Assembly (NCBI RefSeq): GCF_027497255.1
Contig: NZ_CP114903.1
Location: forward strand, 4,960,001-5,024,000
Source: Micromonospora sp. WMMD882
GTDB lineage: Bacteria; Actinomycetota; Actinomycetes; Mycobacteriales; Micromonosporaceae
Reading direction: 5' to 3'
DNA length: 64,000 bases
The notes under the pieces are model-generated. The model saw only the letters and a list, made by a program, of their open reading frames with translations, was not told the DNA's origin and made no database searches. The translations under genes were made by a program, and so were the position numbers. Position 1 is the first letter of the stretch, and every line of letters starts with the position of its first letter. Below are positions 1 to 64,000 of the stretch, in pieces.

Positions 1-2
1 GG

Positions 3-473
3 TGGGAGCTGGACGTCCAGGAGGTCGGCCGGCGGCTGATCGGCAACGACCTGACCGCCGCGATCGGCCGGGTGCAGCTACGTCGGCTGCCCGCGTTCGT
101 CGAGCGGCGGCGCGTGATCACCGAGATGTACCACAGCCTGCTCGGCGGGATCGAGGGCATCCGGCTGTCCCCGCCGCTGCCGCGCGGCCACGCCACCACC
201 CACTACTTCTACTACGTGCAGCTCGACCCCGGCATCCGCGACCAGGTGGCGGAGGACCTGCTGGCCCGGGGCATCTACACCACCTTCCGGTACGAGCCGC
301 TGCACACCGTGCCGCTGTACCGGGCCGACGGCGTGTTCCCCGGCACGGCCCTGGCCGCCGCCACCACGCTGCTGCTCCCCATCCACCAGGGACTGGACGA
401 CACCGACGTGCACACGGTGGCCGAGGAACTGATCAAGGCCGTCGAGCACCGCAGCGCGCCCACACGTCCGTGA
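3..473 (+). CDS. NDP-sugar aminotransferase, DegT/DnrJ/EryC1 family, C-terminal part (5' end outside window)
   Basis: The open frame enters from the left edge and ends at 473. The visible 156 residues match the C-terminal half of PLP-dependent sugar aminotransferases: an IGNDLTAAIGRVQLRRL segment (the family's 'AA-G--QL' helix) followed by an R-K-type small domain ending in a 'LLPIHQGL' strand. The PLP lysine lies upstream of the window. The family transfers an amino group from glutamate to a keto-sugar nucleotide. The gene sits 36 bp before an RmlA gene and close to N-methyltransferase and 2,3-dehydratase genes, so a role in making a 3- or 4-amino deoxysugar is likely. Which carbon is aminated cannot be read from this fragment. 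Confidence 0.85.
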   Translation, partial: WELDVQEVGRRLIGNDLTAAIGRVQLRRLPAFVERRRVITEMYHSLLGGIEGIRLSPPLPRGHATTHYFYYVQLDPGIRDQVAEDLLARGIYTTFRYEPLHTVPLYRADGVFPGTALAAATTLLLPIHQGLDDTDVHTVAEELIKAVEHRSAPTRP

Positions 474-509
474 CCGCCGGAGCCATCCGGCCGTGAGGAG
501 TTCGTTGTC

Positions 510-1568
510 ATGAAGGCGCTCGTGCTGTCGGGTGGAACGGGAAGCCGTCTGCGGCCCTTCAGCCACTCGATGCCCAAGCAGTTGATCCCGATCGCCAACA
601 AGCCCGTGCTGGAGCACGTGCTGGGCAACATCCGCGACATCGGCGTCAGCGACATCGGCATCATCGTCGGCGACCGGGCGTCGTCGATCCAGGAGGCCAT
701 CGGCGACGGCAGCCGACTCGACGCCCGGATCACCTACCTGCGTCAGGAGACGCCCGGCGGCCTCGGTCACTGTGTCGCGCTGGCCCGGGACTTCCTCGGC
801 GACGACGACTTCGTCATGTACCTCGGCGACAACTTCCTGGCCGACGGGATCGCCCCGGTGGCCCGTACGTTCGTCGAGCGCCGGCCGGCGGCGCACGTCA
901 TCGTGCACCGGGTGCCCGACCCGCGCCAGTTCGGCATCGCCGAGCTCGACGACGAGGGCAACGTGCTCCGCCTGGTCGAGAAACCGCGCCAACCCACCAG
1001 CGACCTCGCGCTGGTCGGCGTCTACTTCTTCACCCCCGCGATCCACGAGGCGGTGGCCTCGATCCGGCCCAGCGCCCGCGGCGAGCTGGAGATCACCGAC
1101 GCGATCCAGTGGCTGCACGACGCCGGCGCGCGGGTCACCGCCACCGAGTACGACGGCTACTGGAAGGACGTCGGTCACACCGAGGACGTGCTCGCCTGCA
1201 ACCGGTACCAGCTCAACGGGTTGCGCCGGACGATCGACGGCTGGGCCGACCCGAGCAGTGAGCTGGTCGGCCAGGTGGAGCTCGGCGTCGGCGCCCGGGT
1301 CATCCGGTCCCGCGTCGAGGGGCCGGTCGTCATCGGGCCGGGCACCCTGGTCGAGGACAGCCACGTCGGGCCGAACACCGCCATCGGCGCGGACTGCGTG
1401 ATCCGGTCGACCCGGCTCGCCGACTCGGTGGTCATGGACCGCGCGGCCATCCTCGACATCCCCGGCCTGCGCGGCTCGCTGATCGGCCGGTCGGCCACCA
1501 TCCGCCCGCGCGGCACCGAACACCGGCTCGTGGTGGGCGACGACGTCCGCATCGAACTGGCCGCCTGA
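510..1568 (+). CDS. rmlA: Glucose-1-phosphate thymidylyltransferase (RmlA, long form)
   Basis: A 352-residue sugar nucleotidyltransferase. The nucleotide-binding signature GGTGSRLRP is at residues 8-16 and PKQL at 22-25, followed by GGLGHC and a MYLGDN motif. The C-terminal ~100 residues look like left-handed beta-helix hexapeptide repeats (VVIGPGTLVEDSHVG), which marks the long StrD-like form common in antibiotic sugar clusters rather than the ~290-residue primary-metabolism form. It would make dTDP-glucose from glucose-1-phosphate and dTTP, the first step for the sugar genes around it. The ATG at 510 follows a GAGGAG-like ribosome site near 496-501. Confidence 0.93.
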   Translation: MKALVLSGGTGSRLRPFSHSMPKQLIPIANKPVLEHVLGNIRDIGVSDIGIIVGDRASSIQEAIGDGSRLDARITYLRQETPGGLGHCVALARDFLGDDDFVMYLGDNFLADGIAPVARTFVERRPAAHVIVHRVPDPRQFGIAELDDEGNVLRLVEKPRQPTSDLALVGVYFFTPAIHEAVASIRPSARGELEITDAIQWLHDAGARVTATEYDGYWKDVGHTEDVLACNRYQLNGLRRTIDGWADPSSELVGQVELGVGARVIRSRVEGPVVIGPGTLVEDSHVGPNTAIGADCVIRSTRLADSVVMDRAAILDIPGLRGSLIGRSATIRPRGTEHRLVVGDDVRIELAA

Positions 1569-1592
1569 GCGACCAGGCAGAGAGGGAGAGCG

Positions 1593-2375
1593 ATGTTCGG
1601 TGAGGACCTAGCCGAGGTCTACGACATGGTCTACCGGGCGCGCGGCCAGGACTTCGACAAGGAGGCCGCGCTGGTGACGGAGATCGTCCGCAGCCGGCGC
1701 CCGGACGCCCGGTCCCTGCTCGACGTGGGCTGCGGCACGGGCGAGCACCTGGTGGCGTTCGCCCGGTCGTTCCCGTCCGTCACGGGCATCGACCTGGCCG
1801 CGCCGATGCTCGCCGTGGCGGAACGCAAGCTGCCCCCGGGCACCGTCCGCCGGGCCGACATGCGCGACGTCGACCTCGGCCGGACGTACGACGCGGTCGT
1901 CTCGCTGTCGACCGCGGTGGCCTACCTGCCGTCGCTCGCCGACTTCCGGGCCGCCCTGGCGCGGATGGTGGCCCACCTCGCGCCGGCCGGCGTGCTGGTG
2001 ATCGAGCCGTGGTACTTCCCGGAGAACTACCTCGACGGGTACGTCGCCGGGGACCTCATCCGGCACGACGGGTACACCGTGTCGCGGGTGTCGCACAGCC
2101 GGGAGCAGGACGGCGTCACCGTGATCGAGAGCCACTGGGCGGTGGCGAACCGGGACGGGATCCGGCACTTCACCGAGACCCACCTGTTCCAGCTCTGGAC
2201 CCGGGAGCAGTACGCGTCGGAGTTCGCCCACGCCGGGCTGGCGGCCGAGTATCTGAGCGGCGTCCAGGCCGGCCGTGGCCTGTTTGTCGCCCACCGCCGG
2301 GGAGAGCACGCCGCCGCCGGCCCGGTCGGGCACGCCGCCGGGCGGGCGGACGCCGGGACGGGGGAGCGGCGGTGA
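1593..2375 (+). CDS. SAM-dependent aminosugar N-methyltransferase, DesVI/TylM1-like
   Basis: A 260-residue class I methyltransferase. The SAM-binding motif LLDVGCGTG covers residues 42-50. A WYFPENYLDGYVAGD segment and SRVSHS closely resemble, from memory, the DesVI/TylM1 group that N,N-dimethylates 3-amino-3,6-dideoxyhexoses on dTDP. The last ~25 residues are low-complexity and not part of the fold. It lies 24 bp after rmlA with an AGAGGGAGAG ribosome site, and its stop overlaps the next start (GTGA). With the aminotransferase it predicts an N-methylated or N,N-dimethylated aminosugar. The number of methyl groups added cannot be decided from sequence. Confidence 0.88.
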   Translation: MFGEDLAEVYDMVYRARGQDFDKEAALVTEIVRSRRPDARSLLDVGCGTGEHLVAFARSFPSVTGIDLAAPMLAVAERKLPPGTVRRADMRDVDLGRTYDAVVSLSTAVAYLPSLADFRAALARMVAHLAPAGVLVIEPWYFPENYLDGYVAGDLIRHDGYTVSRVSHSREQDGVTVIESHWAVANRDGIRHFTETHLFQLWTREQYASEFAHAGLAAEYLSGVQAGRGLFVAHRRGEHAAAGPVGHAAGRADAGTGERR

Positions 2376-3787
2376 GCGCCGGCCCGCCGGTCACCGCCGG
2401 TCCGTCCGAGGTGCGGTTGCGTCCCCGCGAGGACGCCGACCTGCCCGCCCGGTTCGCCCGTTCCGCGGCCGTCCGCGACACCGGCGCCGGCCTGACCACC
2501 GGCCGTTTCCACGACTGGCTCGACGAGCGCCGCCGGGCCGGGCGCTTCTCGGTCACGCCGATCCCGTTCGACCAGCTCGACGGCTGGTCGTTCGCGCCGG
2601 ACACCGGCAACCTGCGGCACCGCAGCGGCCGGTTCTTCACCGTGGAGGGGCTGCACGTCACGGTGGACAGCGGCCCGTACCGGGACTGGCAGCAACCGAT
2701 CATCGTGCAACCGGAGGTCGGCATCCTCGGCATCCTCGCCAAGGAGTTCGACGGCGTCCTGCACTTCCTCATGCAGGCGAAGATGGAGCCGGGCAACCCG
2801 AACCTGTTGCAGCTCTCCCCGACCGTGCAGGCCACCCGGAGCAACTACACCCGGGTCCACCAGGGCGCCGAGGTGAAGTACCTGGAGTACTTCACCGACC
2901 GCAGCCGGGCCCGCGTCCTGGTCGACGTGCTCCAGTCCGAGCACGGCTCGTGGTTCTTCCACAAGGCCAACCGGAACATGATCGTCGAGACCGACCAGCC
3001 GGTCCCGCTGGACGACGACTTCTGCTGGCTCACCCTCGGCCAGCTCGGCGAGCTGCTCCGGCTCGACAACGTGGTCAACATGGACTCCCGTACCGTGCTG
3101 GCCTGCGCCCCGGCCGGGCATCCCGGGCACGACGGCCTGCTCACCGACACCGAGCTGCTGTCCTGGTTCACCGCCGAGCGGTCCCGGCACGACGTGACCT
3201 CCCGCCTGGTGCCGCTCGGCGGCATCCGCGACTGGATCCGCGGCCCGTCCTCCATCGACCACGTCCGCAACTGGTACTTCCGGGTCATGGCGGTGGCGGT
3301 GCAGGCCGGCAACCGGGAGGTGCCCGCCTGGACCCAGCCGCTGTTCCAGCCGATCGGCACCGGTGTCGTGGCGCTGGTGCTGCGGCGGTTCGCCGGGGTG
3401 CCGCACGTCCTGGTGCACGCCCGGGTCGAGGGCGGCTTCCTCGACACCGTCGAGCTGGGCCCCACCGTGCAGCTCACCCCCGCCCACCACGAACACCTGC
3501 GGGGACCGGACCGACCGGCCTTCCTCGACCTCGCCCTGCGCCCCGACCCGACCGCGATCCGGTACGACGCGGTGCACGCCGAGGAGGGCGGCCGGTTCCA
3601 CCACGCGCAGAGCCGGTACCTGATCGTCGAGGCGGGGCCGGAACAGGCGCCCACCCGACCGCCGGCCGGGTTCGCCTGGGTCACCCCGGCGCAGCTCAAC
3701 CTCCTCGTCCGCCACGGCCGGTACGTCAACGTGCAGGCCCGAACCCTGCTGTCGATCCTCAACACCCGGGCAGCCGAGCTGCTCTGA
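2372..3787 (+). CDS. NDP-hexose 2,3-dehydratase
   Basis: A 471-residue protein starting at the GTG that overlaps the previous stop; longer upstream readings would run through the methyltransferase gene. It has the duplicated architecture of the NDP-hexose 2,3-dehydratase family: a first copy (roughly residues 40-240, with LHFLMQAKMEPG and QLSPTVQATRSNY) and a second copy (roughly 260-465, with HVLVHARVEGG and ELGPTVQLTPAHHE). The family removes water from NDP-4-keto-6-deoxyglucose to start 2-deoxygenation. A partner 3-ketoreductase is not in the window; it may lie to the left. Its presence says the final sugar is a 2-deoxysugar. Confidence 0.9.
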   Translation: MSAGPPVTAGPSEVRLRPREDADLPARFARSAAVRDTGAGLTTGRFHDWLDERRRAGRFSVTPIPFDQLDGWSFAPDTGNLRHRSGRFFTVEGLHVTVDSGPYRDWQQPIIVQPEVGILGILAKEFDGVLHFLMQAKMEPGNPNLLQLSPTVQATRSNYTRVHQGAEVKYLEYFTDRSRARVLVDVLQSEHGSWFFHKANRNMIVETDQPVPLDDDFCWLTLGQLGELLRLDNVVNMDSRTVLACAPAGHPGHDGLLTDTELLSWFTAERSRHDVTSRLVPLGGIRDWIRGPSSIDHVRNWYFRVMAVAVQAGNREVPAWTQPLFQPIGTGVVALVLRRFAGVPHVLVHARVEGGFLDTVELGPTVQLTPAHHEHLRGPDRPAFLDLALRPDPTAIRYDAVHAEEGGRFHHAQSRYLIVEAGPEQAPTRPPAGFAWVTPAQLNLLVRHGRYVNVQARTLLSILNTRAAELL

Positions 3788-3824
3788 AACCCCGTAAGCG
3801 TCACACCCCATCCGGAGGCTCAAC

Positions 3825-5537
3825 ATGGTTGCGACCCCCCATCCTGACGGGAGGGCGGGACGGCGGGAGTGGCTGGGCCTCGCCGTGCTCGCTCTCCCCA
3901 CCCTGCTCCTCTCCATCGACCTGAGCGTGCTGTTCCTGGCGTTCCCGGCGTTCAGCGCCGAGCTCGCCGCCACCGGCTCGCAGCAGCTCTGGATCGCCGA
4001 CATCAGCGGGTTCATGACCGCCGGCTTCCTCATCACCATGGGCAAACTCGGTGACCGGGTCGGCCGGCGCCGACTGCTGCTGACCGGCGCGGGACTCTTC
4101 GGCGCGGCCTCGGTGCTCGCCGCGTACTCGACGTCGGCGGGCATGCTCATCGCCGCGCGTACCGGCATGGGCATCGCCGCCGCGACGCTGATGCCGTCGA
4201 TCCTCGCCCTGATCGGCACCATGTTCCGCGACCCCCGGCAGCGTGGCGTCGCCATCGCCGCCTGGATGAGCTGCTTCATGGCCGGCACGGCGGTGGGCCC
4301 GCTGGTCGGCGGCGCGATGCTGGAGTTCTTCTGGTGGGGATCGGTGTTCCTGCTCGGCGTGCCGGTGATGCTCCTGCTGCTCGCCGTGGGGCCGTTCCTG
4401 CTGCCCGAGCAGCGGGCCACCGGCGCGCCCGCCCGCCTCGACGTGGTCAGCGTCGCGTTCTCCCTCGCCGCCATCCTGCCCGTCGTGTACGGGGTCACCG
4501 AGCTGCCCCGGCACGGACTGCAGATCACCCCGCTGCTGGCCATCGTGGTCGGCGTCGCGTTCGGTGTCGCCTTCGTGCTGCGGCAACGCCGGCTGGCGCA
4601 CCCGCTGATGAACCTGCGCCTGTTCACCGACCGGACCTTCGCCGGCGCGCTGCTCCTGCTCACCATCGGCCCCGCCGCGATGGGCGGCTTCGGGCTCTAC
4701 GTCAACCAGTACCTCCAGATGGTCGGGGGACTCTCCCCGATGCAGGCGGGCCTGGCCCTGGTGCCGTCGACGACCGTGACCATCATCGCGGCGATGTCCG
4801 CCCCCGGGCTGGCGCAGCGCCTCGGACCGGCGGTCGTCCTGGCCACCGCCGGCGTCAGCATCGCGCTCGGCGGTCTGGTGCTGACCGGGGTGCCGGCGGT
4901 CGACGGCCTGCCCGTCCTGGTCGGCGGGTTCATCCTGGTCGGCGCCGGCTTCGGGCCGATCGCCGCGCTCGGCACCGGCCTCGTCGTCGGCGCGGTGCCG
5001 CCGCACGAGACCGGCTCGGCGGCGTCGCTGTCGGAGACCGGCAGCCAGTTCGGCATGGCGCTGGGCGTGGCCGTCCTGGGCAGCGTCGGCACCGCCGTCT
5101 ACCGCGCCCAGGTCGGGGACGCCGTCCCGGCGGCGCTGCCCCCGGCCGCCGCCGACGCCGTCCGCGAATCCTTGGCCGGGGCGCTGGTGGTCGCCGGGCA
5201 GCTCCCCGCCGAGATCGTTCCGGCGTTGATCGGGGCCGCCCGGGCCGCGTTCACCAGCGGGATGCACGCGGCCGGCTGGGTCGGCGTCCTGATCGGACTC
5301 CTCGCCGCCGTCACGGCCGGGACGACCCTGCGCGCCCGCCGCCGCGCCACCCCCACCCCCGACGGCCCGGAAACCGCCGACGCCAGGGAAACCGCGGACG
5401 CCAGGGAAACCGCCGACGCCAGGGAAACCGCGGAGACGAGGGGAACCGCCGGCGGCCCGGAAACCGCCGGCGCCAGGGAGAACACGGGAACCGGCGCGCC
5501 CGCGCCGGCCACCCCGGTCGCCCCGGGACAGGGCTGA
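3825..5537 (+). CDS. MFS drug exporter, DHA2 (EmrB/QacA, 14-TM) type
   Basis: A 570-residue membrane protein with about 14 hydrophobic helices. The motif-A-like loop GKLGDRVGRRRLLL follows TM2, and a motif-C-like stretch (MAGTAVGPLVGGAML) is in TM5, both typical of antiporters. The gene starts 38 bp after the dehydratase behind an ATCCGGAGG ribosome site and so probably ends the sugar operon. It is best read as the exporter or self-resistance pump of the glycosylated product. The last ~65 residues form a hydrophilic tail with repeats of the type ETADAR, encoded by an 18-bp tandem repeat. Confidence 0.9.
   Translation: MVATPHPDGRAGRREWLGLAVLALPTLLLSIDLSVLFLAFPAFSAELAATGSQQLWIADISGFMTAGFLITMGKLGDRVGRRRLLLTGAGLFGAASVLAAYSTSAGMLIAARTGMGIAAATLMPSILALIGTMFRDPRQRGVAIAAWMSCFMAGTAVGPLVGGAMLEFFWWGSVFLLGVPVMLLLLAVGPFLLPEQRATGAPARLDVVSVAFSLAAILPVVYGVTELPRHGLQITPLLAIVVGVAFGVAFVLRQRRLAHPLMNLRLFTDRTFAGALLLLTIGPAAMGGFGLYVNQYLQMVGGLSPMQAGLALVPSTTVTIIAAMSAPGLAQRLGPAVVLATAGVSIALGGLVLTGVPAVDGLPVLVGGFILVGAGFGPIAALGTGLVVGAVPPHETGSAASLSETGSQFGMALGVAVLGSVGTAVYRAQVGDAVPAALPPAAADAVRESLAGALVVAGQLPAEIVPALIGAARAAFTSGMHAAGWVGVLIGLLAAVTAGTTLRARRRATPTPDGPETADARETADARETADARETAETRGTAGGPETAGARENTGTGAPAPATPVAPGQG
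5374..5480 (+). repeat. In-frame 18-bp tandem repeat in the exporter tail
   Basis: About five or six copies of an 18-bp unit (core GAAACCGCCGACGCCAGG, varying at a few positions) lie end to end. They encode ETADAR/ETAETR/ETAGAR repeats at the C-terminus of the MFS exporter. Because 18 is a multiple of three, copy-number change would leave the frame intact. Confidence 0.8.
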
Positions 5538-5544
5538 GGCAGGA

Positions 5545-5577
5545 GCCCTGCCGGACGCCCCGGGCGTCCGGCAGGGC
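5545..5577. terminator. GC-rich perfect hairpin after the exporter gene
   Basis: GCCCTGCCGGACGCCC at 5545-5560 pairs perfectly with 5562-5577. The practical stem is about 14 bp with a small loop. It begins 8 bp after the exporter stop and is followed by a second, larger stem, so it probably acts as a terminator. Confidence 0.75.
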
Positions 5578-5637
5578 CCCGTACCGCGACCGCCCCCGAC
5601 CCTGCCACGGCAGGAACGGGGGCGGTCGCGGTACGGG
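5578..5637. terminator. Long bidirectional hairpin between convergent genes
   Basis: A 21-bp perfect inverted repeat (5578-5598 with 5617-5637) encloses a small inner hairpin (CCTGCC / GGCAGG at 5601-5614). It separates the rightward exporter from the leftward SnoaL-like gene, whose stop is 13 bp further on, so it can end transcription in both directions. Confidence 0.8.
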
Positions 5638-5649
5638 CAGCAGAGCCGC

Positions 5650-6135
5650 TCAGGCGGGGAGCATGGTGTTGGCGGCGAGCAGCAGCCGCCAGCGCCCCTG
5701 CTCGTAGGTGAACGTCTGCGCGGTGACGAAGTGCTGGTCGAGCCCGATGGCCGGGGCGGTGAACCGGGAGTCCAACACCAGCAGCGCGGTGTCGCAGCCG
5801 TCCACGATCCGCTTCTGCTCGGTGAAGACGGACTCGAACTCGAGCTGGAACAGCATGCCCAGGTGCTCGGTGATCGCTTCCCGGTCCTCGTGGTAGGCCC
5901 CGCTCGGGTCGATCTCCACGGCGTCCGGCCGGTAGTAGGTCATCAGCTTGTCGAGGTCGCGGGCGTCCCACGCGGCGTCCCGCTGCCGTACCGTGTCGGT
6001 GAACCGCTTCGCGCACACCCGGTCGCCGCCGTGACCAGCCGGTTTGCCGTGCGCGGCCACCGGCTCGGAGCGCAGCGGCCCGACCAGCATTCCACCGAGG
6101 GCGAGCATCGAAATGGCCGCCGCGACCTTCTTCAT
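5650..6135 (-). CDS. Secreted SnoaL/DUF4440-like small protein
   Basis: A 161-residue protein with an N-terminal signal peptide (MKKVAAAISMLALGGMLVG, cleavage probably after AAHG or near residue 29). It is followed by a cone-fold domain of the NTF2/SnoaL kind: DTVRQRDAAWDARDLDKLM, YYRPDAVEIDPSG, and a C-terminal sheet ending GRWRLLLAANTM. SnoaL-like domains bind small hydrophobic ligands and some are cyclases or ketosteroid isomerases; export makes a biosynthetic step less likely here. The start is an ATG behind a GGGAGGT site in the reverse strand. The role is unknown. Confidence 0.75.
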   Translation of the reverse strand: MKKVAAAISMLALGGMLVGPLRSEPVAAHGKPAGHGGDRVCAKRFTDTVRQRDAAWDARDLDKLMTYYRPDAVEIDPSGAYHEDREAITEHLGMLFQLEFESVFTEQKRIVDGCDTALLVLDSRFTAPAIGLDQHFVTAQTFTYEQGRWRLLLAANTMLPA

Positions 6136-6306
6136 GGGGACCTCCCAGTCCTGACCTGACGAACCCGCCCTTGATCGACGGGGCGGGTGCCCCTACTGTG
6201 TCACGACGCCCTGATCCACTCTTCTCCGGAAATGCGCTTTCCGGTGCCGGCGACGCCTGCGGAGGAAGAAGGCAATTACGCCGTGGGTGCCGGCCGCCGG
6301 GACCCA

Positions 6307-6312
6307 TAGCAT
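6307..6312 (+). promoter_or_regulatory. Possible -10 box of a leaderless rmlB transcript
   Basis: TAGCAT lies 7 bases before the ATG at 6320, and no ribosome-binding site is visible in between. This spacing is that of actinobacterial leaderless messages beginning at the start codon. No good -35 box can be pointed out. Confidence 0.4.
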
Positions 6313-6319
6313 GGGAATC

Positions 6320-7318
6320 ATGACGCGGATGCTGGTTACCGGCGGCGCCGGTTTCATCGGGGCGAATTTCGTGCGCAGCACCCTGGCGAGCCGCCCGGAG
6401 TACGAGGTGACGGTGCTCGACGCCCTCACCTACGCCGGCGACCGGCGCAGCCTCGACTCGGTCCGGGACGACATCCGCTTCGTGCACGGTGACGTGTGCG
6501 ACGAGGAGCTGGTGGACCGGCTGGTCCGGGAGAGCGACGTGGTGGTGCACTTCGCCGCCGAATCGCACGTCGACAATTCGTTGCACCACGCCGACCCGTT
6601 CATCCGGACCAACATCCTCGGCACGCACAGCATTCTCAAGGCGGTCCGTCGGCACGAGCGCCGACTGCACCACATCTCCACCGACGAGGTCTACGGTGAC
6701 CTGCCGCTGGACTCCCCGGAGCGGTTCACCGAGGAGACCCCGTACCGGCCGTCCAGCCCGTACGCGGCCAGCAAGGCCAGCTCCGACCTGCTGGTACGCG
6801 CCTGGGCCCGCTCGTACGGGGTGGCCGCGACGCTGTCCAACTGCGCCAACAACTACGGGCCGTACCAGCACGTGGAGAAGTTCATCCCCCGGCAGATCGC
6901 CGCCGTGCTCAGCGACGAGCGGCCGAAGCTCTACGGCGCCGGGCTGAACGTGCGCGAGTGGACGCACGTCGACGACCACAACACGGCGGTGCACCTGATC
7001 GTGGACCGGGGCCGGCTCGGCGAGACGTACCTGATCGGCTCCGGCGACGAGCGCTCCAACCGCGAGGTCGTCGAGCTGCTGCTGCGGAGCATGGGCCTGC
7101 CGGCGGACGCGTACGACCTGGTGCCCGACCGCCCCGGCCACGACCTGCGGTACGCGTGCGACTCGACCCGGATCCGGCAGGAGCTGGGCTGGCGTCCGGT
7201 CTTCCCGGACCTGACCGCCGGCCTCCCGGCGGTCGTCGACTGGTACCGGGACAACCAGTGGTGGTGGGACGAGCGCCGGCAGCAGAGCGAGGCACGCTAC
7301 CGGCTGCTCGGCCGCTAG
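6320..7318 (+). CDS. rmlB: dTDP-glucose 4,6-dehydratase (RmlB)
   Basis: A 332-residue extended short-chain dehydrogenase. The NAD-binding GGAGFIG is at residues 8-14, the catalytic Thr-Asp-Glu is in HISTDEVYG near residue 120, and the YAASK active-site Tyr/Lys is near 148. NCANNYGPYQ and a C-terminal GHDLRYA motif complete the RmlB signature. It converts dTDP-glucose to dTDP-4-keto-6-deoxyglucose, the substrate of the 2,3-dehydratase at 2372. It is separated from the rest of the sugar genes by the exporter, a terminator and the SnoaL-like gene. An alternative in-frame ATG at 6311 exists, but 6320 begins the conserved fold and suits a leaderless message. Confidence 0.93.
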   Translation: MTRMLVTGGAGFIGANFVRSTLASRPEYEVTVLDALTYAGDRRSLDSVRDDIRFVHGDVCDEELVDRLVRESDVVVHFAAESHVDNSLHHADPFIRTNILGTHSILKAVRRHERRLHHISTDEVYGDLPLDSPERFTEETPYRPSSPYAASKASSDLLVRAWARSYGVAATLSNCANNYGPYQHVEKFIPRQIAAVLSDERPKLYGAGLNVREWTHVDDHNTAVHLIVDRGRLGETYLIGSGDERSNREVVELLLRSMGLPADAYDLVPDRPGHDLRYACDSTRIRQELGWRPVFPDLTAGLPAVVDWYRDNQWWWDERRQQSEARYRLLGR

Positions 7319-7452
7319 CCCGGCGCCCGGCGGCGCCGGCGGGCCCAGGCGGCCGGACCACGGTCGGGCCCGGCCGTGACGAACGCCGCCGGCCCGGCCG
7401 TGACGGGCGGCAGCGACAGGTCGGGCCCGGAAACGACGGACGGCGGCGGGTG

Positions 7453-7505
7453 GTGCCCGCCGCCGTCCCGTGCCGCCCGCCGCCGTCCCGTGCCGCCCGC
7501 CGCCG
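7453..7505. repeat. Short 20-bp tandem repeat in an intergenic region
   Basis: A 20-bp unit beginning TGCCGCCCGCCGCCGTCCCG is present almost three times in a row just before the peroxiredoxin stop. Nearby (7365-7420) GGCCCGGCCGTGACG also recurs. It is only GC-rich slippage-type DNA in the gap between two convergent genes; no gene is visible in 7319-7520. Confidence 0.7.
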
Positions 7506-7520
7506 CGGGCGTCGATCCGG

Positions 7521-7991
7521 TCAGACCGGTACGCCCACCTCGGCGAGCGCCCGCTTCCACGCCTCCTGGTCGCGCGGGTCCCGGGGCGAGTTCATCTCCG
7601 CGAAGCGGACGATGCCGTCCAGGTCGATGACGAAGGTGCCCCGGTTGGCGATACCCATGGCCTCGTTGAACACGCCGTACGACCGGGCCACCTCCCCGTG
7701 CGGCCAGAAGTCCGACAGCAGCGGGAAGTCGAAACCCTCCTGCTGCGCCCAGGCCAGGTGGGCCGGCGGCGAGTCCACGCTGACGGTGAGCAGTTGGGCC
7801 GCGTCGTTGCGGAACGCGCCCAGGTTGTCCCGCATCCCGCAGAACTCGCCGTGGCACACCCCGGTGAACGACAGCGGGTAGAACACCAGCAGCACCGCCC
7901 GCTCGCCCCGGAAGCGCGAGAGCGTGACCTCCTGGTTGTGCTGGTCGCGCAGGGTGAAGTCCGGCGCGGCGACGCCCGTCGCGATTGGCAT
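7521..7991 (-). CDS. Peroxiredoxin, AhpC/TSA superfamily (AhpE-like)
   Basis: A 156-residue thiol peroxidase. The active-site motif PxxxTxxC is seen as PLSFTGVC with peroxidatic Cys46. A second Cys at 51 lies too close to be a normal resolving Cys, which suggests a one-cysteine or AhpE-like enzyme relying on an outside thiol. VDSPPAHLAWAQ and a RDPRDQEAWKRAL tail fit the family. The start is an ATG preceded by GAGGAGG on the reverse strand. It would reduce peroxides in the cytoplasm. The neighbours suggest no special pathway. Confidence 0.9.
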   Translation of the reverse strand: MPIATGVAAPDFTLRDQHNQEVTLSRFRGERAVLLVFYPLSFTGVCHGEFCGMRDNLGAFRNDAAQLLTVSVDSPPAHLAWAQQEGFDFPLLSDFWPHGEVARSYGVFNEAMGIANRGTFVIDLDGIVRFAEMNSPRDPRDQEAWKRALAEVGVPV

Positions 7992-8025
7992 GTGAGCCTC
8001 CTCGAAGTGTCGGCCGGTCGGCCCG

Positions 8026-8069
8026 GGGACCCTTCCCCACGCCTGGCGTACGGGAAGGGGCCCTTCCCC
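8026..8069. repeat. Dispersed palindromic element, copy A
   Basis: A 44-bp element upstream of the peroxiredoxin gene: an imperfect inverted repeat with arms GGGACCCTTCCC and GGGAAGGGGCCC around ACGCCTGGCGTAC, followed by another CTTCCCC. It aligns without gaps over its whole length with the element at 36423-36466 (copy B), including the central ACGCCT. Such GGAAGG-GCCCTTCC elements recur, as I recall, in Micromonospora genomes. Confidence 0.65.
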
Positions 8070-8273
8070 GCGCTCGTCGATGACGCGGACCGACGCTGGT
8101 CCCAACTATCGGCCAGCCCGGCGGGGGCGGGCACCTCTGCACGTGCGCTCCGCCCGCCGTCGCCGGTCACGACGTACCGGGGACGCCCCGGGTCCCGGGT
8201 TTACCTGGGCTTCGGGAGGAGAATCGGCCACGAGGGGAGGAACGCCGCAGCACGGACGAACGGAGATCGGTTG

Positions 8274-8837
8274 ATGGGAACGACGCTCCCGGGTGGGCCG
8301 GAGACCGGCCCGGCGCCCGCCAGCCTTCGGCTGCCCGGCATCCTGCTGGGAGTGGGGCTGGGCGGGTTCGTCGACGGCATCCTGCTGCACCAGCTCCTCC
8401 AGTGGCACCACATGCTCACCAGCACCGACGAGGACAACATCGGCGTCCGGTACTACGACCCGCGCACCGTCGGAGGGCTGGAGATGAACACCCTCTGGGA
8501 CGGCGTCTTCCACGTGGTGTGCTGGCTCGCCGTGCTGGTCGGCCTGGCGGTGCTGTACTCCCGGGTCACCCACCGCCGCCGCCGGGTGTGGACATCCCGG
8601 GTGCTGTGGGGCTGGGTGCTGGTCGGCTGGGGGTCGTTCAACCTGGTCGAAGGCGTGGTCGACCACCATCTGCTCGGCATCCACCACGTCCACGGCGGCC
8701 CGTACCAGCTCTGGTGGGACCTCGGCTTCCTCGCCCTGGGCGCGGCGCTGGTCGCCGGTGGCTGGCTGCTCCAGCGCGGCGGCCGGGCCGTCGACCCCGC
8801 GAGGCCCGCCGCCGACCAGGCCCGGGAACCCGTCTGA
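8274..8837 (+). CDS. DUF2243 membrane protein
   Basis: A 187-residue integral membrane protein with about four hydrophobic helices. The family hallmarks are GxGFVDGILLHQLLQWHH, DGVFHVVCW and the GSFNLVEGVVDHHLLGIHHV stretch, all rich in histidine on predicted membrane faces. Function is not known. In many genomes it stands directly before a CtaG-like gene, as here (TGATG overlap), so the pair probably acts together, perhaps in copper handling or oxidase assembly; the His clusters would suit metal binding. The ATG at 8274 follows a GGAGATCGG site. Confidence 0.85.
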   Translation: MGTTLPGGPETGPAPASLRLPGILLGVGLGGFVDGILLHQLLQWHHMLTSTDEDNIGVRYYDPRTVGGLEMNTLWDGVFHVVCWLAVLVGLAVLYSRVTHRRRRVWTSRVLWGWVLVGWGSFNLVEGVVDHHLLGIHHVHGGPYQLWWDLGFLALGAALVAGGWLLQRGGRAVDPARPAADQAREPV

Positions 8838-9700
8838 TGGACCACCACCATCCGGGGGCGGCGGCCGGCGGTGGCCTGGTGGAGACGCTGCCGCCCGTCC
8901 TCGCCCTGCTGGTCTGCGCCGGGCTCTACCTCCACCTGGTCGGCCGGGCCCGACGGCGTAACCCGGCGCAGGGCTGGAACGGTTGGCGGACGGCCAGCTT
9001 CGGCCTGGGGCTGCTCCTGCTGGCCGTGGCGTTCCTGCCGCCGCTGGCGTCCCTGGCGCACACCGACTTCCGCGGCCACATGGCGCAACACCTGCTCGTC
9101 GGCATGTACGCGCCGCTCGCGCTGGTGCTGGGGGCGCCGGTCACGCTGCTGCTGCGGGCGCTGCCCACCGCCGCGGCCCGGGCGCTGACGGCCGTCCTGC
9201 GGGCCCGCGCGGTCCGGCTGGTCACCCATCCGGCGGTCGCGTCGGCGCTCTCCACGGGCAGCCTGGTGGCGCTGTACCTCACCCCGCTCCACCCCGTCGC
9301 CACCGGCCACCCGGCCGGGCACTGGCTGCTGCACGGCCACTTCCTGCTGTCGGGTTACCTGTTCGCGTACGTCATCGCCGGCCCGGATCCGGCGCCCGCC
9401 CGGCCCGGGGTACGGACCCGGCTGGTGTACCTGGGGCTGGCCATCGTCGGGCACGCGACCGTCTCGCAGCTCATGTACGGCGGCTGGGCGTACGTGCCCG
9501 CCCCGGTCGAGCAGGTGCGGGGCGGCGCGGAGCTGATGTACTACGGCGGTGACATCGCCGAGTTGCTCCTCGCCGCCGCCCTGGTGACCACCTGGCGACC
9601 GGTGCGCCGCCCTCGCGTCACCCGACTCGTCCCCACCCCGGCCCGGGTCTCGGCCGGGGCGGGGCGAGCCGGTCAGGAGACGAAGACGCAGAACGGGTGA
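8837..9700 (+). CDS. CtaG/Caa3-type cytochrome c oxidase assembly membrane protein
   Basis: A 287-residue membrane protein with six or seven predicted helices. The family signature DFRGHMAQHLLVGMYAPLAL lies near residues 76-95, followed by TPLHPVATGHPAGHWLLHGHFLLSGYLFAY and MYYGGDIAELLLA. Members of this family help insert copper into cytochrome c oxidase. The start codon overlaps the DUF2243 stop by one base, so the two are co-translated. The 3' end overlaps the convergent VOC gene by 28 bp. Confidence 0.88.
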   Translation: MDHHHPGAAAGGGLVETLPPVLALLVCAGLYLHLVGRARRRNPAQGWNGWRTASFGLGLLLLAVAFLPPLASLAHTDFRGHMAQHLLVGMYAPLALVLGAPVTLLLRALPTAAARALTAVLRARAVRLVTHPAVASALSTGSLVALYLTPLHPVATGHPAGHWLLHGHFLLSGYLFAYVIAGPDPAPARPGVRTRLVYLGLAIVGHATVSQLMYGGWAYVPAPVEQVRGGAELMYYGGDIAELLLAAALVTTWRPVRRPRVTRLVPTPARVSAGAGRAGQETKTQNG

Positions 9701-10101
9701 CCGGCGGGGTCGGCGTAGACCCGGTACGGCTCGTCGGAGTCGTCCTCGCGGTCGGGCAGCGGCCGGCCGCCGAGCGCCAGCACCCGGGCGTGCTGCCGGC
9801 GCAGCTCCTCGACCGACGACACGCTCAGGTCCAGGTGCGCCTGCTGCGGCACCGGGCCGTCCGGCCAGGTCGGCCGGGGCAGCCGCTCGACCCGCTGGAA
9901 GGCCAGTTGGGTGACCCCCTCGGGGGTCTGTAGGACCAGCCAGTCCGGCGCGCGTTCGTCGGCCCGGCCGTCCTGCGGTGGCTCGTCGCCGGGCCGGTAG
10001 ACCAGGCCGAGCAGCGCCCGGTAGAACTCCGCCAGCTCCCTGGCGTCGGTGCAGTCGAGCACCACCTGACACAGCGTCGGCACGTTTTCCCGGTCGACCA
10101 T
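9673..10101 (-). CDS. VOC (glyoxalase/bleomycin-resistance) family protein
   Basis: A 142-residue single-polypeptide VOC protein with two beta-alpha-beta-beta-beta modules: CQVVLDCTDARELAEFYRALLG at the N-terminus and the AHLDLSVSSVEELRRQHARVLALGG half after residue 80, ending PAGHPFCVFVS. Members bind metals or antibiotics or act as lyases and dioxygenases; this one belongs to the large uncharacterised group with a DPAGHPFCV ending. The ATG follows GGAGG on the reverse strand, and the gene is monocistronic. Confidence 0.85.
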   Translation of the reverse strand: MVDRENVPTLCQVVLDCTDARELAEFYRALLGLVYRPGDEPPQDGRADERAPDWLVLQTPEGVTQLAFQRVERLPRPTWPDGPVPQQAHLDLSVSSVEELRRQHARVLALGGRPLPDREDDSDEPYRVYADPAGHPFCVFVS

Positions 10102-10386
10102 GTCGATCACCTCCGGGCCGTCATCCTTCCCGCCGACGCGGGGCGGGAAACGGCCTTCACGCCAGATCGCCGATCCGGGGCTGCCCCGGTCGACCTGACC
10201 GCCGTTTCGGCGATACGGCGGCGCGACTGTTCGGATGCCGGGACGGGTGCGCCTAATTCGATGCATATCGATGGTTGGGGGCCTAGGCTGGGTACTGTCC
10301 CCAGCGGCCCAGCAGAATCCACCGCGCCCACCACCCGTCCACGCACGGCCGACGACGCGGGGCCGCCCGTCGATTGGAGTCGTCTC

Positions 10387-11463
10387 ATGGCCGGCCTTCC
10401 GACCACCGCCGCGCTGACCGCGCTCTCCCTCGCCCTCCTCGCCGCCCCGATCGCGGCGTCGCCCTCGTCCCATGGCCTCGACCGGGACCGGGCCGCCGGC
10501 GCCGGGTCGGCCCGACCCGCCGGAGCGCTGGCCGGGGTGCCGGGCGCGCCGCCCGGGGTCTGCCCCACCGGCGCGAGCTATGGGCCGCCGCTGCCGGCGA
10601 CCTCCGTCACCGCCCCGCGGATCCGGGGCGGATTCGCGTTCCTCGAAGGGCCGGTCTGGGTGGCCGACCGGGGTTACCTGCTCTTCTCCGACATGGCCCC
10701 GGGCGTCTGGCCGGACAACGTCCAGCCGTCGACGATCCGCCGGTACACCCCGTCGTCGTCCACCTTCGACACGTTCGTCGCCAGCGGCGGCAGCAACGGG
10801 TTGGCGCTCAGCCCCGACGGCCAGCAGGTCATCGCCGCCACCCACGACCAGCGCAGCGTCTCGTCGTACCGGATCAGTGACCTGACCCGTGGCGTGGTCG
10901 CCGCGAACTACCAGGGCCGGGCGTTCAACTCGCCGAACGACGTGGCGGTCCGCTCCGACGGCGTCGTCTACTTCACCGACCCGAACTTCCAGCGGGGCAA
11001 CCGCCCCGACCAGATGAACGGGCGGACCAGCGTCTTCCGCGTCGCGGGCGGCCAGGTCCACCTGGTCGACGACACGCTGCGGCAGCCCAACGGCATCTCG
11101 CTCGCCCCGGACGGCGCGACGCTCTACGTGGCCGCCTACTCCGAGAACAGGATCTACAGGTACGTCGTCCAGGCCGACGGCAGCACCGGCGCGCGCAGCG
11201 TCTTCGTCAACTACATCGGCGGGCCGGACGGCGGCACGATCGACTGCGCGGGGAACGTGTACTGGACGTCCGGGTTCGACGGGTTGGTCCATGTCTACTC
11301 GCCGGCCGGGGTCGAGCTCGGCACGATCCGGTCCGGCGGCACCGGCACCACCAACGTGGCGTTCGGCGGCGCGGACCGGCGGACCCTCTTCGTCACCTCG
11401 GGCCCGCGTAACGACTCCGGTCTGTACGGCGTGCGGCTGAACGTGCCGGGCTACCCGTACTGA
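10387..11463 (+). CDS. Secreted SMP-30/gluconolactonase-like beta-propeller protein
   Basis: A 358-residue protein with an N-terminal signal sequence (hydrophobic segment TAALTALSLALLAAPIAA). The beta-propeller has the SMP-30/LRE signatures: FLEGPVWVADRGYLLFSD, SNGLALSPDGQQV, NSPNDVAVRSDGVVYFTDP, QPNGISLAPDGATLYVA and GGPDGGTIDCAGNVYWTS. The Glu in FLEGP and the Asn in SPND are the calcium/metal ligands typical of active lactonases. It is likely a sugar-lactone or related ester hydrolase outside the cell. The 285-bp gap upstream (10102-10386) is shared with the divergent VOC gene and holds promoter space only. Confidence 0.85.
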   Translation: MAGLPTTAALTALSLALLAAPIAASPSSHGLDRDRAAGAGSARPAGALAGVPGAPPGVCPTGASYGPPLPATSVTAPRIRGGFAFLEGPVWVADRGYLLFSDMAPGVWPDNVQPSTIRRYTPSSSTFDTFVASGGSNGLALSPDGQQVIAATHDQRSVSSYRISDLTRGVVAANYQGRAFNSPNDVAVRSDGVVYFTDPNFQRGNRPDQMNGRTSVFRVAGGQVHLVDDTLRQPNGISLAPDGATLYVAAYSENRIYRYVVQADGSTGARSVFVNYIGGPDGGTIDCAGNVYWTSGFDGLVHVYSPAGVELGTIRSGGTGTTNVAFGGADRRTLFVTSGPRNDSGLYGVRLNVPGYPY

Positions 11464-11470
11464 TCGTCCG

Positions 11471-11494
11471 GGCGGGCCGGCGCGCCGGCCCGCC
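11471..11494. terminator. Perfect 24-bp GC palindrome after the SMP-30-like gene
   Basis: GGCGGGCCGGCG followed directly by its reverse complement, 8 bp after the stop. It is probably a terminator hairpin. The rest of the gap to 11767 is AT-richer (11560-11640 includes TTAATTGACG) and holds no gene; it must contain the LysR promoter. Confidence 0.7.
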
Positions 11495-11767
11495 TACCAA
11501 TCCATCATGGACTCGACACAGAGCGTAGTGGGGGGAGTTGCCTGTTACCCCCGTTTTCGTCTTCTAAACATTGGATCATTGCTTGATTGTTTCCGCAGGC
11601 AGGTGTTAGCGTCGGCGAAGTTAATTGACGTATGGCAATGAATGCTTCGCGCTCGGCAATTTCTGCCCGCCCTGGGGGAGGCGGCTGTGGTCCGGGGGAC
11701 GCCGGCTTCCGGCACGTCCCCCGCGCCGGAGTGCCCGGTGGCAGGTCATTGCCCGTGGGGGGGCAGA

Positions 11768-12643
11768 ATGGACGCTCGACAGTTCCAGGCATTCCTGACG
11801 ACAGCGGATTTCGGCAGCTTCACGAGAGCGGCGGCGCGCCTGGGGGTGACCCAGCCGACCATCACCAACCGGATAAAGGCGCTGGAACAGGCGTTCGGCA
11901 CGATGCTGCTGGAACGGTTGCCGGGCGGGGTCCGCCCGACCCGGAGCGGACAGGCCGTGCTGCCGTACGCCCGCGAGATCGTCCGGCTCACGTCCGAGGC
12001 GCAGCAGGTGTTGACCTCGTCCGGCGAGCCATGTGGACAGCTGGACGTGGGGTCGCTGGAGAGCCTGACCAACCACCGTCTGCTGCCGCTGATCGAGTAC
12101 CTCCACATCCGCTATCCCGGCATCGACCTCTCGCTGCACGCCGCCGACCCCCGGGACGCGGTGCACCAGGTCCGGAGCGGGCAGTTGGACTGCGCCTTCC
12201 TGATCGGCGCGGCCCAGCACCACGAGGAGCTGGAGTTCTGCGTGCTGTGCCCGGAGCCGTTGGCGCTGGTGACGGGAACCCGTCCGGCGTCGACCAGGGC
12301 CGGCGGGGCCGGGGGCGTCGAGGAGTCCCTCACCACGATCTTCTTCTGCTCCGACGTGGACACGAGCTACTGCGAACAGGTCGCCGGCGCCACCCGGCGC
12401 CGCCGCACGCTGAAGTTGAACTCGATCGAAGCCGCCAAGCACAGCGCGGCCAACGGGATCGGCGTCGCGTTGCTGCCCGAGGTCGCGGTGACCCGGGAGC
12501 TGGCCGACGGCACCCTGCGAAAACTGGACTGGCAGCCCTCGGTGCCGACGTACACGCAGGCGGTCTGGCGGCGCAGCCGGGTCGCTCGTCCGGCGCTGGA
12601 CGTGGTGCTGGCGGCGGCGGAGAAGGTCGTCCGGGAGGACTGA
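11768..12643 (+). CDS. LysR-family transcriptional regulator
   Basis: A 291-residue LysR protein. The winged HTH occupies residues 1-60 (MDARQFQAFLTTADFGSFTRAAARLGVTQPTITNRIKALE), followed by a linker helix and a substrate-binding domain (GQLDVGSLESLTNHRLLPLIEYLHIRYPGIDL). The ATG at 11768 begins the canonical N-terminus and has a G-rich ribosome site. It points toward, and is convergent with, the long leftward operon ending at 12728, so it is a strong candidate for the cluster regulator acting at the 22.4-22.8 kb control region. Family members usually need a small co-inducer. Confidence 0.93.
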   Translation: MDARQFQAFLTTADFGSFTRAAARLGVTQPTITNRIKALEQAFGTMLLERLPGGVRPTRSGQAVLPYAREIVRLTSEAQQVLTSSGEPCGQLDVGSLESLTNHRLLPLIEYLHIRYPGIDLSLHAADPRDAVHQVRSGQLDCAFLIGAAQHHEELEFCVLCPEPLALVTGTRPASTRAGGAGGVEESLTTIFFCSDVDTSYCEQVAGATRRRRTLKLNSIEAAKHSAANGIGVALLPEVAVTRELADGTLRKLDWQPSVPTYTQAVWRRSRVARPALDVVLAAAEKVVRED

Positions 12644-12727
12644 CCCGCCGATCCCCCGGGACCCCGATCCACCGCCGCCGGCCGAGCCCGCCGGGACGCC
12701 ACGCGCCGCGCCGGGTGGCTGCCCCTG

Positions 12728-14317
12728 CTAATCGCTGCCGAGCGCGGCGAGCAGCCGGCGGTGGTCGGTCTTGCCGTTCTGGTTGACCGGCAGCGCGTCC
12801 GTCACCCGCATCCGGCTCGGCGCCATGTAGGCCGGCATCGACTTCAGGCAGAACGCCAGGATGGCGCTCTCGTCGACCGGCGGCGCGTCGTCGGCGAGGA
12901 CCACGAACGCGGCCAGCTCCGGCTCGCGGTCGGGCGGGGCCACCACGACCGCGGCGGCCTCGGCCACGCCCGGGAACTCCAGCAGGCGGCGCTGCACCTC
13001 GGCCAGCTCGACCCGGTTGCCCCGGATCTGCACCTGGGAGTCCACCCGCCCGCAGAACCGCAGCTCGCCGTCGGCTCCCCGGTACGCCAGGTCACCGGTG
13101 CGCAGCACCCGCTGGCCCGAGCGCGGCTCGACCGGGTCGGGGACCAGCGCGGCGGCGGTCGCCTCCGGGTCGCCCCAGTAGCCGGAGAACAGCGCCGGGC
13201 TGCGCAGGTGCATCTCGCCGACCGTGCCGGGCTCCTCGACGGTCCGGCCCCGCTCGTCGACCACCAGCAGCTCCGCGCCGACGTGCCCCCGGCCGATGGA
13301 CAGCCGGTCCAGCTCCGCCGGCAGCGGGTTCGGCACGTCGGCGAAGCTGGCCGCCATGGACTCGGTCGCGCCGTAGCAGTTGACCAGCCGGGCCTGCGGG
13401 CGCAGCCGTTGCAGGTGGCGCAGTTCCGGCAACGGGAAGTCCTCGCCGCAGAACAGCACCCCGCGCAGGTCGGTGAGGGCGGCGACCTGGTCCGGGATGT
13501 GCCGCAGCGCCTGCCGCCAGATCGACGGAACCCCGTTGACGTGGGTGGCCCGGGTGGCGCGCAGGACCTTGACGAAGCGGGTCGGCCAGCGCAGCAGCGC
13601 CCGGGGCACCGGCGTGACGGCCGCGCCGCTGCCCAGGGCCAGACCGATGTCCAGCAGCGAGAAGTCGAACTGGAGCGGGGACGTCGACGCCACCCGGTCG
13701 CCTGGTCCGACGATGTTCTCGGCCAGCATGCCCCGGTAGAACGACACCACGGCCCGGTGACTCATCACCACGCCCTTGGGCCGCCCGGTCGTCCCCGAGG
13801 TGAAGATGATGTACGCGGTGTCGGTGGGGGTGACCGCCCACCGCCGTCGGGCCCGGGGCGCGGGCGGCGTCGGCACGTCGACTCCGCCGGGGCCGAACCA
13901 GCCGTGCCCGGGGGCGGCAGCGGGACCGGGCTCGGCGGCCGGCGCTCCGCCGGCGGTCAGGCACAGCGCCGGCTCCGCGAGCTCCGCGATCGCCGCCCGC
14001 CGCTCGGCCGGCATCTCCGGGCTGACCGGCACGAACGGCAGGCCCCGCGACGAGCAGGCCAGCAGCAGTGCGATCGCGTCCCGGGTGTTGTCGGAGACGA
14101 CCATGACCCGGTCGCCGACATCGAGGCCGTACCGGTCCAGGTCGGCGGCGTACCGGTCGGCGGCGGCGCGCAGCTCCCGGAAGGTCGTGGCGCGGACCCG
14201 GCCGTCGACGTACTCCACCACCGCCGGGTGGTCCGGCAGGTGCTCCGCCGCCGCCAGCAGGAACTCGTCGAACCGCTCGTCGGGCCGGTGCGGGACGGGG
14301 GATGGGTCAGCAGACAT
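12728..14317 (-). CDS. Free-standing amino-acid adenylating enzyme (prolyl-AMP-ligase-like), A1
   Basis: A 529-residue ANL-superfamily enzyme without C or T domains. Core motifs are in order: A3 IIFTSGTTGRPKGVV, a substrate-pocket loop PLQFDFSLLDIGLALGSGA, A5 NCYGATES, A7 RTGDLAYRGADGEL, A8 GRVDSQVQIRGNRVELAEV, and A10 NQNGKTDHRRL with the catalytic Lys. The pocket loop resembles, from memory, L-prolyl-AMP ligases of the PltF/CloN4 type. Together with the PCP (17581) and the dehydrogenase (16430) it makes a possible prolyl-to-pyrrolyl cassette. It is the last gene of the leftward operon. The substrate is inferred, not proven. Confidence 0.85.
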   Translation of the reverse strand: MSADPSPVPHRPDERFDEFLLAAAEHLPDHPAVVEYVDGRVRATTFRELRAAADRYAADLDRYGLDVGDRVMVVSDNTRDAIALLLACSSRGLPFVPVSPEMPAERRAAIAELAEPALCLTAGGAPAAEPGPAAAPGHGWFGPGGVDVPTPPAPRARRRWAVTPTDTAYIIFTSGTTGRPKGVVMSHRAVVSFYRGMLAENIVGPGDRVASTSPLQFDFSLLDIGLALGSGAAVTPVPRALLRWPTRFVKVLRATRATHVNGVPSIWRQALRHIPDQVAALTDLRGVLFCGEDFPLPELRHLQRLRPQARLVNCYGATESMAASFADVPNPLPAELDRLSIGRGHVGAELLVVDERGRTVEEPGTVGEMHLRSPALFSGYWGDPEATAAALVPDPVEPRSGQRVLRTGDLAYRGADGELRFCGRVDSQVQIRGNRVELAEVQRRLLEFPGVAEAAAVVVAPPDREPELAAFVVLADDAPPVDESAILAFCLKSMPAYMAPSRMRVTDALPVNQNGKTDHRRLLAALGSD

Positions 14318-14329
14318 CGGGGCTCCAGT

Positions 14330-14854
14330 TCAGCAGTTCGGGTCGGCGGGGATTGGAGCGGAGAGGGTGGGCACCGTGGTGTGGGGCTGACCGGTGACGA
14401 GCACCAGCGGCGGGGTGGGGGCGACCCGCAGGTCGCAGACGGTGCCCACGACCAGCGTGTGGTCGATGGCGGTGAGGGTTTCCCGTACCTGGCAGGTCAT
14501 CCGCACCGCGACGTCGGCGAGCACCGGGACACCGTCGTCCACGGTGTACGGCACGCCGTGGAACCGGTCGGCCGGCGGACCGGTGGCGAACCGGCGGACC
14601 AGGGCTTCCTGCCCGCTGGCCAGCACGTTCACGGCGAACCGGCCGGCGGAGAGGAGGTCGGCCAGGGTCCGGCCGCCGGTGTGGAAGGCCACCAGCACGG
14701 CCGGCGGGGCGACGGACAACGACATCAGCGAGGTGGTGGTGCAGCCGACCGGGCCGGCGGGACCGAGCGCGGTGGTCACCGCGACGCACTTGGCCAGGCG
14801 GGCCATCGCCTGACGGAACACGCGTTCGTCGACGGCCGCGTCAAGGCTGATCAT
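14330..14854 (-). CDS. Flavin reductase domain protein (NAD(P)H:flavin oxidoreductase)
   Basis: A 174-residue protein of the flavin_reduct/HpaC family: FRQAMARLAKCVAVTTA, then VGCTTTSLMSLSVAPPAVLVAFH, FAVNVLASGQEALVRRFAT and a C-terminal DHTLVVGTVCDLR. These enzymes supply reduced FMN or FAD to two-component monooxygenases or halogenases. No such partner is visible in the window, so it may serve the acyl-CoA-dehydrogenase-like enzymes or an enzyme encoded elsewhere. Start and stop are tied to its operon neighbours (ATGA overlap upstream, 12 bp to A1). Confidence 0.88.
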   Translation of the reverse strand: MISLDAAVDERVFRQAMARLAKCVAVTTALGPAGPVGCTTTSLMSLSVAPPAVLVAFHTGGRTLADLLSAGRFAVNVLASGQEALVRRFATGPPADRFHGVPYTVDDGVPVLADVAVRMTCQVRETLTAIDHTLVVGTVCDLRVAPTPPLVLVTGQPHTTVPTLSAPIPADPNC

Positions 14855-15828
14855 GGCGTACCTCTGTCCTGGTCGTGGCCGGCGGCGGCGCTCGCGCCTG
14901 CCGACCGTCCGGCGCTGGCGGTCGCGGTAGCGCGCTCCCGCTCGGTCAGTTCGATGAGCCGGTCGAACGCCTCGGCGACCACGCCGACCCGGCGACGCCC
15001 CCGGCGGGCGGAGTCGGCGGCGAACCGCAACGCCTTCGGCGCCTGGGCCCACTGCGCGGCCAGCTCGGGGTCACCGTGCCGGGCGAGCCGGTGGCCGTGG
15101 TGCCGCGCCGCGGCCCACAGGTCGTCGACGTGCCAGCTCAGGGCCCGCTCGTCGACGACGAACCGGTCACGCAGCGCCGCCAGCACCGCCGACGGGTCGG
15201 TCGACCACTCACCCGGCCAGCGCGCGTCGTCCCCGCCGCCGTCGGACGACCGTCCCCGGTCGCCGCCGGCCGGTCCGGGGCCGCCGCCGGTGGGGCGTAG
15301 CCACCGGTACCGGTCCGGGTCGTCCACGTCGGCGGGCGTGCCCAGGGCGTACGTGTCCCGGTTGGTCCCGGGCGGGTCGAGCCGGCCGAGCGGAGTCAGC
15401 GCGGCCCGCAGCTCGGCGTCGGAGAGCCAGCCCTCGAACGGCCGCTGCTCCCCGGCCGGCATCAGCGCGGTGAACCGGTCGCTGACCCGCCACCCCTCGT
15501 CGTGCCGCTCGCGCAGCACGAACCAGTGGGTGACCGGCTGCGACCGGTGGTGCGGCGACCAGGGCAGGTGGAAGGCGTTGCCGACGACGATCACCGAGCC
15601 CTCCTCGGCGAGCTGGTCGGCGAGCTCCGCCCGGGCGGTCGCCCAGTCGGCCACGCCGTGCCAGGCCAGGGACCCGTCGTCGATCCGGTCGTGGTGGGAG
15701 AAGGCCAACGCCCCGTCCGGGGCGTCGAACCGGACCCACAGCCGTACGGCGTCGGCGAGCCGGTCGGCGGCGGCCGGGCCGAGGTGGTCCACCAGGGCGG
15801 TGGTGTAGCAGGAGAGTGGGGGTGTCAT
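14851..15828 (-). CDS. C39-peptidase/BtrH-like putative acyltransferase 1
   Basis: A 325-residue protein I assign by fold pattern rather than by a close relative. Cys7 (PLSCYTTALVDHLG) stands where C39-type cysteine enzymes and the BtrH N-domain have their nucleophile. A GSVIVVGNAFHLPW strand then leads to THWFVL (His101) and a following Asp117 (WRVSDRF), giving a Cys-His-Asp order. The C-terminal half is helical. BtrH moves an acyl group from a carrier protein to an amine in butirosin biosynthesis; a similar carrier-to-amine transfer is inferred here. The start at 15828 overlaps the upstream stop (ATGA). A peptidase or a cyclising enzyme remains possible. Confidence 0.6.
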   Translation of the reverse strand: MTPPLSCYTTALVDHLGPAAADRLADAVRLWVRFDAPDGALAFSHHDRIDDGSLAWHGVADWATARAELADQLAEEGSVIVVGNAFHLPWSPHHRSQPVTHWFVLRERHDEGWRVSDRFTALMPAGEQRPFEGWLSDAELRAALTPLGRLDPPGTNRDTYALGTPADVDDPDRYRWLRPTGGGPGPAGGDRGRSSDGGGDDARWPGEWSTDPSAVLAALRDRFVVDERALSWHVDDLWAAARHHGHRLARHGDPELAAQWAQAPKALRFAADSARRGRRRVGVVAEAFDRLIELTERERATATASAGRSAGASAAAGHDQDRGTP

Positions 15829-16433
15829 CGGCGCTCCTCGTCCCACGCGCACGCCACGGGCACGTCCGCCAGGTCACGTACCTTGTGCCACCGCCGCCCG
15901 TGCCAGCGGCCCGTGTCCGCGTCCGGCGGCACGTCGATCGTCCAGGGCAGCCCGCCGATCCCGGCGCCGTCGACCTTGACGCAGGCCTCCTGGACGGTCC
16001 AGATCTCGGCGAACGCCCGAGCCCGCTGCCGTTCGGGCAGCCGGGCCAGCCCGGTCAGGTGCCGGGCGGCGCACCGGCGCAGCAGTGGCTCGCTGACCGG
16101 TTCCGGTGGGGTCTGTACGTCCACCCCGACCCGGCGGTCCGTGGCCACGCACACCGCCACGTGCCCGCCGTCGTGCGAGAGGTTGACGCCGAGCCGGGGC
16201 CAGCCGGCGAGGACGGGTTTCCCGTTCCCGGCGGCGACCAGCGGCGCGTCGGCAGCCGCCGGGGCGACCCGGGCCAGCAGCGCCCGCAGCAGCGCCCGGC
16301 CGCCGAGGAGCTGCCGGGTCCGCCAGGGCGGCGTGCCCCGGGCGGCGAGCCGGTCGGCCGGGGTCACCGGTTCGTCGACGGTCTCGGCTCCGACCGCCAC
16401 CCACACCTGCGGGTGGACCTCCCGCGCCCTCAC
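15825..16433 (-). CDS. 4'-phosphopantetheinyl transferase, Sfp type
   Basis: A 202-residue PPTase starting at a GTG that overlaps the dehydrogenase stop. Family motifs: GVNLSHDGGHVAVCVA, the Mg-binding RRVGVDVQ, and EIWTVQEACVK, equivalent to the WxxKEAxxK helix with the first Lys replaced by Gln. It would convert the three free carrier proteins of this cluster to their holo forms by attaching phosphopantetheine from CoA. A dedicated PPTase inside the operon agrees with carriers whose serine motif is unusual. Confidence 0.88.
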   Translation of the reverse strand: MRAREVHPQVWVAVGAETVDEPVTPADRLAARGTPPWRTRQLLGGRALLRALLARVAPAAADAPLVAAGNGKPVLAGWPRLGVNLSHDGGHVAVCVATDRRVGVDVQTPPEPVSEPLLRRCAARHLTGLARLPERQRARAFAEIWTVQEACVKVDGAGIGGLPWTIDVPPDADTGRWHGRRWHKVRDLADVPVACAWDEERR

Positions 16434-17584
16434 CGGCCCGGCTCCACGGGTGGCTCCGGGGCCGGAGACCGGTCCAGGTCGGCCAGGACGTCGGCGGTCG
16501 CGCCGGCCACCACGGACAGCACCACCTCGGTGGTGCCGCCGCCGATGCCGAACAGCGCGGCCTGGGCGCGTAGCCGCTGCGGCCCGTCGCTGCGGAAGCC
16601 GTACGCGCCCTGGAGGTGGGCGCACTCGTCGAGCACCCGCTCCACGGTGCCGGCGGCGCTGGCCTTCAACATCGCCGCCGCCGTGGCGTCCCGCCGGGTG
16701 GCGACCGCGTCGGCGAGGCTCTCGGTGAGCGCCTGGTGCTGCCGGGCGCGCAGCAGCGCGGCGGCGTACCGCTGGCGGATGCCCTCCAGGTGCCAGAGCG
16801 TGCCGTCGCCGTACCGACGGTCCTGGAGGTGCCGCCAGGTCTCGGTCAGCACCCGCCGGCACAGCCCGACCGCCCACAACGCCCCGGCCAGCCGTTCCAC
16901 CGCGATGTGCGCGGCGAACCCGCTCAGCCCCCGGCCGACGCCGCCGACCACGTGCTCCCGGCCCAGCCGGACCCGGTCGAAGAACAGGTGACCGGCGCCG
17001 GCGCCGTCGAACAGGTCGGTGTCGGCCGGCTCGGCACGCACCCCGGGCGCGTCGGCCGGCACCAGCACCCAGGTGAAGTTGGTGAAGTGCGGGCCGGGTC
17101 GGTGCCGGGCGAGGACCAGGACCGCGTCGCACGCGGTGGCGTTGGTGATCCACCGTTTGACGCCGCTGACCTCCACGTGGTCGTCGCGCAGGGTGACCTC
17201 GGTGGTCAGCGAGGTCAGGTCGCAGCCGGCCCCGTCGTCGGTGGCGGCGAGCGCCACCACGGCGTCCCCGCGCAGCGCCGCCGCCAGCGTCCGGGCGGCC
17301 GGCCCGTCACCCCCGGCCAGCAACGGCAGGCAGGTCGCCAGCGGCACGCACACCGCCAGGGTGGTCCCCAGCGGGCAGCGCCGGTCGACGGCGGTGAGCA
17401 GCGCGCCCAGCCCGGCCGGGTCGACGCCGCGACGCGGGTCGCCGTCCCGGTACACCCGGGCGAGCCGGCCCGCCGCGCCCAGCGTCCGCCACACGTCCGG
17501 GCCGGTCGCGTCGGACGCGAGGTCGTCGAGCATCGGGTACGCGTCCCGCGTGACCCGGTCGCCCAGCAGGGCGGGCGCGGTCAT
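16430..17584 (-). CDS. Acyl-CoA-dehydrogenase-like enzyme acting on a carrier-bound substrate, ACD1
   Basis: A 384-residue flavoprotein of the acyl-CoA dehydrogenase fold: VSGVKRWITNATACDAVLVLA in the middle beta domain, a C-terminal helical bundle with HLQGAYGFRSDGPQRLRAQA and FGIGGGTTEVVLSVVAG. The position that carries the catalytic Glu in medium-chain dehydrogenases is Gly here, as in types that keep the base elsewhere. It is directly coupled to the PCP gene (ATGA). In prodigiosin, pyoluteorin and aminocoumarin pathways the same trio oxidises prolyl-S-PCP to pyrrolyl-S-PCP. Start at 17584: the longer upstream frame would run through the PCP gene. Confidence 0.82.
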   Translation of the reverse strand: MTAPALLGDRVTRDAYPMLDDLASDATGPDVWRTLGAAGRLARVYRDGDPRRGVDPAGLGALLTAVDRRCPLGTTLAVCVPLATCLPLLAGGDGPAARTLAAALRGDAVVALAATDDGAGCDLTSLTTEVTLRDDHVEVSGVKRWITNATACDAVLVLARHRPGPHFTNFTWVLVPADAPGVRAEPADTDLFDGAGAGHLFFDRVRLGREHVVGGVGRGLSGFAAHIAVERLAGALWAVGLCRRVLTETWRHLQDRRYGDGTLWHLEGIRQRYAAALLRARQHQALTESLADAVATRRDATAAAMLKASAAGTVERVLDECAHLQGAYGFRSDGPQRLRAQAALFGIGGGTTEVVLSVVAGATADVLADLDRSPAPEPPVEPGR

Positions 17585-17868
17585 GCCGGGACCCTCCGGT
17601 CCTCGTGGGCGGCCTCCCCGGCGTGCTCCCGGTCGCCGCCACCGGCCCGCGTCACGGCCTGCCACAGGCTGCCCGCGGTGGCGAAGGTGGCGTCGTTCAG
17701 GTCCTCGTCGGGCAGCGAGACACCCAGCTCGTCCTCGATGGTGAAGAGCAGGTCGATGGCCTTCATCGAGTTCAGTCCGAGGTCGTGCAGCCGGGACTCC
17801 TCGGTGATCGGGCGGCCGTTGAGGTAGGGCAGGAACGGCACGAGCAGGTTCTGGAACGTCTGGTTCAC
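17581..17868 (-). CDS. Free-standing peptidyl/acyl carrier protein 1
   Basis: A 95-residue carrier protein starting at GTG. The attachment site is Ser34 in LHDLGLNSMKAIDLLFTIEDELG; the residue before Ser is Asn, not the usual Asp. The helical pattern and acidic helix II are normal for carriers. About 20 residues after the fold are low-complexity. It is coupled by GTGA and ATGA overlaps to the acyltransferase-like gene before it and ACD1 after it, so it likely carries the amino acid loaded by A1 and oxidised by ACD1. Confidence 0.88.
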   Translation of the reverse strand: MNQTFQNLLVPFLPYLNGRPITEESRLHDLGLNSMKAIDLLFTIEDELGVSLPDEDLNDATFATAGSLWQAVTRAGGGDREHAGEAAHEDRRVPA

Positions 17869-18752
17869 GGGGTCTCCAACAGTTCGGGCCGGGTCGCGAA
17901 GACGTCCCGGTCGGCGGTGAGGGCTGCGGCCAGGTCGGGCAGCAGCGCGCCGGGGGCGGGACGGCCCCGCTCCACCCGGCGCAGGGCGATGAAGGCGGCG
18001 GCGGTGAGCTGGTCCCAGCGGCGCAGGTGGGCGTCCGCGTCCAGCGGCTCACCCCGGTGGACGCGGTACGCCGCGTGCAGCCGCCGGGCCCGGGTCATCA
18101 GCCATGTCTCGGCGGTGAGCTGCCGCAACGCCGCCAACCGGTCGGCGTGCCGGGCGTACGCCTCGACGTAGTCGTCGGGATCGTCGAGCAGCGCCGACGG
18201 CGCGGGCGGCCGGTACGACCCGGCGACCCGGCAGACCGCGGCGACGGAGACGGCGGGCAGCTCGGCCCAGGGCAGCCGCCACTGGCCGGGGCGGGCCGGC
18301 CCCCACGCGGTCTCGTTGTCGTAGGCGTCGCCGACCAGCGCCTCCCCGTCGTCGCTGGCCACCAGGAAGCTGTGCTCCATGTGGGCGTGGCCCCGGTACG
18401 GCAGCCATGGCATGTGGTACGTGTCGGCGACGGCGTACAGCACCGAGGAGCGTTCGGCGAGCGCCCGCAACGCGTCCGGTCCCAGGTCGTGTCGGCTCTC
18501 GACGACCAGGCCGACCTGCCGGGCGCTCCCGGTCAGGTGGGCGTCCACCGGCGGGTCCACCGTGGGCAGCCCGTCCGGGCCGGGGCGGGGCCGGAACCGC
18601 AGGGCCGCGCCGAGGGCCAGGTGCCGTCCCGGCTCGCCCCACCGGTCGGCCAGCACGGCCAGGTTGACCTGGATGCAGTCGAGCAGGTCGGTCCGGATGC
18701 CGGCCGCCCCGGTCCCCGCGCCGGCCGGCGCGCTGGCGACGGCGGTGGTCAT
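17865..18752 (-). CDS. C39-peptidase/BtrH-like putative acyltransferase 2
   Basis: A 295-residue paralogue in pattern of the protein at 14851. Cys26 sits in LLDCIQVNLAVLADRWG, the strand VLYAVADTYHMPWLPYRGH leads to MEHSFLV (His127), and Asp142 follows in EALVGDAYDN. This resembles the BtrH_N motif set (Cys, lPw-H-H, D). The C-terminal ~130 residues are helical, with the TAETWLMTRARRLHAAYRVHRGE segment. It starts at 18752, overlapping the TrpB2-like stop, and its own stop overlaps the carrier start. It probably takes an acyl group from carrier 1 or carrier 2. Evidence for catalysis is motif-level only. Confidence 0.6.
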   Translation of the reverse strand: MTTAVASAPAGAGTGAAGIRTDLLDCIQVNLAVLADRWGEPGRHLALGAALRFRPRPGPDGLPTVDPPVDAHLTGSARQVGLVVESRHDLGPDALRALAERSSVLYAVADTYHMPWLPYRGHAHMEHSFLVASDDGEALVGDAYDNETAWGPARPGQWRLPWAELPAVSVAAVCRVAGSYRPPAPSALLDDPDDYVEAYARHADRLAALRQLTAETWLMTRARRLHAAYRVHRGEPLDADAHLRRWDQLTAAAFIALRRVERGRPAPGALLPDLAAALTADRDVFATRPELLETP

Positions 18753-20068
18753 CGGGGCGCTCCCACCGGGTTCAGGCCGGCGACCGCGCGGGCCAGCGCC
18801 TCGTCGGACGGGGCGACGTCCTCCACGCCGCCGGCGAGGAAGTGCTCGTACGCGCCGAGGTCGAGGTAGCCGTGCCCGCTGACACAGACCAGCACGCCGT
18901 GCCGGGCCTGGTCGGAGGCGGCGATCTTCGCGGCGGCGGCCAGCGCGTGCCCCGACTCGGGGGCGGGCAGGACGCTCTCGTGCCGGGTGAGCAGCCGCCC
19001 GGCGTCGAGCGCGTCGGCCTGGCTGACCGCCATCGCGTCCACGTCCCCGGTGTGCCGCAGCGCCGAGACGAGTTTCGCCGCGCCGTGGAACCGCAGGCCG
19101 GCGGTGTGCGCGTCGGGGATCTGGTAGTCGCTGCCGATGGTGTACATGGCCTCCATCGGGCCACTGCCGGTGGCGTCGGTCTTGTCGTACGCGTAGACGC
19201 CCCGGGTGAGTTTCGGGGTGCTGCTGGACTCGGCGGCGACCAGCCGGGGCCCCTCGACACCGGTGGACCGCGCCTCGGCATGGAACGGCAGCGCGATGCC
19301 GCCGAAGTTGGAGCCCGCGCCGACGCAACCGACCACCGTGTCGATCCGGGCGTCGAGGTCGGCGAGCTGGTCGGCCGCCTCCAGGCCGATCACCGACTGG
19401 TGCAGGATGCTGTACGTCTCCCCGCTGCCGATGCAGAACGCCACCCCGTCGTGGCTGGCGGCGTACTCGACGGCCTCGCCGATGGCCAGCGAGAGGCTGT
19501 TGCCGGCGGCCAGGTCCTCCCGGGTGGAGACCTTCGTCATGCCGCTGGGGCTGGTGTGCACCTCGGCGCCGAGCATCCGCATCAGCACCCCCCGGTACGG
19601 CTTGCGGCGCAGGCTCGACTCGACCATGAACACCCGGCAGCGCAGCCCGAACAGCGCGCACGCCGCCGCCATGGCGGTGCCCCACTGGCCGGCGCCGGTG
19701 CCGGTGACCAGCTCGCGAACGCCGGCCCGCTGGTAGTAGTACGCCTGGGCGAGGGCGGTGTTGAGCTTGTGGCTGCCGGAGATGTTGACGCCCTCGTTCT
19801 TGACGTAGATGGGCACCCGCGCGCCGACCGCCTCCTCGAAGCCCCTGGCCCGCCACAGCGGGGTGGGCCGGTACTGCCGGTACCGCTCGACCACCGGCTC
19901 GGGGATGTCCCAGTACTCGCGTTGGGAGACGCTCTGCCGGACCAGCTCCACCGGCAGGTTGATCTTCACTTCGCCGTCGGCGCTGACCGGGGTGACGTCC
20001 GGCGGCAGCGGCTCGGCCAGGTACGGCAGGACGCTGCGCCAGCGGGTGGGCGCCGGGCCGGTCATCAC
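18749..20068 (-). CDS. TrpB2-like PLP-dependent enzyme
   Basis: A 439-residue fold-type II PLP enzyme of the TrpB2 (tryptophan-synthase-beta-like) class. RPTPLWRARGFEEAVGARVPIYVKNEG precedes GVNISGSHKLNTALAQ with PLP Lys101, the phosphate loop is VGCVGAGSNFGG, and a C-terminal VCVSGHGYLDLGAYE replaces the usual TrpB end. The length matches TrpB2 rather than TrpB1 (~400). No trpA is near. TrpB2-type enzymes perform beta-replacement of serine-type substrates; here it is translationally coupled to a carrier protein and an acyltransferase-like gene, so it may build a non-protein amino acid, possibly on a carrier. The substrate is unknown. Confidence 0.85.
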   Translation of the reverse strand: MMTGPAPTRWRSVLPYLAEPLPPDVTPVSADGEVKINLPVELVRQSVSQREYWDIPEPVVERYRQYRPTPLWRARGFEEAVGARVPIYVKNEGVNISGSHKLNTALAQAYYYQRAGVRELVTGTGAGQWGTAMAAACALFGLRCRVFMVESSLRRKPYRGVLMRMLGAEVHTSPSGMTKVSTREDLAAGNSLSLAIGEAVEYAASHDGVAFCIGSGETYSILHQSVIGLEAADQLADLDARIDTVVGCVGAGSNFGGIALPFHAEARSTGVEGPRLVAAESSSTPKLTRGVYAYDKTDATGSGPMEAMYTIGSDYQIPDAHTAGLRFHGAAKLVSALRHTGDVDAMAVSQADALDAGRLLTRHESVLPAPESGHALAAAAKIAASDQARHGVLVCVSGHGYLDLGAYEHFLAGGVEDVAPSDEALARAVAGLNPVGAPR

Positions 20069-20343
20069 CGCACCTCCGCCGTGGTCACCACGTCGACGAG
20101 GTCGCCGACGGTGCGGAAGCTGCGGCCGACGAACAGGTCGTCGGGGAGCGTGGTGTCCAGCTCGTCCTCGATCCGCACGAGCATGCCGACGAAGCCGAGC
20201 GAGTTGACGTTGAGCAGGTCGCCGACGAGCGGCTCGTCGTCGGAGATGCGCTCCGGCGGGATGGACAGCCGGGACTCGGCGACGACTACCTTCTTGACCA
20301 CGGCGGCCACGGCCGACCGGTCGAGTTGCAGGTTCGCGGGCAT
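20065..20343 (-). CDS. Free-standing acyl/peptidyl carrier protein 2
   Basis: A 92-residue carrier protein. Ser48 is in PLVGDLLNVNSLGFVGMLVRIEDELD, so the residue before the attachment serine is again Asn. An unusual Gly/Phe pair follows the serine. The stop overlaps the TrpB2-like start (ATGA). An AGGGAGA ribosome site precedes the ATG at 20343. Confidence 0.88.
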   Translation of the reverse strand: MPANLQLDRSAVAAVVKKVVVAESRLSIPPERISDDEPLVGDLLNVNSLGFVGMLVRIEDELDTTLPDDLFVGRSFRTVGDLVDVVTTAEVR

Positions 20344-20385
20344 GGTCTCCCTTTCCAGGGGTGGGTGGGGGCGGACGGACGCAGG

Positions 20386-21651
20386 TCAGCCGCGCAGCGC
20401 TCCCGCCGCGTCGGTGACGTAGCTGTAGGTGACGAGGTCGGCGAGGGTCACCGGGCCCCGGACGTGCAGCCGTCCGGTGGCGATGGCGATCTCGGCGCCC
20501 AGGCCGAGCGTGGGGCCGTCGTGCAGACGCAGCGAGCCGTTGACGACGACCATGGCCGCGTCGACCCGGCGGCGGAACGCCTCGGCGACGGCCGGGTCCC
20601 CGGTGAGGACGCCTTCGGTGTGGCCGGAGCCGTACCGGCGGATGTGCTCCAGGGCGGCCGTCGCGTCGTCGACCGGGGCGACCGCGATCACCGGGCCGAG
20701 GAACTCCCGGCCCAGGTCGTGCGGGGCGAGTGGCTCGACCCGCAGCCCCGACCCGGTGGGCGCGGCGATCCCGTCGGCGAGCCGGACGGTGAGCGCCGGC
20801 CCGGGCCGGTCCGCGTCCTGCTGCTTGAGCTGCCTGGCCAGGGACTCCAGGTACGCCTCGGCGACGCCCCGGTCCACCAGGACCGTTTCGACCGAGGTGC
20901 AGCCGGCGGGTTCGGGCAGTTTGCTGTCCAGGGTGGCCCGGGCCGCCAGGTCCAGGTCGGCGCTGCGGTGCACGTACAGGTGGTTGACCCCGCCGCCGCT
21001 GGCGATCAGCGGGATGGCGCTGGTCCGGCAGTAGTCGACGAGCGCCGGACTGCCCCGGGGGATCAGCACGTCCACCTGGTCGGGCCGCTTCAGCAGGGCG
21101 CGCAGCAGCCGCCGGTGCGGGTCGTCCAGCACGGTCACCAGCCCGGTCGGCAGGCCGGCGTCGGCGAGGGCGGCGTGCGCGACGGTCTCCAGCGCCGCGT
21201 TGGTGGCCGCGTTCTCCTTGCCGCCGCGCAGCAGCACGGCGTTGCCGACGGCGACGGGCAGCAGCGCGCCGTCCACGGTGACCGTGGGCCGGGCCTCGTA
21301 GACCATCATCACCACGCCGAGCGGGCGAGGCACCCGGTGCACGGCGCGGGCCGCGCCCCGGGCCGGCACCTCGACCTCGACCACCGCGTCGAGCTCCCGG
21401 GCGATCTGCCCGGTGAGCGCGACCAGCCGGTCGCGGTGCTCTTCGGTGAGCCGCAGCCGGTTCACCAGGGTCGCCGACATGCCGGCGCGTTCGGCCTGTG
21501 CCACGTCTGTCGCGTTCGCGGCGGCGAGGCTGGGCCAGCGCGTCACGAGCTGCCGGGCGAGCGCCGCGCAGTAGCGCCGGTAGGCCGGGTCGCCGACCGG
21601 CGGCGCGGCGGTGTACGCGGCCCGGGCGCGGGCCAGCAGCTCGTCAGGCAT
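20386..21651 (-). CDS. Gamma-glutamyl phosphate reductase-like protein (ProA family)
   Basis: A 421-residue aldehyde-dehydrogenase-superfamily protein of the ProA group: GVVMMVYEARPTVTVDGALLPVAVGNAVLLRGGKEN, then DQVDVLIPRGSPALVDYC, and the active-site Cys near residue 251 in EPAGCTSVETVLVD. ProA reduces gamma-glutamyl phosphate to the semialdehyde with NADPH. No glutamate 5-kinase (proB) gene is nearby, and the copy sits in an antibiotic-type operon, so it may supply a glutamate- or other acyl-phosphate-derived aldehyde (a proline or pyrroline precursor) to the pathway. A housekeeping copy of proA should exist elsewhere. Confidence 0.85.
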   Translation of the reverse strand: MPDELLARARAAYTAAPPVGDPAYRRYCAALARQLVTRWPSLAAANATDVAQAERAGMSATLVNRLRLTEEHRDRLVALTGQIARELDAVVEVEVPARGAARAVHRVPRPLGVVMMVYEARPTVTVDGALLPVAVGNAVLLRGGKENAATNAALETVAHAALADAGLPTGLVTVLDDPHRRLLRALLKRPDQVDVLIPRGSPALVDYCRTSAIPLIASGGGVNHLYVHRSADLDLAARATLDSKLPEPAGCTSVETVLVDRGVAEAYLESLARQLKQQDADRPGPALTVRLADGIAAPTGSGLRVEPLAPHDLGREFLGPVIAVAPVDDATAALEHIRRYGSGHTEGVLTGDPAVAEAFRRRVDAAMVVVNGSLRLHDGPTLGLGAEIAIATGRLHVRGPVTLADLVTYSYVTDAAGALRG

Positions 21652-22426
21652 GACTCGGCTCCCGGCTCGGCCCGGTGGGGATCGGCTCGGGGCCCGGCCG
21701 GGTGGCCGTCGGCTCGGGGCTCGGCCCGGTGGCGGTCAGGAACTCGTCGAGGTGGCCGAGGAGCAGCGGCAGACGTTCCCGGTCGAAGGCGGTGAAGTGG
21801 TCACCGGGCAGCGGCCGGACGGTGAGCCGGGGCGTCGCCTCCGCCCAGGCCGCGAGGTGGGCCGCGTTGTCCTCGTCAGCGCAGGGCATCAGCAGGGTCG
21901 GGCAGTCGTGCCGGCCCCGCGCCCGGTAGGCGGTGACCGCGTCCAGGTGCGCCTCGGCGGTGCGGGAGACCAGGTCGCCGTCGAGGCCGCCGTCGGTGGT
22001 CAGCGACGCCCGGACCCGCTCGCGCCAGCGCAGCGCCGCCGCCGGGTCGCGGTCGATGCCGGCCGCCGGGCTGTCCACCATCACCACCCGGGGCCGGTGG
22101 CCGTCGGCGGCCAGGCGGGCGGCCAGCTCCCAGGCGACCACCCCGCCGAGGGACCAGCCGAACAGCAGGTCCGGCGGCTGTGGGAGGGCGGTGAACAGGT
22201 CCAGGTAGCGGTCCGTCATCGCGGCGACCGTGTGGTCCGGGGTCTCCCCGTCGGCGAGCCCGTGGCCGCGTACGCCGAACGCCGGGCCGCGCCGGCCCAG
22301 TTTCAGCACCACTCCCGCGTAGACGCCGAGTCCGCCACCGGCGGGGTGGATCAGGACGCTGCACCTGCCGGGCCGTGGCCGACCCATCGGCACCAGCATC
22401 GGCGGCGCGACGTCGGCGCCCTTCAC
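21644..22426 (-). CDS. Type II thioesterase / alpha-beta hydrolase
   Basis: From the GTG at 22426 this is a 260-residue thioesterase: oxyanion region VLIHPAGGGLGVY, nucleophile elbow GWSLGG (Ser92), and His210 in RPLPGDHFTAF. The tail after residue ~230 is a proline-rich repeat. The GTG is chosen because GGAG lies 7 bases upstream and the fold begins soon after; an ATG at 22477 and a TTG at 22528 (also behind GGAG) are in frame and would add 17 or 34 non-conserved residues. It overlaps ProA by 8 bp and is the first gene of the leftward operon. It would release product or clear stalled carriers. Confidence 0.85.
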   Translation of the reverse strand: MKGADVAPPMLVPMGRPRPGRCSVLIHPAGGGLGVYAGVVLKLGRRGPAFGVRGHGLADGETPDHTVAAMTDRYLDLFTALPQPPDLLFGWSLGGVVAWELAARLAADGHRPRVVMVDSPAAGIDRDPAAALRWRERVRASLTTDGGLDGDLVSRTAEAHLDAVTAYRARGRHDCPTLLMPCADEDNAAHLAAWAEATPRLTVRPLPGDHFTAFDRERLPLLLGHLDEFLTATGPSPEPTATRPGPEPIPTGPSREPSHA

Positions 22427-22770
22427 AGCGCTGCTCCGCACGGCGTGGCGTGGTTCATGGCCGACCCTCTCCTCCATTGACAACCGGGGACGTCGGTCTA
22501 TTTCCGTGCTTTCGGCGTTGATAAACAAAAAGCTGCTCCGCGGTCATGTGGAATGCTTATCGCCATCATCGGAACGGCTATTCGACCTGCTCCTGGATGG
22601 CTGATCAGCAAATCTAATGACGACATTACCGGTGTCGATGGATAAAAGGTTTCTGCGTGATTGGGGAACCGGTGTGCGGGTAGTTGGCCGGAGACGTCAT
22701 CACCACCCGACGCGAACCGGTCCATCCGTTGCCGACGCGATTCCGCCGCGCCCTACTCGAAGGAATTCGT
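22427..22770. promoter_or_regulatory. Divergent control region between the two biosynthetic operons
   Basis: About 340 bp between the leftward thioesterase operon and the rightward KamA operon. It is clearly AT-richer than its surroundings (22500-22530 and 22600-22660 in particular: GATAAACAAAAAG, CAAATCTAATG, GATAAAAGG). Both operons must be started from here and the LysR protein is the obvious regulator. I cannot point to convincing -35/-10 pairs or to a certain T-N11-A operator. No reading frame in it looks like a gene. Confidence 0.6.
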
Positions 22771-24093
22771 ATGACACTGATGCTCGATCACCCCGCGGGG
22801 ACCACCGCCCCCCGCTTCCGGGCCTTCGGTCCGCGTCAGATCGACGACATCGCCCGCCGCTACGGGCTGGACCCCGCCCTGCGCGACGGGGTCGCCCTGT
22901 TGGCGCAGGTCCTGCCGTTCCGGACCAACGAGTACGTCCTCGACGAGCTGGTCGACTGGACCCGACCGGCGGAGGACCCGATGTTCCGACTGGTCTTCCC
23001 GCAGCGCGGCATGCTGGCCGCCGAGGACGAACGGGCGCTGGAGGAGCTGGTCCGCTCGGGCGCGGGTCGGGCCGAGATAAACGGTCTGGTGCAGCGCATC
23101 CGGGCCGGCCTCAACCCGCACCCGTCCGGGCAGCGGGAGTACAACGTGCCGGTGCACCAGGGCGAACGCCTGCCCGGTCTGCAGCACAAGTACCGGGAGA
23201 CGGTGCTGTACTTCCCGACCCAGGGCCAGTCCTGCCACTCGTACTGCACGTACTGCTTCCGGTGGGCGCAGTTCGTCGGCGACCCCGCGCTCCGGTTCGC
23301 CGCGCCGAACCCGCGGCAGCTCGTGTCGTACCTGCACGACCACCCCGAGGTCAGCGACGTGCTGGTCACCGGCGGCGACCCGATGGTGATGAGCACCGAA
23401 CGCCTGCGCGGCCACCTCGAGCCGCTGCTCGACGTGGGAAGCGTCGACACCATCCGGATCGGCACCAAGTCCCTGGCGTACTGGCCGCACCGCTACGTCG
23501 GCGACGCCGACGCCGACGAGCTGCTGCGGCTGTTCGAGCGGATCGTCGCCACCGGCAAGCAGGTCGCGGTGATGGCCCACTTCACCCACCCCCGGGAGCT
23601 CCAGACCCCGGTGGTGACGGCCGCGCTGCGCCGCATCCGGGCCACCGGCGCGGTGGTCTACTGCCAGGCGCCGATGGTCGCGCACGTCAACGACCAGGCC
23701 GACACCTGGGCCCGGTTGTGGCGGGCCGAGCTGGCCGCCGGGGCGGTGCCGTACTACATGTTCGTCGAACGCGACACCGGCCCGTACGACTACTTCAAGG
23801 TGCCGCTGGCCCGGGCGGTGGAGATCTTCCACGCCGCGTACCGGACCCTGCCCGGCCTGGCCCGCACCGTACGCGGACCGGTCATGTCCACCACCCCCGG
23901 CAAGGTGGTGGTGGACGGGGTGGAGAGCGGACCGAACGGCCGCTACTTCCTGCTGCGCCTGCTCCAGGCCCGCAACCCGGCGCTGGTCGGCCGGCCGTTC
24001 CGGGCCCACTACGACACCTCGGCCGCCTGGCTGAGCGACCTGGAGCTGGCCCCGGACGTGCCGCAGGACATCCGGCAGGCGGTGCGGCCGTGA
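22771..24093 (+). CDS. Radical SAM aminomutase, lysine 2,3-aminomutase (KamA) family
   Basis: A 440-residue protein. The [4Fe-4S] cysteines are C155, C159 and C162 in SCHSYCTYCF (CxxxCxxC), SAM contacts GGDP at 201-204, and the PLP Lys is K378 in STTPGKVVVDG, so it has the cofactor set of 2,3-aminomutases that turn alpha- into beta-amino acids. By my hand alignment the two Asp residues that hold the side-chain amine of lysine in clostridial KAM correspond to Glu and Val here, so lysine may not be the substrate. The ATG at 22771 is chosen for its GAAGGA site; a longer frame from 22684 adds an unconserved leader. Confidence 0.87.
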   Translation: MTLMLDHPAGTTAPRFRAFGPRQIDDIARRYGLDPALRDGVALLAQVLPFRTNEYVLDELVDWTRPAEDPMFRLVFPQRGMLAAEDERALEELVRSGAGRAEINGLVQRIRAGLNPHPSGQREYNVPVHQGERLPGLQHKYRETVLYFPTQGQSCHSYCTYCFRWAQFVGDPALRFAAPNPRQLVSYLHDHPEVSDVLVTGGDPMVMSTERLRGHLEPLLDVGSVDTIRIGTKSLAYWPHRYVGDADADELLRLFERIVATGKQVAVMAHFTHPRELQTPVVTAALRRIRATGAVVYCQAPMVAHVNDQADTWARLWRAELAAGAVPYYMFVERDTGPYDYFKVPLARAVEIFHAAYRTLPGLARTVRGPVMSTTPGKVVVDGVESGPNGRYFLLRLLQARNPALVGRPFRAHYDTSAAWLSDLELAPDVPQDIRQAVRP

Positions 24094-25340
24094 CCACGAT
24101 GTCGCCGAACCTGGCTCTCAACGAGCGGGTCGCCCGGCTGCGCGCCGAGGGACGCTCCATCGTCCACCTGGGATTCGGCGAGTCCCGGCTGCCCGCGTTC
24201 GGGCCGATGATCGAGCAACTGTGCCGGGGCGCCCGCCGCAACGGGTACGGCCCGGTCGCCGGCGCGCCCGACGCCCGGGACGCCGTCGCCGGCTACTTCG
24301 ACCGGCGTCGCCTGCCCACCGACCCGGACCAGGTGCTGCTGGGGCCGGGCAGCAAGCCCCTGCTGATGGCGCTGAACCTGGCTGTCTCCGGTGACGTGCT
24401 GCTGCCGAAGCCGTGCTGGAACTCGTACGCGCCGCAGGCCCGGTTGGCCGGCAAGCGGGCCTGGGGGGTGCCCATCCCGGACACCTGCGGCGGCATCCCC
24501 GAGCCGGCCGCCCTGCGCGCGACGATCGCGGCTGCCCGCCGGGCCGGCAGCGACCCCCGGATCGTGGTGCTGACCCTGCCGGACAACCCGACCGGCACGC
24601 TCGCCGGTCCGGAGCTGATCCGCGAGGTGTGCGCGATCGCCGAGGCGGAGGACCTGACGATCGTCTCCGACGAGATCTACCGCGACGTGCTGCACGACCC
24701 GGGGACGCCGTTCCTCAGCCCCGCCGAGGTCGCCCCGGGCCGCACCGTGGTCACCACCGGCCTGTCCAAGTCGCTGGCAGTCGGCGGCTGGCGGATCGGG
24801 GCGCTGCGGGTCCCGGCCGACCCGGGCGGGCGGCGACTGCTGGACCGGCTGGTCAGCATCGCCAGCGACCTGTGGTCCACGCTGCCGGGGCCGATGCAGC
24901 AGGTGTCGGCGTACGCGTTCGCCGAGCCGCCGGAGATCCGCGAGCGGCTGGCCGTGAGCGCCCGGCTGCACGGCGCGGTGGCCCGGGCCGTGCACCGGGC
25001 GGCGGTGTCCGCCGGCGCGACCTGCCGCCCGCCGACCGGCGCGTTCTACGTCTACCCGGACTTCACGCCGCTGCGTGAGCCGCTGGCGCTGCGCGGCGTG
25101 ACCGACTCAGCGTCACTGGCCCGGCACCTGCTGGACGAGCTCGGCCTGGCCGTGCTCGCCGGGCACCTGCTCGGCGACGATCCGGCCGCCCTGCGCTTCA
25201 AGGCCGCCACCAGCATGCTCTACGGCGACACCGACGAGGAGCAGGAGGCCGCGCTGGCCGCCGCCGACCCGCTCGCCCTGCCGCACGTCGCCGACAACCT
25301 CACCCGCGTCGAAGAGGGCTTCGCCAAGCTCACCGCCTGA
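24090..25340 (+). CDS. Class I/II PLP aminotransferase
   Basis: A 416-residue fold-type I enzyme beginning at a GTG that overlaps the KamA stop (GTGA). Motifs: IVHLGFGESRLPAFG at the N-terminus, LTLPDNPTGTLAG, SDEIYRDVLHD, and the PLP lysine near residue 227 in TGLSKSLAVGGWRIGALR. The family exchanges amino groups between amino and keto acids. Direct coupling to KamA suggests that it makes or consumes the aminomutase substrate or product. The exact substrate is not readable. Confidence 0.88.
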   Translation: MTTMSPNLALNERVARLRAEGRSIVHLGFGESRLPAFGPMIEQLCRGARRNGYGPVAGAPDARDAVAGYFDRRRLPTDPDQVLLGPGSKPLLMALNLAVSGDVLLPKPCWNSYAPQARLAGKRAWGVPIPDTCGGIPEPAALRATIAAARRAGSDPRIVVLTLPDNPTGTLAGPELIREVCAIAEAEDLTIVSDEIYRDVLHDPGTPFLSPAEVAPGRTVVTTGLSKSLAVGGWRIGALRVPADPGGRRLLDRLVSIASDLWSTLPGPMQQVSAYAFAEPPEIRERLAVSARLHGAVARAVHRAAVSAGATCRPPTGAFYVYPDFTPLREPLALRGVTDSASLARHLLDELGLAVLAGHLLGDDPAALRFKAATSMLYGDTDEEQEAALAAADPLALPHVADNLTRVEEGFAKLTA

Positions 25341-25361
25341 CCGCACCCCCCGGGAGCAGAC

Positions 25362-25622
25362 ATGGACAGTTCCGCCGTCCGCGACACCGTCGTCGACATC
25401 GCCGCCGACGTGCTCGGTGTCGACCCGACCACCCTGCACGCCACGCCCACCCTGACCGACCTGCCCACCTTCAACTCGTTCCGGATCGTGGAGATCGTCG
25501 AACGCGTCGAGGAACGGCTCGACGTCGAGGTGGACCCGGCCGATCTCACGCCGGACAACCTGACCCGGCTGGACACCCTGACCGCCCTGTTCGAGCGGAC
25601 CGCCCAGGGAGCGCCGGCATGA
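25362..25622 (+). CDS. Free-standing acyl/peptidyl carrier protein 3
   Basis: An 86-residue carrier. Ser39 is in TLTDLPTFNSFRIVEIVERVEERL; Asn again precedes the serine and a Phe follows, unlike the canonical DSL. The ATG follows CGGGAGCAG, 21 bp after the aminotransferase, and the stop overlaps ACD2 (ATGA). It is likely loaded by the adenylating enzyme at 26790. Confidence 0.85.
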   Translation: MDSSAVRDTVVDIAADVLGVDPTTLHATPTLTDLPTFNSFRIVEIVERVEERLDVEVDPADLTPDNLTRLDTLTALFERTAQGAPA

Positions 25623-26797
25623 CCGTCACCGACCTCCGGTCCACCCGTTGGGGGCCGACCGAGCTGGACCGCGCCGTGGCCGAGGTGGAGGCCGTCGCCG
25701 CCCGGCACGCCGCCGAGTGCGACCGGGACGCGCGCTTCCCCGGGGAGGCGCTGGCCGCGCTGCGCGAAACCGGGCTGCTGGGCCTGATGGTCCCCACCGG
25801 GTACGGCGGGCCGGGCGGTGACCTGGCCGACCTGGTCCGGGTCAGCAACCGGCTCTCCCGTACCTGCATGTCGGTCGGGATGATCTTCACGATGCACTGC
25901 CAGCAGGTGGCGGCGATCGTCGGCGACGGCGGGGCGCTGCGGGACCGGCTGCTGCCCCGGATCGCCCGGGGGGAGCTGTACCTGGCGTCGGTGACCACCG
26001 AGGCGGCCACCGGTGGGCACCTGCTCTCCTCGGGCACCGCGTCCACCGGCGACGGGACGGTGCTGCACGTGGACCGGTTCGCCCCGGTGGTCACCGGCGG
26101 CCAGCACGCCGACGGGTACCTGATCACCATGCAGGCCCCGGACGCCGCCTCGCCCACCCAACTCTCCCTGGTCTACGCCGGACGGGACCAGTTGGAGATC
26201 ACCGTCCGGGGCGGGTGGAACCCGCTGGGCATGCGGGCCACCCACAGCGCGCCGCTGCACCTCGCCGGGGACGTGCCGATGGACCAGGTCGTCGGCGCGC
26301 ACGGCGCGTTCCGGGAGATCGCCGTCCGCACCTTCGCGCCCCTGGCCCACCTGGGCTGGGCGGCCTGCTGGCTGGGCACGGCCGACGGCGCGTTGAGCCG
26401 TACCGTGACGCTGCTGCGGACCGAGCGGCGGCGGCGCGACCTCGACTCGGAGCTGCTGCTGCGCCGGCTGTCCCGGGTCCGGCAGCGGCTGGACACCGTG
26501 CACGCCCTGATCAGCCACACCGTCGACGTGCTGGGACGCAGCGCCGACCCGACCGCCGTACCGGTCCAGTTGCTGGTCAACGCGGTGAAGCTGACCGCCT
26601 CGGAGCAGTGCCCGGCGGCGGTGGACGAGCTGGTCGAGCTGCTCGGCATGCGGCACGGCTACCTGCGCGACTCGGAGCTGGCGCTGGAACGGGCGCTGCG
26701 CGACCTGCGGTCCGCGCCGCTGAACTACAGCAACGACCGGTTGCACGCCGCCGACGGCGCGCTGGTGCTGATGGACCGGGAGGTGCGCCATGTCTGA
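25619..26797 (+). CDS. Acyl-CoA-dehydrogenase-like enzyme, ACD2
   Basis: A 392-residue flavoprotein: ALRETGLLGLMVPTGYGGPGGDLADLVRVSNRLSR in the N-terminal helical domain, a middle beta domain with ASVTTEAATGGHLLSS, and a helical C-terminal domain with AVDELVELLGMRHGYLRDSELALERALRDLRSAPLNY. It is sandwiched between a carrier protein (ATGA overlap) and an adenylating enzyme (8-bp overlap), so its substrate is probably an aminoacyl thioester on carrier 3. It is clearly diverged from ACD1 and ends in a different C-terminal motif (NYSNDRLHAADGALVLMD). Confidence 0.83.
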   Translation: MTVTDLRSTRWGPTELDRAVAEVEAVAARHAAECDRDARFPGEALAALRETGLLGLMVPTGYGGPGGDLADLVRVSNRLSRTCMSVGMIFTMHCQQVAAIVGDGGALRDRLLPRIARGELYLASVTTEAATGGHLLSSGTASTGDGTVLHVDRFAPVVTGGQHADGYLITMQAPDAASPTQLSLVYAGRDQLEITVRGGWNPLGMRATHSAPLHLAGDVPMDQVVGAHGAFREIAVRTFAPLAHLGWAACWLGTADGALSRTVTLLRTERRRRDLDSELLLRRLSRVRQRLDTVHALISHTVDVLGRSADPTAVPVQLLVNAVKLTASEQCPAAVDELVELLGMRHGYLRDSELALERALRDLRSAPLNYSNDRLHAADGALVLMDREVRHV

Positions 26798-28307
26798 CAC
26801 CCTGCACGGCTGGTTCGCCGACAGCGTCCGCCGGCACCCGGACCAGCCGGCGCTGCGGGTCGCCGGCGCCACCCTCAGCTACCGGGAGCTCTCGGCGGCG
26901 GCCGACCGGCTGGCCCGCGACCTCGGCCCGGTGCCGCCCGGCGCGCGGATCGGGCTGCTGGCCGCCCGCAGCCCGCTGGCGTACGCCGGTTACCTGGCGA
27001 TCCTGCGGGCCGGGGCGACGGTGGTGCCGCTGAACCCGATCTTCCCGCCGGAGCGCAACGCGACGATCGCCACCCGGGCCGGACTCTGGTCCGCGCTGGT
27101 CGACACCGGTCTGCGGGCTGCGCTGGCCGAGGTGCCGATCCCGCTGGTCCACGCCGGGTCGGACGGGACGGTGGTCGGCCGGAGCGGCCCGTCGTCCGCG
27201 CCGGACCCTCCGACCGGTACGGGCGAGCCGCCCGCGTACATCCTGTTCACGTCCGGCTCGACCGGGGTGCCGAAGGGGCTGCCGATCCGGCACGACAACG
27301 TCATGCCGTACCTGGCGTACAACGTGGACCGGTACGGCTTCGCGCCGGGCACGCGGGCCAGCCAGACCTTCGACCTGACCTTCGACCCGTCGGTGTTCGA
27401 CATGTTCGTCACCTGGGGCGGTGGCGGCCTGCTCGTGGTGCCGCAACGGGACGACCTGGCCGACCCGGCCGGCTTCGCCGACCGGCACGAGCTGACCCAC
27501 TGGTTCTCCGTGCCGTCGGTGGTGTCGCTGGCCAAGCGGATGCGGCGGCTGCCGGCCGGCCGGCTGCCCGGCCTGCGCTGGGGGCTGTTCGCCGGGGAGC
27601 AGTTGACGCTGGACCAGGCGGCGGCCTGGCAGCGGGCCGCGCCGAACGCGACGATCGAGAACCTGTACGGGCCGACCGAGCTGACCGTCACCTGCACCGT
27701 GCACCGGCTGCCGGCCGACCCGACCGAGTGGCCGGCCACCCGGAACGCGACCGTCCCCATCGGCCGGTGCCTGCCGCACCTGGAGTACGTCGTCCTCGAC
27801 GAGCACGGTCGTTCCGCCGACGAGGGCGAGCTGTGCGTACGCGGGCCGCAGCGGTTCGCCGGCTACCTCGACCCGGCCAACAACCCCGGCCGGTTCCTCG
27901 ACTGGTCACCGGGCGCCCTGGCGACCGTCCACACCGGTGTGGACGCGCCACCGCCGGACCTGTGGTACCGCACCGGCGACCGGGTTGTCGACGACGACGG
28001 CGTGTTGACCCACCTGGGCCGGCTGGACGCGCAGGTGCAGGTGCGCGGCTACCGCGTCGAGCTGGGCGAGGTGGAGGCCGCGCTGCGGGCCCACCCGGCC
28101 GTCACCGACGCCGCCGTGCTCTTCGACGGCGCCGACCTGCGGGCCCTGTACGTCGGCGGCAGCCTGTCCCCTGAGGAGCTCTCCGGATGGGTGGCCGGGC
28201 GGCTGCCGGGGTACATGGTGCCGGCCCGGTTCACCCGCATGGAGCTGTTCCCCCTGAACGACAACGGCAAGCTCGACCGGAGGAAGCTGGAGGCCCTGGC
28301 GTGTTGA
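26790..28307 (+). CDS. Free-standing amino-acid adenylating enzyme, A2
   Basis: A 505-residue ANL enzyme with all core motifs: A3 ILFTSGSTGVPKG, a pocket loop QTFDLTFDPSVFDMFVTW with the Asp that normally binds an alpha-amine, A5 NLYGPTELTVTC, A7 YRTGDRVV, A8 GRLDAQVQVRGYRVELGEVE and A10 NDNGKLDRRKL with the catalytic Lys. No condensation or thiolation domain is fused. It forms, with carrier 3 and ACD2, a second load-and-oxidise cassette. The substrate cannot be read safely; its pocket loop differs from that of A1. Confidence 0.86.
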   Translation: MSDTLHGWFADSVRRHPDQPALRVAGATLSYRELSAAADRLARDLGPVPPGARIGLLAARSPLAYAGYLAILRAGATVVPLNPIFPPERNATIATRAGLWSALVDTGLRAALAEVPIPLVHAGSDGTVVGRSGPSSAPDPPTGTGEPPAYILFTSGSTGVPKGLPIRHDNVMPYLAYNVDRYGFAPGTRASQTFDLTFDPSVFDMFVTWGGGGLLVVPQRDDLADPAGFADRHELTHWFSVPSVVSLAKRMRRLPAGRLPGLRWGLFAGEQLTLDQAAAWQRAAPNATIENLYGPTELTVTCTVHRLPADPTEWPATRNATVPIGRCLPHLEYVVLDEHGRSADEGELCVRGPQRFAGYLDPANNPGRFLDWSPGALATVHTGVDAPPPDLWYRTGDRVVDDDGVLTHLGRLDAQVQVRGYRVELGEVEAALRAHPAVTDAAVLFDGADLRALYVGGSLSPEELSGWVAGRLPGYMVPARFTRMELFPLNDNGKLDRRKLEALAC

Positions 28308-29605
28308 GAGACCCCCATGACGCGCTCTGGTACAACTCGATCACCGCCGAGGCGGTCGCCGACGGCCGGATCGCCCGGACCGCCGTCACCCAGGGCAAGG
28401 GCTGCTGGGTCCAGGACGCCGCCGGCACGTGGTACCTGGACGCGCGGGCCGGGATGTGGAACACCACTCTCGGCTACCAGGCGGAACGGGTGGTCGAGGC
28501 GATGGCCGCCCAGCTGCGCCGGCTTCCCGTCGCCCAGGTGATCCGGTACGAGGAGCCGCCCGAGATCGGCCTGGAGTACGCCCGCAGGCTCGTCGCCACC
28601 CTGCCCGACCCGTTGAACCACGTCCGGTTCGGCAGCACCGGCTCGCAGATGACCAGCGCGGCCGTGCTGCTGTCCCGGTTCGTGCGCAAGGTGCGCGGTG
28701 AGACCGGCCGGACGAAGGTGCTCGCGTTCACCAACGGCTACCACGGCACCGGCGGCATCGCCAGCGCGCTGACCGGCGAACGGCAGGCGCACGCCCTCCA
28801 GGCCCCGCTCGCCCCGGACGTGCACCACGTCAAGCCGTGGAACGTCGACGCGCTGGAGACGATGGTGGCCCGGCACGGGCCGGAGAAGATCACCGCGATC
28901 ATCGTCGAGCCGATCATGGGCACCGACGTGCTGGCCGCCCCCGACGGCGCGCTGCGCCGACTGCGCGACCTGTGCGACCGGCACGACATCCACCTGATCG
29001 CCGACGAGGTGACCACCGGATTCGGGCGCACCGGCGCGATGTCGGTGATGGCCGCCCAGGGCGTCCTGCCGGACCTGCTGATCCTCGGCAAGGGCATCAC
29101 CGCCGGCTACTTCCCGCTGGCCGCGCTGGTCGCCACCGACGCGATCTTCGACGAGGCGATCTCCCGACCGGAGTACGTCTTCCCGCACGGCTGCACCGCC
29201 GACGGTCACCCGGTCGGGATGGCCGCCGGGCTGGCCGTCCTCGACGAGCTGACCGACGGGTCGGTCTTCGCGAACGTCCGGGAGCTCGGCGAGCGTATCC
29301 GGGGGCGGCTGCGGGACCACGCCGCCACCGTTCCGCTGATCCACGACGTACGCGGCACGGGGTTGATGATCGGCGTCGAGCTGCGCGACGGCGACGAACG
29401 GCTGGGCGCGCAGACCATGACGGCGGTCCGGCGGGCCTGCCAGGACGCCGGTCTGCTGCTCACCACCACCAACAACACGGTGGTGCTGATGCCGCCGCTG
29501 GTGCTGACCGGGGCCGAGGCCGACGAGCTGGTCGACCGGCTGGTCCAGGGGTTGACCGGGGGCCCGTCCCGGCCGACCGGGGCGAGCGGATCGGATCCGG
29601 CGTGA
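28301..29605 (+). CDS. Class III (omega) PLP aminotransferase
   Basis: A 434-residue fold-type I enzyme: ALWYNSITAEAVADGRIARTAVTQGKGCWVQD, FGSTGSQMTSAAVLLSRF, FTNGYHGTG, LIADEVTTGFGRTG and the PLP Lys264 in LILGKGITAGYFPLAALV. Such enzymes move amino groups at terminal carbons or act on beta-amino acids, and this one could form or remove a side-chain or beta amine. The GTG at 28301 overlaps the A2 stop and has a GGAGG-type site 8 bases upstream. It is followed by two ATP-grasp ligases in the same coupled string. Confidence 0.85.
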   Translation: MLRDPHDALWYNSITAEAVADGRIARTAVTQGKGCWVQDAAGTWYLDARAGMWNTTLGYQAERVVEAMAAQLRRLPVAQVIRYEEPPEIGLEYARRLVATLPDPLNHVRFGSTGSQMTSAAVLLSRFVRKVRGETGRTKVLAFTNGYHGTGGIASALTGERQAHALQAPLAPDVHHVKPWNVDALETMVARHGPEKITAIIVEPIMGTDVLAAPDGALRRLRDLCDRHDIHLIADEVTTGFGRTGAMSVMAAQGVLPDLLILGKGITAGYFPLAALVATDAIFDEAISRPEYVFPHGCTADGHPVGMAAGLAVLDELTDGSVFANVRELGERIRGRLRDHAATVPLIHDVRGTGLMIGVELRDGDERLGAQTMTAVRRACQDAGLLLTTTNNTVVLMPPLVLTGAEADELVDRLVQGLTGGPSRPTGASGSDPA

Positions 29606-30861
29606 CCGGGCGCGGGACGGTCGCCGTCGTCGACGGGTTCGCCTCGGCGAACCGGCTCACCGAGGCGTTCCGGGCGGCCGGGTACGACAGCGTACGGGTG
29701 CAGAGCACCCGGGAGATCCCCGAGCACTACCGGGCCGATCTCGACCTGGACCGGTACGTGGCGAACGTTCTGCACCGCGGGGACCTGGCCGCGACCCTGG
29801 CCGCGTTGGCCCGGTACCGGCCGGTGGCCGTGATCCCCGGCGCCGAGCAGGGCGTCGAGCTGGCCGACGCGCTGGGCGAGGCGGCCGGGCTCCCCGGCAA
29901 CGGCACCGCCCTCAGCTACGCCCGGCGGACCAAGGACGCCCAGGTGGCGGCGGTGGCGGCGGCCGGGCTGCCGACCGCCCGGCAACTGCCCGTGAAGGAC
30001 GCCGACGAGCTGGCGGCCTGGCACCGGGAGGTCGGCGGCCGGGTGGTGGTGAAACCGATCCGCAGCGCCCGTAACGACGGGGTGTCGTTCTGCGACACCC
30101 CGGAGCAGTCGGTCGCCGCGTACGAGCGGCTCCGCTCGGCGGTCAACAACTTCGGCCACCGCAACGAGGGCGTCGTGGCGCAGGAGTACCTGACCGGCGT
30201 CGAGTACGTGGTCAACACGGTGAGCTGGCGCGGCGGGCACCGGGTGACCGACATGTGGCGGTACACGAAGATCAACGTCAACGGGCTGCGGGACCGGATC
30301 AACGGCATCCGCTCGCTGCCCCCGGCCGACGACCGCTGGGCCGGGCTGCGCCGGTACGCGGTCGCCGTGCTGGACGCGCTGGACGTCCGGTACGGCCCGG
30401 CCCACCTGGAGATCGTGCTCACCCCGGCCGGTCCCCGGCTGGTCGAGGTGGGCGCCCGGCTGTGCGGAGAGGACGTGGCCCGGTACGCCGCGCTGGCCAC
30501 CGGCGAGTCCCAGGTGGACCGGACGGTCCAGGCGTACACCGACGGCGACGCCTTTCTGGCCGAGCTGGACGCCCCCTACCGGCGCGACGACCACGCCGCC
30601 ATGGCGTTCCTCGCCTCGCCGGTCGAGGGCCGGCTCCGGGCGTACCCGCTGCTCGACCAGATCACCCGGCTGGACAGCTACCGGGGGCACTCGGTCAAGG
30701 TGGCCCCCGGCCAGTGGCTGCGCCGCACCGTCGACGACAGCTCCGAGCCGCTCTCCGTCGGGCTGGCGCACCCGGACGCGGCGACCGTGGAGAAGGACCT
30801 GCTGACCATCTGCCACCTCGACGGACACGGCTTCTACGAACTGGAGGACGCACGTGGCTGA
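29602..30861 (+). CDS. ATP-grasp ligase A (amino-acid/peptide ligase type)
   Basis: A 419-residue ATP-grasp enzyme starting at the GTG of a GTGA overlap; longer upstream frames run through the aminotransferase. Features: an N-terminal Rossmann-like domain (VAVVDGFASANRLTEAFRAAG), the ATP-grasp core with GRVVVKPIRSARNDGVSF, VAQEYLTGVEYVVNTVS and the metal-binding end LRLVEVGARLCGED-like segment (PRLVEVGARLCGED). The family activates a carboxylate as acyl phosphate and couples it to an amine. It is a close paralogue of the next gene. Substrates unknown; it probably makes an amide bond in the product. Confidence 0.85.
   Translation: MTGRGTVAVVDGFASANRLTEAFRAAGYDSVRVQSTREIPEHYRADLDLDRYVANVLHRGDLAATLAALARYRPVAVIPGAEQGVELADALGEAAGLPGNGTALSYARRTKDAQVAAVAAAGLPTARQLPVKDADELAAWHREVGGRVVVKPIRSARNDGVSFCDTPEQSVAAYERLRSAVNNFGHRNEGVVAQEYLTGVEYVVNTVSWRGGHRVTDMWRYTKINVNGLRDRINGIRSLPPADDRWAGLRRYAVAVLDALDVRYGPAHLEIVLTPAGPRLVEVGARLCGEDVARYAALATGESQVDRTVQAYTDGDAFLAELDAPYRRDDHAAMAFLASPVEGRLRAYPLLDQITRLDSYRGHSVKVAPGQWLRRTVDDSSEPLSVGLAHPDAATVEKDLLTICHLDGHGFYELEDARG
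30061..30123 (+). repeat. 63-bp near-identical segment, copy in ligase A
   Basis: Differs at one base from 31310-31372 in ligase B and occupies the same place in both proteins (about residue 153), coding the RSARNDGVSFCDTPEQSVAAY block of the ATP-grasp core. Confidence 0.9.
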
Positions 30862-32107
30862 CCGGCGCGTGATCGCACTCGTCGACCCGTACGGCGCGGT
30901 GAACAAGCTGGGCGTCGCGTTGCGGGAGGCGGGCCTGGACTGCGTACGGGTGCAGTCCACCCCCGAGCCGCCCCCGTCGTACGGCCCCGCCGACCTGACC
31001 GGGTACACCGACAACCTGGTCCACGACGGCGACTTCGACCGGATGGTGGCCCGGCTGGCGGCGCTGCGACCGGTCGCCGTGGTGGTCGGCAGCGAGCTGG
31101 GCGTGGAGTTCACCGACCGGCTCAACGAGACGCTCGGCCTGCCCGGCAACGGCACCGCGTTGAGCGAGGCCCGCCGGGACAAGTTCGTCCAGATCGAGGC
31201 GTTGCGGGCGGCCGGGCTGCCCACCACCCGTCAACTGCGGGTCACCGACCCGGACGAGTTGGCGGCCTGGCACCGGGAGATCGGCGGCCGGATCGTGGTC
31301 AAGCCGGTCCGCAGCGCCCGCAACGACGGGGTGTCGTTCTGCGACACCCCGGAGCAGTCGGTCGCCGCGTACCACCGCGTGCTGTCCCGGCACAGCGTCT
31401 TCGACGTGCCCAACGAGGGCGTCGTCGCGCAGGAGTACCTGCGGGGCGTCGAGTACGTGGTGAACACCGTCAGTTGCCAGGGGCGCCACCGGATCACCGA
31501 CATGTGGCAGTACCAGAAGATCACCGTCAACGGCATGCGGGACCGGATCAACGGCATGACCTCCGTCCCGCCGGACGCCCCGGAGTACGCGACCCTCGCC
31601 GGGTACTCGTACGCGGCGCTCGACGCGCTGGGCATCCGGATCGGCCCGGTGCACCTGGAGGTGATGCTGACCCGGGACGGCCCACGGCTGGTCGAGGCCG
31701 GCGCCCGACTCTGCGGGGCCGACGTCGCCCGGTACGCGGTGCTGCTGACCGGCGAGTCCCAGATCGACCGGACCGCCCAGGCGTACGCCGACCCGGAGCG
31801 GTTCGTGGCCGAGCACCGCAAGCCGTACGCGCTGGACAACCACGGCGCGATGGCGTTCCTCGCCTCCCCGTTCGAGGGCGTGCTGCGCGGCTACCCGTAC
31901 CTGCGTCTGATCGAGGAGCTGGAGAGCTGCCAGGGCGTGACGCAGCGGTTCCGTCCCGGCGAGCGGCTGGTGCGGACGATCGACGACGAGGGCGAGCCGG
32001 TGACGGTCGGGCTGATCCATCCGGACCTCTCCGTCGTACGGCACGATTTCGCGACGGTGTGCTACCTGGACGGTCCCGGTTTCTACGACGTCGAACCTGG
32101 GCAGTGA
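30854..32107 (+). CDS. ATP-grasp ligase B, paralogue of ligase A
   Basis: A 417-residue ATP-grasp enzyme colinear with its upstream neighbour: VIALVDPYGAVNKLGVALREAG, GRIVVKPVRSARNDGVSF, VAQEYLRGVEYVVNTVS, and PRLVEAGARLCGAD for metal binding. It starts at a GTG 8 bp inside ligase A. A central 63-bp stretch is almost identical between the two genes, but the N-terminal domains and C-termini differ, so the pair may have split substrates after duplication. Two ligases in series suggest a product with at least two ATP-grasp-made amide bonds. Confidence 0.85.
   Translation: MADRRVIALVDPYGAVNKLGVALREAGLDCVRVQSTPEPPPSYGPADLTGYTDNLVHDGDFDRMVARLAALRPVAVVVGSELGVEFTDRLNETLGLPGNGTALSEARRDKFVQIEALRAAGLPTTRQLRVTDPDELAAWHREIGGRIVVKPVRSARNDGVSFCDTPEQSVAAYHRVLSRHSVFDVPNEGVVAQEYLRGVEYVVNTVSCQGRHRITDMWQYQKITVNGMRDRINGMTSVPPDAPEYATLAGYSYAALDALGIRIGPVHLEVMLTRDGPRLVEAGARLCGADVARYAVLLTGESQIDRTAQAYADPERFVAEHRKPYALDNHGAMAFLASPFEGVLRGYPYLRLIEELESCQGVTQRFRPGERLVRTIDDEGEPVTVGLIHPDLSVVRHDFATVCYLDGPGFYDVEPGQ
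31310..31372 (+). repeat. 63-bp near-identical segment, copy in ligase B
   Basis: Partner of 30061-30123 (62 of 63 bases equal). Identity drops quickly on the 3' side and more slowly on the 5' side, which looks like tandem duplication with later local gene conversion. Confidence 0.9.
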
Positions 32108-32191
32108 GCCGCTACGCGCCGCGCCCGCCCGGTCACCGGGGCGGGGGCCGGGCGAGGGGTCGGCGTGACCCAGGGAGCATGAGGGAGCACC

Positions 32192-33457
32192 GTGGCACAG
32201 GGTTGGCGTAGGGATTTCCGGTTCGTCTGGGCGGGGGAGACCGCCTCGCTCGTCGGCACCCAGGTGTTCCAGTTGGCCATGCCGCTGACCGCGGTGCTGA
32301 CCCTGGACGCCACGCCGGGGCAGCTCGGCCTGATCGGGGCGGCCACCTTCGCCCCGTACCTCTTCTTCGGGCTGGCCGCCGGGGTGCTGGTGGACCGGTG
32401 GCAGCGACGCGGCGTGCTGATCATGTCCAGCATCGGGCAGGCGGTGGCGATCGGCGGCATCCCGGTCCTGGCCGCCCTCGACCGGCTGACCTTCACCTGG
32501 CTGTTCACCCTGGCGCTGCTCGCCGGGGTGGGCCGGGTGTTCTTCAACATCGCCTACCGGTCCTACCTGCCGGCGATCGTGCCGCCGGAGCGGCTCACCG
32601 GGGCCAACTCCCGGCTGACCGCCAGCGAGTCGGTGGCGGAGATCGGCGGCCCGGGGCTGGGCGGTCTGCTCGTGCAGATCGCCGGGGCGCCGTTCGCGTT
32701 GATCGTCGACGCGGTCTCCTACGTGGCGTCGGCGTTCGGTTTCTCGGCGGTACGCCAGCGGGAGAAGCCGGTCAGGGCCGACCCGACCCCGCTGCGCGCC
32801 CAGGTAGCCGAGGGGTTCCGGTTCACCTTCGCCAACCCGTACCTGCGGGCCTTCCTCGGTGAGGCGGCCAGCTACAACCTCTGCTGGCAGGTGGTGCAGA
32901 CCATCCTGGTGCTGTTCGCCGTCCGGGAGCTGGGCATGAGCCCGGGCACCCTCGGCCTGGTCATGTCGATCGGCGCGATCGGCGCGCTGCTGGGCGCGGC
33001 GGTCACCGGGCGGGTCGCGCACCGGGTCGGCCTCGGTCGTACCCTGCTGGCCGCCGCGGTGATCGGCGACGTCGCCCCGCTGCTGCTGCCGGTCACCGAG
33101 CGCGGGACCTGGGCCGCCCCGATCTTCGCCGTCGCGTTCTTCATCCAGGGCTTCGGGATCACCGCCTGCAACGTGCACACCATGACGGTCCGGCAGACCA
33201 TCACCCCGGACTCGCTGCTCGGCCGCACCAACGCCGCGTACCTGTTCGTGGCGCAGGGCGTCAAGCCGGTCGGCGCGCTGCTCGGCGGCTGGCTCGGCAA
33301 CGTCGCCGGGCCCCGGACCACGCTGGTCATCGGGACCATCGGGCTGCTGAGCACCAGCCTGTTCCTGATCCTCTCGCCACTGCGGAAGGTCCGGACGCTG
33401 AGCAGCATCATCCCCGCCGACCGCAGACCGGAGCCGGAGCCGCTCCCCACCCGCTGA
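32192..33457 (+). CDS. MFS exporter, EntS/macrolide-efflux type (12 TM)
   Basis: A 421-residue membrane protein with about 12 helices. FRFVWAGETASLVGTQVFQLAMPLTAV and the motif-A loop GVLVDRWQRRGVLIMSS are typical of the MFS_3/EntS group that exports siderophores and antibiotics. The GTG start follows GGGAGCACC. It is the last gene of the rightward operon, 84 bp after ligase B, and is the best candidate for exporting the cluster's product. Confidence 0.9.
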   Translation: MAQGWRRDFRFVWAGETASLVGTQVFQLAMPLTAVLTLDATPGQLGLIGAATFAPYLFFGLAAGVLVDRWQRRGVLIMSSIGQAVAIGGIPVLAALDRLTFTWLFTLALLAGVGRVFFNIAYRSYLPAIVPPERLTGANSRLTASESVAEIGGPGLGGLLVQIAGAPFALIVDAVSYVASAFGFSAVRQREKPVRADPTPLRAQVAEGFRFTFANPYLRAFLGEAASYNLCWQVVQTILVLFAVRELGMSPGTLGLVMSIGAIGALLGAAVTGRVAHRVGLGRTLLAAAVIGDVAPLLLPVTERGTWAAPIFAVAFFIQGFGITACNVHTMTVRQTITPDSLLGRTNAAYLFVAQGVKPVGALLGGWLGNVAGPRTTLVIGTIGLLSTSLFLILSPLRKVRTLSSIIPADRRPEPEPLPTR

Positions 33458-33531
33458 CCGGGCCGCCGGCCCGCCGTCATCTCGCGCGCGGGCCGACCCG
33501 GCGGCGTCCCGGGCCGGGCCGCCGCCCGCCG
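33458..33531. terminator. Convergent intergenic region with short GC hairpins
   Basis: A CGGGCCG / CGGCCCG stem at 33459-33473 directly follows the exporter stop, and a related GGGCCG-rich sequence recurs near 33510-33530. The two operons converge here. Termination is plausible but the hairpin is small. Confidence 0.4.
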
Positions 33532-34764
33532 TCACCCGGCGCGGACCCGGAGCGCCCGGCCGGCCGCCGCCAACGCCGCCCGGCATTCGTCGACCCGGTC
33601 ACCGACCGCGATCGCGTACGCGATCCGGCCGTCCATCAGCATCCGGGGCGGCGGCGACTTCACCTCGCCCGGCCCGGCCAGCGGCCCGTACGCCACGATC
33701 TGCGGCGGCAGGCCGGCGGGATCGAAGGTGATCTCCTCGACGACGGTGTCGTCCCGGGCGGGGTGGTAGAAGCGGATCGCCGCCGGCCGCCGCCGGCTGG
33801 CCGCCTGCGCCGGCGGACGGCGCCCGCACGCCACCGCCGCCGCGGCCAGGCCCAGGTCCGCGCCCCCGCCCAGCAGGTTCAGGTACGGGATCAGCCCGCC
33901 CCCGATCCGGGCGTTGACCTCGATGATCTTCGGCCCCTGCCGGGTCAGCCGGATCTCGGTGTGCGTCACGCCGTCGGTGAAGCCCAGCGCGGCGTGGGTG
34001 TCCCCGACCGCCTTGCGCAGGGTCGGGTCGTGCCAGAGCGGGTCGGCGGGATCGACCACGTGCCCCATCTCCTCGAAGTACGGGGGGTAGCCGAGTTCCT
34101 TGCGGGCCAGGCACACCGGGGTCACCTCACCCTGGAACACCACCGAGTCGACGCTGATCTCCGGCCCCTCGGCGTACTCCTCGACCAGGATGTTGCGGTC
34201 GTGCCGGGGCAGCTCCGGGGCCATCCGCCAGCTCTCCTCGGTGAAGTTCACGAACCGCCGTACCTCGGCCTCGTCGGTCGCCCGGACCACCCCGAAGCTG
34301 CCCGCCATCGCCCGGGGCTTGAGCACCACCGGGAAACCGATCGCGCGCGCCGCGGCCAGCGCCGTCGCGCCGTCGGACGCCAGCCGGGAGGCCGGCTGCG
34401 GGACCTGGTACGTGTCCAGGGCGGCGCGGGTGAGGTGTTTGTCCCGGCATCGCTCGATCACGGTCGGGTCGGCGGGGAGGCCGAGCGCCACCGCCACCCG
34501 CGCCGCCTGGACGATCCACGTCTCGTCCCAGCAGATCACCCCGTCGACCGGGGCGCGGTCGGCCAGCCCGGTGGCGGCCCGGACGAGGTCCCCGGTGTCG
34601 GCGAGGTCGGGCACGACGGTCCACCCGTCCAGGTACGGCAGCTCCCAGGTCGGTGGTTCGGTCAGGACCAGGTGGACCCGGTACGCGGGAGCGATCGAGC
34701 GGAGCAGGTACTCCCGGTAGGCGCGCAGACCGGGAGTCAGGACGAGCAGGTGCGGCTTGATCAT
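33532..34764 (-). CDS. ATP-grasp ligase C (carboxylate-amine ligase)
   Basis: A 410-residue ATP-grasp enzyme: an N-terminal MIKPHLLVLTPGLRAYREYLLRS domain, GFPVVLKPRAMAGSFGVVRA, ILVEEYAEGPEISVDSVVFQGE, and the Mg-binding PKIIEVNARIGGGLIPYL, followed by a C-terminal lid domain. The TPGL-x-AYREYLL start and EVNAR-x-GG motif resemble L-amino-acid ligases and carnosine-synthase-like enzymes. It is only distantly like ligases A and B. It is transcribed toward the exporter, with its own promoter in the 172-bp gap at 34765-34936. It is probably a third amide-bond former of the cluster or a resistance enzyme. The start at 34764 begins the conserved domain. Confidence 0.83.
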   Translation of the reverse strand: MIKPHLLVLTPGLRAYREYLLRSIAPAYRVHLVLTEPPTWELPYLDGWTVVPDLADTGDLVRAATGLADRAPVDGVICWDETWIVQAARVAVALGLPADPTVIERCRDKHLTRAALDTYQVPQPASRLASDGATALAAARAIGFPVVLKPRAMAGSFGVVRATDEAEVRRFVNFTEESWRMAPELPRHDRNILVEEYAEGPEISVDSVVFQGEVTPVCLARKELGYPPYFEEMGHVVDPADPLWHDPTLRKAVGDTHAALGFTDGVTHTEIRLTRQGPKIIEVNARIGGGLIPYLNLLGGGADLGLAAAAVACGRRPPAQAASRRRPAAIRFYHPARDDTVVEEITFDPAGLPPQIVAYGPLAGPGEVKSPPPRMLMDGRIAYAIAVGDRVDECRAALAAAGRALRVRAG

Positions 34765-34936
34765 GCCCTGCAAGCTACCCAAAGGTGGGCGTCTATGCCC
34801 GGTGAGCAGGTGGACGGTCCTCAAATACCTTGACATGCATCGATGTGAGCGTGAACATCGGAGGGTCGGCGAGGGCGGGACGACGACCCCGTGGACGCCC
34901 CGGACGTCGGCCGCCGCCCAGCCCAGTGGAGGACAG

Positions 34937-36412
34937 ATGTCATTGCCACCAACCGCGTCCGCCGGCCGCCCCACCCGCCGTGGCCGGCGGCTGCTGGCGG
35001 TCCTGGCCGTCGGGATCGCGGCGCTCGTCGGGACGCCGACCCCGCCGGCCGTCGCCGCGCCCGCGGTGAGCTACGCCAACCCGCTGGTCGACCAGCGGGC
35101 CGATCCGCACATCGTCCGGCACACCGACGGCTACTACTACCTGACCGCGACCGTGCCGCAGTACGACCGGATCGTGCTGCGCCGGGCCACCACCCTGGCC
35201 GGGCTGGCCACCGCCCCGGAGACGACGATCTGGCGGCGGCACGCCAGCGGCGAGATGGGCGCGCACATCTGGGCGCCCGAGATCCACTTCATCGGCAACC
35301 GGTGGTACGTCTACTTCGCCGCCGGCCGCGCCGACGACGTGTGGCGGATCCGGATGTACGTGCTGGAGAGCGCCGCCGCCAACCCGCTCACCGGCTCGTG
35401 GACCGAACGCGGCCGGATCAGCACCCCGTGGGACACGTTCAGCCTGGACGCCTCGACCTTCGTGGTGAACGGCGTGCGCTACCTGACCTGGGCGCAGCAG
35501 GAGCCCGGCATCTCCACCAACTCCAACGTCTACCTGGCCCGGATGGGCGCGAACCCGTGGCAGATCACCGGCCCGGTGGCCCGCCTCGTGGTGCCCACGT
35601 ACGACTGGGAGACCCGCGGTTACCGGGTGGCCGAGGGGCCGGCGGTGATCCAGCGCAACGGCCGGGTCTTCCTGACCTACTCGGCCAGCGCCACCGACGC
35701 GAACTACTGCCTCGGCCTGCTGACCGCCTCCGCCTCGGCGAACCTGCTCGACCCCGCCGCCTGGACGAAGAGCCCCACCCCGGTCTTCGCCAGCTCCGCC
35801 GCCACCGGCCAGTACGGCCCCGGCCACAACTCGTTCACCGTCTCCGAGGACGGGCAGAGCGACATCCTGGTCTACCACGACCGCAACTACCGGGACATCA
35901 ACGGCGACCCGCTGAACGACCCGAACCGCCGGACCCGGATCCAGAAGCTGTACTGGAACGCCGACGGCACCCCCAACTTCGGCATCCCGGTGCCGGACGG
36001 GGCCACGCCCGTACGGCTGCGCTCGCACGACCTGACCACCAGCTACGTCCGGCACTACGACTACCGGGCCCGGGTCGAGCCGAACGTGACGAACCTGGCC
36101 GACTCGCAGTTCCGCATCGTCCCCGGGCTCGCCGGCGCCGGCACGGTCTCCCTGGAGTCGACCAACTTCCCCGGCTACCACCTGCGCCACCGGGGCTTCG
36201 CCCTGTACGTCGAGCGGGACGACGGCTCGACGGTCTTCGACGCCGACGCCAGCTTCCAGCGACGGGCCGGCCTGGCCGACAGCGCCGGACTCTCCCTGGA
36301 GTCGCAGAACTACCCCGGCCGGTACGTCCGCCACCGCGACGGCCTGCTCCACCTGGAGGCGCCGGCCGCGACCGCAGCCGACCGCGCCTCCGCCACCTTC
36401 CACCTGGAGTAG
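34937..36412 (+). CDS. Secreted GH43-type arabinanase with AbfB (CBM42) domain
   Basis: A 491-residue exported protein. The signal sequence covers ~42 residues (RRGRRLLAVLAVGIAALVG). The five-bladed GH43 catalytic domain follows, with the base Asp in NPLVDQRADPHIVRH, the Asp in SLDAS and the acid Glu in VAEGPAVI. From residue ~360 there is an AbfB arabinose-binding domain (SYVRHYDYRARVE, SLESTNFPGYHLRH, FQRRAGLADSAGLSLESQNYPGRYVRH). It likely cleaves arabinose-containing plant polysaccharides outside the cell. The ATG at 34937 follows GGAGGACAG. A TTGACA at 34830-34835 may be its -35 box. Confidence 0.9.
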   Translation: MSLPPTASAGRPTRRGRRLLAVLAVGIAALVGTPTPPAVAAPAVSYANPLVDQRADPHIVRHTDGYYYLTATVPQYDRIVLRRATTLAGLATAPETTIWRRHASGEMGAHIWAPEIHFIGNRWYVYFAAGRADDVWRIRMYVLESAAANPLTGSWTERGRISTPWDTFSLDASTFVVNGVRYLTWAQQEPGISTNSNVYLARMGANPWQITGPVARLVVPTYDWETRGYRVAEGPAVIQRNGRVFLTYSASATDANYCLGLLTASASANLLDPAAWTKSPTPVFASSAATGQYGPGHNSFTVSEDGQSDILVYHDRNYRDINGDPLNDPNRRTRIQKLYWNADGTPNFGIPVPDGATPVRLRSHDLTTSYVRHYDYRARVEPNVTNLADSQFRIVPGLAGAGTVSLESTNFPGYHLRHRGFALYVERDDGSTVFDADASFQRRAGLADSAGLSLESQNYPGRYVRHRDGLLHLEAPAATAADRASATFHLE

Positions 36413-36422
36413 CGCGAGGACA

Positions 36423-36466
36423 GGGCGCCTTCCTGACGCCTCGTGCACAGGAAGGCGCCCTTCCTG
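36423..36466. terminator. Bidirectional terminator and dispersed palindromic element, copy B
   Basis: GGGCGCCTTCCTG (36423-36435) and its perfect complement (36448-36460) enclose a 12-base loop, between convergent GH43 and Nramp-like genes. Over 44 bp it aligns without gaps with the element at 8026-8069, so this is a repeated element serving as a terminator here. Confidence 0.78.
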
Positions 36467-36482
36467 ACGTCCAGGCGGCGGC

Positions 36483-37910
36483 TCAGCGCAGCCAGTCGAG
36501 CAGCTTCCCGCCCTGCTGCCAGATGGTGAGGACGGAGAAGACGCCGAACAGCAGCACCGCCCACACCAGGGCCGCCACCCGGTAGCCCCGGGGGCGGATC
36601 TGCTCCGGCAGCACCCGGCGGTTCACCACCAGCAGCAGGATGGCGTAGATGAACATCATCAGCCCGCCGACGCAGGCCGAGATGACCAGCAGCAGCAACG
36701 GCTGGTCCAGGCCGGCGAGCAGGATCGCGCAGCCCAGCCCGACCAGACCCCAGACCAGGAAGAAGTAGATCCGGCTCTCCGAGGCCCGTCGCAGGTACGA
36801 GGTGGCGAGCACGTCGGCGGCGAGCCGGCTGGTGTAGTCCACGATGCCCATCGCGGCGGCGAACAGCGAGAGCGCCCCGATCAGCCAGAACAGGTTGCCG
36901 AACCAGCCGCCGACCAGCTCCTTGAGCCGTTCCCCCTGCACACCCAGGAAGTCCACGCTGTTGGCCAGCCCCGGCTCCCCGTACACGGTGGAGTAGGCCA
37001 GCATCGACATCAGCGTGATGGTGACGAAGGAGATCAGCACGAAGGTGATCAGTTGCTCCCGGTTGGCCAGCCGCCACCACCGGCGCCACCGGCGCAGGTT
37101 CTCCTCGGTCGGCTCGAACACGAAACCGGCCCCGTCCGGGGCGGCCTCCTGGCGACCGGTGATCGGGCTGACCAGGCGGGGGACGTACGCGCCCATGCCG
37201 AAGCCCTTGTCCCTGATCCAGTTGCTCTGCACCAGGTTCTGCCCGCCGCCCGCCCCGGCGAAGACCAGCGCGGAGAGCATCAGCGCGAAGCCCAGCTCGA
37301 CGGGGAAGTCCGGCGCGGTGACCGTACGCGGCAGTTCGCCCCAGGTGTCGGCGGAGATCGCGAAGAAGACCGCCACCAGCACGAAGAGCACCACCAGGCC
37401 GACCTTCAGGAACTCCACCCGTTCCAGCGCGGTGTAGACCACCGGGGCCAGGGTGAGGGTCAGCCCGATCACCAGCAGCATGCCGACGGCGATCCAGGTG
37501 ACGTCGCCGCCACCGACCAGGTACGTGATCATGGTCGCCGAGCTGGACGCCCAGCCGGGCCAGAGGTTGGCGAAGTACGTCATGACCGCGAAGACCAGAC
37601 CCCAGTGCCGCCAGAAGCGGGAGAAGCCGGTCAACGCGGTCTCGCCGGTCGCCAGCGTGTACCGCTCGATCTCCATGTTCAGGAACCACTGGGTGACCAG
37701 CCCGACGGCGGCTGCCCAGAGAAAGACCAGCCCGACCTGCGAGGCGATGTACGGGTACAGGATGAACTCGCCCGACGCGAGGCCGACCCCGGCGGCGATC
37801 ACCCCCGGCCCGATGATCCGCCAGGTCGACGTGGGCGGCGGTGGCAGGTCCCGGACGGTGACCTTGGGTAGGTGTCGGGTGGGGAATCGATCGGCGGCAG
37901 TCTGCGTCAT
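36483..37910 (-). CDS. Nramp-family membrane transporter (non-canonical motif)
   Basis: A 475-residue membrane protein with about 11 helices. The N-terminal IIGPGVIAAGVGLASGEFILYPYIASQVG helix and FAGAGGGQNLVQSNWIRDKG are the TM1 and TM6 regions of the Nramp fold. The canonical metal-binding DPGN of TM1 reads GPGV and the TM6 Met motif is absent, so it is an Nramp-related transporter and its substrate may not be manganese or iron. The start at 37910 is set by GGAGG and the hydrophilic leader KVTVRDLPPPP. It is monocistronic and divergent from the GH6-like gene. Confidence 0.82.
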   Translation of the reverse strand: MTQTAADRFPTRHLPKVTVRDLPPPPTSTWRIIGPGVIAAGVGLASGEFILYPYIASQVGLVFLWAAAVGLVTQWFLNMEIERYTLATGETALTGFSRFWRHWGLVFAVMTYFANLWPGWASSSATMITYLVGGGDVTWIAVGMLLVIGLTLTLAPVVYTALERVEFLKVGLVVLFVLVAVFFAISADTWGELPRTVTAPDFPVELGFALMLSALVFAGAGGGQNLVQSNWIRDKGFGMGAYVPRLVSPITGRQEAAPDGAGFVFEPTEENLRRWRRWWRLANREQLITFVLISFVTITLMSMLAYSTVYGEPGLANSVDFLGVQGERLKELVGGWFGNLFWLIGALSLFAAAMGIVDYTSRLAADVLATSYLRRASESRIYFFLVWGLVGLGCAILLAGLDQPLLLLVISACVGGLMMFIYAILLLVVNRRVLPEQIRPRGYRVAALVWAVLLFGVFSVLTIWQQGGKLLDWLR

Positions 37911-38232
37911 CGGAGCCTCCAGGGGTGGTGCGGCCCGGGTACCCAGGCCGTCGACGCGTCGAAACCCGCCGCGCCCGGAACGTCCCTCGACAGCCGGGCA
38001 GCCAGCCGACCGGGATGGACCCGCGGTGCTCCACCCGCCGCCGGGCTCCGGCGTCCGGCGTTGTGCCGGCCCGGTCCGGCTGAAACCATGGATCCGTTGC
38101 GATCGATGGGCCGGTGACCTCTCCCGGCCCACCCGCCGAGGGCACCCGGCCGACGTCCGGGCGGCGTCCGCAGCTCCCCGCCGGGCCGGTCCACTGCCGT
38201 CGATCAGCCACCCGTGGAGGAGAGCCGCCCGC
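37911..38232. other. 322-bp divergent intergenic region (Nramp-like / GH6-like)
   Basis: GC-rich with no coding pattern. It must hold both promoters. I looked for a cellulose-type CebR operator (TGGGAGCGCTCCCA) and did not see one. A modest AT-rich patch GAAACCATGGATCCGTTGCGATCGATGGG lies near 38082-38110 but is written here only as position: no clear boxes can be named. Confidence 0.5.
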
Positions 38233-39759
38233 ATGCATCCCCGTCGTCAGCATCTCCGTCGCCCGCCGGCCCCGTTCCACCAGCCGGACCAACGCTGCGT
38301 CCCGCACCGCCGACCACCCCGCCGGCCCGGTCGCCGGCTGCTCGCGTCGGCCACCGCCGCCGTCCTCGCCGCCGGGATGATGACCTCCACCGCGTACGCC
38401 GACGACCGGCCGTCGGCGGCGACGTCGGTCCGGGTGACGAACCCCTACCGGGGCGCCCAGCAGTACGTGAACGACGACTGGTCGCGGCAGGTCCGCGCGC
38501 AGGCCGCCCAGACGCCGGGCGACCTGGGCCGGCGGATGGCCACGGTCGCCGGCTACCCCACCGCGGTCTGGCTGGACGGCGTCGACGCCGTCACCGGCGG
38601 TCGGGGGCTCGTCGGCCACCTGGACCGGGCGCTGGCCCAGCAGGCCACCGCCGCCCGTCCGGTGGTGGCGCAACTGGTGCTCTACAACCTGCCCGGCCGG
38701 GACTGCGCCGAGGACGGCGCGAGCGGTGAGCTGCCGGGCACCCCCGAGGGCCTGGCCCGGTACCGGACCGGGTTCGTCGACCCGATCGTCGAGATCCTCC
38801 GCCGCCGCGCGTACGCCGACCTGCGGATCGCGGTCGTGGTCGAGCCGGGCGCGCTGCCCACCCTGTTCACCGAGACCCGACCGGGGTACGACGACCCCGA
38901 CTGCGTCGCGGCCCGCGACTCCGGCGTCTACGTCGACGGCGTCCGGTACGCGCTCAGCCGGTTGAAGACGGTGCGCAACGCCTACCCGTACCTCGACCTC
39001 GCCCACGCCGGTCAGCTCGGCTGGGCCGAGAACGCCGGCCCGGTGCTGGACCTCTACCGGCAGGTGGTCGCCGCGCCGGCCGGGCCGGGCGTGGAGAGCG
39101 TGACCGGTTTCGTCACCAACACCGCCAACCACGTGCCGCTCGTCGAGCCGTTCCTGCCCGACCCGAACCTGACGGTGGGCGGCATGCCGATCTTCATCAG
39201 CCGCTTCTACGACTGGAACCTCGTCCTCGATGAGTCGGACCACGTCGCGTCGTTGCGTCAGGGGCTCGTGCAGCGGGGCTTCCCGGCGTCGATCGGCATG
39301 CTCGTCGACACCGGCCGCAACGGGTGGGGCGGGCCGGGCCGGCCGACCCGGGCCAGCACCTCGACCATCGTCGACAGGTTCGTGGACGAGAGCCGGATCG
39401 ACCGCCGGCTGGCCCGCTACAACTGGTGCAACCAGACCGGTACGGGCCTCGGTGAGCGCCCGGTGGCCGACCCCGCCCCGGGCGTGCACGCGTACGTGTG
39501 GGTGAAGCCGCCGGGTGAGTCCGACGGCGTCACCTACCGGACCGCGCCACCGGACCCGGACCGCCCCTACCTGCGGCACCGGGGCCAGTGCGACCCGGCC
39601 GGGGACTGGGTCGGTGGGTCGAACCGGCCGACGAACGCGCTGACCGGCGCCCCGCACCACGGCCACTGGTTCCCGCAGCTCTTCGCCCAGCTCGTCGACA
39701 ACGCCCACCCCCCGGTCCCGCTCCCCCCGCCCACGCTCCCCCCGGTCCCTTTTCCTTGA
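38233..39759 (+). CDS. Secreted glycoside hydrolase family 6-like protein (cellulase fold)
   Basis: A 508-residue exported protein; signal region RRLLASATAAVLAAGMMTSTAYA (cleavage after AYA near residue 56). GH6 signatures: RPVVAQLVLYNLPGRDC, LDLAHAGQLGWAENA, GFVTNTANH, YNWCNQTGTGLGERP, and HAYVWVKPPGESDG. The place of the catalytic acid, normally Glu-Pro-Asp in GH6, reads EPGALPTL, so the proton-donating Asp appears to be Gly. It carries no cellulose-binding domain. The ATG follows GGAGGAGAG. It may be a weakened or repurposed family member, or use another acid. The stop codon lies inside a repeated palindrome. Confidence 0.83.
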   Translation: MHPRRQHLRRPPAPFHQPDQRCVPHRRPPRRPGRRLLASATAAVLAAGMMTSTAYADDRPSAATSVRVTNPYRGAQQYVNDDWSRQVRAQAAQTPGDLGRRMATVAGYPTAVWLDGVDAVTGGRGLVGHLDRALAQQATAARPVVAQLVLYNLPGRDCAEDGASGELPGTPEGLARYRTGFVDPIVEILRRRAYADLRIAVVVEPGALPTLFTETRPGYDDPDCVAARDSGVYVDGVRYALSRLKTVRNAYPYLDLAHAGQLGWAENAGPVLDLYRQVVAAPAGPGVESVTGFVTNTANHVPLVEPFLPDPNLTVGGMPIFISRFYDWNLVLDESDHVASLRQGLVQRGFPASIGMLVDTGRNGWGGPGRPTRASTSTIVDRFVDESRIDRRLARYNWCNQTGTGLGERPVADPAPGVHAYVWVKPPGESDGVTYRTAPPDPDRPYLRHRGQCDPAGDWVGGSNRPTNALTGAPHHGHWFPQLFAQLVDNAHPPVPLPPPTLPPVPFP

Positions 39760-39802
39760 TGTGGCGGCTACCGCCCGCCGCGACACCGCCATATCAAGGA
39801 AA
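39751..39802. repeat. Imperfect palindrome, repeated element type 2, copy 1
   Basis: Arms 39751-39767 and 39786-39802 match at 16 of 17 positions (one G-T pair). The reverse strand contains GATATGGCGGTGTCGCGG, which matches the element at 60944-60961 at all but two or three positions. It overlaps the GH6-like stop codon and can act as a terminator. Confidence 0.7.
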
Positions 39803-39814
39803 CGCCCCGCCCTG

Positions 39815-39844
39815 CCCCGCCCCCGGCGCGCGCCGGGGGCGGGG
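39815..39844. terminator. Perfect 30-bp GC palindrome between convergent genes
   Basis: CCCCGCCCCCGGCGC and its reverse complement adjoin at 39815-39844, one base before the ABC permease stop. A like GC hairpin sits next to the second copy of the repeat at 60901, in the same relative order. Confidence 0.75.
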
Positions 39845-39845
39845 A

Positions 39846-40682
39846 TCAGAGGTCACGGCGTTGGAAGGCCAGGGCGGTGAGGCCGAGCACGACGGTCACC
39901 CAGAGCGCGGCCCAGCCGAGATAGACCGGGGTGAGCGGGGCGGCGCTGGCGAACGGGGACTGGGCGACCTGGGGGTCGAGCGCCAACAGGCCCGGATCCT
40001 GGAACGCGTTCATGGCCCCCCGCCACAGGCCGTCGGTGGGTAGCAGCATCCGGGACACCGTGCCGACCCGGGCCACGCTGTCGTTGCCCAGCGTCTCGCC
40101 GACCAGACCGACCACGCCGGCGATCCAGGTCGACCCGAACAGGCCGACGGCCACGATCCCCGACGCCATCGGGGACAGCACCGTGGCCAGCAGCAGACCG
40201 AGGGTGAGCAGCACGGTGGCCTGCGCGGCGAGCAGCGCCAGCCCGGCCAGCGGCTGCGGTGACCAGTAGCCCACGGTGACCCGGACGACGAGGAGCTGGG
40301 CGAGCCCGGCCACGGCCACGAAGCCGCTGCCGAAGACCACCAGCCCCAGCCACTTGCCGAGCAGCACCGACGCGCGGCGGACCGGGCGGGCCAGGACGGC
40401 CAGCGCCACCCCCGACTCGGTCTCGCCGGAGAGGGTGGGCCCGGCCAGGAACGCCGTGCCGAGCGCGGCGATCAGACTCAGGCCGAACATCACCAGGTTG
40501 AGCACCATGGACGCGGCTATCCGGGCTTCGCCGCTGGTGAGCCCGCCGAACTCGGCGTCGATCCGGGAGAAGCCCCAGGCGCTCAGCGCGAGCAGCAGCA
40601 GGGTGAGCGCGGCGAGCGAGCGCAGCACCCGACGGCGGGCCGCCTCCCGCAGGGTGAGGGCGGCGATGGTGAGGACGATCAT
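39846..40682 (-). CDS. ABC-2 type transporter permease
   Basis: A 278-residue membrane protein with six predicted helices, ABC2_membrane_2-like: an N-terminal MIVLTIAALTLREAARRRVLRSL start, LAGPTLSGETESGVALAVLARPVRRASVLLGKWLG after TM2, and NDSVARVGTVSRMLLPTDGLW between the last helices. It overlaps the ATPase gene by ATGA, so the two form one transporter. The substrate is not known; it may export a peptide or lipid, or serve in stress response given the sigma factor upstream. Confidence 0.88.
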   Translation of the reverse strand: MIVLTIAALTLREAARRRVLRSLAALTLLLLALSAWGFSRIDAEFGGLTSGEARIAASMVLNLVMFGLSLIAALGTAFLAGPTLSGETESGVALAVLARPVRRASVLLGKWLGLVVFGSGFVAVAGLAQLLVVRVTVGYWSPQPLAGLALLAAQATVLLTLGLLLATVLSPMASGIVAVGLFGSTWIAGVVGLVGETLGNDSVARVGTVSRMLLPTDGLWRGAMNAFQDPGLLALDPQVAQSPFASAAPLTPVYLGWAALWVTVVLGLTALAFQRRDL

Positions 40683-41779
40683 CGGTGCGGCTCCTCGTCG
40701 GCTCCGGTACGCAGGATGTCGAGCAACCGTTCCTCCAGGCTGACCCGTCCGGGTTCCACCGTCTGCACCCGTACCCCGAGACCGACCAGGTCGGCCACCA
40801 GGTCCGGCACGACGGCGTCCGGCTCGGTCCCGCCGGACAGGGCGACGGTGAAGACGTTCCCGACGCGGGTCGACCGGCCCACGGCGGCCAGCCGGGCCTC
40901 GGCGGCGGCGGTCACGCCGTCCAGCCGCAGCCGCAGCTCACGCTGACCGAGCAGTTCCGGGAGGGTGCCGGCGGCGGCGACCCGCCCCCGGTCGAGGATG
41001 ACGACCCGGTCGCAGACCCGCTCGACCTCGCCGATGAGGTGCGAGTTCAGCAGGACGGCCACCCGGCGGTCCTTCAGGGAGAGCAGCAGGTCCCGGACGT
41101 CGGCCCGGCCGAGCGGGTCCAGCGCGCTCGTCGGCTCGTCCAGCACGACCAGGTCGGGGCCGGCCACCAGGGCGACGGCGAGCCCGAGGCGTTGCTGCAT
41201 GCCCTTGGAGAAGCCGCCCACCCGGTCGGCGGCCCGGTCGGCGAGCCCCACCAGGCCCAGGCACTCACGTCGTCGCGCCGGTGGCACCGGCACGCCGGCC
41301 AGCCGTACGTGCAGGTCCAGCACCTCGGCGGCGGTGAGCCACGGTTGGTACCGGAACAGCTCCGGCAGGTAGCCGACCCGGGCGCGGGCCCGCGGGTCGG
41401 CGGCCGGTCGCCCGAGCAGCAGCACCTCACCCGCGTCGGGGCGGACCAGCCCGAGCAGCATCTTGATGACCGTGGTCTTGCCGGCCCCGTTGGGGCCGAG
41501 CAGACCGACCACCTCGCCCCGGTCGACGGCGAAGGACACCCCGTCGACGGCGGTCCGCCGCCGGTACCGTTTGCGCAGGCCGGAGCACCACACCGCCGGG
41601 GCGGGCGGCAGTTCGGCGAGCAGCCGCGCCGCCGTGTCGACAGCGCCGCCACCGCCGACCCGTCCGCCGTCGCCCACCCCGGGGCCGGCGTCGGTTCCGC
41701 CGTCCCCGCCCGCCCGGAGGCCGGGTTCGGCGGACCGGCCCGGCCCGAGGCCGGGGTCGGCCGCTTCGACGCCGGTCAT
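40679..41779 (-). CDS. ABC transporter ATP-binding protein
   Basis: A 366-residue ATPase. A ~50-residue Gly/Asp-rich leader precedes the domain: Walker A GPNGAGKTT, Q-loop region, signature GGFSKGMQQRLGLA, Walker B DLVVLDEPTSALDP and the H-loop VAVLLNSHLIGEVE. The C-terminal ~90 residues (RLRLDGVTAAAEARLAAVG) form the regulatory tail seen in ABC-2 exporters. The signature has FSKGM as in drug/NatA-like exporters. The ATG at 41779 overlaps the anti-sigma stop. Confidence 0.9.
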   Translation of the reverse strand: MTGVEAADPGLGPGRSAEPGLRAGGDGGTDAGPGVGDGGRVGGGGAVDTAARLLAELPPAPAVWCSGLRKRYRRRTAVDGVSFAVDRGEVVGLLGPNGAGKTTVIKMLLGLVRPDAGEVLLLGRPAADPRARARVGYLPELFRYQPWLTAAEVLDLHVRLAGVPVPPARRRECLGLVGLADRAADRVGGFSKGMQQRLGLAVALVAGPDLVVLDEPTSALDPLGRADVRDLLLSLKDRRVAVLLNSHLIGEVERVCDRVVILDRGRVAAAGTLPELLGQRELRLRLDGVTAAAEARLAAVGRSTRVGNVFTVALSGGTEPDAVVPDLVADLVGLGVRVQTVEPGRVSLEERLLDILRTGADEEPHR

Positions 41780-42867
41780 GACGTGCCCAGGGCGCGGGCC
41801 ACCGACAGCACCTCGTCGGCGCTCAGCGAGCCGGCGACGGCGGTGACGACGCCGTCGTCCACCCAGACCACCGCGGCGAGCAGGCCGTTGCGGGCGGTGA
41901 GCACCGTGGCGGGGCGCCCGTCCACCTCGGCGGCGACGCTGGTCAGGCGCTCGGTGGCGACCGGCAGCGGCAGGGTCGTCCCGTCCCCGGAGAAACCGCG
42001 TAGTTGGGTCGCCACGGTCTCCGGCAGGCCGGGCAGGGACAGCAGGTAGTCGCGGGCGGTCGCGAACGGCACGCCCGAGGAGTGCGCGGTGGGCGCGACC
42101 GCGCGGGCCACGATCATTGCCGGTACGCCCCGGGCCTCCGACCAGACCAGGGCGAGTCCCGGGCCGGCGTTCAGCCGGAACCGGCTGCCGTCCAGGCCGG
42201 CGGGGGGTGGCGGCAGCGGCTCGCCGGCCGCCGCGGCGGTCCGCTCCGCCTGCGCGACGGAGAAGGTGAACGTCGCGCTCACCTGGTCGGTGACCTGGAA
42301 CGTCGGCGTCCCGGTGACGCCCCGGGGCAGGTCCCGCACCCGGGGGACGGGCAGCCCGGTGGCCTGCGCGGCGTCGGCGGCGTCGGCCACCTCGCGTACG
42401 TCGACCTCGTCGGTGACGGTGAGCTCCCCGTAACCGGAGAGGTCGGGCAGCGCGACCAGGTCGGCCCGGGTGAGGGTGAGCGGGGCGATCCGCTCGGTCC
42501 GGAAGATCGGCAACCAGTCGGCGGCGGCCACCGCGCTGGCCCCGGTCAGCAGGGCGACGGCGGCGGCCACCGCGACGACCGGGCTGCGCAGCGCCGTCCG
42601 CCACCGGGGCACGGCGAGCCCGACCCGACGGCGCGGCTGCCGGCCGCTCCCGGCGGGCAGCGCGTCGGACAGCCGACGCCAGCCCGCCGCCACGTCCACG
42701 GCCAGGTCGACGTCCAGGGCCGCGCCGGTCAGCGCCGCGTCCGCCTGCACGGTGGCCAGCCTCGACCGGCACGTCGGGCAGTCGACGACGTGGGCGCGGT
42801 CGGTGTCGGCGACGCCGGCCGGTTCGTCGAGCAGCCGACGCAGCGTGCCGTCAGTGGGATGACGCAT
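41776..42867 (-). CDS. Transmembrane putative anti-sigma factor
   Basis: A 363-residue single-pass protein. An H-x3-C-x2-C zinc motif (His26, Cys30, Cys33 in AHVVDCPTC) matches zinc-binding anti-sigma (ZAS-like) domains. A hydrophobic helix lies near residues 95-115 (SPVVAVAAAVALLTGASAVAAA), and the ~245-residue outer part (DLSGYGELTVTDEVDVREV, TGTPTFQVTDQVSATFTF) could be a sensor. It overlaps the sigma gene by 17 bp, the usual layout of sigma/anti-sigma pairs. A sense domain ending in VVTAVAGSLSADEVLSVARALG is shared with MucB/RseB-like proteins in general style only. Confidence 0.75.
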   Translation of the reverse strand: MRHPTDGTLRRLLDEPAGVADTDRAHVVDCPTCRSRLATVQADAALTGAALDVDLAVDVAAGWRRLSDALPAGSGRQPRRRVGLAVPRWRTALRSPVVAVAAAVALLTGASAVAAADWLPIFRTERIAPLTLTRADLVALPDLSGYGELTVTDEVDVREVADAADAAQATGLPVPRVRDLPRGVTGTPTFQVTDQVSATFTFSVAQAERTAAAAGEPLPPPPAGLDGSRFRLNAGPGLALVWSEARGVPAMIVARAVAPTAHSSGVPFATARDYLLSLPGLPETVATQLRGFSGDGTTLPLPVATERLTSVAAEVDGRPATVLTARNGLLAAVVWVDDGVVTAVAGSLSADEVLSVARALGTS

Positions 42868-43429
42868 GACGGTTCAACTCCTCTCGCAGGGCGGATTCGG
42901 CGCGTCGTACGGTGGTGCCGACGCTGCCGGGGGAGAGGCCGAGGGCGGCGGCGACCTCGGCGTAGCTGAGGCCGCTGTGCCGCAGCACCAGGGCGACGGC
43001 CTGTCGGCGGGGGAGCCGGGCCAGCGCCGTGCGCACCCGGCGGCGTTCCTCCCGGGTCACCACGGCGTCGGCGACGTCGGGCGCCTCGATCCGGTCGTTG
43101 CCGGCGGCGCCCTCCCGCGAGGCGCGGCGTCTACCGGCCCGGAGGTGGTTCAGCGCGGTGTGCGCGGCGGCCACGGAGAGCCACCCGGATGCCGCCCCGG
43201 CCGGCACCGACGAGCGCCCGAACGTCAGGAACACCTCCTGGGCCACGTCCTCGGCCCCCTCGCGGGAACCGAGCACCCGGGCGGCGACCGCGACCACCCG
43301 GGGGTACGAGGTACGGAAGATCTGCTCCAGGTCGGCGCGGACGCCGTCGGGTCCTGACCGGGCCGGCGCCTCCGTCGCCGCGGTCGCGGCCGGTCCGGGC
43401 GGGTCTACGAGGTCCACGTCTTTCCCCAC
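42851..43429 (-). CDS. ECF RNA polymerase sigma factor
   Basis: A 192-residue sigma-70 family protein of ECF size: region 2 (LEQIFRTSYPRVVAVAARVLGSREGAEDVAQEVFLTF) and region 4 (RTALARLPRRQAVALVLRHSGLSYAEVAAALGLSPGSV). It heads a four-gene operon with its probable anti-sigma and an ABC exporter, so it may switch on that exporter, and perhaps itself, on an envelope signal. The start at 43429 gives a ~25-residue unconserved leader; a start further in is possible. The promoter must lie in 43430-43519. Confidence 0.88.
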   Translation of the reverse strand: MGKDVDLVDPPGPAATAATEAPARSGPDGVRADLEQIFRTSYPRVVAVAARVLGSREGAEDVAQEVFLTFGRSSVPAGAASGWLSVAAAHTALNHLRAGRRRASREGAAGNDRIEAPDVADAVVTREERRRVRTALARLPRRQAVALVLRHSGLSYAEVAAALGLSPGSVGTTVRRAESALREELNRHASSH

Positions 43430-43519
43430 ACCCTCTACAGCACCGCCGGAGCCCCGGATGTGACAACGGGCCGTCCCGCCGTCCGGTGGGGCGGGACGCG
43501 GTGGCCGCGGGGACCAGCC

Positions 43520-44446
43520 TCAGCCGTCGGGGCGGGTCTGCCGGTCCCTTCCGGCGGATCCGGTCCGACCGGTCACCCGTTCGGGTGGCTGCGGCGGTGA
43601 GATCCAGGTGACCAGGACCACCGAGATGATCATGAGGAGGAACCAGGAGGTGAGTTTCGCCAGCGAGACCGGATGCCAGCCGTCCACCTGGCTGGGGTAG
43701 AGCCAGGCCTGCGACCAGGTGGCGATGTTCTCCGCGAGCCAGATGAAGAACGCGACGAGCAGGAACGCCAGCAGCAGCGGCATCCGCCACCGGAACCGGA
43801 ACACCCGGAAGTGCATCACACAGCGGCCGAACACCAGCGCGACGGCCCCGAGCAGCAGCCAACGGACGTCGTACACGTAGTGGTTGGTGAAGAAGTTGAC
43901 GTAGACCGCCACGGCCACCAGCGCGGTCACCCACCGCCTCGGGTAGCGGGTGAACCGCAGGTCGAACAGCCGGTGCACCCGGACCAGGTACGAGCCGACC
44001 GCGGCGTACATGAAGCCGCTGAACAGCGGCACCCCGCCGAGCCGCAGCACCCCCTCGGACGCGTAGGTCCACGAGCCCACCTCGGTCTTGAACACCTCCA
44101 TGGCGGTGCCCACCACATGGAACAGGAGCACCACCCGCAGCTCGCGCAGGGTTTCCAGCCGGGTGGTCACCATGGCGACCTGGATGGCCACCGCGGCGAG
44201 GGTCAGGGCGTCGTTGCGGGCCAGCGCCGCGTCGTCCGGGTACCACAGCCGGGCGGCGAGGATGACCGCCAGCATCGCCGCGCCGAACACGCACGCCCAC
44301 GCCTGTTTGAGCCCGAACACCAGGAACTCGGTCAGCCAGCCGGCCGGCCCGCGTCGGGGCAGCCGGGCCAGGAGCGTCCGGAAACGGACGTCGATCGCGT
44401 GCTCGGCCGTGGTCAGGTCCGCCGGCCCCGCGGAAGGGGTACGCAT
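43520..44446 (-). CDS. DUF817 integral membrane protein
   Basis: A 308-residue protein with seven or eight helices. The family hallmark is LTEFLVFGLKQAWACVFGAAML near the start, then EVFKTEVGSWTYASEGVLRLGGVPLFSGFMYAAVGSY, HYVYDVRWLL and IWLAENIATWSQAWLYPSQ. Function is not known. It is divergent from the DUF574 methyltransferase. The C-terminal ~30 residues are low-complexity. Confidence 0.87.
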   Translation of the reverse strand: MRTPSAGPADLTTAEHAIDVRFRTLLARLPRRGPAGWLTEFLVFGLKQAWACVFGAAMLAVILAARLWYPDDAALARNDALTLAAVAIQVAMVTTRLETLRELRVVLLFHVVGTAMEVFKTEVGSWTYASEGVLRLGGVPLFSGFMYAAVGSYLVRVHRLFDLRFTRYPRRWVTALVAVAVYVNFFTNHYVYDVRWLLLGAVALVFGRCVMHFRVFRFRWRMPLLLAFLLVAFFIWLAENIATWSQAWLYPSQVDGWHPVSLAKLTSWFLLMIISVVLVTWISPPQPPERVTGRTGSAGRDRQTRPDG

Positions 44447-44545
44447 CCGCCCGACGCTAGCCGGCCGGCGGGATCGCCGTGGTGAACGTTCTCATCTACC
44501 CTCGTGGGGCACAGTGGACACCAGTCGGTACGGAGGATCGAGGCG

Positions 44546-45370
44546 TTGACGAACGAGCGGCGGGTACCACCGGGGGTGGACACCACCCATCCCAGCATCG
44601 CCCGGGTGTACGACTACTACCTCGGCGGCAAGGACAACTTCGCGGTCGACCGGCAGGCGGCGCAGTTGGCGTTGCAGGTGACCCCGGACGGTCAGGAGGC
44701 CGGTCTGGCCTGCCGGGCCTTCCTCCGCCGGTCGGTCCGTTACCTGGCCGAGGAGGCCGGCATCCGGCAGTTCCTCGACCTCGGCTCGGGGTTGCCCACG
44801 CAGGGCAACGTGCACGAGATCGCCCACCTGACCGACCCGGACGCCCGGGTGGTCTACGTGGACAACGACCCGATGGCGGTGGCGCACGGCCGGGCCCTGC
44901 TGGCGGACGCCCGGACGACCACCGTGATCGCCGCCGACGTCCGTGAGCCGGAGCAGATCCTGGCCCACCCCGACGTACGGAAGATGATCGACTTCGACCA
45001 GCCGGTCGGGTTGCTGCTCCTGGCGATCCTGCACCACCTGCACGACGAGGACGACCCGGCGGGCGTCACCCGACGGCTCCTCGCCGCCCTCCCGTCCGGC
45101 AGCTACCTGGCGATCTCGCACTTCCACGACCCGGAGCAGGCGCAGCCCGAGGCGTCCCGGCGGGCGCGCGCGGTGGAGAAGGTCTTCAACGAGACCCTCG
45201 GCACCGGCCGGTGGCGCACCCGGCAGGAGATCATGACCTTCTTCGACGGGCTGGAGCTCGTGCCGCCGGGCCTGGTGCCGCTGGCCGAGTGGCACCCGGC
45301 CGGCGAGACGGACCCCCACCAGACCGACACGTACCACATCATCGCCGGCGGGGTGGCCCGCAAGCCCTGA
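44546..45370 (+). CDS. SAM-dependent methyltransferase, DUF574 family
   Basis: A 274-residue protein of the actinobacterial DUF574 group: HPSIARVYDYYLGGKDNFAVDRQAA, FLRRSVRYLAEEAGIRQFLDLGSGLPTQGNVHEIA (SAM site), ARVVYVDNDPMAVAHGRALL and a PVGLLLLAILHHLHDEDDP segment. These are highly multiplied in Streptomyces and Micromonospora; targets are mostly unknown. I start at the TTG at 44546 because GGAGG lies 9 bases before it; the upstream in-frame GTG at 44504 has no site. Confidence 0.88.
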   Translation: MTNERRVPPGVDTTHPSIARVYDYYLGGKDNFAVDRQAAQLALQVTPDGQEAGLACRAFLRRSVRYLAEEAGIRQFLDLGSGLPTQGNVHEIAHLTDPDARVVYVDNDPMAVAHGRALLADARTTTVIAADVREPEQILAHPDVRKMIDFDQPVGLLLLAILHHLHDEDDPAGVTRRLLAALPSGSYLAISHFHDPEQAQPEASRRARAVEKVFNETLGTGRWRTRQEIMTFFDGLELVPPGLVPLAEWHPAGETDPHQTDTYHIIAGGVARKP

Positions 45371-45450
45371 CCCGCCGCCCCCGCCCTCTGTGAGTACGTC
45401 TCACGACAGTTTTCTTGACGGGTCGGGGGGCGTCGGGTGGGCTGCCGACC

Positions 45451-45993
45451 ATGACGGCGATCGTGGGGCTCGCGCAGGACGGCACGGTGCACATCGGCGG
45501 TGACAGCGCCGGGGTCAGCGGGCTGAGCCTGTCGGTGCGGGCCGACAGCAAGGTGTTCCACACCGGTCGGTACCTCTTCGGCTTCACCACCTCCTTCCGG
45601 ATGGGTCAGCTCATCCGGTACTCCTTCGACCCGCCCAAACCGAAGAAGGGCGACCTGGCGGCGTTCATGTCCACCACGTTCGTCGACGCGCTGCGGGACT
45701 GCCTCAAGGCGGGCGGTTGGGCGCGCAAGGAGAACGACCGTGAGGAGGGCGGCACCTTCCTGGTCGGCGTACGCGGCCGGCTCTTCACCGTCTACGACGA
45801 CTACCAGGTGGCCCAGGCCGCGGACGGGTTCGCCGCCGTGGGCTGCGGCGAGGACATCGCCCTCGGCGCGCTGTACGCCACCGCCGGCACCGGGCTGAAG
45901 CCGGGCCGGCGGGTCAAGGTGGCCCTGCGCGCCGCCGAACGGTTCAGCGCCGGGGTGCGGGGCCCCTTCGTCTGCCTCTCGCTGCGCCGCTGA
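45451..45993 (+). CDS. Small Ntn-hydrolase/proteasome-like protein
   Basis: A 180-residue protein beginning Met-Thr: MTAIVGLAQDGTVHIGGDSAG, then VRADSKVFHTGRYLFGFTTSFRMGQLIRY, and a late VGCGEDIALGALYATAGTGLKPGRRVKVAL. The N-terminal Thr followed by VG-x-GG-D-SA, and the GxGxxxALGAL near the end, are the pattern of HslV/proteasome-beta and related N-terminal nucleophile hydrolases. Removal of Met1 would expose Thr2. No ATPase partner (HslU) is adjacent. Upstream, TTTTCTTGACGGG (45410-45422) may hold its promoter. The role is unknown. Confidence 0.68.
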   Translation: MTAIVGLAQDGTVHIGGDSAGVSGLSLSVRADSKVFHTGRYLFGFTTSFRMGQLIRYSFDPPKPKKGDLAAFMSTTFVDALRDCLKAGGWARKENDREEGGTFLVGVRGRLFTVYDDYQVAQAADGFAAVGCGEDIALGALYATAGTGLKPGRRVKVALRAAERFSAGVRGPFVCLSLRR

Positions 45994-46009
45994 CGCCGAC
46001 CGGGACGCG

Positions 46010-46993
46010 TCACCGGGTCGGGCTGGGCAGCGGCGGCGGCGGGTCGACGGCGATGCCGATGACCGTCGGCGCGGAGAGGTTCCCCGAGCTGTCGAACGCC
46101 CGCACCTCGAACAGGTACGTCCCGTACCCCCGGTACGCCCCGTACGCGAAGGTGCCGCCGACCTGGGTGACCGCCGAGACGGCGCCGGTCTGGACGACCC
46201 GGTACCCGGCGACGACGTAGTTGTCCCGCGAGGCGTCCCAGGTGAGGCGGTAGTGGCCGTCCTGGGGGCCGCTGAGCCGCAGGTTGGTCGGCGCGGTCGG
46301 CGGCTCGGTCTCCTGCGGCGCGCCGAGCTTGACGATCGCGAACGGGGACGAGTTGCCGGCGGCGTCGACCGCCCGGATGCCGAAGGTGAAGATCATCGGC
46401 GGGGGGACCGGCATCGTGTAGCTGGTGTCGGTGGTGGCGAACCGGCTGCCGTTGGAGAAGATCTCGTAGCCGGTCACGCCCCGGTCGTCGGTCGAGGCGT
46501 CCCAGTGCAGGGTGAGCGTCTGGCTGGTGTAGCTGGTGCGCGGGTTCCCCGGGACGGCGGGCGGGCTGACGTCCGGGCCGGGGTCGGTGCCGCCGGCGCA
46601 CGGCCCGCCGTCGACCAGGCAGTTCTGCGGGACGGCGGCGCCGGCGGCGGTCCAGCCGAAGCTGGTCGACGCTCCGGCGGCGAGGCTGCCGTTCCACGCC
46701 AGGTTGGTGAAGACGTGCCGGGTGCCCACCCGGGTCAGGTTCGCGTTCCAGTGGCTGCCGACGCTGGTGCCGGCGGGCAGGTCGAACTCCACCCGCCAGG
46801 CGTTCGTCGCGGTCGACGTGTCGTTACGTACGGTGATCTTCCCGACGTAGCCGGAGGACCACTCGCTCTCCTTCTCGAAGGCCGCCACAGCGGCCCGGGC
46901 GGGCGCGGCCGGAAGCCCGACCGTCGCGCTGCCGAAGGCCGCCACCGCCACCAGACCGACCACGGCCGTCCGCCGTAGCAGCAACGTTCTCAT
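46010..46993 (-). CDS. Secreted CBM2 plus two-FN3 protein
   Basis: A ~327-residue exported protein without a catalytic domain: signal peptide (LLLRRTAVVGLVAVAAFGSATVG, cleavage after ARA), CBM2 domain (residues ~35-130: WSSGYVGKITVRNDTST, NAWRVEFDLPAG, HVFTNLAWNGSLAAGASTSFGW) and two fibronectin type III repeats (~145-225 and ~230-320). It likely binds cellulose or chitin outside the cell. ATG at 46993 is preferred; another ATG at 47005 lies in the operator palindrome. The promoter box is so close that a leaderless message is likely. Confidence 0.85.
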   Translation of the reverse strand: MRTLLLRRTAVVGLVAVAAFGSATVGLPAAPARAAVAAFEKESEWSSGYVGKITVRNDTSTATNAWRVEFDLPAGTSVGSHWNANLTRVGTRHVFTNLAWNGSLAAGASTSFGWTAAGAAVPQNCLVDGGPCAGGTDPGPDVSPPAVPGNPRTSYTSQTLTLHWDASTDDRGVTGYEIFSNGSRFATTDTSYTMPVPPPMIFTFGIRAVDAAGNSSPFAIVKLGAPQETEPPTAPTNLRLSGPQDGHYRLTWDASRDNYVVAGYRVVQTGAVSAVTQVGGTFAYGAYRGYGTYLFEVRAFDSSGNLSAPTVIGIAVDPPPPLPSPTR

Positions 46994-46996
46994 GGG

Positions 46997-47024
46997 TGAA
47001 TACATTAATGTATTTCAATGTCAA
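46997..47024 (-). promoter_or_regulatory. Promoter with palindromic operator for the CBM2-FN3 gene
   Basis: On the reverse strand TTGACA (47024-47019) is 16 bases from TATTCA (47002-46997). A perfect 14-bp palindrome ATACATTAATGTAT (47000-47013) fills the spacer and touches the -10 box, a classic repressor position. The region is strongly AT-rich in this genome. A start codon at 46993 lies 3 bases below the -10 box. Confidence 0.7.
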
Positions 47025-47051
47025 GGGCAATCGTGGTTTTCGGTGGCCCGG

Positions 47052-50000
47052 TCACGCCCCGGTGTAGGCGAACGCTGCCCAGTAGCGCGGGTCCCGGTAG
47101 GGGCACGGTCCACCGTCACCGCCCGGGACGGTGCCCGGCAGCAGCCCGGTCAGGTCGGCCGGGGTCGCGGTCCGCAACCAGCGTTGCGCCAAATTCAACG
47201 CGAGGGCCGGCTCGTGGCCGCCTCCGCGCCACTGCTGGTGGAACGCGGTCATCAGGTACGCGGTAGCCAGGTCGTCGACCCGCCAGGAGCTGGCGACCAC
47301 CCCGGCGAAGCCGACCTGCAACAGCGCGGACGGCAGCCCGAGCACCTCGTTCGGCAACGCCGTCGCGGTCAGGTTGGTCTCGCAGGCGGAGAGCACCGCC
47401 AGACGTCGACGGCCCGGTCGCAGCGCCTGCCGCAACTCGCCCAGGGTGACCTCCCGGTCGGCGAAGTACAGCCGACTGTCCAGGATGGCCCGGGGCCTCG
47501 CCGAACCGTGACAGGCCAGGTGCCAGACGGTGTGCTCCTCGGCGGCGTCCCGGAACTCGGCCCAGGTGCAGTCGTGCCGGAGGGTCCCGTCCGGACTCCA
47601 CCTACGGGTCACCTCGGTCGTCTCCCGGGCGACGTGCCACAGGTACGCCTCCGCCCCCGCGCCCCCGGGCACGTCGACGGCGAGCAGCCGGTCGGGCCCG
47701 GCCGACAGGTCCCGCGCCGTCTCCCGGCAGCGGCGCAGGCCCCGGGCGTTCGGCGCGTACCGGATCGCCGAGTGGTCCCCCGCGTGCCACCAGTCGGGAT
47801 GGCCGTCGCCGAGCCCGGTCGCCCGGCCGGCGGCGTGCAACGGCAACATGCTCAGCAACCCGACCGGCACCAGGGTCACCGTCCGACCCCGGGCGAAGCC
47901 CAGCAGCAGGTCCCGCAGGCAGTGCTCCCACAGCTCGCCGAGCACGGCGGTCAGCGGATCGACCCAGGGACGCATCGGCGCGAGGTCGCGTGCCACGCCC
48001 CGGCCACGTCCCCCCTCCCGCCCGCCACCACCCTGGTTGTCGCCGCCGCGCGGAGCGCCGTCGCCGTCACCAGGTGCGTCGCCGTTGCTGTCGCCGTCAC
48101 CAGGGCCGGGAAGCAGCGTGTCGACGAGCCCGGCGACCCGGGCCCGGTCGAACGTGGGCAGCATGACCAGCTGCGGGTCGTGCCGGGCGGCGACGACGAG
48201 GGCGTACCCGCCGCCCCGGGCCGCGGCGAGGTAGACGATCGCGCCGTCGCCGGTCACCGCGGTCACGTCGTCGTACGTGACGTCGAGCGCGAGCGGGTCG
48301 ACGCCGGTCACCGCGGCCACCTCCCGGGCGACCGTCCGCGCCTGCGTCCAGGCCCGTCGCAGGCGGGGCCCCGGGGTCCGTTCCTGCTCGTCGAGTTCGG
48401 CAAGCGCGTTCCGGTACGCCTCGGCCAGCTCGGCCCGCCCGGCGGCCCGCAGCCGCTCCACCACGGCGGTGCCGTCCCGCCCGGTCACCTCGCTGAGCCC
48501 CACCGCCCGGCCGGTCTCCAGGGCGACGGCCGCCTCCCGGTACCGCCCGGCCCGGGCCAGCCAGTACCCGGCCTCCTCGGTGTGCTCCTGGGCGGCGGCG
48601 AGCACCCGCTGCTTCGCGCCGGGCCCGTACCGCGCGGCGGCGTCCAGCGGCACCAGACCCACCAGGTGCTGGTACGCGTCGGCCGCCAGTTCCTGGTCAC
48701 CGGTGCCGACCGCCCACTCCGCCCAGGCGGCGGCCAACCGGGCCCGCTCGGTGGTGCTCCGTGGCGCATCGACCGCCCGCATCCAGGCCCGGTGCCGGTC
48801 GGCGATCGGGCGCTGCCCGCTCAGCGCGTCCCGGGTTGCCAGCGCGTCGTGCCGGACCACCTGGTCCTCCGCGCCCGGGTGGTGCCAGGGGCGGCACCGC
48901 CGGCGGGCCAACCGCACCGCCTCCCGCACGTCGGCCTCCCGCCGGCCGGCGGGACGGTCGGCACGCAGCGCCCGCCACAGCAGCAACCGGGCCAGGCTGG
49001 CGTCGGCGGCGGTGGCCCGTCGCCACCAGCGCAGCCCGAGTCGCCGCCCGGCGCGGCAGTCCGCGATCCCCGCGTTCAGCGCCGCCGGGTCGGCGAGCAC
49101 CCGGAGCATGCCGAGGGTGGCGTACAGTTGCGGCCCCAGCCCTGGCCGGAGCGGATCGTCCCTCGTCTCGGTGGCCGTCTCCAACGCGGCCAGGGCGGCC
49201 GGCAGCTCCCCGGCCGCCGCGTGGCGGTGGGCGAGCAGCAGACGCCGCAGGTCCGACGTCTCCCCGGCCGCGGGCAACCGGCCGACCAGCGCGTCGAGCG
49301 GACCCGGATCGTCGTGCACCGTCAGGGCGGTGAGCGCCTCGACGGCGACGCCCGGCAGGCCGGCGGTCGGCAGACCGCCCCGGATCACGGCGTCCGACCG
49401 GCGGTTGTCGGCGATCACCGTCCGCGAGTGGCGCAGCGCGCGCTGCTCACGGATCCGCCGGAACCCCTCGTGGTGGGCGGGGTTGAGGACGTCCCGGATC
49501 CGGTCCGCGACGTCCCGCATGGCGGCGTTTACCGCCGCCTCCCGGGCGTGACCGACCGATGCCTCGTTCACCAACCACTCGATGCACACCGCCACGAAGA
49601 CGCGGGCCTCGGTACGCTGCTCGTTGTCGTTCTCGACGTCCCGGGTCTCGACGAGCGGGTGCCATGCCAGCAGCTTCCGCGCCGCGCGGTCGAGGTCGCC
49701 GAAGGTCGCCGCGTTCGTCAGGATCATGCCCGTCGCGGTCACGGCGTACCAGTCCTCGCCGCGGTCCCGTTGCCGTCGTCGGGTCTGCCAGAAGGACCGC
49801 CAGGCGGCCTCCGCCGCCGGCCGGTCGCCCCGGAACCAGGCGTCCCGGTACGCCCACACGGGCAGACGCAACTCGGCGACGGTACGGCGACGCCAGTCGG
49901 GGGAGGCCAGGTCGTGCCGGTGCTTGTGCCCCTCGGCCTGGTGCGCCCAGGGCTGGTCGAACACCGGATCGGCCGGACGGTGGCACACCGCGCACGGGTG

Positions 50001-50153
50001 CGGCCACCACCGGGGCGCGGGAACATCCCCGGTGCCGCAGCCGTCGCGTCGGCACTCCCAGCCCACCACCACGGCCCCCGGCGGCGCGAGATAGCCGTAG
50101 GAGGTGCGGGGCGGGCGACGGCCGGGCACGCGACACCTCCGATGCGCTTCCAT
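47052..50153 (-). CDS. CHAT-domain (caspase-like) protein 1 with N-terminal zinc-finger-like region
   Basis: A 1033-residue protein. Near the N-terminus, four cysteines (CRRDGCG and PHPCAVCHRP) could bind zinc. A long helical region rich in TPR-like pairs runs from ~95 to ~650. A Gly/Asp-rich linker (~678-718) leads into the C-terminal CHAT domain: catalytic His near 878 in VWHLACHGSARP and Cys near 922 in LAVLSACETNLTATALPNEVLGLPSALLQVG, both intact. CHAT proteases are caspase/separase relatives that cleave protein targets. The ATG at 50153 follows AGGAGG at 12 bases. The upstream operator (50169-50193) may control it. Confidence 0.88.
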   Translation of the reverse strand: MEAHRRCRVPGRRPPRTSYGYLAPPGAVVVGWECRRDGCGTGDVPAPRWWPHPCAVCHRPADPVFDQPWAHQAEGHKHRHDLASPDWRRRTVAELRLPVWAYRDAWFRGDRPAAEAAWRSFWQTRRRQRDRGEDWYAVTATGMILTNAATFGDLDRAARKLLAWHPLVETRDVENDNEQRTEARVFVAVCIEWLVNEASVGHAREAAVNAAMRDVADRIRDVLNPAHHEGFRRIREQRALRHSRTVIADNRRSDAVIRGGLPTAGLPGVAVEALTALTVHDDPGPLDALVGRLPAAGETSDLRRLLLAHRHAAAGELPAALAALETATETRDDPLRPGLGPQLYATLGMLRVLADPAALNAGIADCRAGRRLGLRWWRRATAADASLARLLLWRALRADRPAGRREADVREAVRLARRRCRPWHHPGAEDQVVRHDALATRDALSGQRPIADRHRAWMRAVDAPRSTTERARLAAAWAEWAVGTGDQELAADAYQHLVGLVPLDAAARYGPGAKQRVLAAAQEHTEEAGYWLARAGRYREAAVALETGRAVGLSEVTGRDGTAVVERLRAAGRAELAEAYRNALAELDEQERTPGPRLRRAWTQARTVAREVAAVTGVDPLALDVTYDDVTAVTGDGAIVYLAAARGGGYALVVAARHDPQLVMLPTFDRARVAGLVDTLLPGPGDGDSNGDAPGDGDGAPRGGDNQGGGGREGGRGRGVARDLAPMRPWVDPLTAVLGELWEHCLRDLLLGFARGRTVTLVPVGLLSMLPLHAAGRATGLGDGHPDWWHAGDHSAIRYAPNARGLRRCRETARDLSAGPDRLLAVDVPGGAGAEAYLWHVARETTEVTRRWSPDGTLRHDCTWAEFRDAAEEHTVWHLACHGSARPRAILDSRLYFADREVTLGELRQALRPGRRRLAVLSACETNLTATALPNEVLGLPSALLQVGFAGVVASSWRVDDLATAYLMTAFHQQWRGGGHEPALALNLAQRWLRTATPADLTGLLPGTVPGGDGGPCPYRDPRYWAAFAYTGA

Positions 50154-50168
50154 CCTGGTCGGTGTCCT

Positions 50169-50193
50169 CCTGACGGACGGGCTGTCCGTCAGG
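50169..50193. promoter_or_regulatory. Perfect inverted repeat in the CHAT1/133-aa divergent gap
   Basis: CCTGACGGAC (50169-50178) and GTCCGTCAGG (50184-50193) surround a 5-base spacer in a gap of only 47 bp. It touches the CHAT1 ribosome site on one side and lies 7 bases before the 133-aa gene on the other, so it can act as an operator or as an RNA hairpin affecting both. Confidence 0.65.
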
Positions 50194-50200
50194 GCGGGGC

Positions 50201-50602
50201 ATGGGATTCTTCAGGAGGGCCCGGCGGCCCCGATTCCCCCACGACATGCTGCGTCGGCTGGAGCTGCTGGGGCGGTTCACCCTCGACCCGCAGGGCAGTG
50301 GCATCGACGTCGACGACGCGATCTCCTGCATCATGCCGTTCTGGGAGGACGTCCGGGCGGACCGGGACGGCTTCCTCACCGACCTGCGCACCCTGACAGC
50401 TCCGGAACCGGAGGGGTTCGCGACGCTCGGCGCCGCCCACCTGGTCTGGGAGTTGGTCGGCGAGGAGGCGCTGCGCGTCCCCGCCGCCTGGCCGTTGATC
50501 GACGGGGGCATCGACTTCAAGCTCTCCCGTGGTCTGTCGACGGCCAGCCTCACCGGCTACGAGATGCAGCGGCTCGTCCAGCGGCGCATGGCGAACGACT
50601 GA
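50201..50602 (+). CDS. Unknown 133-aa protein next to CHAT1
   Basis: A 133-residue cytoplasmic protein with no recognised domain: RFPHDMLRRLELLGRFTLDPQGSGIDVDDAI, ISCIMPFWEDVRADRDGFLTDLRTLTAP, HLVWELVGEEALRVPAAWPLIDGGIDFKLSRGLSTASLTGYEMQRLVQRR. Codon use is that of a true gene. It is divergent from the CHAT1 gene, with a shared operator-like repeat. Being small, acidic and next to a protease gene, it could be a target, adaptor or inhibitor; this is inference only. Confidence 0.7.
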   Translation: MGFFRRARRPRFPHDMLRRLELLGRFTLDPQGSGIDVDDAISCIMPFWEDVRADRDGFLTDLRTLTAPEPEGFATLGAAHLVWELVGEEALRVPAAWPLIDGGIDFKLSRGLSTASLTGYEMQRLVQRRMAND

Positions 50603-50689
50603 CCCACCGATCAGCCGTCCCTGTCGTCACCGGGCGGCCGGCGACCGGCTGCCCCACCCGCGCCGAGACAGCCGTAACGCACGCCCGGG

Positions 50690-53641
50690 TCAGTGCTCGT
50701 GGTCGAGGTCGTGCGCCGCGCGGATCGCGGCCGCCTCCTCCGGGCGGCCCGTCCCGTCCAGCGCCTGGGCCAGCAGCCAGGCGGCCTGCTTCGCCGGACG
50801 GGAGCCGGCGGGCAGCCCGCCGAGCGCCGGCCGCAGCACGCGTTCCGCCTCGGCGGGCCGGTCGAGCTGGAGCAACAGGTCGCCGGTGAGCACCTCCACC
50901 TGGGTCGCCTCGCCGAACGCCTCGATCGACCGGAGCCGGTCGGGCACCCCGGCCAGCCGGCCGAGCGCCACCTCCGGCCGACCCGCGTCGGAGAACACCC
51001 GGGCGCCCGCCTCGGCCGCCAAACCCACCTCGTACGTCACCGGCGGCGCCGGGTCCGGCTCGCCGGCGAGGGTCGCGGCGAGACCGTCCAGCACCTCGAC
51101 CGTCCGCTCCGCCGCCGCGCCGTCACCGGACCAGAGCCAGGCGTACGTCTCCCGGCGGCGGGCCCGCAACTCGTCGACCGCCAGCCCGGCCAACCGGTAC
51201 GCGTCGGCCGCCCCGGCGAACCGTCGCGCGGCCAGGGCGTCCCGGTCGGCGTCGTAGAGGACGTCGCCGGCCTCCTCCAGCACCCGGGCCCGGCGCGGCA
51301 GATTGTCCGGTCCGTCCAGATTCTCCGCGAGCTGCGCCAGCAGCGCCAACGCCGGCTCGATCTCACCCAGCCCCCGGTAGACGCCGGCCAGCAGATGCCG
51401 GCACCGGTCCGCCTCGGCCTGCGCGCCGAGCCGGTCCAGGCCCAGCACGGCCTCCTCCGCGACCTCGGCGGCCTCGCCCAGCCGGCCGGCGACCCGGTAC
51501 GCGTTGGCCAGCTCCCAACGCAGGAAGGCGTCCCCCGGGGCGTCGCGCTCCACGCAGAGCGTCACCGCCTCGGCGAAGTCGTCGACCGCCTCGTCGGCGC
51601 GTCCGGCCGCCATCAGCGCCCGGGCCCGGGTCACCCGGGCCGGCACCAGCAGATCCTCCGGCGCCGCCCCGAGCGCCTCGTCGCCGGCCGCCACCGCCTC
51701 CGCCGGATCGTCCGTCGTCTGCGCGACCACCAGGCAGGCCGCCGTCAACAACTCCGCGACCCCCAGCTCGCGACCGAGGTGACGGGCCTGCTCCGCCGCT
51801 TCCCGGCACTCCGGCGCACGGTCCAGCTCGCCGAGGATCTGGGCCCGGTGCAGCGCCACCCGGGCCACCAGGTACGGGTCACCGCCCCCGTCGGTCGGCA
51901 CCCGGTCCAGCGCGGCGAGCGCCTCCGTCCAGCGGCCCCCGTGCACCAGCGCCAGGGCGACCCGGTCGTGCGCGGCGGACCGCCGCTGGTCGTCCCCGAT
52001 CCGGTCGAGCGCCTCGGCGGCGGCCGTCGCCAGCGTCAGCCCCTCCTCGACGTGCTCCTCCCCGCTCGCGGCGAGCAGCACGCCCAGCCGGCCGGCCAGC
52101 ACCTGGGCCCGGACCTCGTCGCCCAGCTCCCGGTACGCGGCCAGCGCGGCCCGGCTGGCGGTGATCGCGGCCGGGACGTCGTCGGCGTCGCTCAGCTCGG
52201 CCGCGCGCAGCTCCAGTCGGCGCGCCGCCGTCGCCGGGGTCGCCTCGACCGCGCCGAACCGCCTGTCGTACGCGGCCAGCGCGGCGTGGAAGGTGACCTG
52301 GTCGTGCCGCCGCCAGCGCTGTTCGGCGAAGGCCAGCAGCTCGTCCGGCCCGGCGTCGGCGGGCACCTCGACCGACGCCCCGCCCGTGCCGGTGGCCGCC
52401 GCGCCGCTCGCCGCCGCGCCGCCCGACGTCGCCGGCCCGCCCGCGCCGGTGGCCGGCGCGCCGTCGGGCCCGTTTGCGGGCGTGGCGACGGCCGGGGCGA
52501 CGGCCGTGACCGGGGCGACCGGGCGGCGGCGCAGACTCGCCGACAGCGGCAGGTGCGGGCCGGTCGGTCGGGCCGCGAGCCGGGCGGCGACCAGCTCGGA
52601 CTGCCGGGTGCTGCCGTTGCGGGCGTCGAACCGGTCGGCCAGCCCGGTGGCGGTCGCCGCGAGCTCGTCGGCGAGCCGGGCCGCCGGGACGTCGACCGCC
52701 GGCCGGTCCCCGGCGGCCCGCCGGTACACGGCCGTCGCGCCGTCCACCTGGCGCAGGGCGGCCGACGCGGCGGCCGCGAAGTGCATGGCGGCGGCCGGTG
52801 ACGGGGCCTGGTCCAGCCAGTCCAGGTGCCGCTCGACCAGCTCCAGGGCCTGGGGCGCGTTGCCGGTGACCGTCCGGAACTCGACGTGGTCGGCGATGTC
52901 CCACAGGTCGGCGAGGTTGCCGCGCTGCCGGCGGTACGCCTCCCGGTGCGCGGTCCGCGCCTCCTCGTGCCGCCCGGTGCGCAGGTACGGCGTCAGCAAC
53001 GCGGTCAGGATCGTCTGCGGCTGCTCGGTGCAGCTCAACCGGCCGGCGAGCACCGGCTCGGCCAGGGCCACCGCCTCCTCGTGCCGTCCGGTGTCGGCCA
53101 GGTGGTTGACCTGGGTGGTGGGGTCGCAGCCGGCGCAGTCGGAGAGGTCGTCGCGCGGGGTGGTCTGCCACTGCGCGTACCAGTGCGCCGCCGCCTCGTC
53201 GTCACCGACGTGCGCGGCCACCAGGTACCGGTGCTTGTGGACGGTCTGCAGGCTGTGCCCGCCCGCGCGGTAGCGGCGTTCCATGTCGTCGAGCACCGCC
53301 AGCGTGCGGTCCAACGGCACCTCGGGCACCTTCAGCAGGCCGTTGACCATGTACTTGAAGTGCCAGAGCAGCATGCGGGCGTGCTGGGCGTGGTACGGCT
53401 GCGGATCCCGGTCGAACTCGGCCAGGCACCAGGAGAACGTCACGAACGACTTGGCCGGCTCGCCGCCGTACACGTAGCCGGTGGTCGCCTGCATCCGGGT
53501 GGCGAAGGCGAGCTCCCGGTCCTCGGCGGCGTCGACCCGCCGCAGGAGCTGCTCCAGCGCGGCGATCTGACCCGAGCCGTACGGCATGCCGCTGATCTCG
53601 CGCAGCACCCGCCACAGCTCCTCGTCGGTGCTGGACACCAC
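50690..53641 (-). CDS. Large tetratricopeptide-repeat protein, partner of HSP90
   Basis: A 983-residue, almost wholly alpha-helical protein with many degenerate TPR pairs: HEEAVALAEPVLAGRL, GRHEEARTAHREAYRR, GRADEAVDDFAEAVTL, GRLGEAAEVAEEAVLGLDRLG, GEIEPALALLAQLAENLD, RPEVALGRLAGVPDRLRS. An Ala/Gly/Thr-rich linker (about 375-425) divides two helical halves. The N-terminal half contains a ESGMPYGSGQIAALEQLLRRVDAAED-like start and a CAGC pair. It starts at a GTG immediately after the HSP90 stop, so it is co-translated. TPR domains commonly dock on HSP90, so a co-chaperone or client scaffold is likely. Confidence 0.85.
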   Translation of the reverse strand: MVSSTDEELWRVLREISGMPYGSGQIAALEQLLRRVDAAEDRELAFATRMQATTGYVYGGEPAKSFVTFSWCLAEFDRDPQPYHAQHARMLLWHFKYMVNGLLKVPEVPLDRTLAVLDDMERRYRAGGHSLQTVHKHRYLVAAHVGDDEAAAHWYAQWQTTPRDDLSDCAGCDPTTQVNHLADTGRHEEAVALAEPVLAGRLSCTEQPQTILTALLTPYLRTGRHEEARTAHREAYRRQRGNLADLWDIADHVEFRTVTGNAPQALELVERHLDWLDQAPSPAAAMHFAAAASAALRQVDGATAVYRRAAGDRPAVDVPAARLADELAATATGLADRFDARNGSTRQSELVAARLAARPTGPHLPLSASLRRRPVAPVTAVAPAVATPANGPDGAPATGAGGPATSGGAAASGAAATGTGGASVEVPADAGPDELLAFAEQRWRRHDQVTFHAALAAYDRRFGAVEATPATAARRLELRAAELSDADDVPAAITASRAALAAYRELGDEVRAQVLAGRLGVLLAASGEEHVEEGLTLATAAAEALDRIGDDQRRSAAHDRVALALVHGGRWTEALAALDRVPTDGGGDPYLVARVALHRAQILGELDRAPECREAAEQARHLGRELGVAELLTAACLVVAQTTDDPAEAVAAGDEALGAAPEDLLVPARVTRARALMAAGRADEAVDDFAEAVTLCVERDAPGDAFLRWELANAYRVAGRLGEAAEVAEEAVLGLDRLGAQAEADRCRHLLAGVYRGLGEIEPALALLAQLAENLDGPDNLPRRARVLEEAGDVLYDADRDALAARRFAGAADAYRLAGLAVDELRARRRETYAWLWSGDGAAAERTVEVLDGLAATLAGEPDPAPPVTYEVGLAAEAGARVFSDAGRPEVALGRLAGVPDRLRSIEAFGEATQVEVLTGDLLLQLDRPAEAERVLRPALGGLPAGSRPAKQAAWLLAQALDGTGRPEEAAAIRAAHDLDHEH

Positions 53642-55429
53642 TCACTCCCGTCCCGGTACGGCCCGGCCGAGCAGGCCGAGGAAGGAACTGTTCAGCAGCG
53701 CGGCGTCGGCCGCGCGGATCGGATGGTGCCCGAGCAGCAGCGCCTGCCCGTACAGGGCCTCGACGGCGAGCCCGACCAGCTCCGGGTCGGTGAGCGCGGT
53801 GACCCGGCGGACCAGCGGGTTGCGGTGGTTGAGCACCAGTTGCGGGCGGTCCGGCGGGGCGGACGCGGCCAGCGCGTCGAGCACCCCGCCCCACAGCTCG
53901 TCGGCCCGGTCCCGGCTGGCGGTGAGCTGGTCGTGGAACGCCGCCGACCGGCTGACCAGGTAGAGCGCCGGCAGCGACACCGGGTCGTACGCCCGGATCA
54001 CCACCTCGCAGCCGGTCCGCTCCAGAGCGCGTTGGGCGGCGGCGCGGAACGGCCGCAGGGCCAGCTCGGTCGCCGGGTCGAGGGCGTCGAAACGGGTGGT
54101 CAGGTCGCTCGGCTCCAGCCGCTCGACGAGCACCGACCGGTCCACCGTGGGCAGTCGCTCGATCAGCTCGGTGTCGTACGTGTAGCCGGCGTTGACCACC
54201 GCCAGGTCCTGCGCGGCGGCGACCGCGGCCAACTGGCGGAACTCGTCCAGACTGGCGGCGTACCGGACCAGCCCGTGCCGCTGCCGGAACTCGGCCAGGG
54301 TCAGCGTGCCGACGTTGGTGTCCATCGGCCACCACTGGTCGACCAGCCGGAGCATCTCGTCGTCGTGCAACGCCAGCGCCTTCACGCCGAGGTGGTGCGC
54401 CTGGAGGAACCGGGCCAACCGGCGCGGATCGTGTTTCGCCAACCGCACCAGCCAGCCACGCACCTGGTCGCCGAGCGCCTCCCGGGTGGCGGCGAGCAGG
54501 CTGTCCTCGTAGAGCGACTCCCGGCTGGCGGTCGGCCGCAGCTCGCTGGTGTCCACCGCGCACTGCACGAAGAACGCCCACTCCGGCAGCAGCCCCTCGG
54601 CGTGCTCGGTGAGCAGCATCCGTTTGAGGTGCACCCGGTGACCGGCCCGGGCCGCCGGGTTCACCGCGTCGGGCCGGACGAACGCCACCCCGGTCAACCC
54701 GGCCGCCGGCACCGACAGCGGCAGCACGTCGAACGGGTCGAAGCCGAACGTCTCCCGCGCGTACCGGACCAGGGCGGGACGGTCCAGCGGCTCGCCGGGG
54801 CGGGTCGGCCAGGGCGGCGGACCGGCGCTGGTGACCACGTCGCCGACCCGGACGGTGACCGGCAGCAGCGCGCCGAAGAGCCGGGCCAGCCCGGTGACGG
54901 TCGGCGTGCTGAGCCACTGCCCGGAGTCGCGCCGAGGCACCAGCGTGACGGTGGTGCCCGGCTCGCCGCGGCCGGCGCCCGGCGGGGCCGGCTCGACGGT
55001 GTAGCGGCCGTCGGAGTGCCCCGTCCAGCGCACGGTGGGCTGGTCGCCGTGCCGGGTCAGCACCCGGATCTCGTCGGCCACCAGGAAGCAGGAGAGCAGG
55101 CCGATGCCGAACTGGCCGAGGAACTCGTGGCGGGAGAAGCCCAGCTCGTCCCGTTTGGAGCTGCGACCGATGGTGGCCAGCAGCTCGTGCACCTGCGCCT
55201 CGGTGAGGCCGATGCCGGTGTCGTGCACCCGCAGCGTCCCGTCACCGGTCAGCTCGGGTGGCTCGATGCGGACCAGCGCGGGGGCGTCGGGCTCGACCGC
55301 GCGCCGGGCGGTGATCGCGTCCACCGCGTTCTGCATCAGCTCCCGCACGTACACCCGTGGGCTGCCGTAAAGGTGATGACTGAGCAGGTCGACCACGCCA
55401 CGGAGGTCGACCTGGAAGGTGTGATCCAA
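53642..55429 (-). CDS. HSP90 family (HtpG-like) ATPase, island-specific
   Basis: A 595-residue HSP90-type protein. GHKL ATP-binding motifs: Glu30/Asn34 in VRELMQNAVDA, DTGIG at 70-74, ATIGRSSKRDE, and GQFGIGLLSC at 105-112. The middle domain contains the catalytic-arginine region FVQCAVDTSELRPTASRESLYED. It is shorter than the usual ~630 residues and has no MEEVD-type tail. It is coupled to the TPR gene and downstream of a TPR-CHAT gene, so it is not simply the housekeeping chaperone. It may fold or hold the CHAT proteins. Confidence 0.9.
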   Translation of the reverse strand: MDHTFQVDLRGVVDLLSHHLYGSPRVYVRELMQNAVDAITARRAVEPDAPALVRIEPPELTGDGTLRVHDTGIGLTEAQVHELLATIGRSSKRDELGFSRHEFLGQFGIGLLSCFLVADEIRVLTRHGDQPTVRWTGHSDGRYTVEPAPPGAGRGEPGTTVTLVPRRDSGQWLSTPTVTGLARLFGALLPVTVRVGDVVTSAGPPPWPTRPGEPLDRPALVRYARETFGFDPFDVLPLSVPAAGLTGVAFVRPDAVNPAARAGHRVHLKRMLLTEHAEGLLPEWAFFVQCAVDTSELRPTASRESLYEDSLLAATREALGDQVRGWLVRLAKHDPRRLARFLQAHHLGVKALALHDDEMLRLVDQWWPMDTNVGTLTLAEFRQRHGLVRYAASLDEFRQLAAVAAAQDLAVVNAGYTYDTELIERLPTVDRSVLVERLEPSDLTTRFDALDPATELALRPFRAAAQRALERTGCEVVIRAYDPVSLPALYLVSRSAAFHDQLTASRDRADELWGGVLDALAASAPPDRPQLVLNHRNPLVRRVTALTDPELVGLAVEALYGQALLLGHHPIRAADAALLNSSFLGLLGRAVPGRE

Positions 55430-55565
55430 GCTTGCGTGCTCCCGGTCCGGATGGGTGCCCCACCGTACCCGGGCCCACCGACAACCCGCCTCCCCCTTTC
55501 CGGCGCGTCCGGGGCGTCCCCACGCCGGCCGGCCCGGTCGGACCCCCGGGCGGCTGTCGTGTCGT

Positions 55566-58205
55566 TCAGCCCGCGCCGAAACAGACGAACGCCGCGGCGG
55601 TCGCGTGCTCGGCCCCCGCGTCCGGCCCGGCCGCGAACGCCCGCTGGGCCCCGGCGAGCGCCACCGCCGGCCCCGCCCCGGCCCGCATCCGCCGTTGCAG
55701 GTCCAGCATCAGCGTGGTGGTCAGGTCGGCCGGCACCGGCAGCACCGTCGCGATCAGACTGCGGGCGCCCAACGCCAGCAGCACGGCGCTGAACCCCATC
55801 ACCTCGTCGCCGGGCCGCACCCCGGAACGGCCCGAGTCGCACGCCGACAGCACCACGCAGCCCGGCGGGCTGGTCAGCCGCTCCAACTCGTACGCGGTCA
55901 ACGGCCCGTCGGCCAGCTCCAGCGTGGAGAAGAGCGGATTGTCCGCCCGGAACCGGCCGTGCGCGGCGATGTGCGCCATCCCGGCCCCGTTCAACGCCCC
56001 GGTCACCGCGTCGGCGGTGGCGTCGGCCCCCAGGAACGAGCGGGAACCGGGCAGGACCGCGCCGAGCTGACGTACCTCGGTCTCGGCCGCGGGCAGCCGG
56101 GGCCCGGCCACCAGCACCGGCGGCCCGGCCGGCGACTCCCGGCGCGCGGCGCGCAGCCAGGCCGTCGCCGAGGGCGCCACGGTCACCGCCCGGCCCGCGC
56201 AGGTCGGCAGACCCGACCACGGTACGGCGTGCAGCGCGCCGATCGGCGCGAGCACCAGGGGACGGTCGCCGAGCAGCGGGCGTACCGGGTCGAAGAGCTG
56301 CGCGTCCAGGGCGGCGGCGGTGTGCGCGACCCCGGCCCGGGCGTCCACGCCGTCACCGGTGGTGACCAGCCGGCGCAACCCGAACCGGTGCAGCCGGGCG
56401 ACCCGTACCGCCCCGTCCAGCGACCCCAGGTCGTGCAGCGTGGCCCGGCCGTCCCGGACCAGCACCGCTCGCAACCGGCTGCCGTGGGCGACCAGCTCCA
56501 GCAGCACGGCGTCGCCGAGCGCGGCGGACAGCGCCGACACCCGGGGCGGGGCGGGCGGCCCGTCCGTCCGGCCGGTGACCGCCGTGCCCGGCCCGCCGGC
56601 CACCCCCCGGGTCAGCTCCCGGATCCGCTGCTCCAGTCGGGCCTGGCTGCGCCGCAACGCCTGGGCCGGGTGCCCGGTCAGCAGCGCGTCCTCCAGCGCC
56701 GCGCTGACCATCCGCAACTCGGCCAGGGCGGTGGCCAGTCCCGGATCCGACGGCGGGGACACCGGCCGCATCCGCAGCGCGTTGGCCCGCCAGCGTTCCG
56801 CCCAGGCCAGCACCTGGTGCGCCGCGCCCCGCCGGACGGCGATGTCCAGCCCCTCGGCGGCCAGCTCGTGGCCGTACGCCCCGCTGTGCGCGCGTAGCTC
56901 GGTCGCGCCGAGCGAGGCCCGGTGCCCGTCCAGCACGGCCAGGCCGCGCCGCAGCGCCCGGGTCGCGCCGGGCAGGTCGCCGTCCAGCCGCAGCCGCAAC
57001 GCCAGGGCGTGCCACCCCTGCGCGCGGCGGGGCGCGGTGCCCCGCCGCCGGGCCGCCGCCGCCACGGTGAGCAGCTCGGTGGCCCGCCCGGCCCGGCCCA
57101 GCGCGACGGCCAGCCGGGCCGCCTCGATCCGGGTGGTCAACGCCGGTCCGGGCCAGCCGGTCGCGTCGAGCTGGTCGGCGGTACGCGCCATCGCGGCGAG
57201 CAGGGCCGGCGACCGGTCCCCCCGGGCGTACCCGGCGCGCAGCTCGACGTGCCGGGCGAAGGTGGCCCAGGTGCGGCGGCCCTGCCGGCGGAACCGGGTC
57301 CGGGCCGCGGCGGCGGCCTCGGTGGCGGTGGCCAGGTCACCGGCGAGCAACGCCGCCCGGGCCTGCGCCAGCAGCGCCTCGGCCAGGTCCGAGGCCATGC
57401 CCCGGCGGCGCAGCTCGGCGACGGCGTCGGCGGCCACCCCGACCGCCTCGTCGATCAGCGGCACCGACAGCAGCAGCTCGAAGCGGTCCAGCAGCAGCGC
57501 CGGCCGGGGCACCGCGAGCCGACGGTACTCGGCGTCGACGGTCGCGAAGCAGCGCAACGCCCCGGCCACGTCCCCACGCTGGCCGGTGGCGATGCCGCTG
57601 TTCCAGCGGGCGTCGGCGGCGGCCAGGTCCAGCCCGAGCCGACCGAACGCGGCGGCTGCCCGGTGCAGGTCGTCGTCGGGGCCCCGCCCGGACCCCCGGT
57701 GCGCGTTGAGCAGCCCCCGGTTGTTGCGGGCCCGCGCCTCCAGCAGCAGGTCACCCTCGCGTTGGGCGATCTCCACCGCGACGTCGTAGTCCCGGACCGC
57801 CTCGTCGAAGCGGCCCCGGTAGTGCAGCACCACGCCCCGCTGCATCCGGGCCCGCCCCGCGTCCGCCCCGGTCAGCAGGGGCAGGGCCAGGGTCACCGCG
57901 CGCAGCGCGGCGGTGGTGCGGCCGGCGTTGGCGAGCACGTACCCGAGACTCATCCGGGCCAGCGCCCGCAGCCGGGGATCGTCGGCGGCCCGCACCGCCC
58001 GGCGCAGGTGCCGCAACGCGCCCGGCAGGTCGTTGAGCTCCCGCAGGGCCAGGCCGATCGCGCGTTCCGCGGTGGACCGCTCGGCGGCCTCCGCCGGGCC
58101 GGCGAGCACCTGACGGGCCAGGGTGATCGCCTCACGCGGATAACGCTGGACGGCGTCCAGAGCCCGCTGGGCGGGGCCGGCACCGGCAACGGCGCGCTCG
58201 GCCAT
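55566..58205 (-). CDS. TPR-CHAT (caspase-like) protein 2
   Basis: An 879-residue protein: TPR-like helices in residues ~1-560 (PREAITLARQVLAG, GDLATATEAAAAARTRF, GDLPGATRALRRGLAVLDGH), then the CHAT domain with catalytic His near 747 in MAHIAAHGRFRADNPLFSTLEL and Cys near 786 in CVVLSACDSGRSGVRPGDEVMGFSAVLLALGARSLIATVLPV. Both residues are present. The N-terminal TPR array plus C-terminal CHAT layout is that of TPR-CHAT proteases, including the one that works with type III-E CRISPR effectors, but no CRISPR parts are here. It is the first gene of a leftward unit with HSP90 and TPR. Confidence 0.92.
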   Translation of the reverse strand: MAERAVAGAGPAQRALDAVQRYPREAITLARQVLAGPAEAAERSTAERAIGLALRELNDLPGALRHLRRAVRAADDPRLRALARMSLGYVLANAGRTTAALRAVTLALPLLTGADAGRARMQRGVVLHYRGRFDEAVRDYDVAVEIAQREGDLLLEARARNNRGLLNAHRGSGRGPDDDLHRAAAAFGRLGLDLAAADARWNSGIATGQRGDVAGALRCFATVDAEYRRLAVPRPALLLDRFELLLSVPLIDEAVGVAADAVAELRRRGMASDLAEALLAQARAALLAGDLATATEAAAAARTRFRRQGRRTWATFARHVELRAGYARGDRSPALLAAMARTADQLDATGWPGPALTTRIEAARLAVALGRAGRATELLTVAAAARRRGTAPRRAQGWHALALRLRLDGDLPGATRALRRGLAVLDGHRASLGATELRAHSGAYGHELAAEGLDIAVRRGAAHQVLAWAERWRANALRMRPVSPPSDPGLATALAELRMVSAALEDALLTGHPAQALRRSQARLEQRIRELTRGVAGGPGTAVTGRTDGPPAPPRVSALSAALGDAVLLELVAHGSRLRAVLVRDGRATLHDLGSLDGAVRVARLHRFGLRRLVTTGDGVDARAGVAHTAAALDAQLFDPVRPLLGDRPLVLAPIGALHAVPWSGLPTCAGRAVTVAPSATAWLRAARRESPAGPPVLVAGPRLPAAETEVRQLGAVLPGSRSFLGADATADAVTGALNGAGMAHIAAHGRFRADNPLFSTLELADGPLTAYELERLTSPPGCVVLSACDSGRSGVRPGDEVMGFSAVLLALGARSLIATVLPVPADLTTTLMLDLQRRMRAGAGPAVALAGAQRAFAAGPDAGAEHATAAAFVCFGAG

Positions 58206-58282
58206 GGGAGACAGAATCCCCCGCCGGGCGCTCCCCGGTCAACGGCCCGGTGCCGGTCTCGTCAGGTGAGGCCGATCGTGTC

Positions 58283-58320
58283 GTTGATCAACAATTGACA
58301 CGGAACTATCTTCTGAAATA
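58283..58320 (+). promoter_or_regulatory. Promoter of the S8 protease-sigma operon
   Basis: TTGACA (58295-58300) and AATAAT (58317-58322) are 16 bases apart on the + strand, in the AT-rich centre of the 192-bp divergent gap. A 10-bp palindrome GTTGATCAAC (58283-58292) lies just upstream of the -35 box. A ribosome site TGGAGGG precedes the GTG at 58398. It gives a ~70-base leader. Confidence 0.6.
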
Positions 58321-58397
58321 ATCGTCCTGCTTGGATAGCGCTTCCGTGGCTGCTCCGGCCGTCGTCGGCCACGCATCTTCCACCTTCTGGAGGGCTG

Positions 58398-59780
58398 GTG
58401 TCGCCTGACCGCACCGCGCCACGTCCGCCTGGCCGGGTCTCTCGTCGCCGCCTCGTCGGCTGGTCCGCGATGGCCGCCGCCGCCCTGCCGCTCGGCGGGG
58501 CCGGGCGCGCGGTCGCCGCCACCACCCGCGAACCGGTCGCCGCCAGCACGGCGGACCCGGTCGCCGTCACGACGGCGGACCGTCCCGGGGCGACCGGCGC
58601 GGACCCGATCGAGGCGAGCTACCAGCAGGCGTTCCAGCAGGCGGTCGCCGCCGACCAGACCGTCCGCCAGCACACCGTACGCGGCCGGGAGTTCCTCTAC
58701 CGCGCCCGGCAGCTCCTGGTGGCCCCGGCGGACTTCCCGCGGGTGCTGACCGTGCTGCGCTCCTGGGGCCACCCCGTCACCGAGGGCGTCGGCTTCGCCG
58801 GGGTGCGCCGGCTGCTCTTCACCCAGGAGACCGACGTCCCCGCCGTGGTGACCAAGCTCCGCAGCCCGCAGCAGTGGCCCGGCCAGCCGGTCCCCCTGGT
58901 GCAGCCGCACCACGTGCTCGTCGGCTTCGGCAACATCATGGGCAACCCGGGCGCGCCGCCCCTGGCCGCCCCGGCCCTGCCGGCCCCCGACCCGACCCGG
59001 CTCGGCGAGGGCGCCGGAGTGACCGTGGGCGTCTGCGACACCGGCATCTGGCGACGGGCCGGCGCCGTCCACCCGCAGTGGCTGGGCGGCAGCTACCTGC
59101 CCGAGACCGACGACGAGGACCCGCTCTACGTCAGCGGCAACCTGCTCGCCCTCCAGGGCGGCCACGGCACCTTCGTCGCCGGAGTCGTCCGGCAGGCCGC
59201 GCCCGGCGTCCGGTTCGACCCCGAGGCCGCGCTGAGCCCGACCGGCGTCGGCGACGAGCAGACCCTGACCGCCGCGCTGGCCCGCCTCGGCACGGGTACG
59301 GCGATCGTCAACCTCTCGCTGGGCTACTTCACGCAGGACGACCTCCCCCCGCTGCCGGTGGCCAACGCCCTTGCCGGGCTGCGCCCCCCGGTCGCCGTGG
59401 TCGCCGCCGCCGGCAACGCCGGCAGCGCCCGCAAGTCCTGGCCGGCCGCGCTGGACGGCGTCCTGGCCGTCGCGGCGGTGACCCGGGACGGCGCCGCCCT
59501 CACGCCCGCCGCCTACAGCAGCTTCGGCTCCTGGGTGGACGTCTGCGCCATCGGTGACCATGTCAGCACCTACGTCGACGGAGAGCTGCGGCTGCCCGGC
59601 CAGCCGGCCCTGCTGTTCAACGGGTTCGCGGCCTGGAGCGGCACCTCCTTCGCCACCGCCCACGTCTCCGGCCGGCTCGCCGCGCTGATGACCAGCACCG
59701 GCCTGGGCCCGGTCGCGGCCCGGGACGCGTTGGCCGCCGGGCCACGCTGGCACCCCGACTACGGTGTGCTGGTCGGATGA
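58398..59780 (+). CDS. Secreted S8 (subtilisin-like) serine protease
   Basis: A 460-residue subtilase with a twin-arginine-like signal (VSRRRLVGWSAMAAAALPLGG, cleavage after AVA near residue 40) and a ~160-residue propeptide-like region. The catalytic Asp is near 214 (VGVCDTGIW), His near 256 (GGHGTFVAG) and Ser near 417 (SGTSFATAHVSG); the oxyanion Asn is in VAAAGNAGSA. All are present, so it should be active outside the cytoplasm. Its stop overlaps the sigma-factor gene (ATGA), an unusual coupling of an exported protease and a sigma factor. It starts at a GTG after GGAGGG. Confidence 0.92.
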   Translation: MSPDRTAPRPPGRVSRRRLVGWSAMAAAALPLGGAGRAVAATTREPVAASTADPVAVTTADRPGATGADPIEASYQQAFQQAVAADQTVRQHTVRGREFLYRARQLLVAPADFPRVLTVLRSWGHPVTEGVGFAGVRRLLFTQETDVPAVVTKLRSPQQWPGQPVPLVQPHHVLVGFGNIMGNPGAPPLAAPALPAPDPTRLGEGAGVTVGVCDTGIWRRAGAVHPQWLGGSYLPETDDEDPLYVSGNLLALQGGHGTFVAGVVRQAAPGVRFDPEAALSPTGVGDEQTLTAALARLGTGTAIVNLSLGYFTQDDLPPLPVANALAGLRPPVAVVAAAGNAGSARKSWPAALDGVLAVAAVTRDGAALTPAAYSSFGSWVDVCAIGDHVSTYVDGELRLPGQPALLFNGFAAWSGTSFATAHVSGRLAALMTSTGLGPVAARDALAAGPRWHPDYGVLVG

Positions 59781-60451
59781 GGGCCCCCGGCGCGGCGGGG
59801 CGCGGACCGGTGCCGGAGCCCGGCCCCGGCGCCCTGGTCGGCGCCGCCGCCTCCGGCGACGAGGCGGCCTGGGCGGAGCTGGTCCGGCGGTACACTCCGC
59901 TCGTGTTGTCGGTGATCCGGGCGCACCACCTCGACCGGGCCGACGCCGCCGACGTCAACCAGACCGTCTGGCTGCGGCTGGTCGAGCAGTTGGGGCGGCT
60001 GCGCGAGTCCGACGCGCTACCGGCCTGGCTGGCGACCACCACCCGGCGCGAGTGCTGGCGGCTGCTGCGGCTCGGCCGGCGCACCCAGCCGTTCGACCCG
60101 CACGACGACTCGGTCGACGGGCACGTCGGCGTCTTCCTCCTGGTCGATCCGGCCGGGCCGGACGAGGACCTGCTGCGGGCGGAGCGACGGCAGGCGCTGC
60201 GGGACGCGTTCGCCCAGCTCCCGTCCCGCTGTCAGGAGCTGCTCGCGCTGCTCACCGCGGATCCGCCGGCCAGCTACCGGGAGATCGGCGAACGACTCGG
60301 CATGCCGACCGGAAGCGTCGGCCCCACCCAGGCCCGTTGTCTGGCGAAGCTACGCGACTGCCCGGCACTGGCCCAGTACGTCCGATCGTCCCCGGACAGG
60401 ACGGAGGGGACCGGAGGTGAGCGTGATGGCGCAGTGGCCGCCCGCCGGTGA
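59777..60451 (+). CDS. ECF-like RNA polymerase sigma factor
   Basis: A 224-residue sigma-70 family protein: region 2 in EAAWAELVRRYTPLVLSVIRAHHLDRADAADVNQTVWLRLVEQL and a LPAWLATTTRRECWRLLR helix, then region 4 in FAQLPSRCQELLALLTADPPASYREIGERLGMPTGSVG. There is no long SnoaL-like tail. Translationally coupled to the S8 protease gene and overlapping the next small gene. I expect it to drive transcription of the island or of a stress set, with the next gene or a protease event controlling it. Confidence 0.88.
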   Translation: MRAPGAAGRGPVPEPGPGALVGAAASGDEAAWAELVRRYTPLVLSVIRAHHLDRADAADVNQTVWLRLVEQLGRLRESDALPAWLATTTRRECWRLLRLGRRTQPFDPHDDSVDGHVGVFLLVDPAGPDEDLLRAERRQALRDAFAQLPSRCQELLALLTADPPASYREIGERLGMPTGSVGPTQARCLAKLRDCPALAQYVRSSPDRTEGTGGERDGAVAARR

Positions 60452-60890
60452 CGACGCGCTGCTCGTCGAGCTGGGCGCCGCCCTGCACGACTCGGGGCCG
60501 GTGCCGGAGGAGTTCCTGAACGCGGCCCTCGCGGCGTTCAGTTGGCGCACCGTCGACGCCGAGCTCGCCGTGGCCGAGCTGACCTTCGACTCGGCCTGTG
60601 ACCTGGAGCCCGCCGGGCTGATCCGGTCCGCCGGCACGGACCGGACGCTGACCTTCCGCACCGGCCGCGTGGTCGTCGAGATCGAGGTGACCGCGACCGG
60701 CGTCGTCGGGCAGATCTCCCCGGCCCGTGGTGGTCAGATCAGCGCCCGCACCGCCGCCGGCCGGTACGAGGAGGTCCCGGTGGACGCGGTGGGCTACTTC
60801 TCGATGGGCGTGCCGCCGACCGGCCCGGTGCAGTTCCGGGCCAGCACCGCCGAGTACGCGGTGGTCACCGACTGGGTCACCCTGCGCTGA
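60426..60890 (+). CDS. Unknown 154-aa protein overlapping the sigma-factor gene
   Basis: A 154-residue acidic protein. ALAAFSWRTVDAELAVAELTFDSACDLEPAGL is helical and followed by a beta-rich half, DRTLTFRTGRVVVEIEVTATGVVGQISPARGGQI and TGPVQFRASTAEYAVVTDW. No zinc motif or transmembrane helix is present, so it is not a standard anti-sigma. The ATG at 60426 is preferred (GGAGG 8 bases upstream); in-frame GTGs at 60417 and 60423 exist. Overlap with the sigma gene points to a partner: an anti-sigma, a co-factor or a protease target. Confidence 0.75.
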   Translation: MAQWPPAGDDALLVELGAALHDSGPVPEEFLNAALAAFSWRTVDAELAVAELTFDSACDLEPAGLIRSAGTDRTLTFRTGRVVVEIEVTATGVVGQISPARGGQISARTAAGRYEEVPVDAVGYFSMGVPPTGPVQFRASTAEYAVVTDWVTLR

Positions 60891-60900
60891 GCCACCGACG

Positions 60901-60931
60901 AGCCCCGCCCCCGCGCGCCGGGGGCGGGGCT
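60901..60931. terminator. GC hairpin after the sigma-associated gene
   Basis: AGCCCCGCCCCCG (60901-60913) and its perfect complement (60919-60931) around a 5-base loop, followed by CCTCATTT. It sits 11 bp below the 154-aa gene stop and is a good terminator. Confidence 0.8.
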
Positions 60932-60940
60932 CCTCATTTC

Positions 60941-60986
60941 CCGGATGTAGCGGTGTCGCGGATGCGGGATGGCCCGATATCACCGA
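60941..60986. repeat. Repeated element type 2, copy 2
   Basis: GATGTAGCGGTGTCGCGG (60944-60961) then CCCGATATCACCG, with a similar sequence on the reverse strand at 39751-39802. In both places a GC-rich terminator hairpin adjoins on the same side, separated by a short spacer containing TTTCC. The gap 60891-61072 contains only these elements. Confidence 0.65.
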
Positions 60987-61072
60987 AAGCGGGGACGCTA
61001 CTCGTGGACGGACGACGCGGAACGGAGGCCGCGGGTCCCGACGCGGCCTCCGTTCCTCCCCTCCACCCCGGG

Positions 61073-62125
61073 TCAGCGACGCGGCGCGACGACCGTCACG
61101 TTGTAGTGGACACCGCCGCGGTCAGCGAACTGGGCGCCGGTGCTGTCCGGGCCGAACTGCGCCACCCGGATGCCGATGGTCTCCTTGATCGGCGTGGTGG
61201 CGTTGAAGGTCAACGAGAACGGCAGCTTCTCCTTGGGCTGCAACGTCAGGTTGTCCAGTCGCGCGGTCGCCGGGTCGACGATCTCGATCTGGTACCGGCC
61301 CAGGTCACGGATGCTCTTACCGACCTTGCCGCCGGCCACCCAACGCTCGTAGAGCGCCGGCCCCAGGTTGGCGACGAGCCGACCACCGGCGGCGCGCAGC
61401 GGCGTGCCCACCTCGGTGAAGACGAGGGTGTTGCGGTTCGCCCGGTCCAGCGGGTTGCCGATCGTGTACGGCAGCGTCCGGCCGGACCCGCCGGCCTCCA
61501 CCACCACCGTGTCGACGTTCCGCCACGCGATGTTGTTGTTGTACTGGGTGTTGACGCTGGTCTCCGGACCCTCGAAGTTGAACGGGTCGTTCGGGGAGAC
61601 CCAGCGGGCCAGCAGGCAGAAGTGGCCGGGGCCGGGGACGTTGTCCCACGGGATGATCACCTTGGTGACGCCCGGGGAGACCGGGACGGTCTTCCAGCCG
61701 ATCTCGTTCCAGTCGCTGTCCCACGCCGTGCCGGCGCCCGGGTTGGACCAGTAGACGTAGATCTGACCGGTCTCCGTGACGTTGGACCCGTACGGGCCGG
61801 GGTTGCGGAGGGTGACGAAGACGTAGTTCCGGGCCCCGACGATCGGCGAGTGGCCGGGCCAGGCGCACTCGACGGCCGTGTTGCAGACCTTGATGTCGGG
61901 GCTCATCCAGATGGTGGGGTTGCCGTGCGGCTCCAGACCGGTGTCGGTGTCGAAGTCCTTCATCCAGACGTCGGCCCGGACGGTGGCGCCGACGTCGGAG
62001 GTGTCGGCGGCGCTGGTCAGGGGGGCCGCGGCGGCCGCGGTGACCGACATCAGCGTCGCCAGGGCGGCGCCGGTGAGCAGGGCGAGGGTGGACCTACGTG
62101 CGCGGTGCGTCAGACGCGTGGACAC
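61073..62125 (-). CDS. Secreted protein of unknown function (~350 aa)
   Basis: A 350-residue exported protein starting at a GTG behind a strong GGGAGGAAAA site. The signal peptide is RRSTLALLTGAALATLMSVTAAAAA. The mature part is beta-rich and Trp-rich: ADVWMKDFDTDTGLEPHGNPTIWMSPDIKVCN, RNPGPYGSNVTETGQIYVYWSNPG, GPGHFCLLARWVSPNDPFNFEGPETSVNTQYNNNIAWRNVD, and a final domain with QPKEKLPFSLTFNATTP. CARDB-like (Ig-fold) segments are the nearest pattern I recognise. It has two Cys pairs that could be disulfides. The role is unknown. Confidence 0.75.
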   Translation of the reverse strand: MSTRLTHRARRSTLALLTGAALATLMSVTAAAAAPLTSAADTSDVGATVRADVWMKDFDTDTGLEPHGNPTIWMSPDIKVCNTAVECAWPGHSPIVGARNYVFVTLRNPGPYGSNVTETGQIYVYWSNPGAGTAWDSDWNEIGWKTVPVSPGVTKVIIPWDNVPGPGHFCLLARWVSPNDPFNFEGPETSVNTQYNNNIAWRNVDTVVVEAGGSGRTLPYTIGNPLDRANRNTLVFTEVGTPLRAAGGRLVANLGPALYERWVAGGKVGKSIRDLGRYQIEIVDPATARLDNLTLQPKEKLPFSLTFNATTPIKETIGIRVAQFGPDSTGAQFADRGGVHYNVTVVAPRR

Positions 62126-62386
62126 TTTTCCTCCCGGAGATGGGGTCGCCGCGGGCCGCCGGGACGGTGGCGGTCGCGGATGGACACCCTTCCCGAGCGA
62201 CATCGACAACGAAAAATACCTCTGCCGACCGGAGGTGTTGTCAGATAGTGGAAGTTGGCCGGAAAGCCCGCGAATCACGTCCGCGCGGCGAGCTTCCGGC
62301 AGGCGCCAGAGCAGCCGGCCCGGACGGTGTGCCGGCGGGGCGCTCTGTGCCGCCGCCGACCTGCGGCGACCCCGGCCAGGTCCGGG
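62126..62386. other. Intergenic region upstream of the secreted protein
   Basis: 261 bp between two leftward genes. An AT-rich patch at 62205-62222 (ACGAAAAATACC) and GTTGTCAGATAG (62235-62246) probably form the promoter of the secreted-protein gene; the exact boxes are uncertain. I see no gene in it. Confidence 0.45.
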
Positions 62387-62872
62387 TCAGTCGTCGTCCG
62401 GCTCGGCCACCGGCTCGCCGCCCACGCAGCGCAGCTTCAGCTCGTGCTCGCCGCCCGGGCCGACGAAGCTCACCTCGACGTCGTCGTCCGGGCCCCGGTC
62501 GGCCTCACCGACCCGGTAACCCTGGGCGGGCGCCCAGGAGACCAGCCGTACGCCGGTCGGCCCGCACTCGGCCACCGCGGTCCCGCCGGCGCTCGCGAAG
62601 ACCCGGCGCGCTCCCGCCCCGGCGCTCGGCGACCCGACGCCGGCGGAGGGCGTCGGAGCACCGGACGCCACCGGCCCGGACGGCGCTGCGGACGGCCCGG
62701 GGCTGGTCGGTGCCGGGCTGGCCAGGGCGCGTTCCACCTCGTCCTGACTGCGCACACCCCCGGGAGTGCCGGTGATGCTCTCCCCGACCAACCGGATCGC
62801 GGCCACCCCGACCAGGGTGACCAGCACGGCGGTGACCAGCCAGCCGGCCACGGCGAGAAGCGGACGACGCAT
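62387..62872 (-). CDS. Membrane-anchored protein with Ala/Pro/Ser linker
   Basis: A 161-residue protein. One N-terminal transmembrane helix (MRRPLLAVAGWLVTAVLVTLVGVAAIRL), a low-complexity Ser/Pro/Ala linker (~50-90), then a small outer domain: FASAGGTAVAECGPTGVRLVSWAPAQGYRVGEADRGPDDDVEVSFVGPGGEHELKLRCVGGEPVAE with two Cys that may pair. No known family recognised. It is divergent from the two-component system and may be regulated by it. The ATG at 62872 is preferred because it begins the membrane anchor. Confidence 0.72.
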   Translation of the reverse strand: MRRPLLAVAGWLVTAVLVTLVGVAAIRLVGESITGTPGGVRSQDEVERALASPAPTSPGPSAAPSGPVASGAPTPSAGVGSPSAGAGARRVFASAGGTAVAECGPTGVRLVSWAPAQGYRVGEADRGPDDDVEVSFVGPGGEHELKLRCVGGEPVAEPDDD

Positions 62873-62975
62873 GCCCCCGACTATCCCCGATCGATGGTTG
62901 GTCGCGGCACCGGACGACGCTAAGGGACGGTTAACGCGGCGGCCGACCCGGGCCGGTGCGGTTAGCCTGCACCGT

Positions 62976-63671
62976 GTGGCCCGGCTGCTGCTCGTCGAGG
63001 ACGACCTGACCATCCGTACCCCGCTGGTCCGGGCGCTGCGGGACCGGGGGCACGCGGTGGCGTCCGCCTCGACCGCCCTGGACGGGCTGCGCGACGCCCT
63101 CGACAACCGCCCGGACCTGGTCGTGCTCGATCTCGGCCTGCCCGACCTCGACGGCCGGGAGCTGCTGCGGATGCTCCGCGCGGTCAGCCAGGTGCCGGTG
63201 ATCGTGGCCACCGCCCGGGACGACGAGACGGAGATCGTCCGGGTCCTCGACGCGGGCGCCGACGACTACGTGGTGAAGCCGTTCACCGCCGCCCAGCTCG
63301 ACGCCCGGATCCGGGCGGTGCTGCGCCGCGGGCCGGCCGGCGGCGGCGCGGACGATCCGACGCTGGTGGTGGGTGGGCTGCGGGTCGACCCCCGCGCCCG
63401 GCAGGTCACCCTGGACGGCGAGCCCGTCGAGCTGACCCCACGCGAGTTCGACCTGCTGCGTCACCTCGCCACCCGGCCCGGCGAGGTGGTCACCAAACGG
63501 GAGCTGCTGACCGAGGTCTGGCAGATCCCGTACGGCGGCGCGGACAAGACCGTCGACGTGCACCTGTCGTGGCTACGCCGCAAGCTCGGCGAGAACGCCC
63601 AGCAACCCCGCTACCTGCACACCGTACGGGGAGTGGGCGTCCGGCTCGACGCGCCGGGGAACCCGGGGTGA
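62976..63671 (+). CDS. OmpR-family response regulator
   Basis: A 231-residue regulator. Receiver: acidic pair D9/D10, phospho-acceptor Asp52 in VVLDLGLPDLDG, Lys101 in VVKPFTA. The C-terminal winged-helix domain (LVVGGLRVDPRARQVTLDGEPVELTPREFDLLRHLATRPGEVVTKRELLTEVW) is of the OmpR/PhoB class. It begins at the GTG at 62976; a TAGCCT box (62963-62968) stands 7 bases upstream and no ribosome site is seen, so the mRNA may be leaderless. Its stop overlaps the kinase start (GTGA). Confidence 0.93.
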   Translation: MARLLLVEDDLTIRTPLVRALRDRGHAVASASTALDGLRDALDNRPDLVVLDLGLPDLDGRELLRMLRAVSQVPVIVATARDDETEIVRVLDAGADDYVVKPFTAAQLDARIRAVLRRGPAGGGADDPTLVVGGLRVDPRARQVTLDGEPVELTPREFDLLRHLATRPGEVVTKRELLTEVWQIPYGGADKTVDVHLSWLRRKLGENAQQPRYLHTVRGVGVRLDAPGNPG

Positions 63672-64000
63672 GAGCCCGACTGGCGCTGCTCGCCGCCGCG
63701 GTCAGCGTGCTCACCCTGGTCGCTTTCCTGGTGCCGCTGGCCTTGCTGGTCCGCGCGGTCGCCGCGGACCGGGCCACCGTCCGGGCCACCGCCGACGCGC
63801 AGAGCCTGGTCCCGGTGGTCGGCACGGCCGACCCGGCGACCATCCGGCTCACCGTGGAGCAGCTCGCCGTCGACTCGGGTCGCCCGGTCAGCGTCTTCCT
63901 GCCCGACGGCACGGTGCTCGGCACGCTCGCCCCCCGTACCCCGGCGGTGGCCCTGGCGGCGCGCGGGCAGAGCCTCACCGCGGAGTCCGCCGAGGGACGC
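63668..64000 (+). CDS. Sensor histidine kinase, N-terminal part (3' end outside window)
   Basis: The frame opens with a GTG overlapping the response-regulator stop and runs off the right edge after 111 codons. Visible: an N-terminal transmembrane helix (LALLAAAVSVLTLVAFLVPLALLV), then the start of an extracytoplasmic sensor region (RATADAQSLVPVVGTADPATIRLTVEQLAV). No kinase core is yet in the window; identity rests on position and membrane pattern. Confidence 0.75.
   Translation, partial: MRARLALLAAAVSVLTLVAFLVPLALLVRAVAADRATVRATADAQSLVPVVGTADPATIRLTVEQLAVDSGRPVSVFLPDGTVLGTLAPRTPAVALAARGQSLTAESAEGR

Follow-up and report, generated by a model that had tools for sequence, protein, structure and literature searches.

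A polyketide-synthase-free gene cluster of Micromonospora with a putative 3-aminobutyrate starter cassette and a TrpB-like enzyme that has Gly in place of Glu109

The DNA analysed here (hereafter the window) is a 64,000-nucleotide stretch of Micromonospora sp. WMMD882 (contig NZ_CP114903.1, positions 4,960,001 to 5,024,000). By gene calling combined with Pfam and NCBIfam scans, we located at 12728–34764 all the parts that the original prediction had placed there. Together with a LysR gene, they form a unit (11642–34764) of two divergent, tightly coupled operons, with the following genes (+, forward strand; -, reverse strand):

11642..12643, +: LysR-type regulator (PF00126/PF03466)
12728..14317, -: A1, beta-amino-acid adenylating enzyme, IdnL1-like, predicted to use 3-aminobutyrate (best PDB match 5JJQ)
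14330..14854, -: flavin reductase (PF01613)
14851..15828, -: BH2, Cys-His-Asp transferase-like protein (C7/H101/D117)
15825..16406 (start approximate), -: 4'-phosphopantetheinyl transferase (PF01648)
16430..17584, -: ACAD1, acyl-CoA-dehydrogenase-like, IVD/prolyl-type Glu kept (PF02770/PF00441)
17581..17868, -: CP3, carrier protein (homologues in macrolactam loci)
17865..18752, -: BH1, Cys-His-Asp carrier-dependent acyltransferase-like protein (C26/H127/D142; AlphaFold model)
18749..20068, -: TrpB-like PLP enzyme, Glu109 to Gly (NF009057)
20065..20343, -: CP1, carrier protein (PF00550; best NCBIfam model AmcB, below cut-off)
20386..21651, -: ProA-like (glutamate-5-semialdehyde dehydrogenase) reductase (NF001221)
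21644..22399 (start approximate), -: thioesterase, TE (PF00975)
22771..24093, +: KamA-type radical SAM aminomutase, IdnL4-like (TIGR00238 below cut-off; 2A5H match)
24090..25340, +: AT1, class-I PLP enzyme, predicted beta-glutamate beta-decarboxylase, IdnL3-like (PF00155)
25362..25622, +: CP2, carrier protein (PF00550)
25619..26797, +: ACAD2, acyl-CoA-dehydrogenase-like, possible flavin monooxygenase (DszC among its matches; no usual catalytic Glu)
26790..28307, +: A2, VinM/IdnL7-like amide-forming adenylating enzyme (6AKD, 8K4R matches)
28301..29605, +: AT3, class-III omega-aminotransferase (PF00202)
29602..30861, +: AG1, ATP-grasp ligase (NF005543 over cut-off)
30854..32107, +: AG2, ATP-grasp ligase, absent from the S. 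seoulensis cluster (NF005543 over cut-off)
32192..33457, +: MFS exporter (PF07690)
33532..34764, -: AG3, ATP-grasp ligase (PF13535)

The same scans bore out the predicted organization, free-standing parts in two divergent operons, and no modular NRPS or PKS genes were found in the unit or among the window genes scanned. All three carriers have the Ser motif; two match Pfam, and CP3 was recognized by sequence. At 13 of the 18 within-operon junctions the frames overlap by 4–8 bases, as counted from our start assignments, some of which are approximate.

Both operons are conserved together in other actinomycetes. Streptomyces candidus and one genome of the window's genus have a syntenic unit, a second genome of that genus agrees with the window over the stretch read, and the S. 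seoulensis cluster comprises the unit without AG2. Because the synteny spans Streptomyces and the window's own genus, the unit is not a product of chance. Among 300 relatives, ProA, CP1, TrpB and BH1 were adjacent in 11 of 11 matches. The LysR gene is a member of the unit and its outer border: it is kept beside A1 in S. candidus, S. seoulensis, genome G156, S. carminius and the class II clusters, and its product matches at 51% in S. seoulensis, 56% in G156 and, over the last 30 residues, 77% in S. candidus. AG3, which adjoins the MFS gene across the compared loci, is the other outer border. The flanking SGL and GH43/GH6 genes had no match in the other loci. Among the papers listed by searches of the open-licence PMC literature, none describing this gene set was found.

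The best PDB match of A1 was 5JJQ (624 bits), followed by 7DQ5/6M01 and 5JJP, with other A domains far lower; these structures are IdnL1, HitB and CmiS6 (PMC11253843). The A1 pocket code, DFLSLCCAAK, is that of IdnL1, as read from the alignment, except for one Ser-to-Cys change, and the size-setting Leu at the IdnL1 L220 position is kept. The best single-domain matches of A2 were 6AKD, which is IdnL7 (PMC11253843), and 8K4R; its code, DPFSLALVTK, keeps the equivalents of IdnL7 A285 and T318 and departs from IdnL7 in having Pro for C217. In quick trees with some long branches, A1 fell into a 23-row clade with the A1s of macrolactam loci and A2 into a 36-row clade with macrolactam A2s, both with SH-aLRT support of 100. 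CP3 has homologues in macrolactam loci at 32–44%.

The KamA and AT1 genes lie adjacent beside PKS genes in loci L002 and L023, whose genomes have VinK. AT1 was present in 21 of the 24 loci with a KamA at a level of at least 61%, and in 0 of the 56 with a KamA at 59% or below. KamA itself scored 117 bits with TIGR00238 (cut-off 199) and did not reach the curated cut-off of any listed aminomutase model. Arg334 of KamA aligns with LAM D293 and is Arg in 87 of 87 rows; since it is invariant also in a more distant KamA group without AT1, it does not discriminate. In published work (PMC11284099), IdnL3 turns beta-glutamate into (S)-3-aminobutyrate, IdnL4 is a likely glutamate 2,3-aminomutase for which no activity in vitro is reported so far, and a set of the KamA/AT1/A1 type is the 3-aminobutyrate starter cassette of macrolactams. 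We equated AT1 with IdnL3 and KamA with IdnL4 by their genomic context. The match of KamA, AT1 and A1 to the trio IdnL4/IdnL3/IdnL1 suggests that the pathway probably starts from (S)-3-aminobutyrate on a carrier. Of the two aminotransferases originally predicted, the class-III enzyme (AT3) stands, whereas the class-I enzyme encoded at 24090 fits better as a beta-glutamate beta-decarboxylase.

Sister clusters have a different front end. In genome G123, where both of its enzymes were tested, it consists of a VinN-like ligase (369 bits with 3WVN) and a PLP decarboxylase of the Orn/DAP type; the same gene order recurs in four more genomes and on the NBC_00704 plasmid. These clusters retain TrpB, ProA, CP1, BH1 and the ACADs, have an SDR in the place of AT3, and have small NRPSs as their back end. 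The exchange of the front end around a retained set of genes suggests that the shared core works on beta-aminoacyl carriers. In locus L006 and the class IV loci, the core is present and TrpB and ProA were not seen in the stretches read; we therefore regard the TrpB and ProA steps as add-ons. Locus L015 has the ACADs, BH1 and KamA and lacks AT1.

The ProA-like protein scored 344 bits with NF001221 (cut-off 289) and 302 bits with TIGR00407, just under its cut-off of 317. AG1 and AG2 resemble the dapdiamide synthase DdaF type in exceeding the NF005543 (PRK07206) cut-off with the DdaF model second, but with 163 and 197 bits they are far under the cut-off of the DdaF equivalog model, 840 bits. BH1 and BH2 are weakly alike (28–30%), and the latter frame had no family match in Pfam/NCBIfam scans. 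The Cys-His-Asp residues are invariant in 31 of 31 rows for BH1 and 10 of 10 for BH2, some rows in both counts being one genome fetched twice. An AlphaFold model of BH1 (mean pLDDT 90.3) matched AziU3/U2, CtaG and CcbD with E values of 6e-8 to 5e-4, but with TM-scores of only 0.52–0.56, 9–20% sequence identity and an rmsd of 6.5–10.

With 510 bits for NF009057, the TrpB-like protein belongs by sequence to the TrpB2 family, far from the CysK/SbnA models. Its closest solved relatives are the TrpB2 enzymes 4QYS, 6HTE and 6HUL (305–290 bits), and the PLP-lysine motif GSHK is kept. The TrpB2 tryptophan synthases have Glu109 (TETGAGQWG in the solved enzymes), the residue tied to indole activation (PMC9512447), whereas the window enzyme has Gly (TGTGAGQWG), with a carrier and an AMP ligase in its cluster. 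This substitution was found in 16 of 16 such clusters (15 of 15 plus NBC_00704). Glu109 was present in the controls, namely three of three solved TrpB2 enzymes shown, 11 of 13 plasmid-borne copies and nine of ten class homologues. Two more distant Gly copies occur in G393 and S. angustmyceticus; the former was found by searching for the Gly motif itself and is therefore no independent test of the rule. All Gly copies whose surroundings were read far enough share their cluster with an AMP-forming ligase and, in almost every case, also with a carrier plus an ACAD or a different flavoprotein, which suggests a carrier-bound partner. The same residue is altered in laboratory TrpBs with non-indole partners, Tm9D8 E105G/TmTyrS6 with phenol/naphthol activity and E104G with radical coupling and inverted stereochemistry (PMC12909874, PMC12135140); these differ in being engineered and, as described there, in taking free small molecules.

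We assign a probability of roughly 0.6 to the reading that the cluster starts from carrier-bound (S)-3-aminobutyrate and builds from it a small pseudopeptide, derived from amino acids, for export. By homology, KamA would very probably convert glutamate to beta-glutamate and AT1 convert this to (S)-3-aminobutyrate, which A1 would load onto a carrier, probably CP3. We infer the steps after these first ones as follows. At even odds, A2 would put an amino acid on the beta-amine or load a second carrier; an equal chance attaches to ACAD1 converting the acyl thioester to a beta-enamine, with ACAD2 and the flavin reductase oxygenating an intermediate. Somewhat less securely, the Glu109-less TrpB may join the alpha-carbon of the enamine thioester, as nucleophile, to an aminoacrylate from serine or activated serine, giving formally a 4-substituted glutamyl-5-thioester. 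More doubtfully, the ProA homologue might reduce this glutamyl-like thioester to a glutamate-semialdehyde analogue, to be aminated by AT3. BH1, BH2 and TE would shift or release carrier-bound acyl groups, and AG1–3 would couple the amino acid(s) with partners, after which the product is exported. That the natural Glu109-less clade as such makes C–C bonds between aminoacrylate and an ACAD-made, carrier-bound beta-enamine thioester, followed by ProA-type reduction, we propose tentatively. ACAD1 could oxidize another carrier-bound substrate, the TrpB-like enzyme could use activated serine or a nucleophile that attacks through N, O or S, or might make no C–C bond at all, and the substrate of the ProA-like enzyme could be a phosphate or a different thioester.

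The small modified pseudopeptide of a free-standing carrier/ATP-grasp cluster, as originally predicted, probably stands. Its proposed combination of pyrrole (PltF/E/L) and butirosin logic is not supported, given the IdnL1-like A1, the VinM/IdnL7-like A2 and the macrolactam character of KamA/AT1/A1. Neither A1 nor A2 looks like the proline-activating A enzyme of the pyrrole pathway. All that is left of the butirosin link is the Cys-His-Asp-based, carrier-dependent transferase logic that the BH proteins would have in common with it. A route that loads proline, oxidizes it to pyrrole in the manner of PltE and uses butirosin-type parts to make a pseudopeptide from it would fit the modelled BH1 fold, which resembles that of carrier-dependent Cys transferases, and ACAD1, which keeps the IVD/prolyl-type Glu in 20 of 20 aligned rows and has a prolyl-carrier dehydrogenase (ProlPCPDhRedW) as best NCBIfam model. 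However, this score is far under the curated cut-off (77 versus 650 bits), and the same ACADs occur in clusters with a front end apparently suited to beta-amino acids; with the A1 and A2 assignments, this makes the route very improbable.

ACAD2 has no Glu at either of the usual catalytic positions, and the flavin monooxygenase DszC is among its matches; a flavin reductase gene is present in this unit, in class II and in NBC_00704. The two enzymes might thus hydroxylate the beta-amine of the 3-aminobutyryl carrier, with ring formation to 3-methylisoxazol-5-one, whose C4 TrpB would link to serine; the isoxazolinonyl-alanine, a type exemplified by TAN-950A, would be made into peptides by the ATP-grasp ligases. 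Such a stabilized carbon nucleophile suits a Glu109-less TrpB, but class IV loci, in which no TrpB was seen, also have ACAD2, and the roles of ProA, CP1 and AT3 are left unexplained, so that we consider this quite unlikely. Beta-replacement with N-, O- and S-nucleophiles is common among such fold type II enzymes, and the TrpB-like enzyme might likewise form a 2,3-diaminopropionate- or cysteine-like amino acid and no C–C bond, with ProA and AT3 making an unrelated diamine. Glu109 is linked to the activation of indole (PMC9512447), so an enzyme without it does not necessarily use a different carbon nucleophile. The TrpB2 assignment and the carrier-bound partner suggested by the neighbouring genes nevertheless argue against beta-replacement, which we judge unlikely.

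Among known systems, incednine-type macrolactam clusters (IdnL1/L3/L4/L7, VinK/L/M) have what looks like the same starter cassette (KamA, AT1, A1, A2, CP3). They differ in that the unit has acyl-CoA-dehydrogenase-like, TrpB, ProA and ATP-grasp enzymes instead of a PKS, and the dipeptidyltransferase VinK (PF21124) was absent from the genomes of the window, S. candidus and S. seoulensis (0 of 3) and present in both macrolactam controls (2 of 2). A VinJ-type amidohydrolase, which takes off the protecting amino acid, is a further part of such macrolactam clusters; the unit has just a thioesterase. The vicenistatin/fluvirucin front end (VinN/FlvN plus VinO/FlvO) corresponds to that of the sister clusters, at the same place, whereas the window uses the glutamate/3-aminobutyrate version, without a PKS. 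The Pbo cluster of the phaseolotoxin producer Pseudomonas syringae pv. phaseolicola is alike by its gene table (LAM-like radical SAM, ATP-grasp, acyl-CoA-dehydrogenase-like, AMP-binding, carrier and MFS genes; PMC8473136); it differs in having ketosynthase and 2OG dioxygenase genes and, in that description, on which the comparison is based, no TrpB or ProA was seen. The product of the unit seems to be a small peptide-like compound, for which we found no match among described ones.

These results point to a starter cassette for macrolactam beta-amino acids that operates without a polyketide system and whose front and back ends can be exchanged. They also point to a TrpB family in carrier-protein clusters that naturally carries the change by which engineers make TrpB independent of indole. 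The proposed pathway, if true, would be a new PKS-free route to branched glutamate/ornithine-type amino acids, with interchangeable beta-amino acids (3-aminobutyrate or beta-alanine type) and either ATP-grasp or NRPS modules for finishing. Confirmation of the coupling would provide a genetically encoded step that forms C–C bonds in unusual amino acids, and would help to find several further classes of these clusters (I–IV).

The host genome is a single contig of 6.37 Mb, of which the window covers bases 4960001–5024000. Gene calling together with Pfam and NCBIfam scans showed that the free-standing set of carrier-protein and ATP-grasp genes claimed by the original prediction is real, and added a LysR gene on its left. 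The genes are arranged in two divergent operons separated by some 370 bases (window positions 22400–22770), with overlaps of 4–8 bases at 13 of the 18 within-operon junctions, a few start positions being approximate:

Leftward operon, in order: thioesterase (TE), ProA-like protein (ProA), carrier protein CP1, TrpB-like enzyme, Cys-His-Asp transferase-like BH1, carrier protein CP3, acyl-CoA-dehydrogenase-like ACAD1, PPTase, Cys-His-Asp transferase-like BH2, flavin reductase (FRed), adenylating enzyme A1.
Rightward operon, in order: KamA-type radical SAM enzyme (KamA), class-I PLP enzyme AT1, carrier protein CP2, acyl-CoA-dehydrogenase-like ACAD2, adenylating enzyme A2, class-III aminotransferase AT3, ATP-grasp ligases AG1 and AG2, MFS exporter.
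After the MFS exporter, on the opposite strand: ATP-grasp ligase AG3.

Because neither the SGL gene nor the glycoside hydrolase genes at the flanks had a match in the loci of S. candidus, S. seoulensis and the two congeneric genomes G156 and G051, we place the borders of the 23-kb unit at about 11642 and 34764. Two tRNA calls by ARAGORN are probably false positives: tRNA-SeC (32512–32596) falls within the gene for the MFS exporter, and tRNA-Ala (3624–3701) within a dehydratase gene. At the left edge of the window, deoxysugar genes for an NDP-hexose 2,3-dehydratase (2009–3787) and a sugar nucleotide dehydratase/epimerase (6287–7318) suggest a separate cluster for a glycosylated product. The genes at 47052–59780 form one block that resembles a protease-based system for signalling or defence: two of the products have CHAT domains, and the others are a TPR protein, a HATPase protein and a subtilase.

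We scanned named genomes for KamA, used the best 80 of at least 586 loci, and then compared them gene by gene. The predicted co-conservation of the two operons in other actinomycetes was borne out: Streptomyces candidus DSM 40141 (loci L001/L090) has every gene of the unit, in unchanged order and at 64–87% identity, S. seoulensis A01 (L083/L084) has it in the same order without AG2, and G156 (L109/L110) has the full unit. In G051 (L111) the unit could be followed from AG3 as far as the flavin reductase, the end of the sequence read, short of A1 and LysR. A TrpB search at E ≤ 1e-150 matched 11 of 300 relatives, including the window genome, and ProA, CP1, TrpB and BH1 are adjacent in all 11, three of them carrying this unit and eight a sister class (4.3 kb was read for each of G104, G096 and G136). 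The residue tables referred to below contain some genomes fetched twice, the TrpB rows being reduced to 14 other clusters; they comprise homologues covering at least 80% of the query, at identities of at least 40% for ACAD2, 37% for A2 and 50% for A1.

The finding is genuine and interesting, but its original explanation, a combination of pyrrole (PltF/E/L) and butirosin logic, is to be replaced by a PKS-free macrolactam 3-aminobutyrate cassette joined to a TrpB that lacks Glu109. Against the PDB, A1 scored 624 bits with 5JJQ, 589–595 with 7DQ5/6M01 and their variants, and 585 with 5JJP, the next entries reaching at most 305. According to the accessible part of PMC11253843, these structures are IdnL1 (for (3S)-3-aminobutyrate), HitB and CmiS6, respectively, and Leu220 sets the size of the IdnL1 pocket. 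Leu occupies this position in A1 and in every other A1 row but one (19 of 20, the exception being locus L015), and the ten-residue code of A1 (DFLSLCCAAK) shows one Ser/Cys difference from that of IdnL1 as read from the alignment. In a quick tree with SH-aLRT values only, A1 belongs to a clade of 23 rows (support 100) that includes the A1s of PKS-containing loci, for example L002 and L023. Among the best 80 KamA loci, 24 have a KamA of 61% identity or more, and AT1 accompanies it in 21 of these, against 0 of 56 loci at 59% or less; the three loci of the former group without AT1 are two short contigs and L015. In the incednine pathway, as described in the accessible part of PMC11284099, IdnL3 decarboxylates β-glutamate to (S)-3-aminobutyrate, and the probable glutamate 2,3-aminomutase is IdnL4, whose activity in vitro has not yet been seen. 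On account of the A1 matches, code and clade, the co-occurrence of KamA and AT1, the type of A2 (see below) and the incednine precedent, we read KamA, AT1 and A1 as a putative 3-aminobutyrate cassette; homology supports their predicted role in supplying and loading this β-amino acid.

A lysine 2,3-aminomutase (LAM) chemistry, as in streptothricin, negamycin or tambromycin-like pathways, was considered for KamA and dropped, since KamA is accompanied by AT1 and A1, just as it is in macrolactam loci. In addition, the two positions that we take to be those of the lysine-binding Asp residues of LAM are both changed in KamA (one judged from the alignment, the other read by eye past the point where the alignment stops). 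Arg334 of KamA was abandoned as a marker of glutamate specificity because the two KamA groups do not differ in it (present in 87 of 87 rows), and an azaserine-type hydrazine chemistry was set aside as no hydrazine-forming gene was recognised. The L015 locus of Streptomyces sp. man185 combines the ACAD/BH1 set with KamA, without AT1; its different A1 code (DLFALSSSCK) and missing AT1 point perhaps to another β-amino acid.

In incednine biosynthesis, the β-amine receives Ala, Ser or Gly from a second enzyme of the VinM type, and VinK then passes the unit to the PKS (accessible part of PMC11284099). The best single-domain PDB matches of A2 are 6AKD (IdnL7) and 8K4R, and A2 groups with the A2s of macrolactam loci in a clade of 36 rows (again a quick tree, SH-aLRT only). 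Of the IdnL7 residues named in the accessible part of PMC11253843, Ala285 and Thr318 are kept in A2 and Cys217 is replaced by Pro. From these homologies, A2 looks like a second, VinM-type enzyme, the code residues giving no decision on its amino acid. VinK (PF21124) was absent from the genomes of the window strain, S. candidus and S. seoulensis, both macrolactam controls being positive, and the unit contains no PKS gene. On both grounds we rejected membership of the macrolactam class; the 3-aminobutyrate cassette seems to be re-used here in a PKS-free setting.

The TrpB-like enzyme belongs by profile to the TrpB2 family, its nearest solved relatives being 4QYS, 6HTE and 6HUL. Whereas these three contain the motif TETGAGQWG, the window enzyme has TGTGAGQWG, with Gly in place of the Glu that corresponds to Salmonella Glu109. 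Gly is found at this position in 15 of 15 clusters (the window and 14 others) and also on the NBC_00704 plasmid (SGTGAGQWG); in the window genome's own TrpB, Glu is retained (AETGAGQHG). Across 396 genomes of the phylum, exact DNA patterns that required a preceding Thr found the Glu form in 236 (a tally) and the Gly form in two, namely the window genome and G393, whose copy was retrieved by the Gly pattern itself. G393 belongs to a distant class of the phylum, nine homologues from which keep Glu, and its Gly copy (locus L123, 9341–14357) lies in a minimal operon with an acyl-CoA dehydrogenase, an AMP ligase and a hydrolase. Among 13 plasmid records with a TrpB-like match, 11 have Glu and two, NBC_00704 and S. 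angustmyceticus, have Gly, in both cases near genes for a carrier protein and an AMP ligase; on S. angustmyceticus plasmid p1 (locus L135, 11532–16877) a flavoprotein also adjoins, and an aminodeoxychorismate synthase gene is near. The eight of these 11 Glu copies that have annotated neighbours showed no annotated carrier, AMP ligase or acyl-CoA dehydrogenase within 4–5 kb in an incomplete gene table. One of the eight, the Tsukamurella plasmid TrpB, has a KAS III-like gene near it but serves as a control because it keeps Glu. With the two more distant copies (G393 and S. angustmyceticus) included, the Gly copies number 18; a carrier is nearby in 17 (none was seen in G393), and an AMP-forming ligase is in the cluster of all 15 read at sufficient length.

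As stated in the accessible parts of the respective papers, Glu109 activates indole by binding N1 (PMC9512447), E104G takes away a side chain essential for native reactivity (PMC12135140), and Tm9D8 E105G is among the TrpB variants active on phenol and naphthol (PMC12909874). The natural substitution in the window enzyme is the same change as these engineered ones.

We judged the two dehydrogenase-like proteins by what we take to be the two catalytic Glu positions of the family. ACAD1 has Glu at the helix position of isovaleryl-CoA- and prolyl-carrier-type dehydrogenases (20 of 20 rows); in ACAD2, Glu is missing there in 21 of 21 rows and at the C-terminal position in all 20 readable rows, row L112 ending before it. 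ACAD2 matches the flavin monooxygenase DszC, although ordinary acyl-CoA dehydrogenases score higher. Cys-His-Asp is invariant in BH1 and BH2, and a BH1 model (mean pLDDT 90.3) matched AziU3/U2, CtaG and CcbD with E values of 6e-8 to 5e-4 and TM-scores of only 0.52–0.56; by its entry titles, the solved structure of CcbD includes a carrier domain. ProA clears the threshold for one ProA model and narrowly misses that for another.

For the steps after 3-aminobutyrate supply and loading, we propose the following route. ACAD1 would generate a 3-aminocrotonyl-carrier, whose α-carbon would be a nucleophile much like indole C3, and TrpB would join this carbon to the serine-derived aminoacrylate. The product, HOOC-CH(NH2)-CH2-C(=C(CH3)NH2)-CO-S-carrier, would be a side-branched glutamyl-5-thioester, which the ProA homologue could reduce to an aldehyde for AT3 (or the SDR of a sister cluster) to act on, as in glutamate-to-ornithine chemistry. 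Completion of a small pseudopeptide would then fall to the ATP-grasp ligases and the exporter. Such a route would place most of the unusual enzymes, with A2, ACAD2 and BH2 accommodated less clearly. We found no description of this gene set in the open-licence literature; the Pbo cluster, nearest by wording, shares some part types with the unit but not the gene set, as far as the accessible part of PMC8473136 describes it.

Three sister classes carry related sets. Class II is represented by S. harbinensis and Streptomyces sp. ADI96-02. It combines the 3-aminobutyrate cassette and A2 with both ACADs, BH1, BH2, PPTase, TrpB, ProA, CP1 and FRed, an SDR adjoining ProA, and NRPS genes (C-A-T in both members, C-T-TE seen in S. 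harbinensis); AT3 and AG1–3 were unmatched in the stretches read, and TE was matched in S. harbinensis only. Class III, comprising eight of the 300 relatives (five read at length) and the NBC_00704 plasmid, has a VinN-like ligase and an Orn/DAP-type PLP decarboxylase at the site of the window's KamA, AT1 and A1. The ligase of G123 has VinN as its best PDB match (3WVN, 369 bits); the decarboxylase was identified in G123, the other four having the same ORF length and order, and NBC_00704 an annotated type III PLP enzyme. Published pairs of this kind yield carrier-bound 3-aminoisobutyrate or β-alanine, and since no glutamate mutase was found among the subset of class III ORFs scanned, β-alanine is the better guess for the predicted substrate. 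Beside one class III cluster (L115 of G053, 4175–6164) lie genes for a HalD-family halogenase and an argininosuccinate synthase. Class IV consists of six loci (L004, L007, L008, L011, L013 and L019) that share the cassette, ACAD1, ACAD2 and BH1 and have ATP-grasp matches, including extra ligases of this family; A2 is present in five (the L013 contig ends); TrpB, ProA and CP1 were unmatched in the stretches read, and L011 includes a carbamoyltransferase and a free condensation domain. The L006 locus of Streptomyces carminius has the core without TrpB and ProA in the stretch read, alongside a dehydroquinate-synthase-like gene (3534–4730). From these classes taken together, the common core seems to act on a carrier-bound β-amino acid, whatever its source.
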